A stretch of 64,000 bases of DNA, from positions 124,001-188,000 of the forward strand of contig NZ_MCGB01000097.1 in assembly GCF_001699815.1 (NCBI RefSeq), in the 5' to 3' direction. The stretch's first letter is position 1. Each line of letters starts with the position of its first letter. Shown piece after piece: positions 1 through 64,000 of this stretch. This DNA is from Ralstonia pickettii (GTDB taxonomy: Bacteria; Pseudomonadota; Gammaproteobacteria; Burkholderiales; Burkholderiaceae). The translations under genes and the position numbers were made by a program. The notes beneath the pieces were generated by a model. That model made no database searches and was not told the DNA's origin. It was given only the letters and a program-made list of their open reading frames with translations.

Positions 1-171
1 GGGCTGCGGCATCGCAGGCATGCCAGCGCTTTTCTGCGCTTGCGCTGCGCGGATCTGCGCAAGTTTCGCGTTGCGAGCTTTCTCGATGACCTGCCAGTCT
101 GGCCCGGCAATGGCCGTCAACGATGTCAAAACAGCCGCCAAGCCGACAGCGGAAAGAATGACCTTCTTCAT
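1..171 (-). CDS. Small exported protein, C-terminus outside the window (partial)
   Basis: Reading leftward from an ATG at 171, the frame stays open to base 1, giving 57 residues of a gene that runs off the left edge. The start MKKVILSAVGLAAVLTSLTA followed by IAG is a typical Sec signal peptide. The mature part seen is charged and alanine/glutamine-rich and ends in a Met-Pro rich piece (GMPAMPQP), which suggests a small periplasmic protein. It lies downstream of two other exported metal-associated genes on the same strand, so a role in periplasmic copper handling is plausible, but this is inferred from context. I do not recognise the family. Confidence 0.6.
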   Translation of the reverse strand, partial: MKKVILSAVGLAAVLTSLTAIAGPDWQVIEKARNAKLAQIRAAQAQKSAGMPAMPQP

Positions 172-198
172 GGTGATGCTCCAGTGATTTCACGCGGG

Positions 199-216
199 GC
201 CGGCATGAATGCCGGC
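199..216. repeat. Short perfect inverted repeat between two minus-strand genes
   Basis: GCCGGCAT and ATGCCGGC are separated by two bases. The element sits downstream of the 291-662 gene and just upstream of the partial gene. It has no T-run, so it may be an mRNA hairpin or an operator; it is not a clear terminator. Confidence 0.35.
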
Positions 217-290
217 TTAGCAATTTGCGTGGCGTATTCGCTTACGCCGCTATACGGATGCCGCACTGCAAAAAGGCGCGATCCGTAAAG

Positions 291-662
291 CTAAATGGAG
301 CGGGCTCGGGGTGGCCGTTCGAGCGGCACAGGAACTGCGGAAATATAGACAGGCTCCTGGGCGGGAACCAGGATGTGCATCCCCTTGGCGCCGAGCGGCA
401 TCGCTGGGCTGGAAAGCGCCCCGATCACAGCGCAGAAAGACACGCAAGGAGCGGTGTCCGTGCAGTCGGAACCACTCTGGGCATGGCCGTCACCGGTGAT
501 ATGGCAGGGGTGTCCTTTCTCGGCTTGTACGACATCATGCGCTGTCGACAGCCCTGGCAGACCCACAGCGCCGTGCATCTGCATTGATGCCATGGGGAGC
601 CCGCGCGCAGGCAACGCCACGGCAAGCAGCACGATCATCAGCATGCGCCAAAGGGGATTCAT
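291..662 (-). CDS. Small Cys-containing exported protein, DUF2946/CopL-like
   Basis: A 123-residue protein with an N-terminal hydrophobic segment (MLMIVLLAVALPARG), best read as a signal peptide. After it come scattered His and Cys residues, including HPCHITGDGH, DCTDTAPCVSFC and several Met. The Cys/His spacing and size resemble the small exported copper-responsive proteins (DUF2946/CopL type) found beside copper clusters, and the 26206-26625 protein has the same overall plan (a C-x-SFC stretch, then a Pro-rich tail). The family call is by pattern only. It lies between the Met-rich protein gene upstream and the partial exported gene downstream, all on the minus strand, so they may form one transcript. 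Confidence 0.55.
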   Translation of the reverse strand: MNPLWRMLMIVLLAVALPARGLPMASMQMHGAVGLPGLSTAHDVVQAEKGHPCHITGDGHAQSGSDCTDTAPCVSFCAVIGALSSPAMPLGAKGMHILVPAQEPVYISAVPVPLERPPRARSI

Positions 663-777
663 CGCGCGCGGATTTTTGTCAGATGTTGCGTAGGTTCAAG
701 CTAACGGTCAGCAGGTATGCGTCACGCACGCCTGTTGACCAATTCTGGGCAGTATTCACCTTCCCACAATGGCAACG

Positions 778-1278
778 TCAAGGTTTCTTTGATGGTTCCT
801 GCTGTTTGAGCATCTGGTCCATCATCATCTGCATCATGTCCATGCGGTTTTCCATCATGTTCATGCGCTGCTCCATGGGCATGCCCGAGCCGCCCATCAT
901 CGGCGCCGCACCGCCGGCCCCCATCCCTTGACCGCCCATCATGTCCATCATCATCGGGCCGCCCATACCGTGCATTGTCTGCATCGTGTCCTGCATGGCC
1001 TGCATGTGCTCGGCCATCAGACGTTGCCGTTCCTTCGGGTCCTTGGTCTGATGGATCTTGTCCATCTGGGCCTGCATCTTCTTCATCTGCTGACGGGCTT
1101 GCTCGAAGCGCTTTTCCGTATCCGCAGAGTTTGCCGTGGCAGGGGCAGTCTTCGCTGGGGTTGCCGCACTAGGCTGGCTCGCTGCGGCGGGGTGGTGCTC
1201 GTCAACGGCCCAGACCGATGCACTGGCGATCAGCAGCGCGCCTGCTACAAGAAAGCCAACATGCTTGTTGTTCGTCAT
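778..1278 (-). CDS. Methionine-rich periplasmic metal-binding protein
   Basis: A 166-residue protein with a signal peptide ending near AVDEHHPAAA. An alanine-rich linker follows, then a charged helix (about residues 55-95) of heptad-like KKMQAQMDKIHQ type, and a Met/Gly/His-rich tail containing GGPMMMDMMGG and several MENRMDMM-type clusters. Clusters of this sort bind Cu(I) in periplasmic copper proteins, so the likely job is binding copper outside the inner membrane. The start at 1278 is supported by AGGAGG eight bases upstream. It is divergent from the copper P-type ATPase gene, sharing a 185-bp intergenic region that contains an FNR-like box. No enzyme motif is visible. Confidence 0.65.
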   Translation of the reverse strand: MTNNKHVGFLVAGALLIASASVWAVDEHHPAAASQPSAATPAKTAPATANSADTEKRFEQARQQMKKMQAQMDKIHQTKDPKERQRLMAEHMQAMQDTMQTMHGMGGPMMMDMMGGQGMGAGGAAPMMGGSGMPMEQRMNMMENRMDMMQMMMDQMLKQQEPSKKP

Positions 1279-1363
1279 GGTGCTGCCTCCTGAAATGATG
1301 GGATTTCATTTTGATATGCGATCGGTGGTCGCCAGTTGACGTATCACAACGAATTGCTCTCGC

Positions 1364-1377
1364 TTGACCCGTATCAA
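1364..1377 (+). promoter_or_regulatory. FNR/Anr-type box upstream of the copper ATPase
   Basis: TTGACCCGTATCAA matches the FNR/Anr consensus TTGAT-N4-ATCAA at nine of ten fixed positions. It lies between the divergent Met-rich protein and P-type ATPase genes, about 86 bases before the ATPase start. Function is inferred from the match and location. Confidence 0.5.
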
Positions 1378-1463
1378 CCTCCCGTTCCGGGCGTGGAACA
1401 CACTGCAATCGTAGTTGTGCCCAGACCTAATCAAGTTAAACAATCAGCACATCCGAGGTTGGC

Positions 1464-3917
1464 ATGCCAAGCGATTCCATCGGACACCATCGTGGCGATC
1501 AAGTGGTCGGTCGGCAGAGCGCGCTGCGCATCGCTCAACCGGTCGTCGATGCCGGTCGCGTGCGCGATCCGGTTTGCGGTATGGAGATTTCCCCTGCGCA
1601 GGCAGCAGCCAGCACGGAAGTCGGGCATCAGCGCTATTGGTTCTGTTCTCGGCACTGTGAGAAGACTTTTCTCGCTGATCCGGCGCGATATCTCTCGCAT
1701 GACGCGCATGACGCGCATGACCACGACGGCGCGGCCCATGATCACGCGCCAACCGGAGTTGCTGCGGTGTCCGCAAGCACGAAGCAACTGGCCAAGGACC
1801 CCATCTGCGGAATGATGGTTGACAAGGCCACTGCCTTGTCCGCAGAGCGAGGAGGGCGAAAGTACTACTTCTGCAGCGAGAGCTGTCTGCACACGTTTGA
1901 GTCGCCGGAGTCCGAACTGAAGGCGATGAAGACGCGCGTCACCATTGCCTTGACCGGTGTGCTGGCGTTGGCGGTGTTACGCGCCGGGGCGTTTCTGGCC
2001 TTGGCTGCAGGTGCGACCCTGCTGACTTGGGCGCCCATTCCGGCGCTGCCTTGGTTCACATGGGGAATATGGCTGTTCCTGCTGGTGACCCCCGTACAGT
2101 TCATTGGAGGTTGGAGCTTCTACAAAGGCGCGTGGAACGCGGTCCGCACGCGCAACATCAACATGGATTTCCTGATCGCGCTGGGTACGTCGGTAGCGTA
2201 CTTCTACAGCGTGGTCGTGTTGTTCTTCCCATCCTGGTTGCCGGTGAAGGTGGCCGAACGCGATGTCTACTTCGAGGTGTCCGCGGTCATCATCGCTTTT
2301 GTGCTGCTGGGCAAGTACATGGAGGAGATCATCAAAAAGAAGTCCTCCGCCGCAGTCCGTCGCCTGCTTGACCTCAAGCCCGCTGTGGCGCACGTGATTC
2401 GCGATGGCAAGGAAGTCGAGATTCCCGCCGAAAGCATCATGGTCTCGGAGCTGGTAGTGGTCCGCCCCGGCGAGAAGATTCCAACCGATGGCAAGGTGAC
2501 GGACGGGCAAACCAGCGTGGACGAATCGATGCTGACCGGGGAGTCGATGCCAGTTGACAAGAAGCCTGGGGCAACGGTGATCGGCGGTACGCTGAACCGG
2601 TCAGGCGCCTTTACGTTCCAGGCGACCCGCATCGGTGCGGATACGGCGCTGGCGCAGATCATCAAGATGGTAGAAGACGCGCAGGCAAGCTCGGCACAGA
2701 TTCAGCGGCTGGCCGACCAGGTGACCGGCTATTTTGTGCCGGCGGTCGTGGGCGTTGCACTGCTGGCTGTCATCGGATGGACGCTCGCGGGGCATTTCCC
2801 GCAGGGGCTGCTCGCCTTTATTGCCGTGCTTATCATCTCCTGCCCGTGCGCTCTGGGTGTAGCGACGCCTGCCGCCTTGATGGTCGGCGTGGGAAAAGGC
2901 GCGGACGCCGGCATCCTGATCCGCGGCGGCGAAGTGCTCGAACGCGCTGAGAAATTGACCACCGTTGTCTTTGACAAGACGGGCACGATTACGCGCGGCG
3001 AACCGACCGTGACCGATATCCTGCCGCTTGGGACACACCAGGAAGCCGAGCTGCTCAGTATTGCTGCAGCGGTCGAGTCCGGCTCGGAGCATCCGCTGGG
3101 CGAAGCGATCGTCCGTGCCGCACAGCATCGTGAGCTGGCGACGCGTAAGGCGAACAACATCCAGGCGCTGTCGGGGATGGGTATTCAGGGGGCCATCGAC
3201 GGCCAGCAGGCCTGGCTAGGAAACCGGCGCATGCTCGCGCAGCAGGCCATCTCAGTCGATACGATTGAAGCGACGCTGGCCGGGCTGGAGGCTGATGGCA
3301 AGACAGCGATGCTGGCGGGGATCGGGCATGAACTGCTTGGCATCATCGCCGTGGCCGATACGGTCAAGCCAGAGGCGTCAGAGGCCATTGCCATGCTCAA
3401 GTCGCGCGGCATCAAGGTGGTTCTGCTCAGTGGGGATAACCAGCGCACCGCGCAAGCTATCGGGCGGCAGGTCGGCATCGAGCGCGTAATCGCAGAGGTC
3501 ATGCCGGAAGACAAGGTCAAGACCATCCAGGGCTTGCAGAAGGACGGCGAGGTGGTTGCCATGGTCGGCGATGGGGTCAACGACGCGCCCGCGCTCGCTG
3601 CGGCGGATATCGGCGTCGCTATCGGCTCGGGCTCGGATGTGGCCAAGGAGACCGGCAGCATCATCCTGATCCGCAATGACGTACGCGACGTGGCGGCTTC
3701 CATCGAGTTGTCCCGCGCCACGATGCGCAAGATCAAGCAGAACCTGTTTTGGGCCTTCTTCTACAACACCATCGGCATTCCGGTGGCGGCTTTCGGCCTG
3801 CTCAATCCCATCCTGGCGGCGGCGGCGATGTCGCTGTCCTCGCTTAGCGTGGTGGCGAATTCGGCCATGCTCAAGCGCGTGCGGCTGACAAGTAAGGCGC
3901 AGGAGGTGCCGGCATGA
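1464..3917 (+). CDS. Copper-exporting P1B-type ATPase with two YHS domains
   Basis: An 817-residue heavy-metal ATPase that would pump Cu(I) out of the cytoplasm. Instead of HMA domains the N-terminus has two YHS domains, DPVCGM at residues 35-40 and DPICGM near 112, each followed by a YWFC or YYFC stretch, joined by a His/Asp-rich linker ([16 protein letters not shown]). The core has the TM6 metal motif SCPCALG near 458, the phosphorylation site DKTGT near 503, an SEHPLG segment of the nucleotide domain and the hinge GDGVNDAP near 701. This architecture matches the CopF-like copper ATPases of metal-resistant beta-proteobacteria. The ATG at 1464 is preceded by GAGG. The gene opens a tight operon: the next gene overlaps its stop codon. 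Confidence 0.9.
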
Positions 3918-4132
3918 AACCCGCTGTCTGGTTCTGTGCCGCCGTGGCGACGGCGCTGGCCGCCGCCATCCTCTATTGGTACGGAATCTCACTGTTCTCG
4001 GTGCTGGTTGCGCTGATTCTCCTGGCCTGTCCGGTCTGGGTGATCTGGATGAGTTTGCGTCTTTCACGGCAAACCAGACGAGAGGTTGAGGCGGCAGTGG
4101 AGCGGGAACTGAAATCGCGTAGGAAGTCGTAA
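3914..4132 (+). CDS. Small two-helix membrane protein
   Basis: A 72-residue protein with two hydrophobic segments (about residues 3-25 and 26-47) and a strongly basic/acidic C-terminal tail ([20 protein letters not shown]). Its ATG overlaps the TGA of the copper ATPase (ATGA), so the two are probably translationally coupled. I do not recognise a family. Position and topology suggest an accessory subunit or membrane partner of the ATPase, which is inference only. Confidence 0.65.
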
Positions 4133-4146
4133 GACGGAGGTGGAAA

Positions 4147-4446
4147 ATGACCTGGCTTTCGCAAAACCTGATCTGGATCGTGCTGGGCGGATTGGTGGTG
4201 GTGTTCCTTTGGCGCAGCCAAGCGATGCGCTCCAGAGGCGGCGAGGGTGCCGGCATGATGCACGGCGCTCCAGATGCAAACAGTGACCCAGTGACCGGAA
4301 ACCGGGTTGACCCGACCCACGCCATCACGGCCAATTTTGAAGGGAAGACGTTCTACTTCGAGTCTGAGCAATCTCGCGCGGTCTTTCAGCAGAATCCTTC
4401 ACGTTTCGTCCACCAACACCATCGCCATCACGGCGGGTGCTGCTAG
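4147..4446 (+). CDS. Membrane-anchored YHS-domain protein with His/Cys tail
   Basis: A 99-residue protein with one N-terminal transmembrane helix (WIVLGGLVVVFLW). A linker then leads into a YHS-like domain (DPVTGNRVDPTHA ... GKTFYFESEQSRAVFQQNPSRF) and a metal-binding tail, HQHHRHHGGCC. The usual DPVCGM cysteine of YHS domains is replaced here (DPVTGN), so binding may rely on the tail. It follows the ATPase operon by 14 bases with GGAGG ahead of its start. It probably hands copper to, or buffers copper near, the transporter; the domain call is well supported and the role is inferred. Confidence 0.7.
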   Translation: MTWLSQNLIWIVLGGLVVVFLWRSQAMRSRGGEGAGMMHGAPDANSDPVTGNRVDPTHAITANFEGKTFYFESEQSRAVFQQNPSRFVHQHHRHHGGCC

Positions 4447-4490
4447 CCAGCCTTTTTTCAAGCCGATTGCCTGTGGACGAGGAGGCTCGC

Positions 4491-4742
4491 ATGAATGATC
4501 AAATGAACCCTGAAGATGGGCCGCACGCGGCGCACAGGACAGTCTTCAGGTCCAGGTGGGTTTTGATAGGCTTCCTGCTTGTGATCGCCTATTTCCTGTT
4601 CACGGAACATCGGGCACACGTGATCCCGTTCCTGCCCTTCCTGTTGCTCGCTACTTGCCCGTTGATGCACCTGTTCATGCACCACGGCCACCAAGACGAA
4701 GGGGGCGAGCCGTCAACGCACGTACATCCAAAGGGAGAGTAA
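4491..4742 (+). CDS. DUF2933 family small membrane protein (copy 1)
   Basis: An 83-residue protein with two hydrophobic segments around the conserved core [19 protein letters not shown] and [12 protein letters not shown], which is the DUF2933 signature. It ends in a His-rich tail. The start at 4491 is chosen over an upstream ATG at 4437 because GGAGG sits at the right distance. The two-base gap to the next gene shows they are a pair. A second DUF2933-ICMT pair occurs at 27246-28249. The function of DUF2933 is unknown; the His-rich ends and repeated company of copper transporters point to metal handling. Confidence 0.75.
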
Positions 4743-4744
4743 CG

Positions 4745-5407
4745 ATGCAGCACGACACACAATCCGGCTACGGGCTCTGGTCGTTGGTCATCATCAACTC
4801 GGCCATCTTCATCATCTTCGCTTTCAGCTTCACCAAGCCAAAGACCTCGCGTGACTGGCGGTCCTTCGGGGCCTTCTCGGCGTTTCTCGTGGCGCTGTTT
4901 ACGGAGATGTACGGGTTCCCACTGACGATCTACTTGTTGCTGCCCTGGTTGAGCAAGCATTTTCCCGGTATCGATTTCCTCTCTCACGACGCGGGGCATT
5001 TGCTGGAGGTGATGTTCGGCTGGCGCGCTAATCCGCATTTCGGGCCGTTCCACATCCTAAGCAACCTGCTGATCTTCGGTGGTTTCATCATGCTCGCTTC
5101 CGCCTGGCGGGTGCTGTATCTGGCGCAGCAGCAGCACCGTCTGGCCACCGGTGGACTCTATACCCGCATGCGCCATCCGCAATATGTGGCGTTTGTCCTG
5201 ATCATGCTCGGCTTCCTGCTGCAGTGGCCGACGTTGCTCACGCTGATCATGTTTCCAGTGCTGGTCTGGATGTATGTTCATCTCGCGCTGACTGAGGAGC
5301 GAGATGCGCTGGCCGAGTTCGGCCGGGCATACGAAGCGTATTGTGAGCGCACACCACGTTTCATCCCCCGTTGGAGCAGTGGTGCGTCGAAGGCGTCGTC
5401 TCATTGA
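4745..5407 (+). CDS. Isoprenylcysteine carboxyl methyltransferase (ICMT) family membrane protein (copy 1)
   Basis: A 220-residue polytopic membrane protein with about five hydrophobic segments. The C-terminal ICMT/PEMT-like region contains [20 protein letters not shown], where the RHPxY motif binds S-adenosylmethionine, and [18 protein letters not shown]. Bacterial members have no known prenylated substrate, so the methyl acceptor is unknown. The start at 4745 follows the DUF2933 stop after two bases. The protein is closely similar to the product of 27584-28249. Recurrence beside copper ATPases suggests the pair has a metal- or membrane-related task. Confidence 0.75.
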
Positions 5408-5665
5408 TCACGACATCCTCGGCAGGAGGCAACCCTTCGCAGCCGCTGTAACAGAGTCCGCCACTCTGATCCTCTTCTCCACGTAATGCACGTTGGCTTG
5501 GCTGGCGGCGCCCGAACCTTTCGTGGATTTCATGGGCACGCTTTTCCATGGCGTAGATTTCAAGCATCTGCCGGCCAACTGCTCACGTGATGGTCCCTTC
5601 TGTATCCCGCCATCATGTTTGTAGTACGGTTCTTTGCGGCGGGCGCCTTCTTTTAGTCGCCGCAC
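5361..5665 (-). pseudogene. Possible frameshifted small gene between ICMT and DUF3141
   Basis: On the minus strand a GTG-started frame from 5665 encodes a charged peptide ending in the region REQLAGR. A second frame from 5567 continues with MLEIYAMEKRAHEIHERFG and runs to 5361, overlapping the end of the ICMT gene. Joined by a one-base shift the two halves would read as one helical, charged protein of about 100 residues. I recognise no family, and both halves could be chance frames. The rest of 5408-5822 shows no other supported feature. Confidence 0.22.
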
Positions 5666-5822
5666 AACGGCCAGTTAGGTCAAAGAGAAAGCGCTGCCCG
5701 CTGAGGCTCGCGTTGCTAGTGCGCTTGGCCGGCAAATTCGAGCGCCCGTTGATTGGGCCATTGCCCATGTCTGGATCATCACAACCGCCCATTGGATATG
5801 CAGCTAAGAGTCGCCGGAAACC

Positions 5823-7706
5823 TCACCGCACGTCAGTGTCGCAAGCGCTGCAAGCTTGGCGAACCGTTGCTTCTCCAACGTCGCAGTCACGATGGTCTGA
5901 TGCCGGAATATAAGACTGCGCAAACGAGTAGGGCCAAGATGGCCCGTAAAGCCACTGGAATGCCGTCTCGGCCACCAAGTCGCGCACTGACCGACCTGTC
6001 TCAAGTGTGTGTGTCAGCGTGGCGCTAAGCGCTTCTTCCGAAGCGCGCCAGATATTGTCTTCCCCGGCTTTTCGCCTGGAGGCCCTCACGCCCGCAGCCA
6101 TGGCGGCTACGAGCAACAGCCATGGTTGGAACCGCTCGGACCATGCATAGCGCGTCCAGCGCATCGGATGGCTCCATTTCAGCCATTCAGCGCTCCACGG
6201 CGTTGCCAGCGCGCGCACGGTTGGGCTCCAGAACTGGTCATACAGCCGTTCGTTGATTTCCGAGACGGCGCGCACATGCTCGAACAGGGCACGCGGGTAT
6301 GGGAATTGAATGTCTTCGACGCGACGCGGCTCAAACGTGACCCCGCGTTGGGAGTTGTTCTGTGGCGGCGCATCGGAGTGTTCCGACAGCTTCATCTCGT
6401 ACAAGCCGGGCGGCAGCGCCTCAATCGCATCGAGGCTTTGCAGGATCGCGCGATGCTCGTGACGCGCCACGCTTGCGGAGACGAAAATGCCGAGGTGTCC
6501 GACATGCGGGTTGGTGAGATACACGATTCGCTGGCCGGCGGCGACCAGAGCTTCCGTACTTTCGTACACGACGGGAATCCAGCCGAGCGCCTGGTGCGGT
6601 GGCGTGATGTTGTCGCCGTACGAGGCAAAGATGACGATCGGTTTGCAAATGCGCCGTAAGTCGACCGTGCACTTACCGTCGACATGCACTTCGCCGGTTT
6701 CCAACTTGTTGCCGACAAAAAGATCCTGGATGGTTGCGACCAGTTCTTCCCGGCTGAGAAAGTAAAAGCCATTCCACCAGCGCTCGAATTCCAAAAACCG
6801 GTCACCTTCACCATCCGGATCGGCGAAGACAGTGTAGAGCTTGGTCCAGAGCGCGGACTCAGGCTTGAGTGCCTCGAAGTTCTGTACCAGCCATGCACCG
6901 TCAAAACGGCCGTTGCCCAGATCGGCAAGAAAGTTTGCTGACCACACGCCGCCGGTGAACGCCCCGAGCAGGCGCATCGGGTTGACGCCTGCTTCGCCGG
7001 ACCAGTACGAGAGCGGGGAGCCGTTGAGCACCGCAGGGCAGGCGACGCGCTCGCAGCAGTGGGCAGACAGGAGCATCACTTCCCAGCCGGCCTGGCAGTT
7101 GCCGTAGAGCACCGGCGCCTGCCCGTCATGCCGTCGCGCGACCTCCTCGACGAAGGTACGAAGCGCGTTCAGGACGTCGCCAAGGGTCTGTCCGCGGCAG
7201 GGGGCCGGGAAGAAGCTGACAAAGTAGACAGGATGGCCTTCGGCGAGGGCCATGCCGACTTCCGAATCGCGCTTGAAGCCCCCAATGCCCGGTCCGTGAC
7301 CGGCACGCGGGTCGATGACGATGACGGGGGTTGCATCCGCCCGAACCTGTCGCTCCAGGTGGTCGGTGCCACAGCGCGTGATACGGAGCAGGGCATAGTT
7401 GGCCGGGCGCTCGAAGGTTCGCGCATCCAGTAGCAATTCGTAGTCGAAATGCAGCGGTGGCGGCAGGCCGGCCTCCTCATGGGCCAACATATTGTTGGCG
7501 CGTTGCCGCAGGATATCGATGAACAGAATCCACCGCTGCGTGACATCCACCCAGTAGTCCCACCCTTGCTCAAGAGGGGGCTCGGCAGGTGCCGGCTGTG
7601 GCTCGGCCTGGTGGTCCGGTTCGCTAACCAACCGCAGCGCCGGGGCTGCTACACCCGGCGCCGATCGGGCCGGACGTCGTTTGCGCTGTACCGTACGGTC
7701 TGTCAT
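5823..7706 (-). CDS. DUF3141 family alpha/beta-hydrolase (PHA synthase-like), probably short at the C-terminus
   Basis: A 627-residue protein of the DUF3141 family, which is related to polyhydroxyalkanoate synthases. The nucleophile elbow reads YGNCQAGW, with a cysteine where lipases have serine, as in PHA synthases. A later GHLGIF segment supplies the probable catalytic histidine, and D residues in ASYGDNITPP could complete the triad. The substrate is unknown. As I recall the family is usually longer than 700 residues; here the sequence after ETAFQWLYG turns into an unconserved Cys-containing tail, so the end looks truncated. The start at 7706 has GAGGTGG upstream. It stands alone on the minus strand among stress genes. 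Confidence 0.7.
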   Translation of the reverse strand: MTDRTVQRKRRPARSAPGVAAPALRLVSEPDHQAEPQPAPAEPPLEQGWDYWVDVTQRWILFIDILRQRANNMLAHEEAGLPPPLHFDYELLLDARTFERPANYALLRITRCGTDHLERQVRADATPVIVIDPRAGHGPGIGGFKRDSEVGMALAEGHPVYFVSFFPAPCRGQTLGDVLNALRTFVEEVARRHDGQAPVLYGNCQAGWEVMLLSAHCCERVACPAVLNGSPLSYWSGEAGVNPMRLLGAFTGGVWSANFLADLGNGRFDGAWLVQNFEALKPESALWTKLYTVFADPDGEGDRFLEFERWWNGFYFLSREELVATIQDLFVGNKLETGEVHVDGKCTVDLRRICKPIVIFASYGDNITPPHQALGWIPVVYESTEALVAAGQRIVYLTNPHVGHLGIFVSASVARHEHRAILQSLDAIEALPPGLYEMKLSEHSDAPPQNNSQRGVTFEPRRVEDIQFPYPRALFEHVRAVSEINERLYDQFWSPTVRALATPWSAEWLKWSHPMRWTRYAWSERFQPWLLLVAAMAAGVRASRRKAGEDNIWRASEEALSATLTHTLETGRSVRDLVAETAFQWLYGPSWPYSFAQSYIPASDHRDCDVGEATVRQACSACDTDVR

Positions 7707-7892
7707 CACACCACCTCATCACTTCCTGTGAAAGTCGTGATGTCCGTCACCAGACAGTGCGGACACGGGCTGCAAATCATGCGGTGCAACTGCATGGGCC
7801 TTGTAGGCCAGCTTAGCCGCATCGGGCCGAACTTCGTTGTCGCAGGTCAGGTGAATTGAAGCGCGGGCTCTTTTCTGAGCCCGCGCGCAGAC

Positions 7893-8138
7893 TTACTTGG
7901 TATCGGGATGGAAATGCTTGGACTTGTCCCTGCCCTTGGTGTCCTCGGCGGGGGCGGCCGCCGGCGCGCTGGCGGCGGAAGCGCCAGCTTTCTCGGCGAC
8001 GTGCGAATGCGGTTTCATTTTGTGCGCGCCGGAGGCTTCGGATGCCATGGGCATGTCGTTGTCCGTGGCAAATACGCCGGCCGACATGGATGCGGCGGTT
8101 GCAAGCAGCAGTGCGGAAAGGATGGTTTTGCGGTTCAC
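7893..8138 (-). CDS. Small exported protein with Met/His-containing mature region
   Basis: An 81-residue protein read from a GTG at 8138, chosen because AGGAGA lies eight bases upstream and the peptide then begins with a standard signal sequence (MNRKTILSALLLATAAS). The mature part has NDMPMASEASGAHKMKPHSHV, an alanine-rich linker and a basic, His-containing end. This composition fits a periplasmic metal-binding or stress protein, but I know no family for it. An FNR-like box sits 104 bases upstream of the start. Confidence 0.6.
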   Translation of the reverse strand: MNRKTILSALLLATAASMSAGVFATDNDMPMASEASGAHKMKPHSHVAEKAGASAASAPAAAPAEDTKGRDKSKHFHPDTK

Positions 8139-8241
8139 GTTGTGTCTCCTAGCGATAAAAGTTGGCGGTTCAGTTTTGCAGTCCATTCTGGGTGATGAGG
8201 GGCCACTATTGCACTGACTCCTGCTGGATAGCGACCGTGGC

Positions 8242-8255
8242 TTGATCCATGTCAA
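8242..8255 (-). promoter_or_regulatory. FNR/Anr-type box upstream of the small exported gene
   Basis: TTGATCCATGTCAA has a perfect left half and four of five matches on the right. It is near-palindromic, so the orientation is assigned from the nearer gene, which starts at 8138 on the minus strand. Confidence 0.5.
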
Positions 8256-8541
8256 GCCGGATCGGCGCTCCATGTCTCATTTCACCCAGCCAATAGCAGG
8301 ATGTTTGGTCTCGTACGCCATGCCCCAATGCTCTTGGGCAGGGGCGGTGGGTGCGGGGATGGTTTCCATGAGCGGGGTATCGGCAGTCTGCCAACTGCTT
8401 CCCGATGGGAAGCTGACCGGAAGGTGACTTTTCTGTCATGCATTCCAGTTGCTTGATCTTCAGGTGCATGTTTCTGGCACATGGGGGCTGAAATGGCGAC
8501 GGGTAAGCTATTACCTGCTACGCAATTGGATCGAATATGCC

Positions 8542-8555
8542 TTGATCCAGGTAAA
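8542..8555 (+). promoter_or_regulatory. FNR/Anr-like box upstream of the exporter operon
   Basis: TTGATCCAGGTAAA has a perfect left half and a weaker right half (GTAAA for ATCAA). A possible -10 element, TGTAAC at 8575-8580, lies about 29 bases from the box centre, the spacing of class II FNR promoters. This would drive 8629 onward. Confidence 0.4.
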
Positions 8556-8570
8556 GCGATGCCGCCCATA

Positions 8571-8606
8571 AAGGTGTAACGTGAATTGTGCTTGGGGTTA
8601 CACCTT
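8571..8606 (+). repeat. 10-bp perfect inverted repeat ahead of the exporter operon
   Basis: AAGGTGTAAC (8571-8580) and GTTACACCTT (8597-8606) flank 16 bases. It lies just before the ribosome-binding site of the 8629 gene. It may be an operator for a dimeric repressor or a leader hairpin; no T-run follows. Confidence 0.5.
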
Positions 8607-8628
8607 GGGTTTCACGAGGAGGTGCACG

Positions 8629-8853
8629 ATGATGGTTCACGGGTTCGACATGGCCGGCTATGGTCTCGCTCACTGGATCACGTTTGCCGTCATGGCGGTG
8701 GTATTGCTGTATCCCATCGGCCGAATCCTGATGCGGATCGGGTTGTCGCCTTTTTGGGCCATTCTGGTGCTGGTGCCATTCTTCAACCTGATCGGGCTTT
8801 GGGTGCTGGCATTTGTCGAATGGCCACGGCAAGGGTCTGGCCGTCCTGGCTAG
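8629..8853 (+). CDS. Small two-helix membrane protein at the head of the exporter operon
   Basis: A 74-residue protein with two transmembrane segments (GLAHWITFAVMAVVLLYPIG and the stretch after MRIG ending in LAFVEW). The second has the pattern PFWAILVLVPFFNLIGLWVLAF seen in many small uncharacterised membrane proteins. AGGAGG precedes the ATG at 8629. It is followed after nine bases by the LolA-like gene, so it is probably cotranscribed with the exporter. The function is unknown. Confidence 0.65.
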   Translation: MMVHGFDMAGYGLAHWITFAVMAVVLLYPIGRILMRIGLSPFWAILVLVPFFNLIGLWVLAFVEWPRQGSGRPG

Positions 8854-8862
8854 TCGGATGCC

Positions 8863-9666
8863 ATGAAATCGTTCAGCTGCCCGGATGGCACCATGGTTCG
8901 CAAGGCCATTCCCTCTCTGGTGTCCGCGTGCCTTGTGGCGTTTGCTGCCGCATGCATGGTGGGTGGGGCTTGGGCTGAGGAACCAGACGGCCGCACGCTC
9001 GTCGATCGCGTCGATACCCTGCTGTGGGGCAAGACGCTGCAAGGCGAGTTCCAGATGACGATCACCACACCGCGCTGGCAGCGCGCGCTTGACCTGCGCG
9101 CCTGGATGGAGCGGCCGCGGCGCTCGTTCATCCGCGTTCTGGCGCCGGCCAAGGAGGCCGGTATTGGGTCGCTGCGTATCGGCTCGGAGATGTGGAACTA
9201 CCTGCCCAACATCGAGCGCACCATCAAGATTCCGCCGTCGATGATGCTGCAGCCCTGGATGGGCTCCGACTTCACCAACGACGACTTGGTCAAGCAAAGC
9301 AGCGCCGTGGATGACTACACGCATCGGGTTCTCCGCACGGAGGTGCTGAACGGCGCCGCGTCTTACGTGATTGAATCGATTCCCAAGCCGGATGCCGCCG
9401 TCGTGTGGGGAAAGATTCTCTACTGGATTCGGCAAGCGGATACGATTCCGCTCAAGCAGTATTACTACAACGAGCGCAACGAACTGGTGCGGGTCCTGAC
9501 GTTCTCCGACGTTGGCCCGATGGGTGGCCGCACCATTCCGACCAAATGGGAAATGCGCCCCGTGAATGATCCAGGCCACGCAACCGTGATCGTCGTCAAG
9601 GCCGCGCGCTACGACCAGCCGATTGACGACGAACGCTTTACGCAGCGCAATCTGCAAAAGCCATGA
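8863..9666 (+). CDS. LolA-like outer-membrane lipoprotein-sorting family protein
   Basis: A 267-residue exported protein. The signal peptide is best read from an internal ATG at 8893 (MVRKAIPSLVSACLVAF, cut near AWA-EEPDG). The mature part has the features of the LolA-like outer membrane lipoprotein-sorting family: a beta-rich fold with WMERPRRSFIRVL, EAGIGSLRIGSEMWNYLPN and IPPSMMLQPWMGSDFTNDDL. Such proteins carry lipid or lipoprotein across the periplasm. Its stop overlaps the start of the ABC ATPase gene (ATGA), and the operon continues with a permease and an outer-membrane barrel, which supports an envelope-spanning export role. The cargo is unknown. Confidence 0.8.
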   Translation: MKSFSCPDGTMVRKAIPSLVSACLVAFAAACMVGGAWAEEPDGRTLVDRVDTLLWGKTLQGEFQMTITTPRWQRALDLRAWMERPRRSFIRVLAPAKEAGIGSLRIGSEMWNYLPNIERTIKIPPSMMLQPWMGSDFTNDDLVKQSSAVDDYTHRVLRTEVLNGAASYVIESIPKPDAAVVWGKILYWIRQADTIPLKQYYYNERNELVRVLTFSDVGPMGGRTIPTKWEMRPVNDPGHATVIVVKAARYDQPIDDERFTQRNLQKP

Positions 9667-10367
9667 ATGCTGCAGCCGATACAGTCGTCAAGCTCGTAGG
9701 TGTCTCCAGGCTGTATCGGCAAGGTGCCAGCGTCGTGCATGCGCTGCAGCATATCAATCTGGAAATCCGCAAAGGCGACTTTGCGGTGCTGGTAGGGCCG
9801 TCCGGCTCGGGCAAGACAACGCTCCTGAACGTGATCGGTGGCTTGGACTCACCCACCGAAGGCCATGTCTGGGTCGACGGCAGCGAGATCGGGACACTGG
9901 GTAAAGCCGCGCTTTCGGACATCCGCTTGCGCAAGATCGGCTTCGTCTTCCAGGAGTTCAATCTGATTCCCGTTCTTTCCGCGCTAGAAAACGTGGAATT
10001 CGTGATGCTGTTGCAGGGGGTGCCAGAGATGCAGCGCCGGGACCGCGCCATGACGCTGCTCAAGGAACTGGGATTGGAAGGGATGGAGCACAGGCGTCCG
10101 CAGCAACTCTCCGGTGGGCAGCAGCAGCGCGTGGCGGTGGCGCGCGCCATCGCGGCCGAGCCGATCATCGTGCTGCCCGATGAGCCGACCGCCAATCTGG
10201 ATTCCAAAGCCGGCGCCGCGCTCATGGACATGATGAAGGCCATGAATGAACGGCGCGGCGTGACGTTCGTGTTCTCCACCCACGACCCGATGGTGGTCGA
10301 ACGCGCGCGGCGGGTCATTCGCCTGCGTGACGGCCGGATCGAAGCCGATGAGCGCCGACCGCCATGA
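9663..10367 (+). CDS. ABC transporter ATP-binding protein (LolD/MacB type)
   Basis: A 234-residue ATPase subunit with Walker A GPSGSGKTT near residues 44-52, Q-loop FVFQEFNL, signature LSGGQQQR, Walker B IIVLPDEPTANLD and the H-loop STHDP. This set and size are typical of the LolD/MacB group that powers mechanotransmission rather than substrate passage through the membrane. It overlaps the genes on both sides by four bases (ATGA each time), so it must be cotranslated with the LolA-like protein and the FtsX-type permease, its evident partner. Confidence 0.9.
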   Translation: MNAAADTVVKLVGVSRLYRQGASVVHALQHINLEIRKGDFAVLVGPSGSGKTTLLNVIGGLDSPTEGHVWVDGSEIGTLGKAALSDIRLRKIGFVFQEFNLIPVLSALENVEFVMLLQGVPEMQRRDRAMTLLKELGLEGMEHRRPQQLSGGQQQRVAVARAIAAEPIIVLPDEPTANLDSKAGAALMDMMKAMNERRGVTFVFSTHDPMVVERARRVIRLRDGRIEADERRPP

Positions 10368-12856
10368 TGCTGCTGCCACTCGCCGTGCGCAATGTGCTGC
10401 GCAACCGCAGGCGTTCCGCCATCACCATCTCGTCGATCGCCATCGGCCTAGCGGCGATGATCTTCAACTGGGGATTCACCGCTGGCATGAACCGCGAGAT
10501 GGTCGAGAACACCACGCGGTATTTCGCCGGCGATGCGCAGGTGCATCTCAAGGGCTACCACGACGATCCGATCCTTGATCTCGCCATGCCAGACTCGGCC
10601 CCCATCCTGCATGCCGTGCGCAACGAGGCTGGGGTGGCAGCCGCCAGCATCCGCCTGGAAACCAAAGCGCTGGCCAGCCGGGGCGACAAGTCGCGCGGCC
10701 TCATGCTCGTCGGCGTCGAGCCGGCAGACGAGGCGCAGGTGACGATGCTCTCGGACGCCATCGTGGCCGGGCAGCCGCTGACGACCGGCGCGCCCGGCGT
10801 GCTGATCGGGGAGATGCTTGCTGAAGCGCTCGCGGTGCGGCCCGGGCAGAACATCGTGTTCGTGGGGCAGGGCTACGACGGCTCGATATCGAGCGGAAAG
10901 TATCCGGTGCGCGGCATCTTCCGCAGCAAGATCGACGATCTCGACGGCTACGTCGCCGTGATGCCGCTGCCTGTTGTGCGGGAGTTTCTCTCCGCGCCCG
11001 GTGGCGCCACCGCCATCGCCCTGCGGCTGCGCGAGCGCTCGCGCCTGGAGCCGGTCAGCGCGGGGCTCGCCGAGCGCCTGGGAGATCGTTACGAAGTCGT
11101 GGGGTGGCCACGGCTGCTACCGATGGTAGCGGTCAGTTCGCGCTTTCACGAGGTCACGACCTACGTGGTGCTGTTGGTGTTCTTCGTGGTGGTCGTCTTC
11201 GCGGTGGCGAATCCTGTGCTGATGTCCGTGATGGAGCGCACGCGCGAATTCGGCATCATGCTTGCCGTCGGCATGAGCCGCACGCGCGTGCTTCGGCTGG
11301 TCCTGTATGAATCGATCCTTCTGGGCATCGTTGGCCTGATCGTCGGCAACGCCGTCGGCTGGACAGTGACGGCGTATTTCGCGCGCGCGGGTATCCATCT
11401 GCACGGTTTTGAAGCCGGGCTGCGCACGATGCCCGGGCTGTCCGACGTCGTCTATCCGGTGGTGAGCGCCGAGCGTGGCGTCGTGCTGTCAGTGGCGGTC
11501 TTCGTCATTGCCGGGCTGGCGGCACTGTATCCCGCTGCCAAGGCCGTGCAGTTGCGGCCCATCGAGGCGATTCGCGGGCTACCCGCTGCCATGCGGGTGT
11601 CGTCACGAAACACGGGCGATTCCCGCTTGCCGGTGTTCGTGCTGCTCGCACTGCGCAACCTGCTGCGCAATCCACGCCGCACGGCCCTCATGGCCGCAGG
11701 CGCTGCCTTCGGCATCGTGGGCTTTGTCTTCATCCTGGGGTTTTTCGACGGATTCTTCGACCAGACGATCGAGAACTCCACGCGTTATCTGACGGGGCAC
11801 ATCCAGGTCGAACGCAAGGGCTTTCGCAAGGATTATGCCCCCGAGCTTGCCATCGACGATGCCGTCTCGCTGCTGCAAGCCGTCCGGGGCACGCCTGGCG
11901 TGATTGCGGCTGCGCCGCGCACCCAGGTCCAGGCGTTGGCCAGCACGGCCTCGAAATCCGAAGGCATCATGCTCATCGGCATCGATCCGGTGGCGGAGGC
12001 TAAGGTCACGTTCATTTCCCGCACGGTTGTCCAGGGACGGGCGCTCATACCTGGCGCCGATCGCGAAGTCATGATTGGCCGCAGGCTCGCCGACAAGCTC
12101 GGTGTCCGCCTGGGCGAGAAGATCGTCGTCATGGCCCAGGCCGCCAACGGCGAGCTCGGCACGGCAGCCTACGGGGTGGGGGGCATTTTCTCGACGGAAA
12201 GTGCCAGTTTCGATGGCGCATTTGCTTTTGTCACGCTGCCAGCGGCGCAGTCGTTGCTTGCGCTCGGTTCACGCGTTTCCACCATCAATGTCCGGCTGGA
12301 GGATCGCGCGCACGTGTCCGCTGCCGTTGCCCTGCTACGCGCGCGTATCGGTGGCACCGACGTGACGCTGATACCGTGGCAGGAACTCTTGCCGCAGCTC
12401 GAAGACATGGTCCGGCTCCTGCGCGTGGTGAGCAGTATCATCCTGGCGGTGCTGCTTCTGGTGATTACCACGTCGGTCATCAATACCGTGTTCATGGCCG
12501 TCACCGAGCGCACGCGCGAGTTTGGCGTGATGCTGGCGCTTGGCACGTCGCCCGCCGCCTTGAGGCGCATGGTCGTATATGAGTCCATCGCCTTGCTGTT
12601 GATCGCGTCTGCCGTCGGGTATGGCGCCGGCATTGCGCTGGTGCTGTATCTTGGGCATGCCGGTATGGACCTGTCGAGCTTCTTCGCCGGATATTCCGCC
12701 ATCCCCGGGTTGACCGGCATCGTTTATCCGCGCATTTTCGGTGCGACGGTGGTCCCGCCGGGTATTGCGCTGTTGATTGCCGGCGTGCTGGTTTCGCTCT
12801 ATCCCGCGGCCAAGGCGGCGCGGCTCGATCCAGTGCAAGCGATACGCCATGTTTAA
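10364..12856 (+). CDS. Two-unit FtsX/MacB-type ABC permease
   Basis: An 830-residue inner-membrane permease made of two homologous halves. Each begins with a motif of the type LAxRNxLRNxRRxA (residue 6 and near residue 425), a first transmembrane helix, then a conserved ENxTRYxxGxxQV stretch and a periplasmic MacB_PCD-like domain, followed by three helices ending in LYPAAKA and LDPVQAIR or LRPIEAIR. Eight helices in total replace the usual dimer of FtsX subunits (LolC plus LolE) by one fused chain. With the overlapping ATPase it forms a complete exporter that would extract a lipid-like cargo from the inner membrane. Confidence 0.85.
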   Translation: MMLLPLAVRNVLRNRRRSAITISSIAIGLAAMIFNWGFTAGMNREMVENTTRYFAGDAQVHLKGYHDDPILDLAMPDSAPILHAVRNEAGVAAASIRLETKALASRGDKSRGLMLVGVEPADEAQVTMLSDAIVAGQPLTTGAPGVLIGEMLAEALAVRPGQNIVFVGQGYDGSISSGKYPVRGIFRSKIDDLDGYVAVMPLPVVREFLSAPGGATAIALRLRERSRLEPVSAGLAERLGDRYEVVGWPRLLPMVAVSSRFHEVTTYVVLLVFFVVVVFAVANPVLMSVMERTREFGIMLAVGMSRTRVLRLVLYESILLGIVGLIVGNAVGWTVTAYFARAGIHLHGFEAGLRTMPGLSDVVYPVVSAERGVVLSVAVFVIAGLAALYPAAKAVQLRPIEAIRGLPAAMRVSSRNTGDSRLPVFVLLALRNLLRNPRRTALMAAGAAFGIVGFVFILGFFDGFFDQTIENSTRYLTGHIQVERKGFRKDYAPELAIDDAVSLLQAVRGTPGVIAAAPRTQVQALASTASKSEGIMLIGIDPVAEAKVTFISRTVVQGRALIPGADREVMIGRRLADKLGVRLGEKIVVMAQAANGELGTAAYGVGGIFSTESASFDGAFAFVTLPAAQSLLALGSRVSTINVRLEDRAHVSAAVALLRARIGGTDVTLIPWQELLPQLEDMVRLLRVVSSIILAVLLLVITTSVINTVFMAVTERTREFGVMLALGTSPAALRRMVVYESIALLLIASAVGYGAGIALVLYLGHAGMDLSSFFAGYSAIPGLTGIVYPRIFGATVVPPGIALLIAGVLVSLYPAAKAARLDPVQAIRHV

Positions 12857-13994
12857 GCAAGCCGTGCCGTTCGGACTTCTGGCGGCTCTGGCCTTCGGAG
12901 CCTCGGCGCAGGAGACGTCGCAGTCCGGGTTGAAATTTTCCGGTTACTACAAGAGCTTGCTGGAGGAATCGGAAACCATCGTGCCCGGCGGGCAACGCTA
13001 TCTGCTCGATCTCAATCGCCTGCGGCTGCAGTTGCAGGGCAAGCTCTCCGAGCACGTCGCCGTGGATCTGCAGTACGACAACGAATTGCTGTTCGGCAGC
13101 TACCTGCACACCGCACAGTTCGCAAGCCAGAGCAGTCTCGCGCCGGATCAGTACCTGGATCTCGACGGCAATTACCTGCGTGGCGGCTCGTACTACGGCC
13201 AGCACCGGCTGTATCGCGGCAACGTCACCCTGTCATCGGGCGACACCGATGTGCGCATCGGGCGGCAGCGCATCGCATGGGGAACGGGCCGTTTCTGGAG
13301 CCCGCTCGACCTGCTGAACCCCCTGAACCCGACTGCCATCGAGCGCGAGGAGCGCGTGGGTGTCGACGCGGTGCTGGCCGAGCACAAGCTGGGGCCCATC
13401 TCCCGCATCAGCGCTGTGTACGCGCCGGGGCACGGTGGCGCGGACTCCAGCGCGGCATTCAATTGGCACGCCAACACGCATGGCGTGGACTATTCCATTG
13501 TCGGCGGGCGCTTCGGCAATGAGCAGGTCGCCGGCTTCGATCTCGCGGGGCAGATCGGCACGGCGGGCATTCGTGGTGAGTTCACGCAAGTGCGTGCCAA
13601 GACTGGCTCGACCTATCAACGTGCCGTTCTCGCGCTCGATTATGCGTTTGCGAACACGCTCACGCTTAGCGCCGAGCTCTACTACAACGGCGCCGGCACG
13701 ACCAATGCCGCCGCGTACGATTTCACGTCGCTGTTGACCGGCAAGATTCGCAGCGTTGCCAAGCACTATGCTGGTGGCTACATGAGCTACGAAATCACGC
13801 CGCTGCTCAAGTGGGAGGGCTATGTGGTGGTCAATTTGGACGACCATAGCCGTTTCGTTTCGCCCCTGCTGACCTATTCGATCAAGACGAATCTCGACTG
13901 GCAGATCGGCGCCCAGTTCTTTATGGGCAGCAGTGGCAGTGAGTTTGGACATTTCCATCACATCTACTACACGCAGATACAGTGGTTCTTCTAA
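12849..13994 (+). CDS. Outer-membrane beta-barrel protein of the exporter operon
   Basis: A 381-residue protein with a signal peptide (MFKQAVPFGLLAALAFGASA) and alternating hydrophobic/polar beta-strand sequence to the end. The C-terminal YYTQIQWFF carries the terminal aromatic residue typical of Bam-assembled barrels. The start at 12849 overlaps the end of the permease gene by eight bases. The sequence contains DVRIGRQRIAWGTGRFWSPLDLLNP, a motif seen in porin-like proteins that accompany LolA-like/FtsX operons, given here in part only as IGRQRIAWG. It may be the outer-membrane exit or acceptor of the system; this is inferred from context. Confidence 0.75.
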   Translation: MFKQAVPFGLLAALAFGASAQETSQSGLKFSGYYKSLLEESETIVPGGQRYLLDLNRLRLQLQGKLSEHVAVDLQYDNELLFGSYLHTAQFASQSSLAPDQYLDLDGNYLRGGSYYGQHRLYRGNVTLSSGDTDVRIGRQRIAWGTGRFWSPLDLLNPLNPTAIEREERVGVDAVLAEHKLGPISRISAVYAPGHGGADSSAAFNWHANTHGVDYSIVGGRFGNEQVAGFDLAGQIGTAGIRGEFTQVRAKTGSTYQRAVLALDYAFANTLTLSAELYYNGAGTTNAAAYDFTSLLTGKIRSVAKHYAGGYMSYEITPLLKWEGYVVVNLDDHSRFVSPLLTYSIKTNLDWQIGAQFFMGSSGSEFGHFHHIYYTQIQWFF

Positions 13995-14090
13995 AACGAT
14001 AGTGCTTGCCGGCTGTCGACGTCCGGAAAGCTGGGCTCGGATGCGTGCATGGCGCGGCAATGGGGAAGGTGGGCAACGAGGAGAAGGAAC

Positions 14091-15788
14091 ATGGGCGTCA
14101 TAACGCATGCGAATCCCGAACCAGCGGTGCGCGAGCGGGTGCCCGCTGAACTGCCACGGCTCTTGTACATCCTGCGCGCATTGGCCGGGGCAGGGTGGGC
14201 GCATTATGTGGAGCGGCTACGGATTGGCCGTGACGCACTCGAAGCTTCAGTTGAGGCGGTGCAAGCGACCGATCAGGATGCAAAGCGGCTGAGAGCTACG
14301 CTCGAAGGGCTGGGGCCCGCGTTCGTCAAGTTTGGCCAGCTTCTGAGCCTGCGGCGCGATATGTTGCCGGAGGTCTATATCGAGGAGCTGCAACGGCTCC
14401 AGGATGATGTCGCTGTTTTCCCTGGCGAGCAGGCGCGTGAGATTGTCGAGCGTGAACTGGGCAAATCCGTTCACGCGTTGTTCACCAGTTTCGATGAGAC
14501 GCCCCTGGCTGCCGCGTCGATCGGCCAGGTCCATACGGCGCAGTTGATTGACGGCACCAGCGTGGTGGTCAAGGTGCAGCGCCCCGGCATCGAGCCCATC
14601 ATTCATGCCGATGTCAGGATCATGCGCTTCTTGGCCCGTCAACTGGAGCGGTATGTGCCGGAGAGTCGCCGATTTGGCCCGGGCGATCTGGTGGAAGAGT
14701 TTGCCCGGCTCATCAACGAAGAATTGGACTATCAAGTCGAGGCGCGCAACGGCGATCTCCTGAGGGAGAATTTGCAGGATGATAAGCACGTCTTCGTGCC
14801 CCGCATCTTTTGGGAGCAGACCAGCCGACGTGTCTTGACCATGGAGCGCAGTTTCGGCAAGAAGCTTACGCATATTCCGTCGTCCGAACAGGAGAGCCGA
14901 CGGCGCGTGGCGCAGGCGCTGATGGCATCGTTCTTGAAGCAGGTCTTCGAGGACGGCTTCTTTCACGGCGACCCGCATCCGGGCAACGTATTTTTGCTGG
15001 AGGACGGCCGGCTTTGCTTTCATGACTTTGGCATCATGGGACGGCTGTCCGCCTATGATCAGGAAGCCTTGGCCCAGTTGATTCTCGCCGTCAGTTCCGG
15101 CGAGGTGTCATGGATGGTGGATGCCTATTTCGAGATGGGGGTGGCGACCGAGGGGGTGGATCGTGAGGCATTTACCCGCGATGCTTCGCAGGCACTTGAC
15201 GCATACTACGAAGCCGCCGGGAAAGGCTATTCGTTCGGCGAAATTGTCCGCCAGTTTGCGCTGCTCAGCCAGCGCCATCGGATCAAACTGCCGCGCCAGT
15301 TTCTGCTGGTCTCGAAAGCGTTCATGCTGGTCGAATCGCAAGCGTTGACGCTCGCCCCGGACTTCAACGCACTCGCGTCCTTGCGGGAATATGCGCCGCA
15401 TTTGCTCGGCCGCAAACTATTGCAGGGGGCGAATGTACAGACCGAGTTCAGCAGGGGATTCCGCACCTTGCGCGCGCTGCATCACGCCGCCGCCTTGCTG
15501 CCCGACATTCTGAACCGCACGGTGGAGGCGCTCAGCAGCGGTAAGGCGACGCTGCATATCAAACACGACCAGTTGCAAGGATTGGAAGCGCATATCGACC
15601 GTGCAAGCAACCGGCTGAGCTTGAGCTTGATTATTGCGAGCGTCGTGATTGGCTCCTCAATCGTCATGGCGTTCCACAGCGGTCCGCACTATGCGGGCAT
15701 TCCAGTGCTGGGGCTTCTGGGTTTCGTCGTCGCCAGCGTGATGGGCCTCGCTTGGGCGGTTGCGATCCTGCGATCAGGAAAGTTCTAG
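14091..15788 (+). CDS. ABC1/UbiB family atypical protein kinase
   Basis: A 565-residue member of the UbiB/AarF/COQ8 family. Visible motifs are [14 protein letters not shown] near residue 79 (the KxGQ extension), the Ala-rich loop AAASIGQVH, the lysine strand [17 protein letters not shown] near 292 and DFG near 311. Two hydrophobic segments end the protein (about 520-560). The family works in ubiquinone biosynthesis or lipid homeostasis as an ATPase or kinase. This copy is accessory, not next to ubiE or ubiJ. The start at 14091 is chosen for GAGGAGAAGGA upstream. It lies 96 bases after the barrel gene and may belong to the same transcript. Confidence 0.88.
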
Positions 15789-15838
15789 AGGCGCCGCTAC
15801 AAGCAATGGGGCCTCGAAAGCAACGATGCAGCGCTCCG

Positions 15839-17023
15839 CTAAAAGACGGCGATGGCACCCGTGGCCAACTCCCGTATCAGCGCTGGAAGCGCCGCCAAAT
15901 GCTGCGCGGTCAGCTCGCGAACTTGCCGCTGCCGCGCAGCGGAGAACCCACCCGCCGCTGCAAGGTCGATCGCCACCAACTGAGGCTGGTCGACCGGGTG
16001 GCCGATTGCCGAGAGCAGCCTGACCGTCACTTCATCCACGCCTTCGATGTCGGCATGAATGCTCGCCGCCAATCGATGTGCCAGCACGTTGTAGAGCTTG
16101 CCGACATGCGCGGCCGGATTCTTTCCCGCTGCCGCTTCCAATGACATCGGGCGGTACGGCGTGATCAAGCCGTTGACGCGATTGCCGCGGCCGACCTCGC
16201 CATCGTCGCCGTGCTCCGCACTTAACCCGGTCACGGTCAGGTAAATTCCGCTCTCGTCAAGCGTAGCTGGGTCATCCAGGGTGTTGATCCCGATATGGCA
16301 CGCCGTCGGCAGACACCCAGCCAGGTACGCTGCCAATCGGCCCTTGAGTGTGAAATAGTCTTCAATACTTCCCACGTCTCGGTCGACGAGTGCGAGCGCC
16401 ACGGTAAGGCCGAAGTGCGCGCCCAGCCGGTGCCCCATGATCTTAAAATCCGCCCCAGCCGCATCAAAGGCGCTGCGAAATTCGTTGGAGCGCAGGACGC
16501 GCGCAGCGCAAAGGACCGTGTCTTCGAGTCGGGAGCGGGGTGCGTACCCGACGCCGAAGGAGGTGTCGTTGGCCAGCGGAAGCGCCGCCTGCTGGATAAC
16601 ACGCTGAAGATTCGGCGCCGAAGGCCTCAAAACAAGCTCGATGCCGATGTCATTGCCTGCCTTTCCCAAGGTTGCCACCAGGTATTCGCGGATGGATTGC
16701 TCGACGAGTGACGTGGCCGAAGCCGACGGCAACTCGGTCACGGGGCCGCAGACGATCAGCCGCGCGGGACGCAGAACTTTGCCGCCGCCGAACCGTGGCT
16801 GGCTGATGCCTCCGATTAACAGCGCCTTATCCAGGTTGAAGTGCTGAATCGCTCCGTATGCTTGCAGATAGGCTCGGGATAGGGCGCAGGCTGCCGCCTC
16901 GACGGCGCCATCGCACAGGCTGTCCGGATGGCCGAAGCCCTTGTGCTCGGCAATTTCGGTTTGTGTGGCTTCCAGCGTCGACGTGGTCGAGATGGAGAGT
17001 GCAATTTCGCCGACAGTCCGCAT
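15839..17023 (-). CDS. Archaeal-type S-adenosylmethionine synthetase
   Basis: A 394-residue enzyme of the archaeal-type methionine adenosyltransferase family (ATP + Met to AdoMet), unrelated at sequence level to bacterial MetK. Diagnostic stretches are EHKGFGHPDSLCDG near residue 27, GVGYAPRSRLE, GDDGEVGRGNRVNGLITPYR and GKNPAAHVGKLYN, all of which are family signatures. The length matches the roughly 400 residues of archaeal enzymes. It is convergent with the UbiB-type kinase gene and divergent from lemA, with an FNR-like half-matched box in the shared gap. A second AdoMet source in an island that also encodes AdoMet-using ICMT and CFA enzymes is suggestive. It is probably acquired by transfer. 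Confidence 0.88.
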   Translation of the reverse strand: MRTVGEIALSISTTSTLEATQTEIAEHKGFGHPDSLCDGAVEAAACALSRAYLQAYGAIQHFNLDKALLIGGISQPRFGGGKVLRPARLIVCGPVTELPSASATSLVEQSIREYLVATLGKAGNDIGIELVLRPSAPNLQRVIQQAALPLANDTSFGVGYAPRSRLEDTVLCAARVLRSNEFRSAFDAAGADFKIMGHRLGAHFGLTVALALVDRDVGSIEDYFTLKGRLAAYLAGCLPTACHIGINTLDDPATLDESGIYLTVTGLSAEHGDDGEVGRGNRVNGLITPYRPMSLEAAAGKNPAAHVGKLYNVLAHRLAASIHADIEGVDEVTVRLLSAIGHPVDQPQLVAIDLAAAGGFSAARQRQVRELTAQHLAALPALIRELATGAIAVF

Positions 17024-17121
17024 GATAAGACGCTCCTGCCCAAATCCGATTGGGTCATTCTATTCACTGGCAGTCCAGTTTGGTATTAAGACCGTCCCCT
17101 CGGGGGTCGCGATTGTGGGCC

Positions 17122-17135
17122 TTGAGCGACATCAA
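17122..17135 (+). promoter_or_regulatory. FNR/Anr-like box between AdoMet synthetase and lemA
   Basis: TTGAGCGACATCAA matches nine of ten fixed positions of TTGAT-N4-ATCAA. A TAGCAT hexamer at 17157-17162 lies about 31 bases downstream of its centre on the lemA side, fitting a class II promoter for 17278 onward. Confidence 0.4.
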
Positions 17136-17277
17136 CAAATTCGCCGCCCGAGTGACTAGCATGGAAACAGGACACCCGGAGCGGCATGGGCTCTTGTGTG
17201 GCAGGAACGGCATGGTTGGCCCATGCGCGGTGTTCCCATGCCTCCGGGGCTAAGAATCTCGAAAATGGAGGTGTCTG

Positions 17278-17900
17278 ATGCGAGCAGCATGGTCAGTCGT
17301 TGTTGCGGTAATTTTGGCAATCAGCCTCTCGGGGTGCGGCTATAACACCATTCAAGCGCAGGATGAACAGGTCAAGGCAGGCTGGTCTGAAGTCGTGAAC
17401 CAATACCAGCGGCGCGCGACCTGGTACCGAACCTGGTCAACACGGTCAAGGGTTACGCAAGTCATGAGAAAGAGGTGTTGACGGAGGTGACTGAGGCTCG
17501 CGCGCGTGTCGGCGCCATCCAAGCCTCGCCTGCGTTGCTCAATGATCCGCAGGCGTTTGCCCGATTCCAGTCGGCGCAGCAGCAGTTGACCGGATCGCTG
17601 TCCCGACTCCTTGCCGTGTCGGAGAACTACCCGCAGTTGAAGGCAGATGCTGGGTTTCGCGATCTGCAAGCACAGCTTGAGGGGACCGAGAACCGGATCA
17701 CCATTGCACGAAATCGGTACATCCAATCGGTACAGAGCTACAACGTGACCGTGCGCTCATTTCCATCGAATCTGACCGCGAAGGCCTTCGGCTATCAGGA
17801 GAAGCCCAATTTCACCGTTGCCAACGAGACGGCCATTGCCAAGCCGCCCCAGGTGGAATTCGGTTCGCCGTCCGCCAGTGCGCCGGGGAGCTCCAAGTGA
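17278..17900 (+). pseudogene. lemA: LemA family lipoprotein, interrupted by a one-base frameshift
   Basis: The first frame (17278-17481) starts with a lipoprotein signal (ISLSGCG) followed by YNTIQAQDEQVKAGWSEVVN, the LemA start. The normal continuation LVPNLVNTVKGYA is found only in the +1 frame. That frame then carries the rest of LemA (EVTEARARVGAIQ ... YNVTVRSFPSNLTAKAFGY) to a stop at 17900. A single missing base after 17418, where RRAD should be encoded, explains the break. LemA proteins are coiled-coil membrane-anchored proteins that usually neighbour TPM-domain genes, as here. It is either a true pseudogene or a sequencing deletion. Confidence 0.8.
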
Positions 17901-18964
17901 ACCTCCTCAAAATCGCGCGTGGCTTGCTTGTGGCAGCGGCTGCGCTCGTCTCTTTTGGGGCGGTTGCCGAAGTTGCCGTGCCACCCTTGACGGCGCGGGT
18001 GACTGACCAGACCGGCACACTCACGCCTGGGCAACTAGCAGAGCTAGAACAGACGCTGCAAGCCTTCGAAAACAAAAAGGGCGTGCAGATCGCTGTACTG
18101 ATCGTGCCCAGCACACTGCCCGAAGCCATCGAACAGTATTCGCTGCGCGTGGTCGAGCAATGGAAGTTGGGGCGAAAGCGCGTCGACGACGGCGCACTGC
18201 TGATCATCGCTAAAGACGACCGCACACTTCGCATTGAAGTCGGGTACGGGTTGGAAGGTGTCCTAACCGATGCGACAAGCAAGCGCATCATTAGCGAAGT
18301 CATCTCGCCGCGGTTCAAGACTGGCGATTTTTATGGCGGCGTGAAAGACGGTGTTCAGAGTATGCAAGCCGTGATTGAGGGTGAAGCACTGCCGCCCCCC
18401 TCACGGTCGACGCGCGACGGAGGCGTATCCGTTCGGTCCTATATGCCTGTCATTCTGGTGTTGACGTTGGTGTTTGGCGGCGCGCTGCGAGACTTCCTTG
18501 GCCGTTTTCCGGGGGCGGTTGCAGCGGGCGGCGCCGTCGCCCTAGTCGCTTGGTTGCTTTCGGGCGCCATTTTTGTCGCGTTTACGGCGGGAGTGATCGC
18601 GCTCATCTATACGCTATTGGGTCCGGGCATGGTTGGGCACGGAGGCTCTTGGTCTACAGGCTCACGCTCGGGCCGCGGGGGATTCGGCGGTGGCAGCGGC
18701 GGTTTCGGTGGAGGCGGCGGTGGTTTCGGTGGTGGTGGTGCCTCGGGAAATGGTGATGGAAAACATCAAGCGAATTCTTTCCCATCTACTGACGACGCAC
18801 TGGCGCGTCAGGCGAGCGTTCCCGCGCAAGGCGATGCGGGCCATCGGGCAAGCGATCGCTCAAAGCGAGTCGTCCCATGTCGGGCATCTGTGCTTTGCCG
18901 TGGAAGGCGCGTTGAGCTTCTCTGCGCTATGGAAGGGGGTGACGGCGCGGGAACGGGCTCTTGA
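17897..18964 (+). CDS. TPM-domain (YgcG-like) membrane protein, reading past its expected stop
   Basis: A signal peptide (ARGLLVAAAALVSFGAVA), a TPM domain (residues 35-165, with VTDQTGTLTPGQLAELEQTL and YGLEGVLTDATSKRII), two or three transmembrane helices, and a Gly/Ser/Phe-rich tail (GGFGGGGGGFGGGGASG). Family members end in GASGxW followed by stop. Here one base appears missing after 18747: with it the frame would read GKW and stop at TGA 18754-18756, just where the next gene starts. Instead the frame runs on to 18964 with an unrelated tail. The start overlaps the lemA stop. Role: TPM proteins act in membrane and photosystem quality control; the bacterial role is unclear. Confidence 0.75.
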   Translation: MNLLKIARGLLVAAAALVSFGAVAEVAVPPLTARVTDQTGTLTPGQLAELEQTLQAFENKKGVQIAVLIVPSTLPEAIEQYSLRVVEQWKLGRKRVDDGALLIIAKDDRTLRIEVGYGLEGVLTDATSKRIISEVISPRFKTGDFYGGVKDGVQSMQAVIEGEALPPPSRSTRDGGVSVRSYMPVILVLTLVFGGALRDFLGRFPGAVAAGGAVALVAWLLSGAIFVAFTAGVIALIYTLLGPGMVGHGGSWSTGSRSGRGGFGGGSGGFGGGGGGFGGGGASGNGDGKHQANSFPSTDDALARQASVPAQGDAGHRASDRSKRVVPCRASVLCRGRRVELLCAMEGGDGAGTGS

Positions 18965-19256
18965 AGTCTTTTCGCAACTGCGTGTGTGGGACACAGAGCA
19001 GAACAACGGCGTCCTGATTTATCTATTGCTGGCGGACCGCAGTGTCGAGATCGTTGCCGACCGTGGCATTCACGCGCGGGTTGGTGCTCAAGGATGGCAG
19101 GCGATCTGCAGCCAGATGGAAGCCGCGTGTCGGCGCGCCGAATATGAGCGCGGTGTGATCGACGGGATACGATCCATCACGCTGCGCCTGACGCAGCATT
19201 TCCCGGCGCGCGACCGGCGCGAGCAGAGGTTGCCCGGCAAGCCGGTCATCCTGTGA
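18756..19256 (+). CDS. Second TPM-domain protein (short, soluble type)
   Basis: A 166-residue protein beginning MENIKRILSHLLTTHWRVRR. It continues into a TPM domain: IGQAIAQSESSHVGHLCFAVEG, FSQLRVWDTEQNNGVLIYLL and DRSVEIVADRGIHARV. The start at 18756 forms a TGATG overlap with the expected stop of the preceding TPM gene, so coupling is likely in the unshifted version. The lemA, membrane TPM and soluble TPM trio is a common bacterial gene set. It appears intact. Confidence 0.8.
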   Translation: MENIKRILSHLLTTHWRVRRAFPRKAMRAIGQAIAQSESSHVGHLCFAVEGALSFSALWKGVTARERALEVFSQLRVWDTEQNNGVLIYLLLADRSVEIVADRGIHARVGAQGWQAICSQMEAACRRAEYERGVIDGIRSITLRLTQHFPARDRREQRLPGKPVIL

Positions 19257-19307
19257 AGACGCAGAAATCTCTGTTTGATATTTGCGAAGTCGCGGTAGGA
19301 GGTGAAT

Positions 19308-19784
19308 ATGTTGTCTCTGCGCTCATTTGTTCCCTACGCTGCGGTGATTTGTGTCTTGGCGCTGCCGTCGGTGGAAACGCTCGCGCAAGCGCGGCTCGAA
19401 CGTGAGGGCGTCGTCCTCTACTGGGGGTTGATTCCCGCCGCCATCGCCTCGGAAAGGCTCGACTTGGAGGAGTCGCATGGCGCACCTTCACCGGGAGGCG
19501 GCCGCCCTCACCACTTGCTAGTGGCGTTGTTTCGTGCCGACGGCTCCCGTATCACAGATGCCGTGGTGCGTGCGCAACTCAAGGAAGTCGGGATCGTTGA
19601 TTCGCCGCCGAAGTATCTGACGCCCATGGTTATCAACGGCCAGGTTTCCTACGGCCAGGTGTTCACCTCGGTGCTGAGTGGGCGCGTGTATTTCCGCGTA
19701 CTGGTGAAACTTGTTGACCGAACGAATGACATCGAATATCGGATTTCGGTCTCGCCTCCGCACATCGGCGGAAGTGAACCTTGA
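19308..19784 (+). CDS. Exported protein of unknown function after the TPM genes
   Basis: A 158-residue protein with a signal peptide (FVPYAAVICVLALPSVETLA) and a beta-rich mature part containing GVVLYWGLIPAAIASE, HHLLVALFRADGSRITDAVV and INGQVSYGQVF. The start at 19308 is preferred over GTG 19302 because of the AGGAGGT spacing. The layout (an YWG motif, HG residues, then an immunoglobulin-like body) suggests a periplasmic binding or adaptor protein, but I cannot name the family. It follows the TPM gene by 51 bases. Confidence 0.6.
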   Translation: MLSLRSFVPYAAVICVLALPSVETLAQARLEREGVVLYWGLIPAAIASERLDLEESHGAPSPGGGRPHHLLVALFRADGSRITDAVVRAQLKEVGIVDSPPKYLTPMVINGQVSYGQVFTSVLSGRVYFRVLVKLVDRTNDIEYRISVSPPHIGGSEP

Positions 19785-19940
19785 TACCGGATGGAGCATG
19801 GCCGATACTGTGCCGACCAATGCATCTCGGCGGATTCGCCAAGCCTGTAAGACGATGATTGGACGTCGAAAAGGTCAGCAGCGACCAAGACCTGTCAACT
19901 CAGGTTGAGGGCCATGATCGCGTAGACATTTCGTAATGCC

Positions 19941-20189
19941 TCAACTCGACGAGCCACCGGTGGCCGGATAGCGCGTGTCGCCCGTCCATGCGCCGTCCGA
20001 GTAGATCTCAAACTTTCCAGCCTTGGCGCCATCAGTGTACGGATCGCGCGCGTCAGCAGCCCGCGCCCCGTCGGTGTAGACGTCGCGCTGAGCGAGGGCC
20101 CCGTTGCTGGAGGTTGCTGCGCTGGAAATGTTCGCGCCGAGAGAAATCAGCGCGGCTGCGATCAAGACGGTCTTCTTGGTGTGGTTCAT
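19941..20189 (-). CDS. Small exported protein with three YTDGA-type repeats
   Basis: An 82-residue protein: a signal peptide (TVLIAAALISLGANISSA), then a mature part built from three spaced copies of the motif VYTDGAR, PYTDGAK and IYSDGAW, with DAR or DTR between them. The repeats are about 15 residues apart. AGGAGAA precedes the ATG. It is divergent from ppk2, sharing a gap that contains an FNR-like box. The function is unknown; short D-G-A repeats could bind a cation or sugar. Confidence 0.6.
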   Translation of the reverse strand: MNHTKKTVLIAAALISLGANISSAATSSNGALAQRDVYTDGARAADARDPYTDGAKAGKFEIYSDGAWTGDTRYPATGGSSS

Positions 20190-20537
20190 TGCATTCTCCT
20201 GAAGTGGTTGGACTCAAAGGACTTGCTATGGGAGCCACTATAAGAATCCGCCCCTGACCGAGCGATGACGACCACATTACGAGAGCGTCATTCGGGCAAA
20301 GGATCGCGCAATAGTCGCGCTGATCCATGTCCTCCTGAATTCGACCATACATCGGAGGGCGCTTGACTCACATCAACCGCGCAAAATTGGCAGGTGCTTA
20401 AGCTTGTTCACCCGTTCGTAGGTTCAAAATGTGGTTGTCTGCCCATTTGAGCGTTTCGTAACAACGAAACCGCCATACGGCTGATGACGCTCTGGAGCGT
20501 TACTCCCGTTTCCATAGCCAACGCCGGAGGTGCGCAT
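20190..20537. other. Divergent regulatory gap between the repeat protein and ppk2
   Basis: About 350 bases with no convincing gene. It contains an FNR-like box at 20363-20376. A TTAAGC hexamer near 20398 lies about 30 bases from the box centre and could be a -10 element for ppk2. Confidence 0.55.
20363..20376 (+). promoter_or_regulatory. FNR/Anr-type box upstream of ppk2
   Basis: TTGACTCACATCAA matches nine of ten fixed positions of TTGAT-N4-ATCAA. It lies 162 bases before the ppk2 start and 174 bases before the divergent small exported gene. Confidence 0.5.
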
Positions 20538-21398
20538 ATGGCAAAAGGCAAGTCGAAGAAAAAGACCACTTCATCGGACGCCGAACACGTAACTGGCTTA
20601 TCGTCCAGCCAGGCGCGAGTCGATGCTGCCAAAGGAGTCCAGGGTCGCGAGGACTACGAGGCGCAACTGCACCTGCTGCAAATTGAATTGGTCAAGCTTC
20701 AACGGCATTTCATCGGGTGTGGTGACCGCATCCTTGTCCTGCTGGAGGGGCGGGATGCGGCAGGCAAAGACGGCAGCATCAAACGCATTATCGAATTTCT
20801 CAGCCCCCGCGAGACGAGGGTGGTAGCGCTGGGTAAGCCGTCAGATCGCGAGCGCACCGGCTGGTATTTCCAGCGCTACGTGCCCCATCTTCCTCTCGCC
20901 GAAGAGTTTGTCCTCTTCAACCGCAGCTGGTACAACCGGGCAGGCGTTGAGAGCGTGATGGGCTTCTGCACTGCTGAGCAGTATGACGAGTTCATGTACT
21001 CCGTGCCCCACTTCGAGGAAATGCTCGTCAATTCCGGTATCAAGCTGCTTAAGTACTACCTCGACATCAGCAAAGCCGAGCAAGCTCGCCGACTTGCCGA
21101 GCGGCGCCGCGATCCGCTCAAGCAGTGGAAGACGAGCCCGGTCGACGCCGTGGCGTTGAAGCATTGGGATGCCTATACGACGGCACGCAACGCCATGCTG
21201 ATGCATACGCACACGGCTGCCGCGCCATGGCACATCGTGCTCGCCGACGACAAGCGCACGGCCAGGCTCAACTTGATTCGTCACATCCTGTCGCGGCTGC
21301 ACTACGCGGGCAAGAAGAACAAGCTGGTCGCTCCCGATCCTGAGGTCGTGTTCGAATTTTCGAAGGAGTGCCTCGATGCGAAACGTCTCGCATCCTGA
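20538..21398 (+). CDS. ppk2: Polyphosphate kinase 2
   Basis: A 286-residue class I PPK2, which transfers phosphate between polyphosphate and nucleoside diphosphates. Visible motifs are the Walker A GRDAAGKDG (about residues 71-79), FLSPRETRVVALGKPSDRE, and the Walker B region FNRSWYNRAGVE, then the lid segment RDPLKQWKTSPVD. A basic, low-complexity N-terminus (KGKSKKKTTSS) precedes the domain. The start at 20538 is chosen over an upstream ATG because GGAGGT is correctly spaced. The upstream FNR-like box fits a role in keeping nucleotide pools up when respiration stops. Confidence 0.92.
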   Translation: MAKGKSKKKTTSSDAEHVTGLSSSQARVDAAKGVQGREDYEAQLHLLQIELVKLQRHFIGCGDRILVLLEGRDAAGKDGSIKRIIEFLSPRETRVVALGKPSDRERTGWYFQRYVPHLPLAEEFVLFNRSWYNRAGVESVMGFCTAEQYDEFMYSVPHFEEMLVNSGIKLLKYYLDISKAEQARRLAERRRDPLKQWKTSPVDAVALKHWDAYTTARNAMLMHTHTAAAPWHIVLADDKRTARLNLIRHILSRLHYAGKKNKLVAPDPEVVFEFSKECLDAKRLAS

Positions 21399-21474
21399 TG
21401 CTATCCAGCAGACGCAATCGATAAGGAGGAGACGCTTGAAGGTCGTCTGCGTGAGCGATGAAGGCAACTGAGCA

Positions 21475-22080
21475 ATGCTACGCCTGAGCCTGCAGTCCGG
21501 TCTGCTCCGTGCCCTAACCCGGCGGGCCGACTCGCGCGCGTTCCCACTGGTGGTTGCCGGGGCAGCACTGGCGGCGGAACTGTCGATGTCGGTTCCATTT
21601 GCCAGCCTGCTGATGGCCGCAGTCCTGTTGGCGCCGCGCCGCTGGGTGTCCATCGCGACTTTGGCCAGCCTGGGGGCCGCTGTTGGCGCTCTCGTGCTGT
21701 ACCTCGTCTTTCATCACCTGGGGTGGAACCGGTTGTTCGCTGCCTACCCGGACGTGGTGCGATCCACCGCGTGGCGTGATGCGACCCACTGGCTCGAACA
21801 CTACGGCGTCGTATCGCTTTCGGTCATTGCCGCATTACCGGTGCCTCTCACCCCCGCTCTCATGTTTGCGGCGATCTCGCGACTTCCGGTCGCAGAGGTC
21901 ATCGCCGCACTGTGGCTCGGCAAGTTGGCGAAATACCATGTTTACGCCTGGCTCGCCTCGCGATTTCCGGATCGGCTTGTGCGCCACGGCCGGCGCCATG
22001 TCGATACGTTGCGGGCAGTGCTCGGCAACGGCACGAAGGCTGACGGTGGCACAACCCCCACGCGGGGAGGGCGTCGGTAG
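21475..22080 (+). CDS. VTT/SNARE-associated (YqaA/DedA-like) membrane protein
   Basis: A 201-residue protein with five or so hydrophobic segments. The central LEHYGVVSLSVIAALPVPLTPALMFAA region resembles the re-entrant P-rich loop of the VTT (DedA/YqaA) fold (motif given in part: ALPVPLTP). DedA relatives move lipids between leaflets. The gene follows ppk2 by 76 bases on the same strand, which may mean cotranscription. The C-terminus is basic and disordered. The family assignment is by pattern and is moderately secure. Confidence 0.65.
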   Translation: MLRLSLQSGLLRALTRRADSRAFPLVVAGAALAAELSMSVPFASLLMAAVLLAPRRWVSIATLASLGAAVGALVLYLVFHHLGWNRLFAAYPDVVRSTAWRDATHWLEHYGVVSLSVIAALPVPLTPALMFAAISRLPVAEVIAALWLGKLAKYHVYAWLASRFPDRLVRHGRRHVDTLRAVLGNGTKADGGTTPTRGGRR

Positions 22081-22192
22081 CTCAATACACCATCGGGGCG
22101 CCTGTCTCACGTGGTGAACGCATTGATTGCCGGCAGCCGGCCGCGCTTTGGCGTGGTTGCGTTCTTGGCATGCCATGGCATCAATCTTCGCT

Positions 22193-24133
22193 CTATGTGC
22201 CTTGCGTTTTTTGGTCCGGTTTCCCCGTTGCAGTTGACTCCTCGATATTCGCGACGGGCTTGGGCGGAGGCATTGGCGTCACCTTCGCTGACAAAAACAT
22301 GTCCAGGTCTTGGCGGTCAACCACTTCCTTCTCGAGAAGTAATTGGGCCAGAGCATCGAGCTTGGTCCGCTGTCCTTCCAGCGTCGCTTGTACGCGATGA
22401 CTTGCTTCTGCCAATAGCTTACGGACTTCAGCATCAATCATCTGTGCGGTGCTCTCGCTGTATTCATTGCGTTCGCGCTGCATTAGCCCCGTCCCAGCAA
22501 AGAGCGGGTTCGGCATATTCTCGTACGTGGCCAGGCCCAGCTGGTCGCTCATGCCAAACTGGGTAATCATCTGCCGAGCCATGTCGGTTGCGCGCTGCAG
22601 GTCGTTCTGTGCGCCCGTGGATACGTCGCCGAAAATGAGCTGTTCCGCAATACGGCCACCGAGCAAGACATCGAGCCGGTCAAGCAGTTCGCTGCGCTTG
22701 AGCAGGTAGCGGTCCTCGGTTGGGGTCTGTTGCGTGTAACCCAACGCCGCAACGCCCCGCGGAATGATGGAAACTTTGGAGACACGGTCAGCCAGCGGCC
22801 GATGCTCCGCGACGATGGCATGTCCTGCCTCGTGGAATGCGATAGTTTCCTTCTCCTTCGGATTCATCACGCGGTTCTTTTTTTCCAGGCCGCCGACGAT
22901 CCGGTCAAGCGCCTCGTCGAAATCTGCCATCTCGACCATTTGCTTGCTCTTGCGCGCGGCAAGGAGCGCGGCTTCGTTAACCAAGTTGGCAAGATCGGCA
23001 CCTGCGAACCCCGGGGTCCGTCCGGCGAGTTTAGTCAGGTCGACCTCAGGAGCGAGGACAACGCCCTTGACGTGAACTTTGAGAATCTGCTCCCGTCCCT
23101 TGAGGTCAGGCCGGTCCAGTGCGACGTGGCGGTCAAAGCGACCGGGGCGAAGCAGGGCGGGGTCCAGTATCTCGGGTCGGTTTGTGGCGGCCATGATGAT
23201 GACGCCTTTGTTGCTATCAAAACCGTCCATCTCGACCAGAAGCTGGTTCAGTGTTTGTTCGCGCTCCTCGTTGCCGCCGACCGCATTCAGTGCTCGCGTC
23301 TTTCCGAGTGCGTCAAGCTCATCAATGAAGATGATGCAGGGGGCTTTGGTTTCGGCTTGCTTAAAGAGATCGCGGACCCGTGCTGCACCCACACCAACGA
23401 ACATCTCGACGAAGTCGGAGCCGCTCATGCTGAAGAATGGCACGCCGGCTTCGCCTGCCACGGCCTTTGCCAATAAGGTCTTGCCAGTGCCCGGGGCCCC
23501 AACCAGCAGCACGCCCTTGGGAATTTTTCCGCCCAGGCGCTGGTACCGCTGAGGATCTTTCAGGAAGCTAACAATCTCCGACAGCTCCTCCTTGGCTTCG
23601 TCGATTCCAGCCACGTCGGCAAAAGTCACGCCGGTCTCCTTTTGCATGTAGACCTTTGCCTTGCTCTTGCCAATTTCCATCATGCTGCCGGCGGCGCCGC
23701 CCACGCGCTTGATGAGAAAGCTCCAGATACCGAAAAAGATGACGGCCGGCACAACCCACGAGAGGATCGTGCTCAGCCATTTGTTGTCGGGCTGCCCGAC
23801 GAAGCGCACCTTTGCCGCTTCGAGCTCCTGCACCAGCTCAGGATCGGCCACTCGAAGCGTGGAGAAGGCGTGGTCGCCCTTTGCCTCTCGGCGGATTTCC
23901 TCGATCTGCTGCTTGGCAAGGAGATTGTCGATACCTTCTGTCGAGAAGGTTCCGCTGATAGCCTGCTCACCAATAGCCACGTCCTTGAGCTTGCCAGCCT
24001 TCAGTAGGACCTTGAAATCGCTGTATGGGATCGTCTCGACATGCCCCGACACGAAGAGCGTCTGGATTGCAAGCATGGCCAGTATGGTCACGAGCACGTA
24101 CCAGAGGGAGAACTGTTGCTGTCGCGGTTCCAT
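22193..24133 (-). CDS. ftsH: Accessory ATP-dependent zinc metalloprotease FtsH
   Basis: A 646-residue membrane-anchored AAA+ protease. The start at 24133 ([20 protein letters not shown]) has GGAGAA upstream; the in-frame extension to 24337 lacks support. Two N-terminal helices flank a periplasmic domain. The AAA module shows [13 protein letters not shown] near residue 209, [11 protein letters not shown] and the pore loop [15 protein letters not shown]. The zinc site HEAGH is near 431. The tail differs from housekeeping FtsH, ending in a Pro/Lys-rich segment. Accessory FtsH copies of this type are known on stress and heat-tolerance islands. An FNR-like box lies 140 bases upstream. Confidence 0.93.
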
Positions 24134-24511
24134 GGGATTCTTCTCCAAGTCGACCTTATTGAAAGTGAGTCTGGTCTCCAATGCTGGGAAGGTTGGTGGG
24201 CGGCCTGGGTAGGCGCCGGACAACCGCGCATTGGTATGCGTTCCCAGTATTGACGCTTGGAAATCGCCGAGGTTGACCTTCATCAACCCGCGACATTGGG
24301 GCCGCGCGCGCGGGCGCAAGCGCCGTGGCTTCTCCATGGTTGTGCCCAGCCGATAGGGGATGTGTCGCGGAAAGCAAACATGACAAATCCATTACGGCGG
24401 CATGAGACTCAACAGCAACTTGCGCTGGCGCAAAGTATCGATCGCATACCCACCTAAAGTATTCCCAAGTCGCGTTGCTCATTGAGCATCCACACAGAAT
24501 CAGAGGATTCC
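24134..24511. other. Divergent regulatory gap between ftsH and oleate hydratase
   Basis: About 380 bases with no convincing gene. It contains the FNR-like box at 24273-24286 and, on the ftsH side, the hexamer AATACT (plus-strand AGTATT, 24247-24252), about 30 bases from the box centre. No clear promoter was identified for the rightward gene. Confidence 0.55.
24273..24286 (-). promoter_or_regulatory. FNR/Anr-type box upstream of ftsH
   Basis: TTGACCTTCATCAA on the plus strand (TTGATGAAGGTCAA on the minus strand) matches nine of ten fixed positions. An AATACT -10-like element at the class II spacing makes this one of the better candidate promoters in the window. Confidence 0.5.
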
Positions 24512-26107
24512 ATGGCTGAGGTAACGAAGAACGAGCACCGTAGCGCATACCTGGTTGGCAGCGGCATTGCGTCATTGTCGGCTGCCGTGCTGCTGATTCG
24601 CGACGCAGGCTTCAAGGGGGAGAACATCCACATCTTGGAGGAACAGCAGGTGGCCGGTGGTGCGCTCGATGGCTCCGGTGATCCGCACAAAGGCTATGTA
24701 ACTCGGGGCGGTCGCATGTTCACCGAAGAGACTTATGTCTGTCTGTGGAACGTGCTCGACAGCATTCCGTCGCTGGATGATCCGAAAATCAGTGTCAAGC
24801 AGCAGGCCTGGGCCTTCAACGCCGAATGGCGCTCGGATTCACACGCCCGGCTGATCGACGGGCAACGCCGTATCCTCGACGCTGCCGATCTGGGTTTCAA
24901 CCTCCATGACCGGTTGGAGATCATGCGATTGCTGGCCACGCCAGAAGGGCTGCTGCATACGCTTCGCATTGAGGACTGTTTCTCGCCGCACTTCTTCGAG
25001 ACCAACTTCTGGGCCATGTGGCGTACGACCTTCGCCTTCCAGAACTGGCACAGCGCGATCGAACTCAAACGCTATATGTTGCGCTTCTTGCAGGAGTTCC
25101 CGCGTATCCACACGTTGGCCGGCGTACGGCGCACGCCGCTGAACCAGTATGACGCGATCGTGCGGCCGATGGAGCAATGGCTGAAACAGCAGGGTGTGGT
25201 GTTCGAATATGGCACAAAGGTGGAGGATGTCGACTTTGTTGAAACCGGTGACGGCCGGCGAATTGGACTGCTGCGCGTGGTGCGCGGCGGACAGCCGATG
25301 GCCTATGACGTGCGGCAAGAGGATCTGGTGCTCATCACCATCGGCTCGATGACCGCCGACGCGTCTTATGGGGACGACCACCATGCACCGGAACTGGTGC
25401 GCGACAAACGCGATGGCGCCTGGACTCTGTGGGAGACCATGGCCCGTAAGGAACCTGGGCTCGGGCGGCCGAATGCGTTCTGTGGCAACGTCGACGAAAG
25501 CAAGTGGGAGTCGTTCACCTTGACGATGCGCAGCCCGGCGCTTGTGCACCGGATTGAGACCTTTACCGGCAATGCGCCAGGCACCGGCGGTCTGATGACG
25601 TTCAAGGATTCGAGTTGGCTGATGTCGATCGTCGTGCCTCACGCGCCGCACTTCGCCGGACAGCCGAAAGACATGTACACCCTGTGGGGCTACGGGCTCT
25701 TCGTGGACAACAAGGGCGATTACATCGACAAGACGATGGCCCAGGCAACCGGCCAGGAAATCCTCACCGAGCTGCTGCACCATTTGCATTGCGAGGACAT
25801 TCTTGACGAGGTCTGTCGTACCACCACTGTGATCCCGGTGATGATGCCGTACATCACCAGCGAATTTGAGCGCCGCGAGCCTTCGGATCGGCCGCCAGTG
25901 ATCCCGCACGGAGCGAAGAACTTCGCGCTGCTTGGGCAGTATGTTGAGATCCCTCAGGACGTAGTGTTCACCGTCGAATATTCGGTTCGCGGCGCGATGC
26001 ACGCGGTTTATGGGCTGCTGGGCTTGAAGAACGAGATCCCGGCCATTTACCACGGGATTGCTGACCCAGGCGCTGCGTTTGCGGGCCTGAAGACGTTGTT
26101 GAGTTGA
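24512..26107 (+). CDS. ohyA: Oleate hydratase (FAD-dependent fatty-acid double-bond hydratase)
   Basis: A 531-residue flavoprotein that adds water to cis-9 unsaturated fatty acids (oleate to 10-hydroxystearate). The FAD motif GSGIASLSAA is at residues 16-25, followed by HILEEQQVAGGALDGSGD and RGGRMFTEETY. Other conserved stretches include FWAMWRTTFAFQNWHS and GLLGLKNEIP near the end. The length fits the short branch of the family. The start at 24512 has AGAGGA seven bases ahead. The enzyme acts on membrane-derived fatty acids, as does the CFA synthase encoded at 32186, so the island carries two ways to alter unsaturated acyl chains. Confidence 0.92.
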   Translation: MAEVTKNEHRSAYLVGSGIASLSAAVLLIRDAGFKGENIHILEEQQVAGGALDGSGDPHKGYVTRGGRMFTEETYVCLWNVLDSIPSLDDPKISVKQQAWAFNAEWRSDSHARLIDGQRRILDAADLGFNLHDRLEIMRLLATPEGLLHTLRIEDCFSPHFFETNFWAMWRTTFAFQNWHSAIELKRYMLRFLQEFPRIHTLAGVRRTPLNQYDAIVRPMEQWLKQQGVVFEYGTKVEDVDFVETGDGRRIGLLRVVRGGQPMAYDVRQEDLVLITIGSMTADASYGDDHHAPELVRDKRDGAWTLWETMARKEPGLGRPNAFCGNVDESKWESFTLTMRSPALVHRIETFTGNAPGTGGLMTFKDSSWLMSIVVPHAPHFAGQPKDMYTLWGYGLFVDNKGDYIDKTMAQATGQEILTELLHHLHCEDILDEVCRTTTVIPVMMPYITSEFERREPSDRPPVIPHGAKNFALLGQYVEIPQDVVFTVEYSVRGAMHAVYGLLGLKNEIPAIYHGIADPGAAFAGLKTLLS

Positions 26108-26126
26108 ACCGTCGGACGGTTTACGG

Positions 26127-26140
26127 TTGATTTGTATCAA
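26127..26140 (+). promoter_or_regulatory. Perfect FNR/Anr box upstream of the CopL-like gene
   Basis: TTGATTTGTATCAA is an exact match to TTGAT-N4-ATCAA, extended by GG and CC into the 18-bp palindrome GGTTGATTTGTATCAACC (allowing the central TTGT). It lies 66-79 bases before the 26206 start. Confidence 0.65.
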
Positions 26141-26205
26141 CCGGAGGTTGGACATCCGCGCCTAGGCTGACTCTGTGTGACCGTTCCTCTCTTTGGGCAG
26201 AAATC

Positions 26206-26625
26206 ATGTTCTTCCACTCCCGACATCTACGCCGCTGGGCAGCTCAAATGCTACTGGTGTGGCTGTTGGGTCTGGCCGTCGGCATCGCAAACGCGTGCGC
26301 TGTCGCGGATGCAGGTAAGGCCGCAGCGCCGGCATCTGGCCACGTGTCAGCCCACAGTCATGGACACCATGCGGATGCCGACGATGATGGCTGTGACGAT
26401 AGCGGCAAGATTGCCTGCCACAGCTTCTGCGAAAAGTCCTCAACCAGCATTCCCCGTGTGCTGTCGGATCATGACAAGCCTCTCATTCCGGTGGCCGTGC
26501 CATTACCGATGAGCATGGCATCCACGCCGGAGGTGGACCGCTGCAGTGTGCACCGTCAGTCCAATCCCCGGCCAGCGGACAAGTTCGCGTCTATACCAAT
26601 CGTCTTCCTCCGGTTGACGCTATAG
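26206..26625 (+). CDS. Small His/Cys-rich exported protein, DUF2946/CopL-like
   Basis: A 139-residue protein with an N-terminal signal or anchor helix (MLLVWLLGLAVGIANAC). A metal-ligand-rich region follows: SAHSHGHHADADDDGCDD and GKIACHSFCEK. The tail is Pro-rich. The HxHxHH cluster and paired cysteines resemble small copper-responsive exported proteins (CopL/DUF2946 type) and parallel the 291-662 protein. It sits just after a perfect FNR-type box and before the HMA chaperone gene, though 253 bases separate it from that operon. Confidence 0.6.
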   Translation: MFFHSRHLRRWAAQMLLVWLLGLAVGIANACAVADAGKAAAPASGHVSAHSHGHHADADDDGCDDSGKIACHSFCEKSSTSIPRVLSDHDKPLIPVAVPLPMSMASTPEVDRCSVHRQSNPRPADKFASIPIVFLRLTL

Positions 26626-26878
26626 CGCTCTGTCGCTGTTTGGCAGTGCGCGGCTTTGTCTTACGTATCGCCTTGACGCGCATCCAGTGCGGACACCGCC
26701 AAAGGTGCGTTGCAACACGCCGTTCCATCGTCAATGCACTGAACAAAAGCGGCCTTGGTCGGCATTCGCCCCGAGCGTCTCGATTGCGTTCTTTCTCTAC
26801 TGCCGGAAAGTGTCTGGCGCTGTGTTGAACGCAGTCGCAGTGAGATTTTCAACGTCACCTCCTAAAAGGATTTCTTCC
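26626..26878. other. Gap before the HMA-chaperone operon
   Basis: No gene seen. It must hold the promoter of the long operon 26879-37940, but no metal-regulator dyad was recognised. TTGACGCGCATCCA at 26673-26686 is a weak FNR-like match (eight of ten). Confidence 0.4.
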
Positions 26879-27172
26879 ATGGACACTATCGAACTGAAGA
26901 TCAAGGGCATGAGCTGCGGCTCTTGCGTCTCGTCGGTTACTCATGCACTGCAGCGAGTGCCTGGTGTGGATGCCGTCGACGTGGATCTGGCGCGCGGTAT
27001 CGCGCGCGTCAGCGGTAACGCCCAGGCCGCGCCCGCAATGCTGGCCGCGCTGGCAGCAGCCGGTTACGAAGCCGAGTCGCTTAGCACTGGCGCCGGAGCG
27101 AAGACGGAGCATGCCCACCATGGTGACGTCCCAACCGGCACTGCTCACAAGAGCGGTGGATGCTGCCACTGA
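26879..27172 (+). CDS. HMA-domain copper chaperone (CopZ-like) with His/Cys tail
   Basis: A 97-residue cytosolic protein with one heavy-metal-associated domain: GMSCGSC (residues 9-15) gives the Cu(I)-binding CxxC, with VPGVDAVDVDLARG and AAAGYEAE completing the fold. A C-terminal extension (HAHHGDVPTG ... KSGGCCH) adds more ligands and resembles the HHRHHGGCC end of the 4147 YHS protein. The start at 26879 has AAGGA upstream. It probably shuttles copper to a P-type ATPase; the one encoded at 34181 lies in the same operon. Confidence 0.82.
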   Translation: MDTIELKIKGMSCGSCVSSVTHALQRVPGVDAVDVDLARGIARVSGNAQAAPAMLAALAAAGYEAESLSTGAGAKTEHAHHGDVPTGTAHKSGGCCH

Positions 27173-27245
27173 TAGACCGCTAGGAGGGGCGGCCGGGCAG
27201 TGCACCGATCGGCGTCCCTAACCTTGACCTTGCGAAGGAGTTCTC

Positions 27246-27560
27246 ATGTCGTCGCTTCGATCTCTCTCCAGGCACCGCCAGTCGGGCCGCATCGGTTCAG
27301 GGGCCATCTTCATTGCGTTTGCGTTGATTGCCCTGTTCTTCCTGTTCACCGAGCACCGGGCACATCTGTTCGGCTGGTTGCCGTTTCTTCTACTGCTGGC
27401 TTGTCCGCTGCTGCACCTCTTCCACGGGCACGGTGGCCATGGAGGGCACGCAGGTCACGAGGACCAGCCGCGCGGTTCCGATTCCGGAAGTAGCCGCCCA
27501 TCGGGGTCGACGGCCAGCGAACAACCGCCCGTTCAGGGCGCTCAGCATCACCACCACTAA
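27246..27560 (+). CDS. DUF2933 family small membrane protein (copy 2)
   Basis: A 104-residue protein with two hydrophobic segments around [20 protein letters not shown] and CPLLHLFHGHGGHGG, the same core as the 4491 protein, and a longer His/Ser-rich tail ending HHHH. GAAGGAG precedes the ATG. It is 23 bases from the following ICMT gene, repeating the gene pair at 4491-5407. The function is unknown; metal association is inferred from composition and context. Confidence 0.75.
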   Translation: MSSLRSLSRHRQSGRIGSGAIFIAFALIALFFLFTEHRAHLFGWLPFLLLLACPLLHLFHGHGGHGGHAGHEDQPRGSDSGSSRPSGSTASEQPPVQGAQHHHH

Positions 27561-27583
27561 GTTCTTCTCAGAGGAGCGCCATC

Positions 27584-28249
27584 ATGGACCAATCGACACC
27601 TCCCGCCTATGGCTTATGGTCGCTGGTAATCATCAATTCCCTCGTTTTCATCATCTTCGCGTTCAGCTTCGCCAAGCCACAAAGCCCGCGCGACTGGCGT
27701 TCGTTTGGCGCGTTCTCTGCGTTCCTGGTGGCGCTATTCACCGAGATGTACGGCTTCCCGCTGACGATCTACCTCCTGTCGGGTTGGCTGAGCGCGAAGT
27801 TCCCCGGCGTGAATTTCATGTCGCATGACGCTGGCCACCTGCTGGAGGTGATGTTCGGCTGGCGCGCCAATCCGCATTTCGGGCCGTTCCATCTGCTGAG
27901 CGCTATCTTCATCGGCGGTGGCTTTTGGCTATTGTCGGCCGCTTGGGCGGTGCTTTACCACAACCAGCGGAGCCATACGCTGGCGACCACCGGCGCCTAC
28001 TCCCGTATCCGGCATCCGCAGTATGTGGGCTTCGTTTTGATCATGTTCGGTTTTCTACTGCAGTGGCCGACCATCCTGACACTGCTGATGTTCCCAGTGC
28101 TGGTGGTCATGTACGTGCGTTTGGCCATTACGGAAGAGAAGTGGGCGGAGCGCGAATTTGGGGAGGAGTGGGCGCACTATGCGTCGCACACCCCGCGGTT
28201 CATCCCGAATTTTGGCGACAAGCAAGCGGATCGCCACCACCACGCATGA
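27584..28249 (+). CDS. ICMT family membrane protein (copy 2)
   Basis: A 221-residue polytopic membrane protein closely similar along its length to the 4745 product: [52 protein letters not shown] and the AdoMet-site motif RIRHPQYVGF. The basic His-containing tail differs. It belongs to the isoprenylcysteine carboxyl methyltransferase group; the bacterial substrate is unknown. It lies between DUF2933 and the beta-CASP nuclease gene, all within one tightly spaced operon. Confidence 0.75.
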   Translation: MDQSTPPAYGLWSLVIINSLVFIIFAFSFAKPQSPRDWRSFGAFSAFLVALFTEMYGFPLTIYLLSGWLSAKFPGVNFMSHDAGHLLEVMFGWRANPHFGPFHLLSAIFIGGGFWLLSAAWAVLYHNQRSHTLATTGAYSRIRHPQYVGFVLIMFGFLLQWPTILTLLMFPVLVVMYVRLAITEEKWAEREFGEEWAHYASHTPRFIPNFGDKQADRHHHA

Positions 28250-28265
28250 CAAAAAGGGGGAGGCG

Positions 28266-29630
28266 ATGAAGCTCAGTTTTCACGGTGCGGCCGGCACAGT
28301 GACCGGCTCAAAGTATTTGGTGGAGCATCAGGGGCAGCGCCTGCTGGTTGATTGCGGGTTGTTCCAGGGCTACAAGCAGTTGCGATTGCTGAACTGGGAG
28401 CCGTTGCCGTTCAGCGCCGCCGACATCGATGCGGTGGTGCTGACACACTCCCATCTGGACCATGCCGGTGCGTTACCGTTGCTCGTGAAACAGGGCTTCC
28501 GGGGCCGGATTCTGGCGACGCCCTCGACAATCGAACTATGCGGTCTGCTGTTGCCCGACAGCGGGAGAATCCAGGAGGAGGACGCCGCCTATGCGAACCG
28601 GCATCACACCTCCAAGCACGCCACGGCTTTGCCGCTGTACACGGAGGACGACGCACGTCGCGCAATGGAACAGTTGCACCGATTGCCTTTCGACCAGTGT
28701 GTGGACGTCGTCCCCGACGTTACGGTGACCTTGCGCCCGGCTGGGCATATTCTCGGCGCGGCCTCGGCCGAACTGACAGCGGGGCAGACGACAGTGCTGT
28801 TCTCCGGAGACGTTGGCCGCCCCGACGACCCGGTGATGCGTGCGCCTGCGCCGGCTCCCAAGGCAGACTACATCGTTGTCGAATCGACTTATGGGGACCG
28901 GCTACACGAACCGGTACCCAATGCGCAGGCCGTGCTCGGTGAGGCGATTGCTCGCACAGCACACCGTGGCGGCATGGTCGTGATTCCGGCGTTTGCGGTG
29001 GGGCGTGCACAGTTGCTGCTGCATTTGATCCACAAGCTGAAGCAACAGGGCGCGATTCCAGACCTGCCTGTTTTTCTCGACAGCCCGATGGCAATAGATG
29101 CAACCGAGATCTATCACCGCCATCACGCCGAACATAAGCTGTCGCTCGAAGATTGCCTCGGGATGTACAAAGCTGCGCGCATGATCAGGACCCCGGAGGA
29201 ATCGCGGGCGCTGGCTGGGCTGGCCCTCCCGGCTGTGATCATCTCGGCCAGCGGCATGGCCACCGGCGGCCGCGTGCTGCACCATCTGAAGCATCTGGCG
29301 CCGGACCGGCGCAACACCATCATCCTGGCCGGTTATCAGGCTGGGGGGACACGCGGCGCGCGGCTGCAGGCTGGTGAGCGAAGCCTGCGCATTCACGGTG
29401 AGGACGTCGCCGTGCGTGCCGAAGTGATTTCACTGCAGGGCATGTCGGCGCATGCCGATGCAAGCCAATTGATCGAGTGGCTGGGCAGTGCGCCAGCGGC
29501 GCCGCGCTCGGTGTTCGTCACCCATGGCGAGCCGGGGCCGGCTGATGCGATGCGCCAGCGCATCGAGCGGGAACTTGGGTGGTCCGCCAGCGTTCCGTTG
29601 TTGGGACAGCACGTGGAGTTCGATGTATGA
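28266..29630 (+). CDS. Beta-CASP metallo-beta-lactamase-fold ribonuclease-like protein
   Basis: A 454-residue protein of the YSH1/CPSF73-like group. The metal-binding motif THSHLDHAG is near residue 58, GHILGAAS carries motif 3 and [10 protein letters not shown] motif 4. The beta-CASP insert contains [13 protein letters not shown] and the closing [11 protein letters not shown] and HGEPG motifs. Such bacterial proteins are RNA endo/exonucleases acting in the cytoplasm. The start at 28266 has GGGGAGG. The stop overlaps the next start (ATGA). I infer a part in RNA turnover feeding the nucleotide-phosphorylase gene downstream. Confidence 0.85.
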
Positions 29631-31141
29631 GGAACCCTCGCCACAGGGCAAGTCTTGCCGTGCGTCGGATGGGCATCGAGACGCAGCAGGAATATGTCGT
29701 CTACATGCATCGAGACTGCCATGTTTGCCGCTCCGAGGGTTTCGAGGCGCAGACGCGAGTACTGATTAGCCTGAACGGACGCTCGATCATCGCCACGCTG
29801 AACGTTGTCGATCCGACCTTGCTGGAGTTGGGGGAGGCGGCGCTTTCGAACAGCGCGTGGCGAGCGCTGGCGCCCGCGCCGGGCGACCGGATCACGATCT
29901 CGCATGCCCCGACGCTGGACTCAATGAGCCAGGTGCGGGCGAAGATCTACGGCCACAGGCTCGACGCGTCGGCTCTGGACTCGATCATTAGTGACGTCGC
30001 CGCTGGCAGCTACCCTGGGACACATATCGCCGCTTTTCTAAGCGCCTGCGCCGGCGGGCGGATGGATTTGCAGGAGACGATCGATCTGACGCGAGCGATG
30101 CTGGCCGCGGGCAAGCGGCTCGACTGGGGGCATGCACCGATCGCGGACAAGCACTGTGTGGGTGGATTGCCGGGAAACCGCACGACGCCGATTGTCGTGT
30201 CGATCATCACCGCGGCCGGGCTCACGATGCCGAAGACGTCGTCAAGGGCCATTACCTCGCCGGCTGGCACCGCCGACGTGATCGAAACGATGACGCCGGT
30301 GGCGCTCGATTTGGAGCAGATGCGCCGCGTTGTCCAACGCGAGGGCGGCTGCTTTGTCTGGGGAGGCTCGCTGGCGCTCAGCCCGGCCGACGACATGTTG
30401 ATCCGCGTCGAGCGCCCGCTGGACCTCGACAGCGACGCGCAGCTCGTGGCATCTGTGCTGTCGAAGAAGATCGCTGCCGGCGCTACCCACTCCGTGATCG
30501 ATGTGCCGGTCGGGCCGACCGCCAAGGTGCGCAGTGACGCAGACTACGAGTGCCTGAAGCAAATGCTGGAGCAGGTAGCGCAGGCCTTTGATTTGCACTT
30601 GCAGGTAGTGCGTACGGACGGGACGCAGCCGGTGGGCCGTGGCATTGGTCCCTCACTGGAGGCGCACGACGTGCTGGCAGTCCTTCAGCGTGCCGAGCGC
30701 GCGCCCGAGGATCTGAGCGTGCGCGCTGTCGCATTGGCTGGACAACTGTTGGAATTTTGCGGTCACAGCGAGCCGGGTACTGGCGTCTTGGTCGCTCAGC
30801 GGTTGCTTGATAGCGGCGCCGCGTGGGCCAAATTCCAGGCGATCTGCAAAGCGCAAGGGGGCTTACGCGAGCCGCAGCGGGCGCGGCTACGCGAGCCTGT
30901 GCTGGCCGAACGTGACGGGATGGTACGTGAGATCGACAGCCGGCGGTTGGCTCGCGTGGCCAAGCTCGCCGGGGCACCGAAGGCACCCGCTGCCGGGCTC
31001 GAACTGCATGTCAAGCTGGGGGATCGCGTCGAGCGAGGTATGCCGCTGTTCACCGTGCATGCCGAAGCGCTCGGCGAGTTGGACTACGCGTTCGACTACC
31101 TGGAGGCTCACCCGCTGATCGATGTGGGAGATTCGAGATGA
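29627..31141 (+). CDS. AMP phosphorylase / thymidine phosphorylase family enzyme
   Basis: A 504-residue protein of the long, archaeal-like branch of nucleoside phosphorylase family II. The N-terminal beta domain (residues 1-100) is an extension typical of AMP phosphorylase. The phosphate-binding signature is [20 protein letters not shown], followed by [20 protein letters not shown]. This AMPpase form differs from the DeoA motif. Archaeal AMP phosphorylase splits NMPs to base plus ribose 1,5-bisphosphate. The start overlaps the nuclease stop and its own stop overlaps the PRPP-synthetase start, so coupling is strict. The exact substrate (NMP or nucleoside) cannot be settled from sequence. Confidence 0.82.
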
Positions 31142-32043
31142 CGCCACTGATTTTTGCCATGCCGGGCAATGAAGCGATGGCAGAGAAGCTGGCTTCGGCG
31201 TTGGGCGCAGAGCGCGGGACTACGACGGTGCGGCGCTTTCCGGATGGAGAGTCGTATGTGCGGGTGGAGTCTGCCGTGGAGGGGCGGCGGGTCGCCATCG
31301 TCTGCACGCTAGACCGGCCGGACGACAAGCTGATTCCGTTGCTGCTGTTGGCGGCGGCCGCCCGGGAGAACGGTGCGACCGACGTTGGTCTGGTCGCACC
31401 TTACCTCGCCTACATGCGACAGGATAGTTGCTTCCAGCCGGGTGAGACGGTGAGTGCACGGCATTTTGCAGCCTGGTTGTCGCGTGGATTTGATTGGCTG
31501 GCAACAGTCGATCCCCACTTGCACCGCATCACCAAGTTGTCGCAGGTCTATGTAATCCCAACGCGTCACGTCCACGCGGCGCCGGCTGTGGCGGCATGGC
31601 TGCGCGCCCATGTGACACGCCCGGCGCTTGTGGGCCCTGACGAGGAGAGCAACCAATGGGTGGCCGATGTCGCAAGCAGGGCGGACGCGCCCATGGTGGT
31701 GCTGCACAAGGTCCGCAAAGGTGACCGGGATGTCGAGGTTTCGGTGCCGGATGTGGAGCGCTGGCGCGACCACACGCCGGTGCTGGTCGATGACATTGTC
31801 TCCACCGGTCGCACGATGGCCGAGACCATTGGTCATCTGCGGCGCGCGGGCTTGGCCGCGCCTGTGTGCATCGCGATTCACGCGGTGTTTTCAGGCAACG
31901 CGGTTCAGGATTTGGAGTCCACTGGGGCCGGGCTGGTGGTGAGCTGCGACACGGTTGTCCATCCCACCAATGGAATCTCCGTTGCCCCGGACCTAGCGTC
32001 CGCGGTTCGTGAACTCATGCAAGACCCCGGGGGTGCCACATGA
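31138..32043 (+). CDS. Ribose-phosphate pyrophosphokinase family protein
   Basis: A 301-residue PRPP synthetase homologue, shorter than housekeeping Prs (about 315). It keeps the pattern [36 protein letters not shown] and the PRPP loop [13 protein letters not shown]. It shows sequence differences in the flexible loop ([12 protein letters not shown] replaces the K/R-rich HKxR of Prs in part). It makes PRPP from ribose 5-phosphate and ATP, or may use a related sugar phosphate. Overlap with the AMP-phosphorylase gene suggests that phosphorolysis products are channelled back into nucleotide synthesis. Confidence 0.85.
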
Positions 32044-32189
32044 GTGCCAAGACTCCGCACGTTCACTTCGAGATAGATCTGGCCGGATTTTGCAAAGCCG
32101 CGATTCCGATGTCGGGTTGGCGCTTCATCGTGTCAATTGGCGGAGAGGACCGCGACGAGCCATCAACCCAACGGGAGGGCAAGAGATGA
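32040..32189 (+). CDS. Tiny protein (49 residues) coupled to both neighbours
   Basis: An ATG at 32040 overlaps the PRPP-synthetase stop (ATGA). The frame runs 49 codons to a TGA at 32187-32189, which overlaps the CFA-synthase start (again ATGA). The peptide starts [17 protein letters not shown] and has a central segment CKAAIPMSGWRFIVSIGGED and a charged end; no transmembrane helix is clear. Overlaps at both ends are strong evidence that it is translated. I know no family. It may be a small regulator or subunit, or a leader that couples translation across the junction. Confidence 0.6.
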   Translation: MSAKTPHVHFEIDLAGFCKAAIPMSGWRFIVSIGGEDRDEPSTQREGKR

Positions 32190-33529
32190 ACAGCACCAAG
32201 GCATTTATTGGCAGCGTTCCTTCGACCGACACCGAGCCGGCGCTACGCATCCTGCGTCGGTTGCTCGCTGGGATGGAGAAGCCGCCCGCACTGCGGCTGT
32301 GGAACGACACGCTGCACGGGCACGATACGGCGGTCGATTTCACGTTGGTGGTGCGGGACCCCAGCCTGTTGCGTCAGTTGGTGGTGGCGCGCAGTCCCCT
32401 TTTATTGGCTGACGCGTACTTTCGGGGCGTGCTCGACATCGAGGGAGACCTGTACGGCGCGCTCCGGTTGAAGAACCATTTCGAGTCGATCCAGTTGTCG
32501 TGGCGCGACAAGCTCGCGCTGTTAAAGGACGCGTTAATGCTGCCCGCTCCGGACCTGGGTGAGATCAAACCGGATGCGGGCTTCGCATCCCGGGTCGCCC
32601 GGCGCTTCGCGCACCGGCATTCGCGCCACAGCGATCGCGCCGCGATCTCGTTCCACTATGACGTGTCCAACAAGTTCTATGGGTTGTGGCTGGACGAGGA
32701 GCGGGTGTACTCCTGCGCCTACTTCGAGCAGCCCTCCGATTCGCTGGACACGGCGCAGCGCAACAAGCTTGAGCACGTTTGCCGCAAGCTGCGCCTGCGG
32801 CCCGGCGAACGGCTGCTGGATATCGGCTGCGGCTGGGGGGCGCTCGTATGTTGGGCCGCGCGCGAGCACGGTGTGCACGCCCACGGCATCACCCTAAGCG
32901 AGCGACAGCTCGAATACGCCCGCGAGCGCATTCGGATCGAAGGGTTACAGGATCGCGTCACGGTGGAGTTGCGCGATTACCGTGATCTGGAAGGCGAGGG
33001 TGTCTACGACAAGGTTTCCAGCATCGGGATGTTCGAGCACGTCGGCCTGCGCAACCTGCCGGCCTACTATGCGGTGGTGCGTCGGATGCTCAAGCCGGGC
33101 GGCCTATTCTTGAACCACGGCATCACGCACGACGAGGAAGGGTGGAACAAGACAGCTGCCACCGAGTTCATCAATCGCTATGTATTTCCCGACGGCGAGC
33201 TTGATTGCATCAGCAACATCCAACTCGGCATGGAGCGCGCGGGCTTTGAGATCCATGACGTCGAGGGACTGCGCCCGCACTACGCGATGACCTTACGGCA
33301 CTGGGTGCATCGCCTGGAGGCTCAGCGCGATGCGGCGATCGCTGAAGTTGGAGAAGCCGCCTATCGCGTCTGGCGCCTGTACATGGCGGCCTGCGCGTTG
33401 GAGTTCGAGGCCGGTGGCTCCGGCATCTATCAAATCCTGGCGTCCAATCGCCACCCGGGTAAATGGCCTGTGCCGATGACACGGCGTGATCTGTACCGCA
33501 GTCGACCGCATTGGGATTGGGGGAACTAG
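32186..33529 (+). CDS. cfa: Cyclopropane-fatty-acyl-phospholipid synthase
   Basis: A 447-residue enzyme that transfers a methylene group from AdoMet to double bonds of membrane phospholipid acyl chains. The N-terminal lipid-binding domain contains LLADAYFRGVLDIEGDL. The methyltransferase domain has FHYDVSNKFYGLWLDEERVY, the AdoMet loop LLDIGCGWGAL, SIGMFEHVG and LNHGITHDEEGW. The C-terminal HYAMTLRHWVHRLE is typical of the family. The start at 32186 overlaps the tiny gene. It is an accessory copy, cotranscribed with metal and nucleotide genes, and would harden membranes under stress. Confidence 0.92.
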   Translation: MNSTKAFIGSVPSTDTEPALRILRRLLAGMEKPPALRLWNDTLHGHDTAVDFTLVVRDPSLLRQLVVARSPLLLADAYFRGVLDIEGDLYGALRLKNHFESIQLSWRDKLALLKDALMLPAPDLGEIKPDAGFASRVARRFAHRHSRHSDRAAISFHYDVSNKFYGLWLDEERVYSCAYFEQPSDSLDTAQRNKLEHVCRKLRLRPGERLLDIGCGWGALVCWAAREHGVHAHGITLSERQLEYARERIRIEGLQDRVTVELRDYRDLEGEGVYDKVSSIGMFEHVGLRNLPAYYAVVRRMLKPGGLFLNHGITHDEEGWNKTAATEFINRYVFPDGELDCISNIQLGMERAGFEIHDVEGLRPHYAMTLRHWVHRLEAQRDAAIAEVGEAAYRVWRLYMAACALEFEAGGSGIYQILASNRHPGKWPVPMTRRDLYRSRPHWDWGN

Positions 33530-33533
33530 CGCT

Positions 33534-34180
33534 ATGTGCTTTTCCGCGACGGCCAGCTTTGGCTCCGGCACGCTACTGCTGGCAATCGGCACCGTGACGC
33601 TGCGTATGGCGCGCTGCCCGGCGGAGCGCCCTTATGCCGCCATCCCATTGCTGTTTGCGATCCAGCAGCTTGTCGAGGGGGTGGTCTGGCTCAGTTTTGG
33701 TGGCCCCGCTTGGCTTAACTTTGTTGCTACGCAGGTGTACTCATTTTTCTCCCACGTACTGTGGCCGGTGTACGTCCCCTTAGCGGCATGGCTGCTAGAG
33801 CCCCGGGGTCCGCGCCGCCGAGGGTTGTTGGCCTTTGTGGTTATGGGTCTGGCTGTGGGTGCATACCTGTTGTACAGCCTGGTGGTCAACCCGATTCAGG
33901 CGCGCCCGATGGCAGGCCATGTGGACTACCAGTCCCCGCATTTCTACATTGTCGCGTCGATGACGCTGTACCTGCTTTCCACGACGGTGAGCCTGTTGCT
34001 CTCCAGCCATGTTTGGGTCAAGGTGTTCGGGGCGCTCACGCTGGCCGCTTCGTTCACCGCCTACGTTTTCTATGCCCATTGGTTCATTTCGGTGTGGTGC
34101 TTCTTCGCCGCGCTGCTGAGTGGCGCTGTCGCACTGCACTTCATCGCACTGCGTTCGATTCCCCAACAACGGATTCCCTC

Positions 34181-34184
<4 letters not shown>
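33534..34184 (+). CDS. DUF6629-like polytopic membrane protein
   Basis: A 216-residue protein starting [19 protein letters not shown], a start shared by a family of small membrane proteins of unknown function (DUF6629). About seven hydrophobic segments fill the chain; charged residues are few. Its stop overlaps the start of the P-type ATPase (ATGA), so the two are probably made together. It starts four bases after the CFA-synthase stop. No catalytic motif is visible. Confidence 0.7.
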
Positions 34185-36625
<2,441 letters not shown>

Positions 36626-36632
36626 AGGCATC

Positions 36633-37940
36633 ATGCTTAATCAATCGTCCGCCACTCCCGCACCCCTCGATGCGCGGGCCGTCAGGCCAGCGTTGGTCGT
36701 GCTGCTTGCTCTGGTATTTGTTGTCTCTCTCGGCTATGGAGTCGGGCTGCCGTTGCTGCAGTTGTATCTGGCGCAGTACCTGCCTGGTGCGACGCGGCAA
36801 ACGCTGGCGTGGCACGTTGGCATGCTGGGAGGAATCTACACGCTCGCGCTGTTCATCTTTGCGCCGTGGTGGGGCCGCCAGTCGGATCATCGTGGGCGGG
36901 CGGCGGCGCTGACTACCGGCTTCGCTATGTTTGTGCTGGGAACCGCGATGGTCGCGCTAATACCCAGTCTCATGGCGATCTATGGCGGTCGATTGATCGC
37001 CGGGGCGGGGGCAGCGGCTATCGTGCCCGGTGCCCAGGCCTATGTGACCGACATCAGCAATACCGAGGACAGGAGTCGGCGCTTTGTGCTGATCGGTAGT
37101 GCATCGTTCGTTGGCTTTCTCGCGGGCCCCGCGTTCGGTAGTTGGCTTGCCGGGCCGCTGATGGGCATGCCTGCAGGCCAGATGCCCAGTATGGTCAACT
37201 GGCCCGCGTTGGTGGTCGCATCGGTCGGACTGCCACTTCTGTTGGCGGTTCGCCGCTGCCTGAGCACGACCAAGCCGATCTTGCTCGACAGCGGCTCGGT
37301 GCAGATGACCCGGCAGCGCAAGCGCTTCGTTGCTGTATCGATGCTGTTAGCCCTGCTGGCGTCCTTTGCCGCAGGTACCTTCGAAGTCGGCTTCAGCCTG
37401 TTTGGTGGCCAGACACTGCGCCTACCCAACTCGATGATTGCGGTGATGTTTGTCACGTGCAGCCTGGCGATGCTCGCCGCGCAGGCTTTGCTGCTGCTTC
37501 CGGCAGTGCGCAAGCATATCGACCATCGCTGGGTTGCCGGCGCATTTGCCGGCTCAGCGGTGGCACTGGGCTTTGCCGCACTGGTGCCCGATGCCGCCGC
37601 GCTTGGGCTGCTAATCGCCGTGGTGGCTACCGGCGTCGGCATGATTGGACCGGTGCTGTCTTATGAGTTGCTGGAAGGTGACCGTAGTTTCGCTGGGTCG
37701 CTGTTGGCAAGGCAGGCAGCCGCAGGCAACCTGGGGCAGGCACTAGGTTCGGTGAGTGCCGGTACCCTGTTTGGATGGAATACGTTCGCTCCATTTTGGG
37801 CAGCGGCGGCTGTGTTGCTGCTTGGTAGTGTGGCTGCACTGCGTTGGTGGGGCGCGGCGCGGCAGGCTGAACGTCAGCCAGAGCAGCGCAGCTTTCAAGC
37901 AGAAGGAGAAAGGCAGACGAGGGAAGGGCGGGGCGCATGA
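36633..37940 (+). CDS. Major facilitator superfamily transporter
   Basis: A 435-residue transporter with 12 predicted hydrophobic segments in two halves. The A-type motif between TM2 and TM3 reads APWWGRQSDHRGRAAALT (GxxxDxxGRR pattern), as in drug/proton antiporters of the MFS-1 group. RLIAGAGAAAIVPGAQAYVTD matches the TM4-TM5 region. The tail is hydrophilic and Glu/Arg-rich. It starts seven bases after the P-type ATPase stop, ending the long operon that began at 26879. The substrate is unknown. Confidence 0.85.
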   Translation: MLNQSSATPAPLDARAVRPALVVLLALVFVVSLGYGVGLPLLQLYLAQYLPGATRQTLAWHVGMLGGIYTLALFIFAPWWGRQSDHRGRAAALTTGFAMFVLGTAMVALIPSLMAIYGGRLIAGAGAAAIVPGAQAYVTDISNTEDRSRRFVLIGSASFVGFLAGPAFGSWLAGPLMGMPAGQMPSMVNWPALVVASVGLPLLLAVRRCLSTTKPILLDSGSVQMTRQRKRFVAVSMLLALLASFAAGTFEVGFSLFGGQTLRLPNSMIAVMFVTCSLAMLAAQALLLLPAVRKHIDHRWVAGAFAGSAVALGFAALVPDAAALGLLIAVVATGVGMIGPVLSYELLEGDRSFAGSLLARQAAAGNLGQALGSVSAGTLFGWNTFAPFWAAAAVLLLGSVAALRWWGAARQAERQPEQRSFQAEGERQTREGRGA

Positions 37941-38105
37941 ACAACAATGAAAATTCCTCGTGCTATGTGCGCGCATTGTGCTTTTGAGGCCGCTTTCCAA
38001 TGGCAGCGCACCGAACCGGCAATTCGTGGATGGTGTAACACGTGACGGCGGATGTGACCTATCAGCGCCATTTGCTCCTTCCAATTGAACTGGGGTTCAA
38101 AGCCG

Positions 38106-38432
38106 TTATTGCATAGCTCGACAGGCTTGCGCGCATTCCTCACACGCACGTGCGCAAGTTTGACAGTGGTCGTGTGCATGCTTCGCGCACTCTGCGCCGC
38201 ATTTCTGACAGATGGTTGCGCATAATACGCAAACGGCTTTGGCTTGGCTGCTGCCGCGTGCCATATAACCAACGGCAGTCTGGCACAACTCCGCGCAATC
38301 GAGATCCAGGCGAATACAGTCGGCAAGTTCCGCCGGGCTTGGCTCGTTGAGGCAAGCCACAGCACAGTGCAAGCATGTGACCTGACACGCGTTACAGGCG
38401 TCGAGACATTCTTGATAGGTTTGGTGAGACAT
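38106..38432 (-). CDS. Four-helix-bundle copper-storage protein (Csp/DUF326)
   Basis: A 108-residue cytosolic protein with 17 or so cysteines in the spacing of Csp proteins: YQECLDACNACQVTCLHCAV, DCIRLDLDCAELCQ, VCVLCATICQKCGAECAKH and HCQTCARACEECAQAC. In characterised Csp3 proteins such cysteines line a four-helix bundle that stores many Cu(I) ions. No signal peptide is present, matching the cytosolic Csp3 type. The start at 38432 has AGGAGAA upstream. It is a lone minus-strand gene between the MFS transporter and the copper-resistance locus. Confidence 0.88.
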   Translation of the reverse strand: MSHQTYQECLDACNACQVTCLHCAVACLNEPSPAELADCIRLDLDCAELCQTAVGYMARGSSQAKAVCVLCATICQKCGAECAKHAHDHCQTCARACEECAQACRAMQ

Positions 38433-38669
38433 CGTCGTTCTCCTGGGTGGTTGGCGTACCGACATGGCATGCGCACCCACGAGAAAGCAAGGACGGCGCC
38501 TTGTGCCAAAGAGGCGGGGCACGTTGAGTCGCAAATGGCCAGATCTGTCCGAACCGTAATCGGACCGCCATGTGGCGGTCATGTGCGCTTTCCGCCAGTG
38601 GCCCATGGTGAACCGAAGTGTTCGCGCTCTCGGCGGAATGCGGTCGGCACGTGGAGACGCGCGTGCGCC

Positions 38670-38735
38670 ACGACGACCACAAGGCCATGTCGCGGGGGTG
38701 TGCCGGATCGCATTGGGCAGCAAATCACCAACGTA
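38670..38735 (-). pseudogene. Remnant of a copS-like sensor kinase (N-box region)
   Basis: About 65 bases closely resemble the copS segment at about 39783-39850. On the minus strand the remnant encodes LLPNAIRHTP, matching LLSNAIRHTPRHG of the intact kinase. One extra G in a G-run shifts the frame after that. It marks a lost second copy of the regulator or a duplication remnant. Confidence 0.6.
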
Positions 38736-38936
38736 GCAGCGCCACAGCAAAGTGGTCTAGAACTAGCCTCTGGTGGACGGTGTCGAGCCGGTGCCGAACC
38801 CGTACACCTCTATGCGTCGTGACATCACCCAGCGGGCGCTACCGCGCGCACCAACAACTTCGGTACGCATTGCCATATCGTGCTGTTTTGGGACACCGAT
38901 TACCATCTCATCGCACGCTAGTTGCTCGTGGGTGGT

Positions 38937-38950
38937 CTGACCTGCATCAA
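38937..38950 (+). promoter_or_regulatory. FNR/Anr-like sequence upstream of the lone copC
   Basis: CTGACCTGCATCAA matches eight of ten fixed positions of the FNR box, with a perfect right half. It lies 60-73 bases before the copC start at 39010. Confidence 0.3.
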
Positions 38951-39009
38951 CAGGCTCCGTGTGCAACGACTTAAGCTAAATGCACATTCCCAAGAAACGG
39001 AGGTGCGCC

Positions 39010-39396
39010 ATGTCCGCAAGTCGCCGCGCATTGCGAGGCTCAGTCACCGTCCTGTTCGCGATTCTGAGCGAGATCGCTCTCGGCCATCCAAAGCTGGTTT
39101 CATCGAGACCAGCGAACAATTCTGAAGTGGCCGCCCCAAAGCGAATCGAATTGAGATTTTCAGAGGAACTTGTATTCCCGCCTTCGGGAGGTAATCTAGT
39201 TATGGCGTGGCTGCCGGGCCGGGCGCTTCACGGGCCGATGAAGATTCCGGCTGAAGTATCGCGTGGCGGAGACGCCAAGACGGTCGTTATTCAGCCGACT
39301 CAACCTCTCATGGCTGGTTCCTATCGCGTTGACTGGCAAGCGGTCTCATCCGATGGGCATCCTGTCAATGGCAGGATCGTATTCCGAGTACGATGA
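39010..39396 (+). CDS. copC: CopC family periplasmic copper-binding protein (lone copy)
   Basis: A 128-residue CopC/YobA-type protein: a signal peptide cleaved before HPKLVSSRPANNSEV, leaving an N-terminal His for the histidine-brace Cu(II) site. The DGHPVNG motif near the end gives the second conserved His. RIELRFSEELVFP and QPLMAGSYRVDWQAVSSDG are typical core strands. The start at 39010 has CGGAGGT. It is similar to the 44676 copC but lacks its own copD neighbour and lies downstream of a kinase remnant. It converges on copS. Confidence 0.85.
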   Translation: MSASRRALRGSVTVLFAILSEIALGHPKLVSSRPANNSEVAAPKRIELRFSEELVFPPSGGNLVMAWLPGRALHGPMKIPAEVSRGGDAKTVVIQPTQPLMAGSYRVDWQAVSSDGHPVNGRIVFRVR

Positions 39397-39518
39397 AGCG
39401 CCGATCCTCATCGTTTGAGTCCATCGGAGTGGCGCGCGAAACCGGCGGCTGTTTCGGTTTGCGACCCAAAATGCCCGCCAAGCCCGGCTTGGCAGTAGTC
39501 GCCGCAGTGTGCAAAGAA

Positions 39519-40916
39519 CTATACAGACAATATTGCGGCATCGATGCAACGCGGTAGGCGGATAGAGAACCGTGTGCGCCCGTCAATGCGCGCAACGGTG
39601 ATGGTGCCGCCGTGCGCCGCAACGATCGCTTTGGTGATGGCCAAGCCAAGGCCGGCACTTTCCGACTCGGGCCGCGCGCGCGATTTGTCCGCCCGGAAAA
39701 AGCGCTCGAAGATAAATGGCAGCAGCTGCGGCGCGATCTCGCTGCCGTCGTTGTCTACCGAAACCGTCATGCCGTCGCGATCATCACTGACCGAGACGAC
39801 CACGCGGCCATGTCGCGGGGTGTGCCGGATGGCGTTGGAGAGCAGGTTGCTCAACGCACGGCGCAGCATGAGCCGGTCTCCTGTGACGTGTCCATCGCCC
39901 CGCGTTTCGAGCAGGACAGCCTTGTCTTCTGCAAGCGCGTCATAGAAATCGAACAACGCGCGGATTTCGTCAGCGATGCGGATGTCTTCGGCGCTTGGCA
40001 GCGTCAGGCTGTGCTCCATCTTGGCGAGGTACAGCATGTCGGACACCATGCGTGCCAGGCGCTGCAGTTCCTCCGCATTGGAGGTCAGCACATCGCGATA
40101 CTTCGTGCCCTCGCGCGGCTGGGATAGCACGACCTCCGTCTGCGTGAGCAGGTTCGTGATAGGCGTACGCAGTTCATGGGCGATGTCGGTCGAGAAGTCC
40201 GACAAGCGGCGGAAATCGTTCTGCAGGCGCTCCAACATGCCGTTCAGGGTCGCGGCAAGGTCCGCCACTTCGACTGGCACGGTATCAACAGGCATGCGTT
40301 CATCGAGCTTGTCGGCAGTCACCGTGCGCGCCCGCGAGGCCATGGTGCGCAAAGGCGCCAGGCCTCGGCGTGCAGCCCACCAGCCGAATAGGCCCGTGGC
40401 CAGCGCTGCGACGGCGATATAGAAAGCGAGCGTCCCGCGGAAGGTGTGGAGGAAGTGGGCGTGAATGTCCGTGTTGATCCCCAGCAGGACATCAAGCTCG
40501 CCCGATGATCCATCTCGCAGTGGGATGGCCGCGTGCATGCCCCGATATTGCTGACCGCCTTGCGCCCAAACGAGGGTTTCGCTGGTATGCCGCAACTGCG
40601 CCAGCGCTTGCGTTGCCGCTTGAAAATCGAAATCCTGGGTTACGTACAGCATGTGCCCGTCCGAACCCTGGATACGAGCTACGAGATCGGTGCGATGTTG
40701 GATTGCCTCGCGGATGCGTTCGGGGACCTGTTCGGCGGGACTCGATTCGACAATCTTTTCAATGACGCTGACGTTCTCGCGCAGCGCGGTGTAGTCCTCC
40801 ACCGCAAAGTGCTGATCCATGGCCAGCGCAATCACCACGCCCAGGCCCAGCAAGACGGCTGCCGAACACAGCGAGAAATACGCGGTGAGCCGAGTGGTCA
40901 GGGAGAACTGCCCCAT
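39519..40916 (-). CDS. copS: Copper-responsive sensor histidine kinase
   Basis: A 465-residue inner-membrane kinase of the heavy-metal sensor (CusS/CopS) group. One helix at the N-terminus, a periplasmic sensor loop (about 40-160), and a second helix (FYIAVAALATGLFGWW) lead into a HAMP domain. The H-box DIAHELRTPITNLLTQTEV is near residue 240, the N-box NLLSNAIRHTPRHG and the G2 box GLGLAITKAIVAAHGG follow. It phosphorylates CopR when periplasmic copper rises. It overlaps copR by one base. Confidence 0.92.
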   Translation of the reverse strand: MGQFSLTTRLTAYFSLCSAAVLLGLGVVIALAMDQHFAVEDYTALRENVSVIEKIVESSPAEQVPERIREAIQHRTDLVARIQGSDGHMLYVTQDFDFQAATQALAQLRHTSETLVWAQGGQQYRGMHAAIPLRDGSSGELDVLLGINTDIHAHFLHTFRGTLAFYIAVAALATGLFGWWAARRGLAPLRTMASRARTVTADKLDERMPVDTVPVEVADLAATLNGMLERLQNDFRRLSDFSTDIAHELRTPITNLLTQTEVVLSQPREGTKYRDVLTSNAEELQRLARMVSDMLYLAKMEHSLTLPSAEDIRIADEIRALFDFYDALAEDKAVLLETRGDGHVTGDRLMLRRALSNLLSNAIRHTPRHGRVVVSVSDDRDGMTVSVDNDGSEIAPQLLPFIFERFFRADKSRARPESESAGLGLAITKAIVAAHGGTITVARIDGRTRFSIRLPRCIDAAILSV

Positions 40917-41602
40917 CAGGCCGCGTCCTCGGGCGCTTCCAGTACATAACCCATGCCGCGTACCGTTTGGATCAGCTTCGGCTCGAAGTGGTCGTCGATC
41001 TTGGCGCGCAACCGGCGAATGGCGACGTCGATCACATTGGTATCACTGTCGAAGTTCATGTCCCAGACCTGCGAGGCGATCAGGGAGCGAGGCAAGACCT
41101 CGCCACGGCGGCGGACCAGCAGCTCCAGCAGGGAGAACTCCTTGCTCGTCAGCGGGATCTTCTGGCCTCCGCGTGAGGCACGACGGCGAGCCAAATCCAG
41201 CACAAGGTCGGCCACTTGGATTCGGTCGGACGAGACGGCACCGGTTCCCCGGCGCAGCAGCGTGCGGACCCGGGCTAGCAACTCAGCAAACGCGAATGGC
41301 TTCACCAAGTAGTCGTCGGCGCCCATTTCAAGGCCTTTGACGCGGTCGGCCACGCTGTCGCGGGCGGTCAAGAACAACACCGGCACCGCCTGTTCCGCAG
41401 CGCGCAACGATTGGACGATCTGCCAGCCATCCACGTCAGGCAGCATCACGTCCAGCAACAGCAAGTCGTAGTCGCCCGACATGGCCAGATGGCGGCCGTC
41501 AGTACCGTTGCGTGCCAGATCGACCACAAAGCCGGCTTCGGTCAGGCCTTGCTGCAGATACTCTCCGGTTTTGGGCTCGTCCTCGACGACCAACAGTTTC
41601 AT
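40916..41602 (-). CDS. copR: Copper-responsive OmpR-type response regulator
   Basis: A 228-residue regulator. The receiver domain has the acidic pair DEPK at the start, the phosphorylation site [14 protein letters not shown] near residue 51 and the conserved Lys in DYLVKPFAF. The winged-helix DNA-binding domain contains [20 protein letters not shown] and [17 protein letters not shown] helices (ideally [13 protein letters not shown]). It would activate the divergent copABCDG operon through the dyad at 41673-41688. The match to CopR/CusR is strong. Confidence 0.93.
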
Positions 41603-41672
41603 ATCGCGCCTGAATCACTTCCTATGATTTATGGGCTGTAGAGTACCGCGCTGCAGGCGGCATCACACCAAG

Positions 41673-41688
41673 ATGACGGATTTGTAAT
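41673..41688 (+). promoter_or_regulatory. Candidate CopR box between copR and copA
   Basis: ATGAC-GGATTT-GTAAT is an imperfect dyad of the ATxAC-N6-GTxAT type found for CopR/CusR-like regulators. It lies 71 bases from copR and 86 from copA, in the only gap shared by the divergent operons. Confidence 0.45.
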
Positions 41689-41773
41689 GTTTCAGTCAGG
41701 TCGGGGTAGCCTGGCGCTGGGTAGCCTGCACCCACCTTTCAGAGTCGGACATTTTGTTAAGGAAATCTCGATC

Positions 41774-43669
41774 ATGCGCAGCAATCGTGCATCCGGCCTC
41801 GTGCTACCGAACCTGCCGCGGCGGCGGTTTGTGCAAGGTTTGGCTGCCGGCGGTGTCATCGCCGGTTTGGGCCTGGGTGGTTTCACTTCGGCGGCATCCG
41901 CTGCGTCCACCGCGCTGGGGACCGCACCAGTGCTGCGCGGCACCGAATTCGACTTGGTGATCGACGAGACGCCGGTCAACTTCACGGGCAAGCCGGCTAT
42001 GGCCACGACCATCAATGGCATGCTCCCGGGGCCCACGCTGCGCTGGCGCGAGGGTGACACCGTCACCTTGCGCGTGACCAATCGCCTGCGCGAGCCGACG
42101 TCAATCCACTGGCACGGCATTGTCCTGCCGTTCGAGATGGATGGCGTACCGGGCATCAGCTTCCACGGCATTCCGCCCGGCGAGACCTTTACCTACCGCT
42201 TCAAGGTGCGACAAAGCGGCAGCTACTGGTACCACTCGCATTCGGGCTTCCAGGAGATGACCGGGGTCTATGGCGCCCTCATCATCGATGCCGCCGGCGG
42301 TGACGCGATCCGGGCCGACCGCGATTACAGCGTGCTGCTGTCGGACTGGACCGACGAAGATCCGATGCGCGTCCTCTCCAAGCTCAAGACGCAGGGCGAC
42401 TACTACAACTACCACCAGCCTACGGTGGTGGACTTCTTCCGCGACGTTTCCAACGATGGCTGGAAGGCGGCCATGGAAAAGCGGGCCATGTGGAACCAGA
42501 TGCGCATGAACCCGACCGATCTGGCCGATCTCTCCAGTGCAACGCTCACCTATCTGACCAACGGCGTCACGCCGGCCGGCAATTGGACGGGCCTGTTTAC
42601 GCCGGGCGAGACTGTGCGGTTGCGCTTCATTAACGGCTCCGGCAACACGTTCTACGACGTGCGCATCCCGGGGCTGAAACTCAAGGTGGTTCAGGTCGAT
42701 GGGCAGAACATCGAGCCGGTCACGGTGGACGAATTCCGCTTCGGCCCCGGCGAGACTTGCGATGTGCTGGTCGCGCCCAAGGACGACGCCTACACCATCT
42801 TCTCGCAGTCGATGGACCGTACTGGTTATGCACGTGGCACGCTGGCTGTCTGCCGGGGCTTGCAGGCTGCAGTGCCTGCGCTCGACAAGGTGGAATGGCT
42901 GTCCATGGCTGACATGATGGGTGACATGGGCGGTATGGGTGGCATGAGCCACGGTGGCATGTCGGGCATGGACCATGGTGCGATGTCCGGTATGAACCAC
43001 GGCGGCATGCCCGGTATGGATCATGGCGACATGCAGATGATGGACGACACTGGCATGACCATGATGGACTCCGGCGGCATGCAGATGATGGACCACAGCC
43101 AGCATGCGGAATCCGGCGGAGCGGCTAACAGCTTGAAGGTGCCGAGCAAGACAGCACGGCACGCGCGCACGGAATACGGTCCGAGCACCGATATGCACGT
43201 CGACATGGCGCGCACCAACCTGGACGATCCCGGCGTCGGTCTGCGCAACAACGGGCGCCGCGTTCTGGTGCTCGCCGACATGCATACCATCGGCGGTCCG
43301 ATGGATAAGCGCGGTCCGGAGCGCGAGGTGGAACTGCACCTCACCGGCAACATGGAGCGCTACACGTGGTCGTTCGACGGCGTGGAGTTCGGCAAATCGA
43401 CACCTGTGCACTTCCGTTATGGCGAACGGCTGCGCGTCATCCTCCACAACGACACGATGATGACGCACCCCATGCACCTGCATGGTATGTGGAGCGAACT
43501 GGAAGCGCCGGACGGTACGTTCCTCGCGCGCCGGCATACCATCCCCGTCCAGCCCGCCCAACGGATCAGCTTTCTCGTCACAGCGGACGCGCTGGGTCGC
43601 TGGGCCTGGCATTGCCACCTGATGTTGCACATGGATGCGGGTATGTTCCGCGAAGTGGTGGTGGTCTGA
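41774..43669 (+). CDS. copA: Periplasmic multicopper oxidase CopA
   Basis: A 631-residue Tat-exported multicopper oxidase that binds and oxidises periplasmic Cu(I). The twin-arginine motif is PRRRFVQGL (residues 15-23). Copper-site motifs are HWHGI (near 113), WYHSHSG (near 152), HPMHLHGMW (near 564) and HCHLMLHMDAGM (near 613). A Met/His/Asp-rich insert (about 378-445, repeats like GMDHGAMSGMNHGGM) adds many weaker copper sites. The start at 41774 is chosen so the Tat signal is complete. The copB start overlaps its stop. Confidence 0.95.
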   Translation: MRSNRASGLVLPNLPRRRFVQGLAAGGVIAGLGLGGFTSAASAASTALGTAPVLRGTEFDLVIDETPVNFTGKPAMATTINGMLPGPTLRWREGDTVTLRVTNRLREPTSIHWHGIVLPFEMDGVPGISFHGIPPGETFTYRFKVRQSGSYWYHSHSGFQEMTGVYGALIIDAAGGDAIRADRDYSVLLSDWTDEDPMRVLSKLKTQGDYYNYHQPTVVDFFRDVSNDGWKAAMEKRAMWNQMRMNPTDLADLSSATLTYLTNGVTPAGNWTGLFTPGETVRLRFINGSGNTFYDVRIPGLKLKVVQVDGQNIEPVTVDEFRFGPGETCDVLVAPKDDAYTIFSQSMDRTGYARGTLAVCRGLQAAVPALDKVEWLSMADMMGDMGGMGGMSHGGMSGMDHGAMSGMNHGGMPGMDHGDMQMMDDTGMTMMDSGGMQMMDHSQHAESGGAANSLKVPSKTARHARTEYGPSTDMHVDMARTNLDDPGVGLRNNGRRVLVLADMHTIGGPMDKRGPEREVELHLTGNMERYTWSFDGVEFGKSTPVHFRYGERLRVILHNDTMMTHPMHLHGMWSELEAPDGTFLARRHTIPVQPAQRISFLVTADALGRWAWHCHLMLHMDAGMFREVVVV

Positions 43670-44643
43670 TGCTCGACTTTCACAGCGGATTGATCATGCA
43701 CAAGCACGTAAGAACACTGTTGACTGTGGCGCTGGCTGCCGCCGGCATCGGCGTTGCCTCGGCCCAGGAAATCCAACTGATGAACGGGGAGACAACCCCG
43801 GCGTCCCAATCTGGCGCTCAGAATACTGGCAGCTCAATGCAGGGGATGGACCACGGCTCGATGCAAGGCATGGACCACGGCAGCATGAAGATGCAGGATG
43901 GTTCGGCGCCGCCCGACGCACGCGATCCCGATGCTTACTCGGGCGGATACCAGCTCGGCACCGGCAAATACGCACTGGGCGATCCCCGCCACATGATGAT
44001 GATGGCGGACGCGCACAACTTTGGCTCAGTGCTGGTTGACCGGCTGGAGTGGGTGCACGGTAACGATGCCAATGCAACCGCCTACGAATTGCAAGCCCGG
44101 TTCGGCAGCGTGTACAACAAAGCGGTCCTAAAAGCCGAAGGCGATGTCTCAAAGGGGCGCTTCGAAGAGGCGCGCACCGAGTTGCTGTGGAGCCATGCCG
44201 TCACAACGTTCTGGGATACCCAGCTCGGTGTGCGGAATGACACGGGTTTCGGCCGACCCACACGCAACTGGGTGGCCTTCGGCGTGCAAGGTCTGGCTCC
44301 ATACTGGTTCGATGTCGAGGCCACCGCCTATGTGGGCAATAGTGGACGCACGGCATTGCGTCTGTCCAGCGAATACGAGCTGTTGCTGACCCAGCGGCTG
44401 ATCCTGCAGCCGCGCATCGAAGCCAACTTCTATGGCAAGCGCGATCCCGATCTCGCCGTTGGCAGCGGGCTTTCCAACGCGACGGTGGGCTTGCGGCTGC
44501 GCTATGAGTTCAGCCGCCAGTTTGCGCCCTATATCGGCGTCGAACGCAGTCAGGCATTTGGCGGTACCGCCAACATGATCGAAGCGGCCGGTGGGCGCCG
44601 CGGCGACACCCGTTTTGTTGCGGGTGTGCGCCTCTGGTTCTAG
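43669..44643 (+). CDS. copB: Outer-membrane copper-resistance protein CopB
   Basis: A 324-residue outer-membrane barrel. A signal peptide (HVRTLLTVALAAAGIGVASA) is followed by a Met/His-rich segment with repeats MQGMDHGSMQGMDHGSM, then the CopB domain from YQLGTGKYALGDPRHMMMM through AHNFGSVLVDRLEWVHG to a C-terminal RFVAGVRLWF. The terminal Phe suits Bam-dependent insertion. The ATG at 43669 overlaps the copA stop; a later ATG at 43696 (MHKHVRTLL) is an alternative start. It pairs with CopA in copper sequestration at the outer membrane. Confidence 0.93.
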   Translation: MLDFHSGLIMHKHVRTLLTVALAAAGIGVASAQEIQLMNGETTPASQSGAQNTGSSMQGMDHGSMQGMDHGSMKMQDGSAPPDARDPDAYSGGYQLGTGKYALGDPRHMMMMADAHNFGSVLVDRLEWVHGNDANATAYELQARFGSVYNKAVLKAEGDVSKGRFEEARTELLWSHAVTTFWDTQLGVRNDTGFGRPTRNWVAFGVQGLAPYWFDVEATAYVGNSGRTALRLSSEYELLLTQRLILQPRIEANFYGKRDPDLAVGSGLSNATVGLRLRYEFSRQFAPYIGVERSQAFGGTANMIEAAGGRRGDTRFVAGVRLWF

Positions 44644-44675
44644 TTTTCTCAACTCCCAACCACAAGGGTGTTTCT

Positions 44676-45062
44676 ATGTTCACGTCTCGTTTTGCCACCA
44701 AGGCCATCATTGGCACGTCCTTGGCGCTTCTGGCTTCGGCCGCGTTCGCGCATCCCAAACTGGTCTCTTCGACGCCCGCCGATCAGGCGGAAGTGACTGC
44801 GCCGACGAAGATCGAGCTGAAGTTCTCGGAGACCCTCACGACACAATTCTCCGGGGCCAATCTCGTCATGACGGAGATGCCCGGCATGTCGGGGCATAAC
44901 CCGATGAAGGTTGGCGCAAAAGTCTCCGCCGGCGACGACGCCAAGACGATGGTCATCACGCCCGCACAACCGCTGACGACCGGGACGTACAAGGTGGAGT
45001 GGCGCGCGGTCTCGTCGGATACCCACCCGATGACGGGGAATTTCACGTTCAAGGTGAAGTAA
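44676..45062 (+). CDS. copC: CopC family periplasmic copper-binding protein (operon copy)
   Basis: A 128-residue CopC with a signal peptide ending AAFA and mature start HPKLVSSTPADQAEV, giving the histidine-brace Cu(II) site. A Met motif (MTEMPGMSGHNPM) adds a Cu(I) site, and DTHPMTGNFTF supplies the second His. It follows copB by 32 bases and precedes copD by four. It is clearly related to the lone copC at 39010, which lacks the Met-rich loop in the same form. Confidence 0.93.
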   Translation: MFTSRFATKAIIGTSLALLASAAFAHPKLVSSTPADQAEVTAPTKIELKFSETLTTQFSGANLVMTEMPGMSGHNPMKVGAKVSAGDDAKTMVITPAQPLTTGTYKVEWRAVSSDTHPMTGNFTFKVK

Positions 45063-45066
45063 GGCC

Positions 45067-45996
45067 ATGGCGGACGATTGGCTCAATATCGCCCTGCGCT
45101 TTGGGCTGTACCTGGACTTGACGATCCTTTTCGGGGTCTCGCTGTTCGGGGTCCAGGCGTTGCGACCCGATCACCGGGCCACGGCGATTGCGCGCCGATA
45201 CGTCCGTGCCGTCGGAGTCACTGCCGCATTGGGCATCGTGCTGTCGCTCTGGAGCTTCGTTGTCATGGCCAAGGCGATGACGGGGGCCACCGAGTACGCT
45301 GAACTCACCAGCCATGTCTTCAGCATGATGCTGACCACCACCGCGGTTGGCCTGGCCTGGATGGCGCGATTGGTGGCCCTGGCCGGATGCTTGGTCGCCG
45401 TTGCGCGTTTGCGGAAGCACCCAGCGCCTCACTTCGGCGTGTGCGCCGGGCTGGGTGCGGTGGCTCTGCTAACGGTCACTTGGGCCGGGCATGGGGCGAT
45501 GGACGACGGTGTGAAGGGATACCTTCATCTCACATTTGATATCGCGCACGTTTTGGCCGCGGGCGCCTGGGTTGGCGCATTGGCAGCGTTTGTGCTGCTG
45601 GCGTCGACAAGACAAGCGGCCTCATCGGAAACGGTGGAAATCCTTAGTCACACATCCAATGGCTTCGCGCGTCTTGGGACGCTGATTGTTGCCACGCTGT
45701 TTGCGACAGGGACGTTCAACTATTTTTTGATCGTTGGGCCGACGATTAACGGGTTGTTCACCACGCCATACGGGCGCTTATTGTTGATCAAGCTGGCTTT
45801 GTTCGCGCTGATGCTCGGACTGGCCGCAGCCAATCGTTATCGGCTGAGCCCACGGCTTGCGGCGGCGGTTAGGGCCGCAGACCACGTCCACGCGGTGATA
45901 GCACTGCGCCGCAGTCTGGTCATGGAAACCAGCCTTGCCATACTGATTTTGGCGTTGGTCGCTTGGCTTGGTGTGCTTTCGCCGCCTGGAACCTGA
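45067..45996 (+). CDS. copD: Inner-membrane copper-resistance protein CopD
   Basis: A 309-residue membrane protein with eight or so hydrophobic segments. Conserved His are found in WAGHGAMD, LTFDIAHVLAAGAWVGAL and HTSNGFARLGTLIV, the CopD core pattern. It accepts copper from CopC and is thought to bring it into the cytoplasm. The gene follows copC by four bases, consistent with the usual copC-copD pair. Confidence 0.92.
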   Translation: MADDWLNIALRFGLYLDLTILFGVSLFGVQALRPDHRATAIARRYVRAVGVTAALGIVLSLWSFVVMAKAMTGATEYAELTSHVFSMMLTTTAVGLAWMARLVALAGCLVAVARLRKHPAPHFGVCAGLGAVALLTVTWAGHGAMDDGVKGYLHLTFDIAHVLAAGAWVGALAAFVLLASTRQAASSETVEILSHTSNGFARLGTLIVATLFATGTFNYFLIVGPTINGLFTTPYGRLLLIKLALFALMLGLAAANRYRLSPRLAAAVRAADHVHAVIALRRSLVMETSLAILILALVAWLGVLSPPGT

Positions 45997-46024
45997 TACT
46001 GCTTACCTGTTTGCCGGAGGAACC

Positions 46025-46516
46025 ATGATGATGAAATCGCCGACTGCCAAGCCCGTGTCCGCGACAAGACGGTCCCTGATTGCAGGTCTGTTACTGCTGC
46101 CTGCCGTAGCCCTGGCGCAAAAGGCCGGATCGAAACCCGTGATCCAGGTGTGGAAAACGCCGGGTTGCGGCTGCTGCAAGGATTGGCTTGCCCACTTGCG
46201 GGACAACGGGTTCGACGTGGTTGCACATGACGTCGAGGAAACGGTGGAAGCCAGGCGAAAGGCTGGCATGCCAGAGCGCTATGCCTCTTGTCACACGGGC
46301 ATCGTGCAGGACTATGCGCTGGAAGGCCATGTTCCGGCACGCGAAATCAAGCGTCTGCTGCAGGAGCGCCCGAAAGCGATCGGGCTGGCGGTCCCCAGCA
46401 TGCCGCTCGGCGCCCCTGGCATGGATGGGCCGGCATACGGTAATCGGCGCATGCCATACAACGTCCTGCTGATCGGATTGGACGGACAGGCCACCGTGTT
46501 CCGCGCATACAGCTGA
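46025..46516 (+). CDS. copG: DUF411 metal-binding protein (CopG-like)
   Basis: A 163-residue exported protein with a Tat-like or Sec signal (ATRRSLIAGLLLLPAVALA). The DUF411 fold shows WKTPGCGCCKDWLAHL, where Cys residues form the metal site. HTGIVQDYALEGHVPA, GLAVPSMPLGAPGMDGP and the final RRMPYNVLLI motif are typical of the family. CopG-type DUF411 proteins bind a small copper cluster and may be oxidoreductases. GGAGGAACC precedes 46025. It ends the cop operon. Confidence 0.88.
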   Translation: MMMKSPTAKPVSATRRSLIAGLLLLPAVALAQKAGSKPVIQVWKTPGCGCCKDWLAHLRDNGFDVVAHDVEETVEARRKAGMPERYASCHTGIVQDYALEGHVPAREIKRLLQERPKAIGLAVPSMPLGAPGMDGPAYGNRRMPYNVLLIGLDGQATVFRAYS

Positions 46517-46533
46517 TGGGGTGTGACCGTCTC

Positions 46534-46553
46534 CTTGGCACCCGCAATCGTGC
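46534..46553 (+). repeat. Short hairpin between convergent copG and nuclease genes
   Basis: TGGCAC and GTGCCA are separated by eight bases, 17 bases after copG stops. There is no T-run, so termination is only a possibility. Confidence 0.3.
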
Positions 46554-46559
46554 CACCGG

Positions 46560-47825
46560 TCAGAGCGTTTTGGCGATGGCTTCAATCGGCTTGATACCTG
46601 CGCCGAACCGGGCCATGGTTTCCCGGTGCTCGGTGAGGCTGGTGTAGGGCACATATCGGATGCCAAGTTCCGATACGCGGCTGAAGGCGGGGCGTGCAAG
46701 TTGAGCGCGCACGTCGGCCTCTCGTCCATCCGGCGCAACCAGGAACAGGTGTTTCTTCGCCGGCTGTTCTGTGCCCAGGGCTAAATCAAGCAGTCGCACG
46801 ATGCCTGAGTAGATCGAAGTGGTGTGTTCGACCTCGAAGGCGGCTTCCACCTCCAGCGAAGCAGCGTTCAGCCAAACGACGTCGATAAGGGGCACGGTGT
46901 CGGCACCCGCTACCAACAGCGAGTTCGGCAACGTTGCCAGGCAGCCATCGCTGAGCACGCCGCCGTTGTAAGGGCGGCTACGGTCGTTGGTTGCCACCCA
47001 TACTGCGAAGCCCAGTGCCTTGCCGAGATCGCGCAACCAGCCTTGCACCTCTGTATGGGAGGCATCGTCGGTTCGTCCCGCCTGAAGTTGTTTGGCGAAG
47101 GAGGCCGCTTCCTCGCGCGCCTTGGCCAGATTGCTCTCCCACTCAGCGATCGTGGCAGCATCGCCTTCTCGCGGCGGCGCCGGATAGCGCTCCATTCCGA
47201 TATCGAACAGCAGTCCGGCAACTGCGCCCAAATCGTTGGACAGGAGGTCGCGGTAGCGACCATTCAGGGACAGCACACCCTCGCGCATGGCCAGGTAGTG
47301 GTCCCATTTCCCGAGCTTGACGCGAGAACCCGTCAGCGCGTTGTATCCGTTGACGATCGCGGTGTTGAAGGGAACCGCCAGCGTCGGGTGAATGAAGTAC
47401 AGCAGGTTGGCGACGGCCGGGCCCAGCCCCTTGATGCCGTGTTGGTTCAACTGCTGAATCGCTTGAACCAGTTCTTGTTCGGTGTCGCAGCAATTGCACG
47501 TATGCAGCAGCCTGGCGAACGCTCGCTGATGATCGGCATTCTCATAGATGTCCGGGATGCGCAGTTTGGGCTTCCAGAGGAAGGCATGGTCCGCCCCCTT
47601 GAAGATCTGGCGCTGCTCTGCAATCGAGGAGACCACGGTTTCGAGGGGGGACCCGCGATAGGCGTTGCCGAATGTCCCAGCTTGAATCTCATTGACGACC
47701 GCGCCGATGCCGCGCCGAATGGAGCGGAAGTTCTTGAGGCGCTCCGGCCAGAGAAACCACGTCTGATATGTCCCGTCCCTGTCAGCTTTCCATCGCTCAA
47801 TGAGCGTTCTTGTCAAATCGGTCAT
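46560..47825 (-). CDS. Type II restriction endonuclease-like protein (PD-(D/E)XK with HhH-like segment)
   Basis: A 421-residue protein. Its middle has a helix-hairpin-helix-like stretch (LNQHGIKGLGPAVANLLYFI, residues about 125-145). The C-terminal part contains IDVVWLN followed by LEVEAAFEVEHTTSIYSG and IVRLLDLAL, which fits a PD-(D/E)XK core with D, E and possibly a late E-H pair. Similar FEVEHTT segments occur in proteins annotated as type II restriction enzymes. No methyltransferase is adjacent. The gene converges with the cop operon and diverges from a truncated DndC-like gene, so it may be the cutting part of a lost modification system. Confidence 0.6.
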   Translation of the reverse strand: MTDLTRTLIERWKADRDGTYQTWFLWPERLKNFRSIRRGIGAVVNEIQAGTFGNAYRGSPLETVVSSIAEQRQIFKGADHAFLWKPKLRIPDIYENADHQRAFARLLHTCNCCDTEQELVQAIQQLNQHGIKGLGPAVANLLYFIHPTLAVPFNTAIVNGYNALTGSRVKLGKWDHYLAMREGVLSLNGRYRDLLSNDLGAVAGLLFDIGMERYPAPPREGDAATIAEWESNLAKAREEAASFAKQLQAGRTDDASHTEVQGWLRDLGKALGFAVWVATNDRSRPYNGGVLSDGCLATLPNSLLVAGADTVPLIDVVWLNAASLEVEAAFEVEHTTSIYSGIVRLLDLALGTEQPAKKHLFLVAPDGREADVRAQLARPAFSRVSELGIRYVPYTSLTEHRETMARFGAGIKPIEAIAKTL

Positions 47826-48113
47826 GCACGCCAGTGTTCTTCAAAAGATCGGAGTCTATCTTCTCAAAGAATGCGTTCAATTTGTCGCTCGTATGCGCGT
47901 CTTGTTTCGATAACCAGCGTGCTGGTGCCGGGAATGCTGTATGGGCGCAAACTGATTTCGGCGGACACCCTGGAACGTGCACCGCAGGCGTCAGGTGATA
48001 CCAGTGTGGCTCACTGAGAGCAGGGTCGGTGGCCGTACGGCCAATTGCGAAGGTGTATGTTTTTGAAGTGTACGTTGCCCCTTGAATCCATAGAGGCGCG
48101 CTCCACCGCTTGA
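47826..48113. other. Gap and probable breakpoint before the truncated DndC-like gene
   Basis: No supported gene. In-frame stops at 48015-48017 and 48111-48113 rule out a longer reading of the gene at 48156, so its missing 5' part is not in this stretch in the same frame. No repeat or IS end was recognised at the break. Confidence 0.5.
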
Positions 48114-49631
48114 TCCTATGACCTATTTTCTTTTCAAATCAGCACCTTAGATCGGATGTGGCGGATTTTTTACGAATCCCGGCCATCCCTCGCCCTGGCG
48201 TCGACGTTCCAGGTCAAGGTGTTGTCCGGTCGAGCCCTGCCGAGTTTTCCCGGCACTCACGGCGATTGCAGTACCGATCTCAAACTGCGGCCTGCCATTG
48301 CGTATCGTCGCAAGCTGTTCAAGGCGATCGAGAAGGCTGGTGTTCCGGAGCTTGTTACGTGCATCGGGACGCGATTTGATGAGAGCGCCCGACGGGCGGC
48401 CAACATGACCGCTCGCGGCGAGTCTCATGAGCATCCGGTCAGAAACAAGGAAGGCGAGCTGGTGCTCAGTCCGATCTCGGATTGGTCGACCGAAGACGTT
48501 TGGGAGGCGATTGCGCTGTACAGCAGCGGGGAGCTGCCCGGCTACTCCGACTTCGAAGACACGAAGCGCATCTACGCCCACTCCGTGGGTACAAGCTGTG
48601 CAGTGGTTGCGGACGCCATTCTTGAGGGAAGTGCGCGCAAGCAGGGCAAGTGCGGCGCTCGCCTTGGATGTCACGTCTGCCAAATGGCTGAAGACAAGAG
48701 CCTGGCCAACATGGTGGAGTACGACGAGCGGTATGCCTATGCGGCCGGCTTGCAGCGCCTCAACAGGTTCATCCGCAATACTCGGTTTGACTGGAGCCGC
48801 AGGCATTGGATAGGCCGAACGATCAGGGCTGGCTACATCAAGGTCCAACCGGATACCTACCATCCACGGATGCTGCGTGAGATGTTCCGGTACATGCTCC
48901 AACTGGACTTCGACGAGCAACAGCGTTCGCGCCGCGCCGGCGAGCCACCGAAGTTCCAGCTTTTGACCAGTGAGATGATCATCGCGATTGATGCAATGCA
49001 GTCTCTCAATGGGCTGGCCAAACCGTTTGCTGCATGGGCCGATTTTCGAGACGTGTTTGAGCGTGGCGTTCGCTACGACATCCCCGATGTTGCACCGGTG
49101 CCCGCCACTGCGATACCCGAGGCCAAGTTCCTCTTCGTCGGCGACGACTGGGATGCTTCGGCTAACAGGAGCGAATGGTCAGGTTTGCGAGACCCGTATG
49201 TCGCAGCGCTCACAGAGGGAGCCGCATGTGAGCCACAGCTCGTGATCGACGCAAAGGGGCGGCATATCCTTGACGCTGTCACAGCGTCGCAATTTGGTGT
49301 TGACGCAGAAAGCGCAGCTCTCATCGAGGATTTCGAACTGGACCGTTTGTTGCAGATGCACGATGCAGGTGTGGCGCCAGGCCAAGTGATTGCTGGTTAC
49401 CGCTGGTACCGGCAGTACGGCTGCCTGCAACTCTCACACTCGCAGCGCGCAGAGCACGATGAAATTGCTCGCCGAACCGCGTTCAAGGATCGGCGGGGAT
49501 GGACTCTTGAGTACGACATACAGACCGTGCTTTCATCGTCGGTGGCGTATGGCGTGCTGCCGGTTGCTGCGAAAGAGGCGTGGCGACATGCCGGCAAGGC
49601 CCAACAAGAGCTTGAACTTGCTGCTGCTTGA
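48114..49631 (+). pseudogene. 5'-truncated DndC-like PAPS-reductase family gene
   Basis: The frame opens after a stop at 48111 and its first ATG is at 48156, leaving at most 491 residues with Met. What remains is the second half of the PAPS-reductase fold (CSTDLKLRPAIAYRRKLF, IGTRFDESARRAANMTAR, LSPISDWSTEDVWEAI) and a long C-terminal domain with a Cys cluster (SCAVVADAIL ... CGARLGCHVCQMAED), as in DndC of DNA phosphorothioation systems. The N-terminal SGGKDS PP-loop needed for catalysis is missing. It is therefore likely inactive. A strong terminator follows. Confidence 0.7.
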
Positions 49632-49653
49632 ACGGAATAGCCTCAGTTGCGAA

Positions 49654-49683
49654 AGAGCCCCGAACTTCGGGGCTCTTTTTTTT
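49654..49683 (+). terminator. Rho-independent terminator after the DndC-like gene
   Basis: AGAGCCCCG and CGGGGCTCT form a 9-bp perfect stem with loop AACTT, followed by eight T. It begins 22 bases past the stop at 49631. Confidence 0.9.
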
Positions 49684-49791
49684 CGAGCCTACATTGCGCG
49701 TAGCTTGCGAGACCAACTGGTTTGACCGCTGGAAGCGGAGCCAGAAGCTTCAAGACTGGGTCAAGAGCATCTAAGAGCCGTCAGCGCTCCA

Positions 49792-50457
49792 TCAGCCTTC
49801 TGACATCCAGTAGAACTCACCGCCATCGTCATCTTCATCCGGTGCGCGTGTCCTCGGCTCTCCATGCTGTTCGACCGAAGCAAGAGCTCCATTCCCGTAC
49901 ATTCGTCGGCCGACTTTGGGATACTCCACGATAGCGATCACCGGTACCGCGAGCGATTCTTCCTGATTGAATGCGTAGACTTCCCCTTCAACATCAAATC
50001 TCAGACTATCCGGAACGTCATTCTCGGCGGAATGACAGCGGCAAGCAGTTGCCCTTTGGCCGTCTGGAAAACCAGCCAATCGCTTCATGTCATGTAGCCG
50101 AGAATCGAACGTGTCTTCGAAGGTGAGTTCTGCGGCACGGTGCATGCCACTTATCGTCGTCAGCCAAAACGGAGAAATACCGCTTGGACGAAGCGCCATT
50201 GTGGCCTCTCGCCACAGCGCTTGAGACACAGGAAGTCCGAGGTCTGTCGCTCGGGCAAGCCCCGCATCTTCGTCGAACAGGACATAGAGCGGCCGCGTTT
50301 GATTCAGGGTCGCGAGATCTGCAGCGCGCAAAGACGCGTAGGTTCGATGGCCAACACAGGCAGCGAGAAGCTGATGCACTTGGCCGAGCTTGATTTTGGG
50401 TACGTGCTTGACGAGGAGCGCGTGCGCGACGCCGCTCCAGCGGGAGAACTGGTCCAT
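49792..50457 (-). CDS. Uncharacterised 221-residue protein
   Basis: The N-terminal quarter is helical, with HALLVKHVPKIKLGQVHQLL and ACVGHRTYASLRAAD, a pattern seen in plasmid-borne proteins with an LLAxxxGxRxYASL segment. The middle contains FDEDAGLARATDLGLP and the C-terminus is acidic (DEDDDGGEFYWMSEG). No signal peptide, helix pair or catalytic motif is evident. The gene is convergent with the DndC remnant, separated by the terminator. I do not recognise its function. Confidence 0.5.
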   Translation of the reverse strand: MDQFSRWSGVAHALLVKHVPKIKLGQVHQLLAACVGHRTYASLRAADLATLNQTRPLYVLFDEDAGLARATDLGLPVSQALWREATMALRPSGISPFWLTTISGMHRAAELTFEDTFDSRLHDMKRLAGFPDGQRATACRCHSAENDVPDSLRFDVEGEVYAFNQEESLAVPVIAIVEYPKVGRRMYGNGALASVEQHGEPRTRAPDEDDDGGEFYWMSEG

Positions 50458-50725
50458 GGTTGTCTCTCAGAGCACAGCGAACGTTGAGCGTTTAGCGTCC
50501 GCCGCCTTGACAATCATGCGACGCGGAAAGAAGAGGTGAATGCGTACCAGTTTAAGCCGCTCAAAACTTGGGCTGGGAGCCCAGGCGGCGATGCGCGCCC
50601 ACGACGATTCTGCCATCGGGTCGTACCAAACGCAAACGGTGGGCACGCGATCAACGCGCGAACCGGAATCAACCGCTACACGCGGATGCGTTTGGGTATT
50701 GTGGCCGCCTACCGGGGCGTGCAGA

Positions 50726-51205
50726 TCAGATGATCAACGCAGGTTTGGCTAGCTGCCGTCGACTCCGATCGGCGACTGACGCGTTACTGCCGCGCAGAAG
50801 CACCTCAACGGGGAATTCGGTGAGCGTTTTGACAGCCGCCCGCACAGCTTCAACCGTGCACTTGCCCCTGGATGTCGCATCATCCGGCACGACATCACGC
50901 TTGAGCACAGTGTGGACCGCCCGCAGCGCTGGCACTCGCGCAGTGGAGTCGCTTTCGGGGCGAAGGCTGATGCCGGCCGTGGCGTGACAGACCAGACCCG
51001 ACCCGAGCGCGGTGGAGTCGTACTCGACGACGATCACCAGATCGGCGGCGTCTAGCACCTGGCCGAGGTCATTGGGGATCAGATCAGCGACGGTATCGGC
51101 GGTGTTTGCAATCGAGTTGTCGCCGTAGGACGCAACAGTAATGCCACTGGAGGCGCCGGCGGCGAGCATGAGAATAAGAGCGGCTGCAAATCGCTTCATG
51201 GGCAT
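50726..51205 (-). CDS. Exported protein of unknown function
   Basis: A 159-residue protein with a signal peptide (RFAAALILMLAAGASSGITV). The mature part includes LVIVVEYDSTALGSGLVCHATAG and a second Cys in GKCTVEAV, which could form a disulphide, and ends with a basic segment. An in-frame ATG one codon on gives MKRF, an equally good start. It lies alone between two short gaps; the 268 bases before it (50458-50725) show nothing recognisable. Confidence 0.5.
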   Translation of the reverse strand: MPMKRFAAALILMLAAGASSGITVASYGDNSIANTADTVADLIPNDLGQVLDAADLVIVVEYDSTALGSGLVCHATAGISLRPESDSTARVPALRAVHTVLKRDVVPDDATSRGKCTVEAVRAAVKTLTEFPVEVLLRGSNASVADRSRRQLAKPALII

Positions 51206-51344
51206 CCTGGTTACAAGGGTGGGGGCACGGAGCGCCTTCGTTCCGTTGCCTGTCTGACCTATTCTGACAAGAGCAATCGGTTGTCAATGCGCCGTGCTTT
51301 AGCCCCAAAGCCGCCTCGTGTCAGCACGCTTTCGCAGCTTGGCC

Positions 51345-51923
51345 ATGTCCAACTTCCGTCTGTTTATTGCGCTCGATCCCACGCCCGAGACGGTTGCGGT
51401 CTTGCGGCGCGCGCAGGTCTGTCTGCGGGACGTTCACTGGAGTGGGGCGCGTTGGCTACCCCCGGAACAATGGCACGCAACGCTACGCTTCTTGGGGGCA
51501 ACGCCTGAGGATCAGGTGCAGCACTGGAAGCGCACGCTGCAGCAGTTCGACGTGCTCGCCCGGGATGCAGCGCCACTGCCGATCGACGGCGTTGCAATCT
51601 GGCCAGCGCCAGCGCACCCCCGTGTGATCGTGGTCACCGCGAAGTACGCCATATGGGCGCAGGATATGGCGACGCGCTTGGAGGCCCGCGCGCGCGCGGC
51701 CGGCTATCGCGCGGAAACTCGAGCATTTCACCCGCATGTCACGCTCGCGAGAGTTGGCGTACATGCGGCATCTGCGCGATGCTTGGCCGCGGTGGACAAT
51801 GCCGCCCGGGCGCTCGATGGCGCGCACCTGCAGTTCGGCAGCGTCTCTCTGTTTGTCAGTCGGTCGCCGGCGGAGGGGCCAGCCTATGAGAGGCTGGCGA
51901 CCATGGAGTTTCGCCCGAACTGA
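51345..51923 (+). CDS. thpR: RNA 2',3'-cyclic phosphodiesterase (2H family)
   Basis: A 192-residue enzyme of the 2'-5' RNA ligase/ThpR group. The two catalytic motifs are HATLRFLG (near residue 44) and HVTLARVG (near 137), the HxTx pair that defines 2H phosphoesterases. NFRLFIALDPTPE is the usual start. The ATG at 51345 is chosen because the extra residues from 51318 precede the conserved start. It hydrolyses 2',3'-cyclic phosphates in RNA ends. It is convergent with the recombinase gene. Confidence 0.88.
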   Translation: MSNFRLFIALDPTPETVAVLRRAQVCLRDVHWSGARWLPPEQWHATLRFLGATPEDQVQHWKRTLQQFDVLARDAAPLPIDGVAIWPAPAHPRVIVVTAKYAIWAQDMATRLEARARAAGYRAETRAFHPHVTLARVGVHAASARCLAAVDNAARALDGAHLQFGSVSLFVSRSPAEGPAYERLATMEFRPN

Positions 51924-52022
51924 TGATTCGGCCGCCTCCGGTGGTCGTCGGTGGGGTGCGGGTAGGCGGCGGTATTCTCGACCAACAATGCCAGTTCGAT
52001 GTCTGGCGAATCGGCGGACTGT

Positions 52023-52916
52023 TCAGCGCTCAATGGTCGCGGCAATCCGATCGACAGTGCGAACGCTGGAGAGCCCCAGGATTCGGTTCACTTCGACATA
52101 GTCGACGCCATCGAGGAGCAGGCGCCGGCAGACCGTATTGCGCAGGACGCGCGGGCTCATATCGGGTGCAACGAAATCGATCGTGGTCAGTGCGGCTTTA
52201 ACGATTCGCCCGACACTAGCCTCATTGATCCGCGCCCCGTCAGTGTGCAAAGTGAGCAAGGCTCGGCCCTGGGTACCCTCTGCTGCCCGTCGGGTGAGCC
52301 ACGTCCGCAACGCCGGTATTGCGAATGGTGTGATGGGGACCGTTCGAGCACCGCGCGCCGCCTTCGCTTTGATGTGCAGGTAGGGCAGAGTGGCATCGAG
52401 CTGCAGGTCATCAAGCTCAGTGGCAATGCCTTCCGACAGTGTCACGCCGGTCGCCAGGTAGAGCGCTACGACCGCACGCCCTCGGATTTCTCGCAATCCG
52501 TCATCGGGCGCCGGCTGCGTGTAGGCCTGGAGCAGTGCGTCCTTGTCTTCGGGGAGGAACAGGGGCTGATCCTCATCAGGCCAATGGCCCGTGCGCAACT
52601 GCTCCGAAGCCGGATTTGACACGCGTACATCGGCGCGCACGAGTTGCCGGCCGACGCGGTCAAGGAGCTTCAGGTACCGCATCCTTGTCGCGGCCGATCG
52701 GGCGCCGACCGATTCACAAAATGCCGCTACGTGCTCATCTCCGTAGTTGGCCAGGTCGCGGCCCGTCTCGCGAAGGTAGCGCAGGAACTTCTCGAACATC
52801 GCCTGATGCTGGGCACGCGAGCGTGCAGAGAAGTGCTGGCCGTCGACGCCTTCGGCCTCCCGCTCCTGCCAATCAGCGTAAGCGCGTTCCGGATTGTTCA
52901 GCCAAAGTGTGTCCAT
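52023..52916 (-). CDS. Tyrosine recombinase homologue with degenerate active site
   Basis: A 297-residue protein with a SAM-like N-terminal domain (MFEKFLRYLRETGRDLANY) and the shape of a XerC/D catalytic domain. Key residues are altered: the first Arg box reads ATGVTLSEGIA where TGLRxSEL is expected, the HxLRH box reads SPRVLRNT, and the final box reads LGLSSVRTVDRIA, without the usual His and nucleophilic Tyr. The second Arg remains. It may bind DNA or regulate another recombinase, such as the intact one at 53687, without cutting. The reading frame is intact, which suggests retained function. Confidence 0.7.
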   Translation of the reverse strand: MDTLWLNNPERAYADWQEREAEGVDGQHFSARSRAQHQAMFEKFLRYLRETGRDLANYGDEHVAAFCESVGARSAATRMRYLKLLDRVGRQLVRADVRVSNPASEQLRTGHWPDEDQPLFLPEDKDALLQAYTQPAPDDGLREIRGRAVVALYLATGVTLSEGIATELDDLQLDATLPYLHIKAKAARGARTVPITPFAIPALRTWLTRRAAEGTQGRALLTLHTDGARINEASVGRIVKAALTTIDFVAPDMSPRVLRNTVCRRLLLDGVDYVEVNRILGLSSVRTVDRIAATIER

Positions 52917-53091
52917 CGCAATTTACGGCCTGCTATATACTGAAGTACAGCTTCGACCACATCTCGGCTTCGCCGAAACCCCGCCTCCACAGGGGAGGGC
53001 ATATGTCTTCTTGGACCAAGCTAGCCGCGAAGAAGCCCTTGTCAACGAGAAGGCGGTGCCGGCGCCCACGTCATTCGGCAGCCAGATCACA

Positions 53092-53385
53092 TTAGGCGGT
53101 CAGAAACTCTTCGATCTGGCGGCCAGCACTCAGATGGGCAACCAGCCATCCCGGCCTCTTGCCACGTCCCGTCCAGGAATTACCCGCCTCATCCCGGTAT
53201 TTGGCCGGGGGCTTGCTTCTCGCCGTGCCATCGCCCTTGAAGCCGAGATCCAATGCCGTGAGCCCGTACAGATCGATCTTCTCGCGAATATCCACGATTG
53301 CCGCTTGCATTTCCTGCTGCCTGAGAGCGTCAGCTTCCTTCTGGAGGGCGGCAATCTGTTTGACGATGTCTTTGTAGCTGGTCAT
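53092..53385 (-). CDS. H-NS family nucleoid protein
   Basis: A 97-residue protein with an N-terminal coiled-coil (YKDIVKQIAALQKEADALRQ) and the C-terminal H-NS DNA-binding motif KYRDEAGNSWTGRGKRPGWL. The start at 53385 is preferred to 53406 because the coiled-coil begins directly after it, although no strong ribosome-binding site is seen for either. Accessory H-NS proteins silence AT-rich transferred DNA; an AT-rich patch lies upstream at 53480-53600. Confidence 0.85.
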   Translation of the reverse strand: MTSYKDIVKQIAALQKEADALRQQEMQAAIVDIREKIDLYGLTALDLGFKGDGTARSKPPAKYRDEAGNSWTGRGKRPGWLVAHLSAGRQIEEFLTA

Positions 53386-53686
53386 GGAAGGTCGGTTCCT
53401 GGGCAATCAGGTGCCGATTCAAGCACAGATTGCGGCCGCGCGTCACGTGGACGCAGCATTCGCAATGAAACCGCATTTGTGCACTATGGATCACATAACA
53501 AGTATTATGTCAAAACACAGAACCCAGATCATCCGCTTGGCGCAAAGTGCGTTAATTTGCAGAAGTTTGTTACCCGTTTTTGCATAAATTTGTTACCCGC
53601 CCCCTAGGCGCTCACCTTTCGGATGCTGGCAGTTCCGATGACGCCTTGTTCGTCCGTACAGCCCGCTGTGGACGCCCTTGCGGGTG
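53386..53686. other. AT-rich gap between H-NS and integrase genes
   Basis: About 300 bases without a gene. It includes an AT-rich stretch (53480-53600) suited to H-NS binding and an 11-bp direct repeat, listed separately. Confidence 0.5.
53566..53599 (+). repeat. 11-bp direct repeat TTTGTTACCCG
   Basis: Two perfect copies at 53566-53576 and 53589-53599, starting 23 bases apart, about 90 bases downstream of the integrase gene's 3' end. They could be recombinase arm sites or the edge of an element. Confidence 0.5.
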
Positions 53687-55420
53687 TCATTTGGCCCCAA
53701 ATGCCTCTCCGATCTGCCGGGCCCGTTTGACTTCATCGCTATGCAGATAGACCGACGTCGTCGACACGGACGCATGCCGCAGGTTGTCTCGAACGATGGT
53801 CAGTTCCGCGCCGCTTCCTAGCGCGTGTGTGGCGTGCGTATGGCGCATCCAGTGTGGACTGGCGCGGCGCAGCTTGTCCGCGGCCGCGGGATGGTCCGCA
53901 CCAATGACATCCGCAGCCAGCTTGAAGAACCGCTTCACCACATGCCATAGCCGCGTGCTCGAGATGCCGATCTCGGGCTCGCCGCCCAGATCACCGACCA
54001 GGCGAACCTCGGGGCGCCACAAACGCCGACTGATGGGCAGTCCGCGTTCCGTCAGGTAGCGCTCCACCGCCCGTCGCGCCAACGGGGGCATTGCCACGTT
54101 GCCGCTGCGGCCGCCCTTGCCGGTCAGCTTGAGCCATTCGTCGCCTTGCGCGTCGGTCCAGACATCCCCGAGCGTGGCTCCTACCAGCTCGCTGGGGCGT
54201 AGCCCGGTCGCATAGGCAAAATCCAGCACGAAGCGCAGGCGCTGCGCCGCGGCGGCCTCCCAGCCGTGGGACCATTCGAGCCCGTCAGCAATGGTCCGCA
54301 CTAACTTCCATTCACCGTCGGTAAAGGCGCGCGAATTGTCCAGCGCCGCGGTGCGGCCGCCGCCGCGCACCTTGATGCCGGCGAAGGGATTGGCCAGCAC
54401 GTAGCGTTGCTCGACCAGCCAGCGGAACATCGCCCCAAGGATCGACAGCGCATGGGCGACCGAGCGTGCGGCCAGCGCACCGGTGAACGGCCGCCAGTCC
54501 GGCGACGAGCGCGGGCGTGGCGGCCCGACCCACCGCTCTCGCGGCATGGGCCGCCGCAGGAAGGTGCGGTAGGCCACGGCGTCTTCGGTGGTCAACGACG
54601 ACAGCGGCCGCTGACGCTCGACGATGGCCCACAGCATCAGCCGTTCCGCTTCCTTGCGGTAGGTGCGATGAGTGGCCGGCGACTCGTGCAGTGCCAGCCA
54701 GGCCTGCACCGCCTCGTAGTCGTTGTCCGCGGTCAAGGTGCACGTCGCGCGCGGGGCGCGAAAGCGCCCTTCGGAGCCGTCGACCTGATGGGGCAAGCGT
54801 AGTTGCTCCCACGGCACGACGCTGCTGCGCCGCTCCTGCACGATCAGCGCGCGGGCCCGCTCGGTCAGCTCAGGATGCGCGGCGAAGAACGCCTCGATCT
54901 GTCTGGCACCGGTAGCGCCCAGCCCGGGGATGGTTGCCCACCAGCGTCGACGCCTGGGCACGCGCACCGTCAGCGCCGCCAGCGTCTCGATGCCGTGGGC
55001 GCGCAAGGCAGCGACGGCGCGAGCCGGCAGCCAGCGACTGATGTCGTCGGTGATCGCTGGCTGTGGCGTGGGCAGCGTGCGCAAGACCTCAATAGCACGG
55101 TCGGCCGCCCTGCCCTGCGCCACCCGCGCCGACGCCGGTATCTCGAACAACGCGGCCAGATCGTCGCGGCCGCGCTCGCGTGCCAGCGAGGCGAGCCGGC
55201 GGCGAATGCGGCCCAGCACGGCGCGCGAGGATTGGCCGCGCGCCCTCTCCTCTCCCAGGTATTGCGCCACGGCTTGCCGGGAGCTGAGGCCGGCATGCCA
55301 GGCACGCAGCGCGGCCAGGGAGGCGGCATCGGGGAATGCCGTGGAAGCATCGGCGGAGGCCGTATCCATACCCGTGCTGGCGGCAGATGCGGAGTTCGGT
55401 AGGGTCAGGCGCGATTTCAT
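53687..55420 (-). CDS. Tyrosine recombinase with DUF3701 N-terminal domain
   Basis: A 577-residue site-specific integrase. Residues about 30-220 form the DUF3701-type N-terminal region (LAALRAWHAGLSSRQAVAQY, IPGLGATGARQIEAF). The core-binding domain follows, then a complete catalytic set: ATGLRPSEL, the Lys in TGKGGRSG, HWMRHTHATH, LRHASVSTTSVYLHSDE with the nucleophilic Tyr. It is expected to be active. Integrases of this type sit in transposable clusters on proteobacterial plasmids. It is divergent from chrB. Confidence 0.9.
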   Translation of the reverse strand: MKSRLTLPNSASAASTGMDTASADASTAFPDAASLAALRAWHAGLSSRQAVAQYLGEERARGQSSRAVLGRIRRRLASLARERGRDDLAALFEIPASARVAQGRAADRAIEVLRTLPTPQPAITDDISRWLPARAVAALRAHGIETLAALTVRVPRRRRWWATIPGLGATGARQIEAFFAAHPELTERARALIVQERRSSVVPWEQLRLPHQVDGSEGRFRAPRATCTLTADNDYEAVQAWLALHESPATHRTYRKEAERLMLWAIVERQRPLSSLTTEDAVAYRTFLRRPMPRERWVGPPRPRSSPDWRPFTGALAARSVAHALSILGAMFRWLVEQRYVLANPFAGIKVRGGGRTAALDNSRAFTDGEWKLVRTIADGLEWSHGWEAAAAQRLRFVLDFAYATGLRPSELVGATLGDVWTDAQGDEWLKLTGKGGRSGNVAMPPLARRAVERYLTERGLPISRRLWRPEVRLVGDLGGEPEIGISSTRLWHVVKRFFKLAADVIGADHPAAADKLRRASPHWMRHTHATHALGSGAELTIVRDNLRHASVSTTSVYLHSDEVKRARQIGEAFGAK

Positions 55421-55511
55421 GGGCGCCAGTTTAGCGCACCGAAATGGCTATTATGATAAGCATACTGTGCCGTTCGTATTTTGGCGAGAATGGCTCGGAG
55501 CCCCGCTAGGC

Positions 55512-55537
55512 TCTACAAACCTTGACCGTCTTGTAGA
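55512..55537 (+). promoter_or_regulatory. Inverted repeat upstream of chrB (distal)
   Basis: TCTACAA and TTGTAGA are separated by 12 bases, with a TTGACC hexamer inside. The half-site is the same as that of the proximal repeat at 55615, about 103 bases away, so both are probably bound by one regulator. Confidence 0.5.
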
Positions 55538-55614
55538 ACATTGATGACGCCCACCGGGGAACGTCTATCGAACTCGGCCATCGCAATGCGGCATTGGTAA
55601 CGCCTGTAATGATC

Positions 55615-55630
55615 TCTACACAGTTGTAGA
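55615..55630 (+). promoter_or_regulatory. Inverted repeat upstream of chrB (proximal)
   Basis: TCTACA-CAGT-TGTAGA is a perfect 6-bp dyad 30 bases before the chrB start. Because ChrB is known as a chromate-responsive regulator of its own operon, this is a reasonable operator candidate. Confidence 0.5.
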
Positions 55631-55659
55631 ACACGCTACGAAGGCCTACGCTTGCAGCG

Positions 55660-56388
55660 ATGACATACCTCGCTGCTCCCTGGCTCCTCCTTCTCGTTAC
55701 GCTGCCCGCTGGCAGCACCACCGCTCGCATGCGGTTATGGCGCGCCGTGAATGCGCTTGGCTGCGCCACGCTGCGCGATGGCGCCTACTTGCTTCCTGCG
55801 TCCCCCGAACGCGCCGAGCGGCTGAACCTGTTGGCCACGGATGTGCGTCGTCACCAGGGAGAGGCTTGGCTCTTGGCTGTCAGCGCCGATGGGGAGCAGG
55901 AGCGCGCCTTTGCACTGTTGTTCGACCGCTCGCCGGACTACGCCCAGTTGCAGGCGGACATCGATCAAAGCGGCGCCGCTCTTGCGCAAAGCAATGCCGC
56001 CGAAGTCCGGCGCTTGCTTGACCGTTACCAACGCGCCATCAACGCCATTCGTGCCGTCGACTTTTTTCCCAACGACGCGTCCAACCGAGTGTCCGCGAGC
56101 TGGGACGCATTTCAGCGCGGGGCCGGTCGGGTTCTCTCGCCAGGTGAGCCGCACGCGGCGGACATGGGCATCGTTCCCAGGGATCCCGCCCAGTACCAGG
56201 GACGCCGCTGGGCAACACGGCGACATATTTGGATTGACCGCATCGCCTGCGCCTGGCTGATTCAGCGCTTCATTGATCCGCACGCGACATTCCTCTGGCT
56301 TGCTGATCCGCAGGCGTGTCCCGATGACGCGCTTGGATTCGATTTCGACGGTGCCGCTTTCGGGGTCTCCTCGTTTTCAGTGCAATAA
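55660..56388 (+). pseudogene. chrB: chrB, 3' end replaced by IS1071
   Basis: The frame encodes 234 residues of ChrB up to the IS1071 edge at 56362: the N-terminal helix-turn-helix-like domain (LPAGSTTARMRLWRAVNALG), then GRRWATRRHIWIDRIACAWL and IQRFIDPHATFLWLADP, and DALGFDFDGAAF. Eight residues and the stop come from the IS left end. Full ChrB has roughly 70-90 more residues. ChrB controls the chromate efflux gene chrA; no chrA is present in the window, so the chromate locus was cut here. Confidence 0.85.
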
Positions 56389-59300
56389 GTGACGGTACGC
56401 AAAGCTAGCACTGGCGCGGGGGTGGTCTGGGTAGACCGTTGATTTCATTGACTTTCCTGTTCGCTTTGTAAACGGGTATGGTGGCCTCCCACTTTTGAGG
56501 TTCACGATGCAGGGTTGGCACACAACGTTTTTGGGGATGCGTGGGCTCCCCCGCGATATCAGCGACTTCGAGATGAAGGCATTTTTCACCTTCGATGGTG
56601 CCGAGCGCGACGCAATCAATGCACGCCGAGGTGATTCCCACAAGCTTGGTCTGGCGCTCCATATTGGTTTCCTGCGCATGAGTGGGCGTTTGCTCGGTGC
56701 CTTTCGGGTAATTCCAGTAGCCTTGTGGCGCCACCTTGGCAACGAGCTTGGCATTGCAGCACCAGAAGTCGCCTCGCTGAGAGCCATGTATGAACGCGGG
56801 CGCACGCTATTCGATCACCAACAAGTAGCCTGCACGGTCCTTGGATTCCAGTGGATGAGCGAGCACCAGCGCCGCTCACTGGTACGTGAACTGCGCGACG
56901 AAGTGGCGCGCTGCGCCGACCGCGATCAGCTACTCGTGCGGGCGCGTCAATGGCTGTACAAGAACAAGCTGGTGATCGTGCACGAGCGGGCAATTCGGAC
57001 ACTGATTGCGGCGGCACTTGCCCAGCTTGAAGTTGAAACAGGCACCGCCATCGCCGCCAGCGTTGATCCAGCAACACTTGATCGCTGGCGAGCCTCAGTT
57101 TCAGAGCTGCGCCCAGATGGACAAACCCAGCAGAGTTGGCTATGGGCTGCACCGGCGAAACACTCAACCCGCCAAATCAGCGAGGTACTGGAGCGCATCG
57201 ACCTGCTTTACACGCTGGACGTTCATAAGCACCTGGCAGACATCCCCGATCTCATCTTGCGCCGCTACGCGCGCCGACTTGTCTCCAGGCCGCCCTCAGC
57301 CGGAGCCAAGATCAAAGAGCCAGCGCGCACCGTGGAGGTCGCATGCTTTCTTCGGTATTGCCTGTTCACCACCACAGACCAGTTGATCCTTATGGTGCAG
57401 CGCCGGATCGCCGATCTGTGGCGTCAGGCTGCCGCCGATGTCCCCGCTACCGTCAATTGGGCCGCAATGTACAAAACGCTGCTCGGCGAACTTGTTGCCT
57501 TGAGCGCGCAAGGTGCGGTGCCAGATGCTGAGTTGCGTGCCCGTCTTGAAGCCTTGATCACCGAAACCCAGAAACGCAAACCACCGAGCAGGGCCTCCCT
57601 GGTCCGCGAGGGATTGATTGATGGAATTCGCCCCGTGCGGTCGTTGCTCGTCGCCATTGCAAAGCTGCCCTGGCAGGCCACCGGCGAGCATCCTGCCATC
57701 GAGTACCTTGCCAAGCTGCAAGCTTTATATCTCAAAGGATCCAGAAAGCTGCCAGTTGAAGTGGTGGCACCAAGTCTGGGAATGATCTGGCAGGTTTCGA
57801 TCTCCAGCCCAGACCGGGAACGGGCGTTTCAGGCGTTGGAGGTGGCCACCCTGTTTGCCCTGCGCCGCGCGGTGCGCAATGGCTCGGTCTGGATTGAGCA
57901 CAGCCTGAGCTTTCGGGGTCGTGCGCGCTTGTTCTTCACGGACGAGCGTTGGCAGGCAGAGTCCAAGAAACACTATGCCCGTCTATCGTTACCCAGCAAG
58001 GCTGCCACTTTCTTGAAGCCTTTGCTGGCCAGAGTAACTGCCGGTGTCGATGCGGTGGCCGCTGCAGCCCGCAGTGGCGTACTGCGCGTGGATGATGAAC
58101 TCCATTTGTCGCCATTGCCCGCAGAGGACGAAGACCCAGAAGTGACCAAGCTGCGCGCGGCTTTGGATCACCGCATCGGTGAGGTTCAATTGCCGGAAGT
58201 GATTCTGGCCGTTGACGCCCAGGTGCGCTTTAGCTGGATCATGCTCGGACGTGAGCCGCGCTCTACCGACGAGCTGCTGATGGTCTATGCCGGCATCATG
58301 GCCCACGGCACCAGTCTGACTGCGGTCGAATGCGCGCGCATGATTCCGCAATTGTCTGCCACCAGCATTCGCCAGGCCATGCGCTGGGCGCGGGACGAAC
58401 GGCGTCTGAGCCAGGCCTGCCAGGCTGTGCTGGAATTCATGCAGCGACACCCGATTGCCGCCACCTGGGGGCGGTCCGATTTGGCATCTTCTGACATGAT
58501 GACCATGGAGACCACCAAACGGGTGTGGCAAGCCCGGCTTGATCCTCGGCGCAACACACCTTCCATTGGAATCTACTCCCATGTAAAAGACCGGTGGGGC
58601 ATCTTCCATGCGCAGCCCTTTGTGCTCAATGAGCGCCAGGCGGGCGTGGCCATTGAAGGTGTCATCCGCCAAGAAAAGCTGGAGACCAGCCAGCTTGCTG
58701 TGGATACCCATGGCTACACCGACTTTGCCATGTCACATGCCCGTTTGCTTGGTTTTGATCTTTGCCCGCGGTTGAAGGAACTCAAACAGCGCCACCTCTT
58801 TGTGCCACGCGGCACCAAAGTGCCCGCAGAAATCGCTGCGGTGTGCGAAGCCAATGTCGACGTCGCTTTGATCGAAAAGCATTGGGATAGTCTGGTGCAC
58901 CTGGCAGCCTCGGTCATGAGCGGACATGCCAGTGCGGTGGCAGCTCTTGCGCGGTTCGGTTCTGCCGCCCAGGGCGATCCAATCTATGAGGCTGGCGTGC
59001 AATTGGGGCGGTTGCTGCGTACGGCGTTTTTGGCTGACTACTTTGTCAAGGACGCTTTCAGGAACGAGTTGCGCCGGGTGCTCAATCGGGGCGAGGCTGT
59101 TAACGCCCTCAAGCGCGCCATTTATACCGGCCGGATCAGCCCGGCGCAGGCCAAACGTGTCGATGAAATGCAGGCTGTGGCCGATGCGTTGAGCCTGATG
59201 GCCAACATCGTGATGGCGTGGAATACCTCACAGATGCAGGCGGTCCTGGATCGCTGGTCGAACCGCCGCCAGGTCATTCCACCGGAACTGATCGGGAAGA

Positions 59301-59565
59301 TTGCGCCCACCAGGCTGGAGAGCATCAACTTGCGGGGTGTGTTTCGCTTCCCGGTTGACCGCTATGCTGACCAAATCCTGCCTTCGCGGCCAAATGCATC
59401 GATAACTGGCACCAATGGATGAAACCGACCACGGTTTGACGCCACGAATCGCAGATTTGAAAGTGAACAGGAAAGTCAATGAAATCAACGATCTACCAAC
59501 ACCACCTCCGCGCCAGTGCTAGCTTTTCGTACCGTCACTTATTGCACTGAAAACGAGGAGACCCC
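56362..59565 (+). mobile_element. IS1071 (Tn3 family), complete
   Basis: Both ends read GGGGTCTCCTCGTTTTCAGT inward. The length is 3204 bp, exactly that known for IS1071, and the inverted repeats extend about 110 bp (56362-56471 and 59456-59565) with scattered mismatches. It encodes only a transposase, with no resolvase. The five bases outside the ends, CTTTC on the left and TGCAC on the right, are not a target duplication, so this copy did not simply insert here. Confidence 0.95.
56507..59422 (+). CDS. tnpA: IS1071 transposase
   Basis: A 971-residue Tn3-family transposase, the length recorded for IS1071. The start MQGWHTTFLGMRG is placed at 56507; a frame extension to 56495 adds four residues. 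The N-terminal DUF4158-like region (FEMKAFFTFDGAERDAINAR) is followed by the DDE catalytic domain: ILAVDAQVRFSWIMLG near residue 570, YSHVKDRWGIFHAQPFVLNE and VDTHGYTDFAMSHARLLGFD, and a late Glu in NVDVALIEKHWDSL. No frameshift is seen, so it is probably functional. Confidence 0.95.
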   Translation: MQGWHTTFLGMRGLPRDISDFEMKAFFTFDGAERDAINARRGDSHKLGLALHIGFLRMSGRLLGAFRVIPVALWRHLGNELGIAAPEVASLRAMYERGRTLFDHQQVACTVLGFQWMSEHQRRSLVRELRDEVARCADRDQLLVRARQWLYKNKLVIVHERAIRTLIAAALAQLEVETGTAIAASVDPATLDRWRASVSELRPDGQTQQSWLWAAPAKHSTRQISEVLERIDLLYTLDVHKHLADIPDLILRRYARRLVSRPPSAGAKIKEPARTVEVACFLRYCLFTTTDQLILMVQRRIADLWRQAAADVPATVNWAAMYKTLLGELVALSAQGAVPDAELRARLEALITETQKRKPPSRASLVREGLIDGIRPVRSLLVAIAKLPWQATGEHPAIEYLAKLQALYLKGSRKLPVEVVAPSLGMIWQVSISSPDRERAFQALEVATLFALRRAVRNGSVWIEHSLSFRGRARLFFTDERWQAESKKHYARLSLPSKAATFLKPLLARVTAGVDAVAAAARSGVLRVDDELHLSPLPAEDEDPEVTKLRAALDHRIGEVQLPEVILAVDAQVRFSWIMLGREPRSTDELLMVYAGIMAHGTSLTAVECARMIPQLSATSIRQAMRWARDERRLSQACQAVLEFMQRHPIAATWGRSDLASSDMMTMETTKRVWQARLDPRRNTPSIGIYSHVKDRWGIFHAQPFVLNERQAGVAIEGVIRQEKLETSQLAVDTHGYTDFAMSHARLLGFDLCPRLKELKQRHLFVPRGTKVPAEIAAVCEANVDVALIEKHWDSLVHLAASVMSGHASAVAALARFGSAAQGDPIYEAGVQLGRLLRTAFLADYFVKDAFRNELRRVLNRGEAVNALKRAIYTGRISPAQAKRVDEMQAVADALSLMANIVMAWNTSQMQAVLDRWSNRRQVIPPELIGKIAPTRLESINLRGVFRFPVDRYADQILPSRPNASITGTNG

Positions 59566-59798
59566 TGCACCAGGCGGCGCAGGTCGTCGAGGTTGCGCGC
59601 CAGACGATCCATGCTGTGCACCACGACCGTGTCGCCTTCGCGCACGAAGGCGAGCAGCCGTTCCAGTTCGGGCCGCCGTGTGTCCTTGCCCGACGCCTTG
59701 TCGGTGAACACTTTATCCACCTGGATCTGTTCGAGCTGCCGTTCTGGGTTCTGGTCGAAGCTGCTGACGCGGACGTAACCGATGCGCTGACCGTGCAA
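59566..59798 (-). pseudogene. tnpR: tnpR resolvase of the mer transposon, cut by IS1071
   Basis: The remaining 78 codons carry the serine-recombinase start GQRIGYVRVSSFDQNPERQL with the catalytic Ser, FTDKASGKDTRRP, and VHSMDRLARNLDDLRRLVQ. The frame then enters the IS and ends after nine foreign residues at 59535. A full Tn501/Tn21-type TnpR has about 185 residues. Its tnpA is also gone. The transposon therefore cannot resolve or transpose by itself. Confidence 0.88.
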
Positions 59799-59928
59799 GG
59801 TATCCTCCTGAGGGAAATGTGTCAGGAAGAAATCTATGACCCTTGACGGCGTATGTCAATCAATTCGGAAGGCAACTCTATTCTGACGATTTAGCGCCGG
59901 ATGGTCTGACGCCAAGTTAGGGTATGCC
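59799..59928. other. Probable res site region of the Tn501-like transposon
   Basis: In Tn21/Tn501 elements the resolution site lies directly upstream of tnpR. This 130-bp gap has several spaced TGTCA/TGACG-type half-sites, which fits, but individual subsites were not resolved. Confidence 0.4.
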
Positions 59929-60918
59929 TCAATCTGACGGTAGCGAGTCGCAGGCGTTCGGATCGGCATCGGTTTCGTTCCCTGTCTTGGCACGCGCTTC
60001 GAAGCGTTGATAACACTCCAACCCGCAGAAGTGCTCGACGTATTCCGCGCCTTCCGGGGTGAAGGCGGCATCGAGCGGGATTTCCTTGCAGCACACGCAG
60101 CAACTGGTGGTGGTCGAGTCACTTGCATTCATGGTGGCACCCCTCCATTGACTGACGAAGACGGCGAATGCCGCCGCCGGCATTGGCTTCGCGAACAGGA
60201 AGCCTTGTCCTGTGTCGCAGTCCGCTTGTCGCAATAGATCAAGACTCGCCGATGTTTCCACGCCTTCAGCCACCACATCCATGCCCAGCCCGTGCGCAAG
60301 CTGAATCACGGTGTGCACGATGGTTTGGTCGCGGCGGTCGTTGGCGAGCCCGGCGACAAACGATTGGTCGATCTTGAGCGTGCTGATTGGGCAGCACTTC
60401 AGATGTTGCAGACAGGAATACCCCGTCCCGAAGTCATCGGCGGCGAAGCGCACACCGATCTGCCGCAAGGCGTCCAGGGCGGGGAAGATCGCCGGATCAC
60501 CAAACGCGACCGATTCGGTCAGCTCGATTTCGAGATACTCGGCGGGCAACTCGGCATCAGCCAGCACGCCCTTTACCCACCCGTCGAAGTCCGGTCCCAC
60601 TTGGCTCGCCGAAACATTGACGGCCAGCCGGAACGGTCGCCATGCCAGCATTCGCCAGTCACGCATCTGGCGGCAGGCTTCGCCCAGCACCCAAGCGCCG
60701 ATTTCAGGCATCAGGCCGGACGATTCGACCACGGGCAGGAACTGGCCCGGTGGCAATAGTCCAAGCGTCGGATGACGCCAGCGCAACAGGGCTTCCGCGC
60801 CGACAATCCCACCACTGCGCAGATCGACGACGGGCTGGTAGTGCAGTTCAAGCTGCCCGCGCTCGACCGCTTGGGCCAGTTCCGGCGTCGTCCATCCATC
60901 CGGCCGGAAAGCGCTCAT
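59929..60918 (-). CDS. urf2: Urf2: EAL-domain protein with DUF3330 tail
   Basis: A 329-residue protein encoded after merE in Tn501-type transposons. The EAL domain spans about residues 10-255: GAEALLRW, in place of EAL, then [29 protein letters not shown] and LKIDQSFV, with a late VAEGVET. The catalytic E of EAL is kept in this variant (AEALLR), so c-di-GMP hydrolysis is possible. The C-terminal DUF3330 part has CCVCCKEIP and [13 protein letters not shown], a likely zinc site. The start at 60918 overlaps the merE stop. Confidence 0.88.
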
Positions 60919-61151
60919 TCTCTTTCCCTGAATGCCCGCAACGCCCGCGACAGGGACAGAAGGAACAGGCCGGTCAAACCGAGCGCCGCGATGACCCAAT
61001 GCTCGCCGAGGAAAGCACCGGCGGTTGTGCCGGCCAGCACGACAGCGAGGATGGGCAGGTGGCAGGGGCAAGTCAGCACAGCCAGTCCGCCCCACAGGTA
61101 GCCGGTGATCGGTTTGTGCGTCTCGGACGGCAAGCGCTCGGGGTTGTTCAT
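60915..61151 (-). CDS. merE: MerE mercury transport protein
   Basis: A 78-residue inner-membrane protein with two helices. CPCHLPIL in the first gives the paired cysteines for Hg(II). [20 protein letters not shown] and [20 protein letters not shown] complete the topology. The length equals MerE of Tn501. It overlaps merD upstream and urf2 downstream by four bases each (ATGA). Confidence 0.95.
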
Positions 61152-61513
61152 GGCAGACTCTCCGCGTGCTGTGCCGGCTCGGTCGGCAGGGTGGCCAACT
61201 GCACTTCCAGATCGGCCAACGCTTCGCGCCGACGCTCGACGAACTGACGCAGCAGGGCAAGCTGCGCGGCCGCTTCGTCGCCGTCCGCCGCATCCAGCGC
61301 CCGGCACAGCCGCGCCAGCGCGTCGAGGCCGATGCCCGCCTCGAAGGCCGCCCGCACGAAGCACAGCCGTTGCAAGGCGGCGTCATCGAACAAGCCGTAG
61401 CCGCCTGGTGTGCACGCCACCGGGCGCAGCAATCCGCGCAGCAGGTAGTCGCGCACGATATGCACGCTCACCCCGGCATCAAGAGCCAGCCGGGACACCG
61501 TGTAGGCGTTCAT
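61148..61513 (-). CDS. merD: MerD co-regulator
   Basis: A 121-residue MerR-family protein that binds the mer operator and helps shut the operon down. The helix-turn-helix is [20 protein letters not shown], followed by [16 protein letters not shown]. It lacks the three Hg-binding cysteines of MerR. The start at 61513 (MNAYTVS) has AGGAGGT upstream. The length matches Tn501 MerD. Confidence 0.95.
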
Positions 61514-61530
61514 TGAACACCTCCTTTTTC

Positions 61531-63228
<1,698 letters not shown>

Positions 63229-63287
63229 TTATCGTTTGTGGCGCCAGACAATGACGTCCGTTGTGCTGCGGTGCCGTTTTCAGTGAC

Positions 63288-63563
63288 TCACTGCTTGACG
63301 CTGGACGGATAGCCCGCGTCTGCGGTTGCCTTGGTCAGCTTCTGCACGCTGGTCTTGGCATCGTCGAAGGTGACGACCGCTTGGCGTGTCTCGAAAGTCA
63401 CGTCAACTTTGCTGACGCCTTCGACCTTGGAAATCGCCTTCTTGACAGTGATCGGGCAGGCGGAGCAGGTCATGCCCGGTACGGACAGCGTGACGGTCTG
63501 GGTGGCGGCCCAGACGGGGGCAACAACGGCGGCGAGGGCGAGGGAGGCAAACAGTTTCTTCAT
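63288..63563 (-). CDS. merP: MerP periplasmic mercury-binding protein
   Basis: A 91-residue HMA-fold protein with a signal peptide (KKLFASLALAAVVAPVWA). GMTCSACPITVKKAIS supplies the Hg(II)-binding cysteines, and VEGVSKVDVTFE and DAGYPSSVKQ complete the domain. It passes Hg(II) to MerT. It is 12 bases downstream of merT. Confidence 0.97.
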   Translation of the reverse strand: MKKLFASLALAAVVAPVWAATQTVTLSVPGMTCSACPITVKKAISKVEGVSKVDVTFETRQAVVTFDDAKTSVQKLTKATADAGYPSSVKQ

Positions 63564-63575
63564 GGTGAACTCCGA

Positions 63576-63926
63576 TCAGTAGAAAAATGGCATGACGTAG
63601 GGAAATCCGAGCGCGACCAGAACCAGCGCGGCCACGATCCAGAAAATGAGCTTGTAAGTAGCTCGCACTTGGGGAATCGCGCAGACCTCACCCGGTTTGC
63701 AGGCCGCTGCCTGCCGGTAGATGCGCCGCCAGGCGAAGAACAACGCCACCAGCGCCACGCCGATAAAGATGGGGCGATAGGGTTCCAACACCGCCAAGTT
63801 GCCGATCCAAGCGCCGCTGAACCCCAAGGCGATCAGAACCAACGGCCCGAGGCAGCAAGCCGAGGCGAGGATGGCGGCAAGCCCTCCAGTGAAGAGCGCG
63901 CCGCGCCCGGTTTTTGGTTCAGACAT
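63576..63926 (-). CDS. merT: MerT mercury transporter
   Basis: A 116-residue inner-membrane protein with three helices. The first has the vicinal cysteines SACCLGPL that receive Hg(II) from MerP; the cytoplasmic loop has AACKPGEVCAIP with a second pair. The start at 63926 (MSEPKTG) has AAAGGACA upstream. It is the first gene after the mer promoter. Confidence 0.97.
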   Translation of the reverse strand: MSEPKTGRGALFTGGLAAILASACCLGPLVLIALGFSGAWIGNLAVLEPYRPIFIGVALVALFFAWRRIYRQAAACKPGEVCAIPQVRATYKLIFWIVAALVLVALGFPYVMPFFY

Positions 63927-63961
63927 GCGCTTGTCCTTTCGAATTGAAATTGGATAGCGTA

Positions 63962-63992
63962 ACCTTACTTCCGTACTCATGTACGGAGTCAA
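63962..63992 (-). promoter_or_regulatory. mer promoter and MerR operator
   Basis: On the minus strand TTGACT (-35) and TAAGGT (-10) are 19 bp apart, the long spacer typical of MerR-activated promoters. The dyad CCGTACATGAGTACGG between them is the MerR site. The divergent merR must lie just past the right edge. Confidence 0.92.
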
Positions 63993-64000
63993 GCGATATG

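Follow-up and report, generated by a model that had tools for sequence, protein, structure and literature searches.

Predicted FNR/Anr-type class II boxes ahead of copper-type ATPase and stress genes on a likely mobile island of Ralstonia pickettii

The control of respiration and stress genes by FNR/Anr-type regulators is already well known. Herbaspirillum seropedicae possesses three Fnr orthologues, with sites demonstrated by ChIP-seq and RNA-seq; the fnr1 box is centred at -42 (class II), and both fixNOP and universal stress proteins are among the Fnr targets (PMC5934665). The lxa locus of Burkholderia cenocepacia, which is patchy among strains and on which FNR-family regulators have been proposed to act, contains families of FtsH-type peptidases, metallo-beta-lactamase-fold (MBL) proteins, ABC exporters and cation ATPases (PMC4981469, PMC9104464, PMC4505428; further sources: PMC3759415, PMC6127331, PMC9733578). 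The window, i.e. the whole stretch of 64,000 nt analysed here, comes from R. pickettii (GCF_001699815.1, contig NZ_MCGB01000097.1; host genome 5.24 Mb) and carries what is likely a mobile island of predicted copper-resistance genes (Table 1). Compared with the published account of H. seropedicae (PMC5934665), it is similar in that the genome has several FNR proteins with cluster cysteines and palindromic 14-base boxes, and differs in that the boxes are predicted from sequence and lie on a copper island that is likely mobile and has no FNR gene of its own. An additional ftsH is also carried by mobile stress-tolerance islands such as the genomic island PACGI-1 from P. aeruginosa clone C, from which the window differs by its copper genes and FNR boxes and in that no HSP20 domain was found in the 40 of its proteins that were scanned.

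The preliminary description of the window had compared its gene content with a low-oxygen locus of Burkholderia. This is correct as far as protein families are concerned: the window has FtsH, MBL-fold, ABC exporter and cation ATPase families in common with the published descriptions of lxa, as well as the patchy presence among strains, and it differs from them by copper genes in place of universal stress proteins and by the absence of an FNR gene from its contig. The shared genes were identified by comparison with a separate lxa-like locus of the same genome (contig C113, which served as the reference), with identities of 81% for FtsH, 62% for the phosphorylase, 53% for Prs, 49% for MBL and 40% for ABC. 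The motif discussed below is also found upstream of genes in C113, including its ftsH. We rejected the idea that the window is itself lxa: a set of universal stress proteins is taken as a mark of lxa, and a Pfam scan of 40 window proteins gave none. C113, which carries an FNR gene, is the better match.

Table 1. Predicted boxes and selected genes in the window
Feature	Position	Strand	Remarks
FNR-type box TTGACCCGTATCAA	1364..1377	+	CACACT 21 bases downstream; 86 bases upstream of first P-type ATPase gene
P1B-type metal ATPase, copper type	1464..3917	+	Pfam; YHS domain; CPC, YN, MxxSS motifs
FNR-type box TTGACATGGATCAA, doubtful	8242..8255	-	103 bases upstream of small ORF (7893-8138), itself upstream of DUF3141
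Degenerate box TTGATCCAGGTAAA	8542..8555	+	Two mismatches; TAACGT at spacer 21
Box TTGAGCGACATCAA	17122..17135	+	TAGCAT at spacer 21, facing lemA
Box TTGACTCACATCAA	20363..20376	+	TAAGCT at spacer 22; 161 bases upstream of ppk2
Polyphosphate kinase 2 (ppk2)	20538..21398	+	Pfam; NCBIfam TIGR03707
FtsH protease	22193..24133	-	Pfam
Box TTGATGAAGGTCAA	24273..24286	-	AATACT at spacer 21; 139 bases upstream of likely ftsH start 24133
Oleate hydratase (MCRA family)	24512..26107	+	Pfam
Exact box TTGATTTGTATCAA	26127..26140	+	TAGGCT at spacer 22; upstream of 26.2-kb genes
Small ORF, HMA protein, DUF2933-like, ICMT, MBL/beta-CASP, phosphorylase, Prs, further genes	26206..37940	+	Pfam
Cyclopropane-type methyltransferase, membrane protein, second metal ATPase, MFS (rest of same gene run; Pfam)	26206..37940	+	
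Weak match TTGACGCGCATCCA, not supported	26673..26686	+	Two mismatches, without -10
Degenerate box CTGACCTGCATCAA	38937..38950	+	TAAGCT at spacer 21; 59 bases upstream of likely copC start 39010
CopC-family protein	39010..39396	+	Pfam

All nine sequences listed earlier as matches to TTGAT-N4-ATCAA are present at their coordinates. Seven of them had been called exact, which applies only to 26127; the other six deviate at one position (1364, 8242, 17122, 20363, 24273) or two (8542). The two described as weaker, 26673 and 38937, do have two mismatches each, and 26673, which lacks a -10 element as well, was dropped as a regulatory site. Their placement between genes was borne out for all nine, provided that ftsH starts at ATG 24133, which is likely (it is preceded by a Shine-Dalgarno-like GGAG); the mechanically called ftsH ORF overlaps the 24273 box. 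The 8542 box precedes a small membrane-protein ORF (8629) and the LolA-like/ABC/FtsX exporter genes. Motif and matrix scans revealed no full-type box upstream of either copRS or copA.

The window contains seven matches with at most one mismatch (six from the earlier list and an intragenic one at 4784), compared with a mean of 1.04 and a maximum of 4 in 100 shuffles. In the whole genome, TTGAY-N4-RTCAA occurs 23 times versus 7 for the reversed control, with 3 of the 23 sites inside called genes; five fall in the window (Poisson P ~1e-5 given the genome's own density), none of them intragenic after the hand correction of the ftsH start. In the comparison inside and outside genes with a weight matrix, as proposed in the preliminary description, five window sites score above 15 bits, with 0.025 expected in intergenic and 0.133 in coding sequence (24273 being counted as coding, and the matrix being trained on nine of the 18 sites outside the window, picked by their neighbour genes). 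Among related loci, 53 boxes were found in 902 kb, one of them inside a called gene. Thus, palindromic boxes of this type are above chance, and those of the window are real and non-random.

Several boxes start with TTGAC, which raises the question of whether the matches are chance occurrences or ordinary sigma-70 -35 elements (TTGACA-like). We regard this as extremely improbable, since the counts are far above those in shuffles and reversed controls, and the -35 role of TTGAC was rejected because the gap between TTGACN and the -10 element is 29-30 bases, versus about 17 for sigma-70. Instead, the -10 elements lie at the class II spacing, which places the box near -41.5: TANNNT is found 21-22 bases downstream of five of the nine window sites, two others have near-matches and two fail. 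The -10 score of the window has a P-value of 5e-5 in 20,000 draws, with the reservation that the 21-22 spacing was settled after the first table of sites had been inspected. Box plus TANNNT occurs 15 times versus once in the control; on the other side of the balance, the full TANNNT is present at only 4 of 11 outside control sites. The AATACT reported earlier for 24273 was confirmed on the minus strand with a spacer of 21, so this box faces ftsH. The 17122 box had been placed ahead of both lemA and the AdoMet synthetase gene; the lemA side carries a -10 element, while the opposite side has none and was rejected. The 8242 box has no -10 at the class II spacing and is not kept in R. pickettii SSH4.

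Four promoters could be compared with SSH4. Their box bases are identical at 38 of 40 positions, compared with 6 of 16 for the middle four bases and 47 of 120 for the upstream bases; the box bases have been held while their surroundings drifted. At 1364 the core (10/10) and CACACT are identical, the counterpart of 8542 in the same place is TTGATCTAGATAAA, and that of 17122 is TTGAGGCGTATCAA, with TAGACT at spacer 21. This argues against the possibility that the boxes are little used or mere relics, that the island answers mainly to a copper system of its own (CopRS, MerR-type) and that FNR control is marginal, which we consider very unlikely despite several observations in its favour. copRS is located inside the window, and six Polaromonas loci retain the same genes with one box in 127 kb, in five genomes that do have FNR-type matches. 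Moreover, the Ralstonia copies of the island are too close to reveal selection: three other genomes of the genus carry it in nearly identical form, and conservation in G010, G013 and G015 was left out as evidence of selection because the blocks are 99.8-100% identical. Further afield, the orthologue of the first ATPase on pMTS1 of Cupriavidus P-10 is also preceded by a box, and counterparts of the 26127 box, with TANNNT at a spacer of 21, occur in 7 of 19 ICMT-bearing loci; the other 12 have no box within 1.5 kb upstream (in L048 and L055 most of this stretch is beyond reach).

The host genome encodes three FNR-type proteins, each with four conserved cysteines (C-X2-C-X5-C and a fourth Cys) and LETVSR, none of them on the window's contig. 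One exceeds the NCBIfam Fnr cut-off of 228 and the other two score 217 and 205; FNR-type matches were found in 16 of 16 Ralstonia genomes. Dnr/NnrR-type and other CRP-family regulators bind near-identical boxes, and the genome holds further proteins of the CRP family. One of these, L021, has no FNR cysteine motif, and its best matches in NCBIfam are far below the cut-offs. The sites could then belong to a Dnr/NnrR-type regulator that responds to nitric oxide, or to another member of the CRP family, with nitrogen oxides or something else instead of oxygen as the signal. This seems unlikely to us, as a search of the genome with the FNR alignment at E 1e-20 finds these three proteins and no others, each with the cluster cysteines and an FNR-type recognition helix. 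In addition, sites outside the window lie upstream of typical FNR targets (COX1, NRDD (nrdD), a copper-like ATPase and universal stress proteins) and of Hsp20 and FtsH; some genome-wide sites precede untypical genes, namely two binding proteins, a Rieske oxygenase and a phosphatase.

The sequence supports FNR/Anr-type boxes in the intergenic gaps, their class II architecture, their placement ahead of a copper-type ATPase and stress genes, and a resemblance to lxa. We consider it probable that 1364, 8542, 17122, 20363, 24273, 26127 and 38937 are FNR/Anr class II activator sites, and therefore that the host's FNR proteins would switch the island genes on at low oxygen. The failure of 8242 and 26673, the near-absence of boxes in the six Polaromonas loci, the 12 boxless ICMT loci, the untypical neighbours of some genome-wide sites, the 3 of 23 sites inside called genes, the late choice of the 21-22 spacing and the 4 of 11 outside sites count against this explanation. 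As oxygen falls, the seven boxes would be bound by FNR proteins of the host, which are predicted to sense oxygen and would activate the predicted copper-ATPase, exporter, lemA, ppk2, ftsH, 26.2-kb and copC genes. Oxygen is the putative signal; the products may serve in copper export and help cells to survive when they do not respire, and the island itself may move. The first ATPase matches the copper-translocating model TIGR01511 with 591 bits (cut-off 397), though it passes the cadmium subfamily model too, and the names HMA and DUF2933 for the 26.2-kb genes are partly by analogy with Variovorax annotation.

Going further, could the copper-resistance island, moving horizontally, also serve as a portable kit for the survival of anoxia, with no oxygen sensor of its own and with FNR boxes at most operons? 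On this reading, which we find possible but slightly less than probable, copper export in a host with FNR would be tied to the fall in oxygen along with polyphosphate-to-nucleotide phosphorylation, the clean-up of membrane proteins and the salvage of RNA and nucleotides, i.e. to the condition in which copper would become the more toxic cuprous form. Literature searches, judged by title and the start of the abstract, yielded nothing on copper islands among papers on FNR class II promoters and copper, and nothing relevant on Anr/FNR-type control of copper-resistance genomic islands or plasmids. Nor was anything on point found for Anr with copper P-type ATPases and low oxygen or for low-oxygen-activated Ralstonia loci, and no paper joining at least three of PPK2, oleate hydratase, FNR and FtsH was found.

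What is less expected is that a copper island which is likely mobile and brings no oxygen sensor has conserved, predicted class II boxes for the sensors of its host. If this is true, lxa-like low-oxygen persistence can spread along with metal resistance, and copper export would be tuned to the condition where Cu(I) dominates, as it does at low oxygen. The predicted sites also define a regulon that lends itself to direct testing in relatives that are easy to grow, e.g. Cupriavidus.

All nine FNR/Anr-like boxes of the preliminary description are present in the window (table), but its term 'exact', applied to seven of them, holds for one only. Seven matches with at most one mismatch to TTGAT-N4-ATCAA were found, against a mean of 1.04 and a maximum of 4 in 100 shuffles, and TTGA-N6-TCAA occurs seven times (six of the nine boxes and 58772) against 0.12 + 0.6 expected. 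In a weight-matrix scan of intergenic and coding DNA, five window sites exceeded 15 bits, where 0.025 are expected in the 8.9 kb of intergenic and 0.133 in the 55 kb of coding DNA. The matrix was trained on nine of 18 sites outside the window, picked for typical neighbours, and the box at 24273 was counted as coding because a mechanical ftsH start was used. The genes were called by a simple codon-usage script rather than a full annotation, and two starts were shifted by hand (ftsH and copC), both to ATG codons preceded by a Shine-Dalgarno-like stretch.

Boxes and other features of the window
Position	Gene or feature	Mismatches to TTGAT-N4-ATCAA	-10 bases at class II spacing
1364	First P-type metal ATPase	1	2 of 3 key bases (CACACT)
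4784	Within ICMT-family gene	at most 1	
8242		1	1 key base
8542		2	TANNNT
17122	lemA	1	TANNNT
17280-17900	lemA, reads in two frames		
20363	ppk2	1	TANNNT
24133	ftsH start, hand-shifted		
24273	ftsH	1	2 of 3 key bases (AATACT, minus strand)
26127	26.2-kb genes	0	TANNNT
26673		2	no key base
28266-32043	Conserved trio: beta-CASP MBL, thymidine/AMP-phosphorylase-like, Prs		
34181-36625	Second metal ATPase		
38937	copC	2	TANNNT
39010	copC start, hand-shifted		
53687-63926	Integrase, ChrB-like, Tn3-type transposase, resolvase and mercury-type genes, adjoining copper genes		
58772	TTGA-N6-TCAA inside a gene		

With the strand of each box assigned from the downstream gene, the TANNNT hexamers start 21 or 22 bases past the box. 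This spacing was chosen after the first spacing results had been inspected and coincides with the class II position; the box of H. seropedicae fnr1 is centred at -42 (PMC5934665). The mean -10 score of the window was reached in none of 20,000 draws of nine random intergenic positions (P 5e-5), and 11 control sites outside the window gave a similar mean (2.18), with the full TANNNT in four. Genome-wide, box plus TANNNT occurs 15 times (three in the window) versus once for the reversed control.

By phosphorylase sequence, the closest named loci lie on a Ralstonia MAG contig (100%) and in R. pickettii SSH4 (82%). SSH4 belongs to the same genus as the source genome, and its version of the island is diverged (75–83% DNA identity in matching blocks >1 kb). 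In the four boxes alignable to SSH4 (1364, 8542, 17122 and 26127) the specified bases are identical at 38/40 positions, compared with 6/16 for the middle four bases, 45/84 for the 21-base spacer and 47/120 for the 30 bases upstream; even the unusual letters TTGAG at 17122 and TAAA at 8542 are retained. The box at 8242 is not retained in SSH4, and the genes of 20363, 24273 and 38937 are missing from the corresponding place, so that the comparison excludes them. The two-frame reading of lemA is a frameshift or sequencing error. The second metal ATPase has CPD in place of the CPC usual in copper ATPases and retains YN and MSGSS.

The 5.24-Mb genome, in which the window sits on contig C97, contains 23 TTGAY-N4-RTCAA sites versus 7 for the reversed pattern; five are in the window, six on contig C113, and three within genes by the codon-usage calls (L004, L007, L036). 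Outside the window, sites on contig C4 neighbour a copper-like P-type ATPase and COX1 (probably cbb3-type), and NRDD, a Usp and two chemotaxis receptors are among the further neighbours; less typical are two binding proteins, a Rieske oxygenase and 2-phosphosulpholactate phosphatase. On C113 the boxes adjoin FtsH, a NuoF-like protein, Hsp20 and Usp (names from Pfam for scanned proteins, by eye for the rest), and this contig resembles the low-oxygen-activated (lxa) locus of Burkholderia, as listed in PMC4981469. C113 (L038-L042) is a second, fuller lxa-like locus with six full-type boxes and an internal FNR-type gene.

At E 1e-20 the genome has three protein matches to the FNR alignment, each carrying C-X2-C-X5-C, a fourth cysteine and a recognition helix with LETVSR. 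Of these, the protein near COX1 scores above the NCBIfam Fnr cut-off (244 vs 228) and the other two fall under it (217 and 205), the lowest-scoring one matching solved FNR-type regulators at 1e-46. None of the genome's 23 HTH_Crp_2 matches is on C97.

The related loci comprised 38 found by phosphorylase and two Variovorax plasmids. Where ftsH is in reach, a box lies 73–99 bases ahead of the ftsH match in 8/9 loci, L061 alone having none there. A box within 1.5 kb ahead of the ICMT gene was found in 7/19 loci carrying that gene, with TANNNT at 21 in all seven; a single strain accounts for two of the seven, and most of the stretch is out of reach in L048 and L055. Altogether 53 boxes were counted in 902 kb, one within a called gene (reversed control: 2), and they are not independent because related loci share boxes by descent. 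The count covers 31/38 loci (L048, L049, L057, L068, L078, L081 and L084 excluded), both plasmids, the window, SSH4 and C113, with the ftsH start hand-trimmed. Six Polaromonas loci (L054, L058-L060, L062, L063) with the same metal gene cluster have one box in 127 kb; FNR-type matches, assigned by match and not by cysteines, occur in all five genomes behind them, one as two fragments.

The conjugative-type plasmid pBVIE02 of B. vietnamiensis G4 (L132) carries DUF3141, metK, ftsH, an ABC1-type kinase gene and a metal ATPase. It has four full-type boxes between annotated genes, three with TANNNT, and Cupriavidus P-10 pMTS1 has a box ahead of the orthologue of the first ATPase. In the set of seven non-identical PPK2 loci, a box with TAGCAT at 22 precedes ppk2 in L154, in L156 and L090 the box is farther upstream, and L155 has no full-type box; L157-L159 are ftsH-ppk2 pairs, for all three of which the sequence covered excludes the upstream region, and L158 has one box downstream of ppk2.

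PPK2 is 100% identical in 4/16 Ralstonia genomes, the source genome counted, and the island blocks of G010, G013 and G015 are 99.8–100% identical. The G013 copy is broken by a Tn3-type stretch; that of 53687-63926 is also present in the G010 and G013 contigs. The G010 copy is on a 336-kb third contig, likely a plasmid judging from its sequence: 20 kb from one end match plasmid VirB4-, VirB9- and TraD-type genes, and another 20 kb gave no plasmid match. The FNR-type genes of all three genomes are on contigs other than the island's; therefore the island boxes would be served in trans.

The observed basis consists of the boxes, their spacing and conservation, the sensors elsewhere in the genome and the near-identical island copies. 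We infer that, when oxygen is low, the host's [4Fe-4S] FNR dimers would occupy the boxes and bring in RNA polymerase. The gene products might then pump copper. Speculatively, FtsH would clear damaged membrane proteins, PPK2 would remake nucleotides from polyphosphate, and MBL, phosphorylase and Prs would remake them from RNA or AMP. This last trio, which recurs in loci of Variovorax, Polaromonas and Pontibacter, could provide salvage of RNA-derived nucleotides without respiration.
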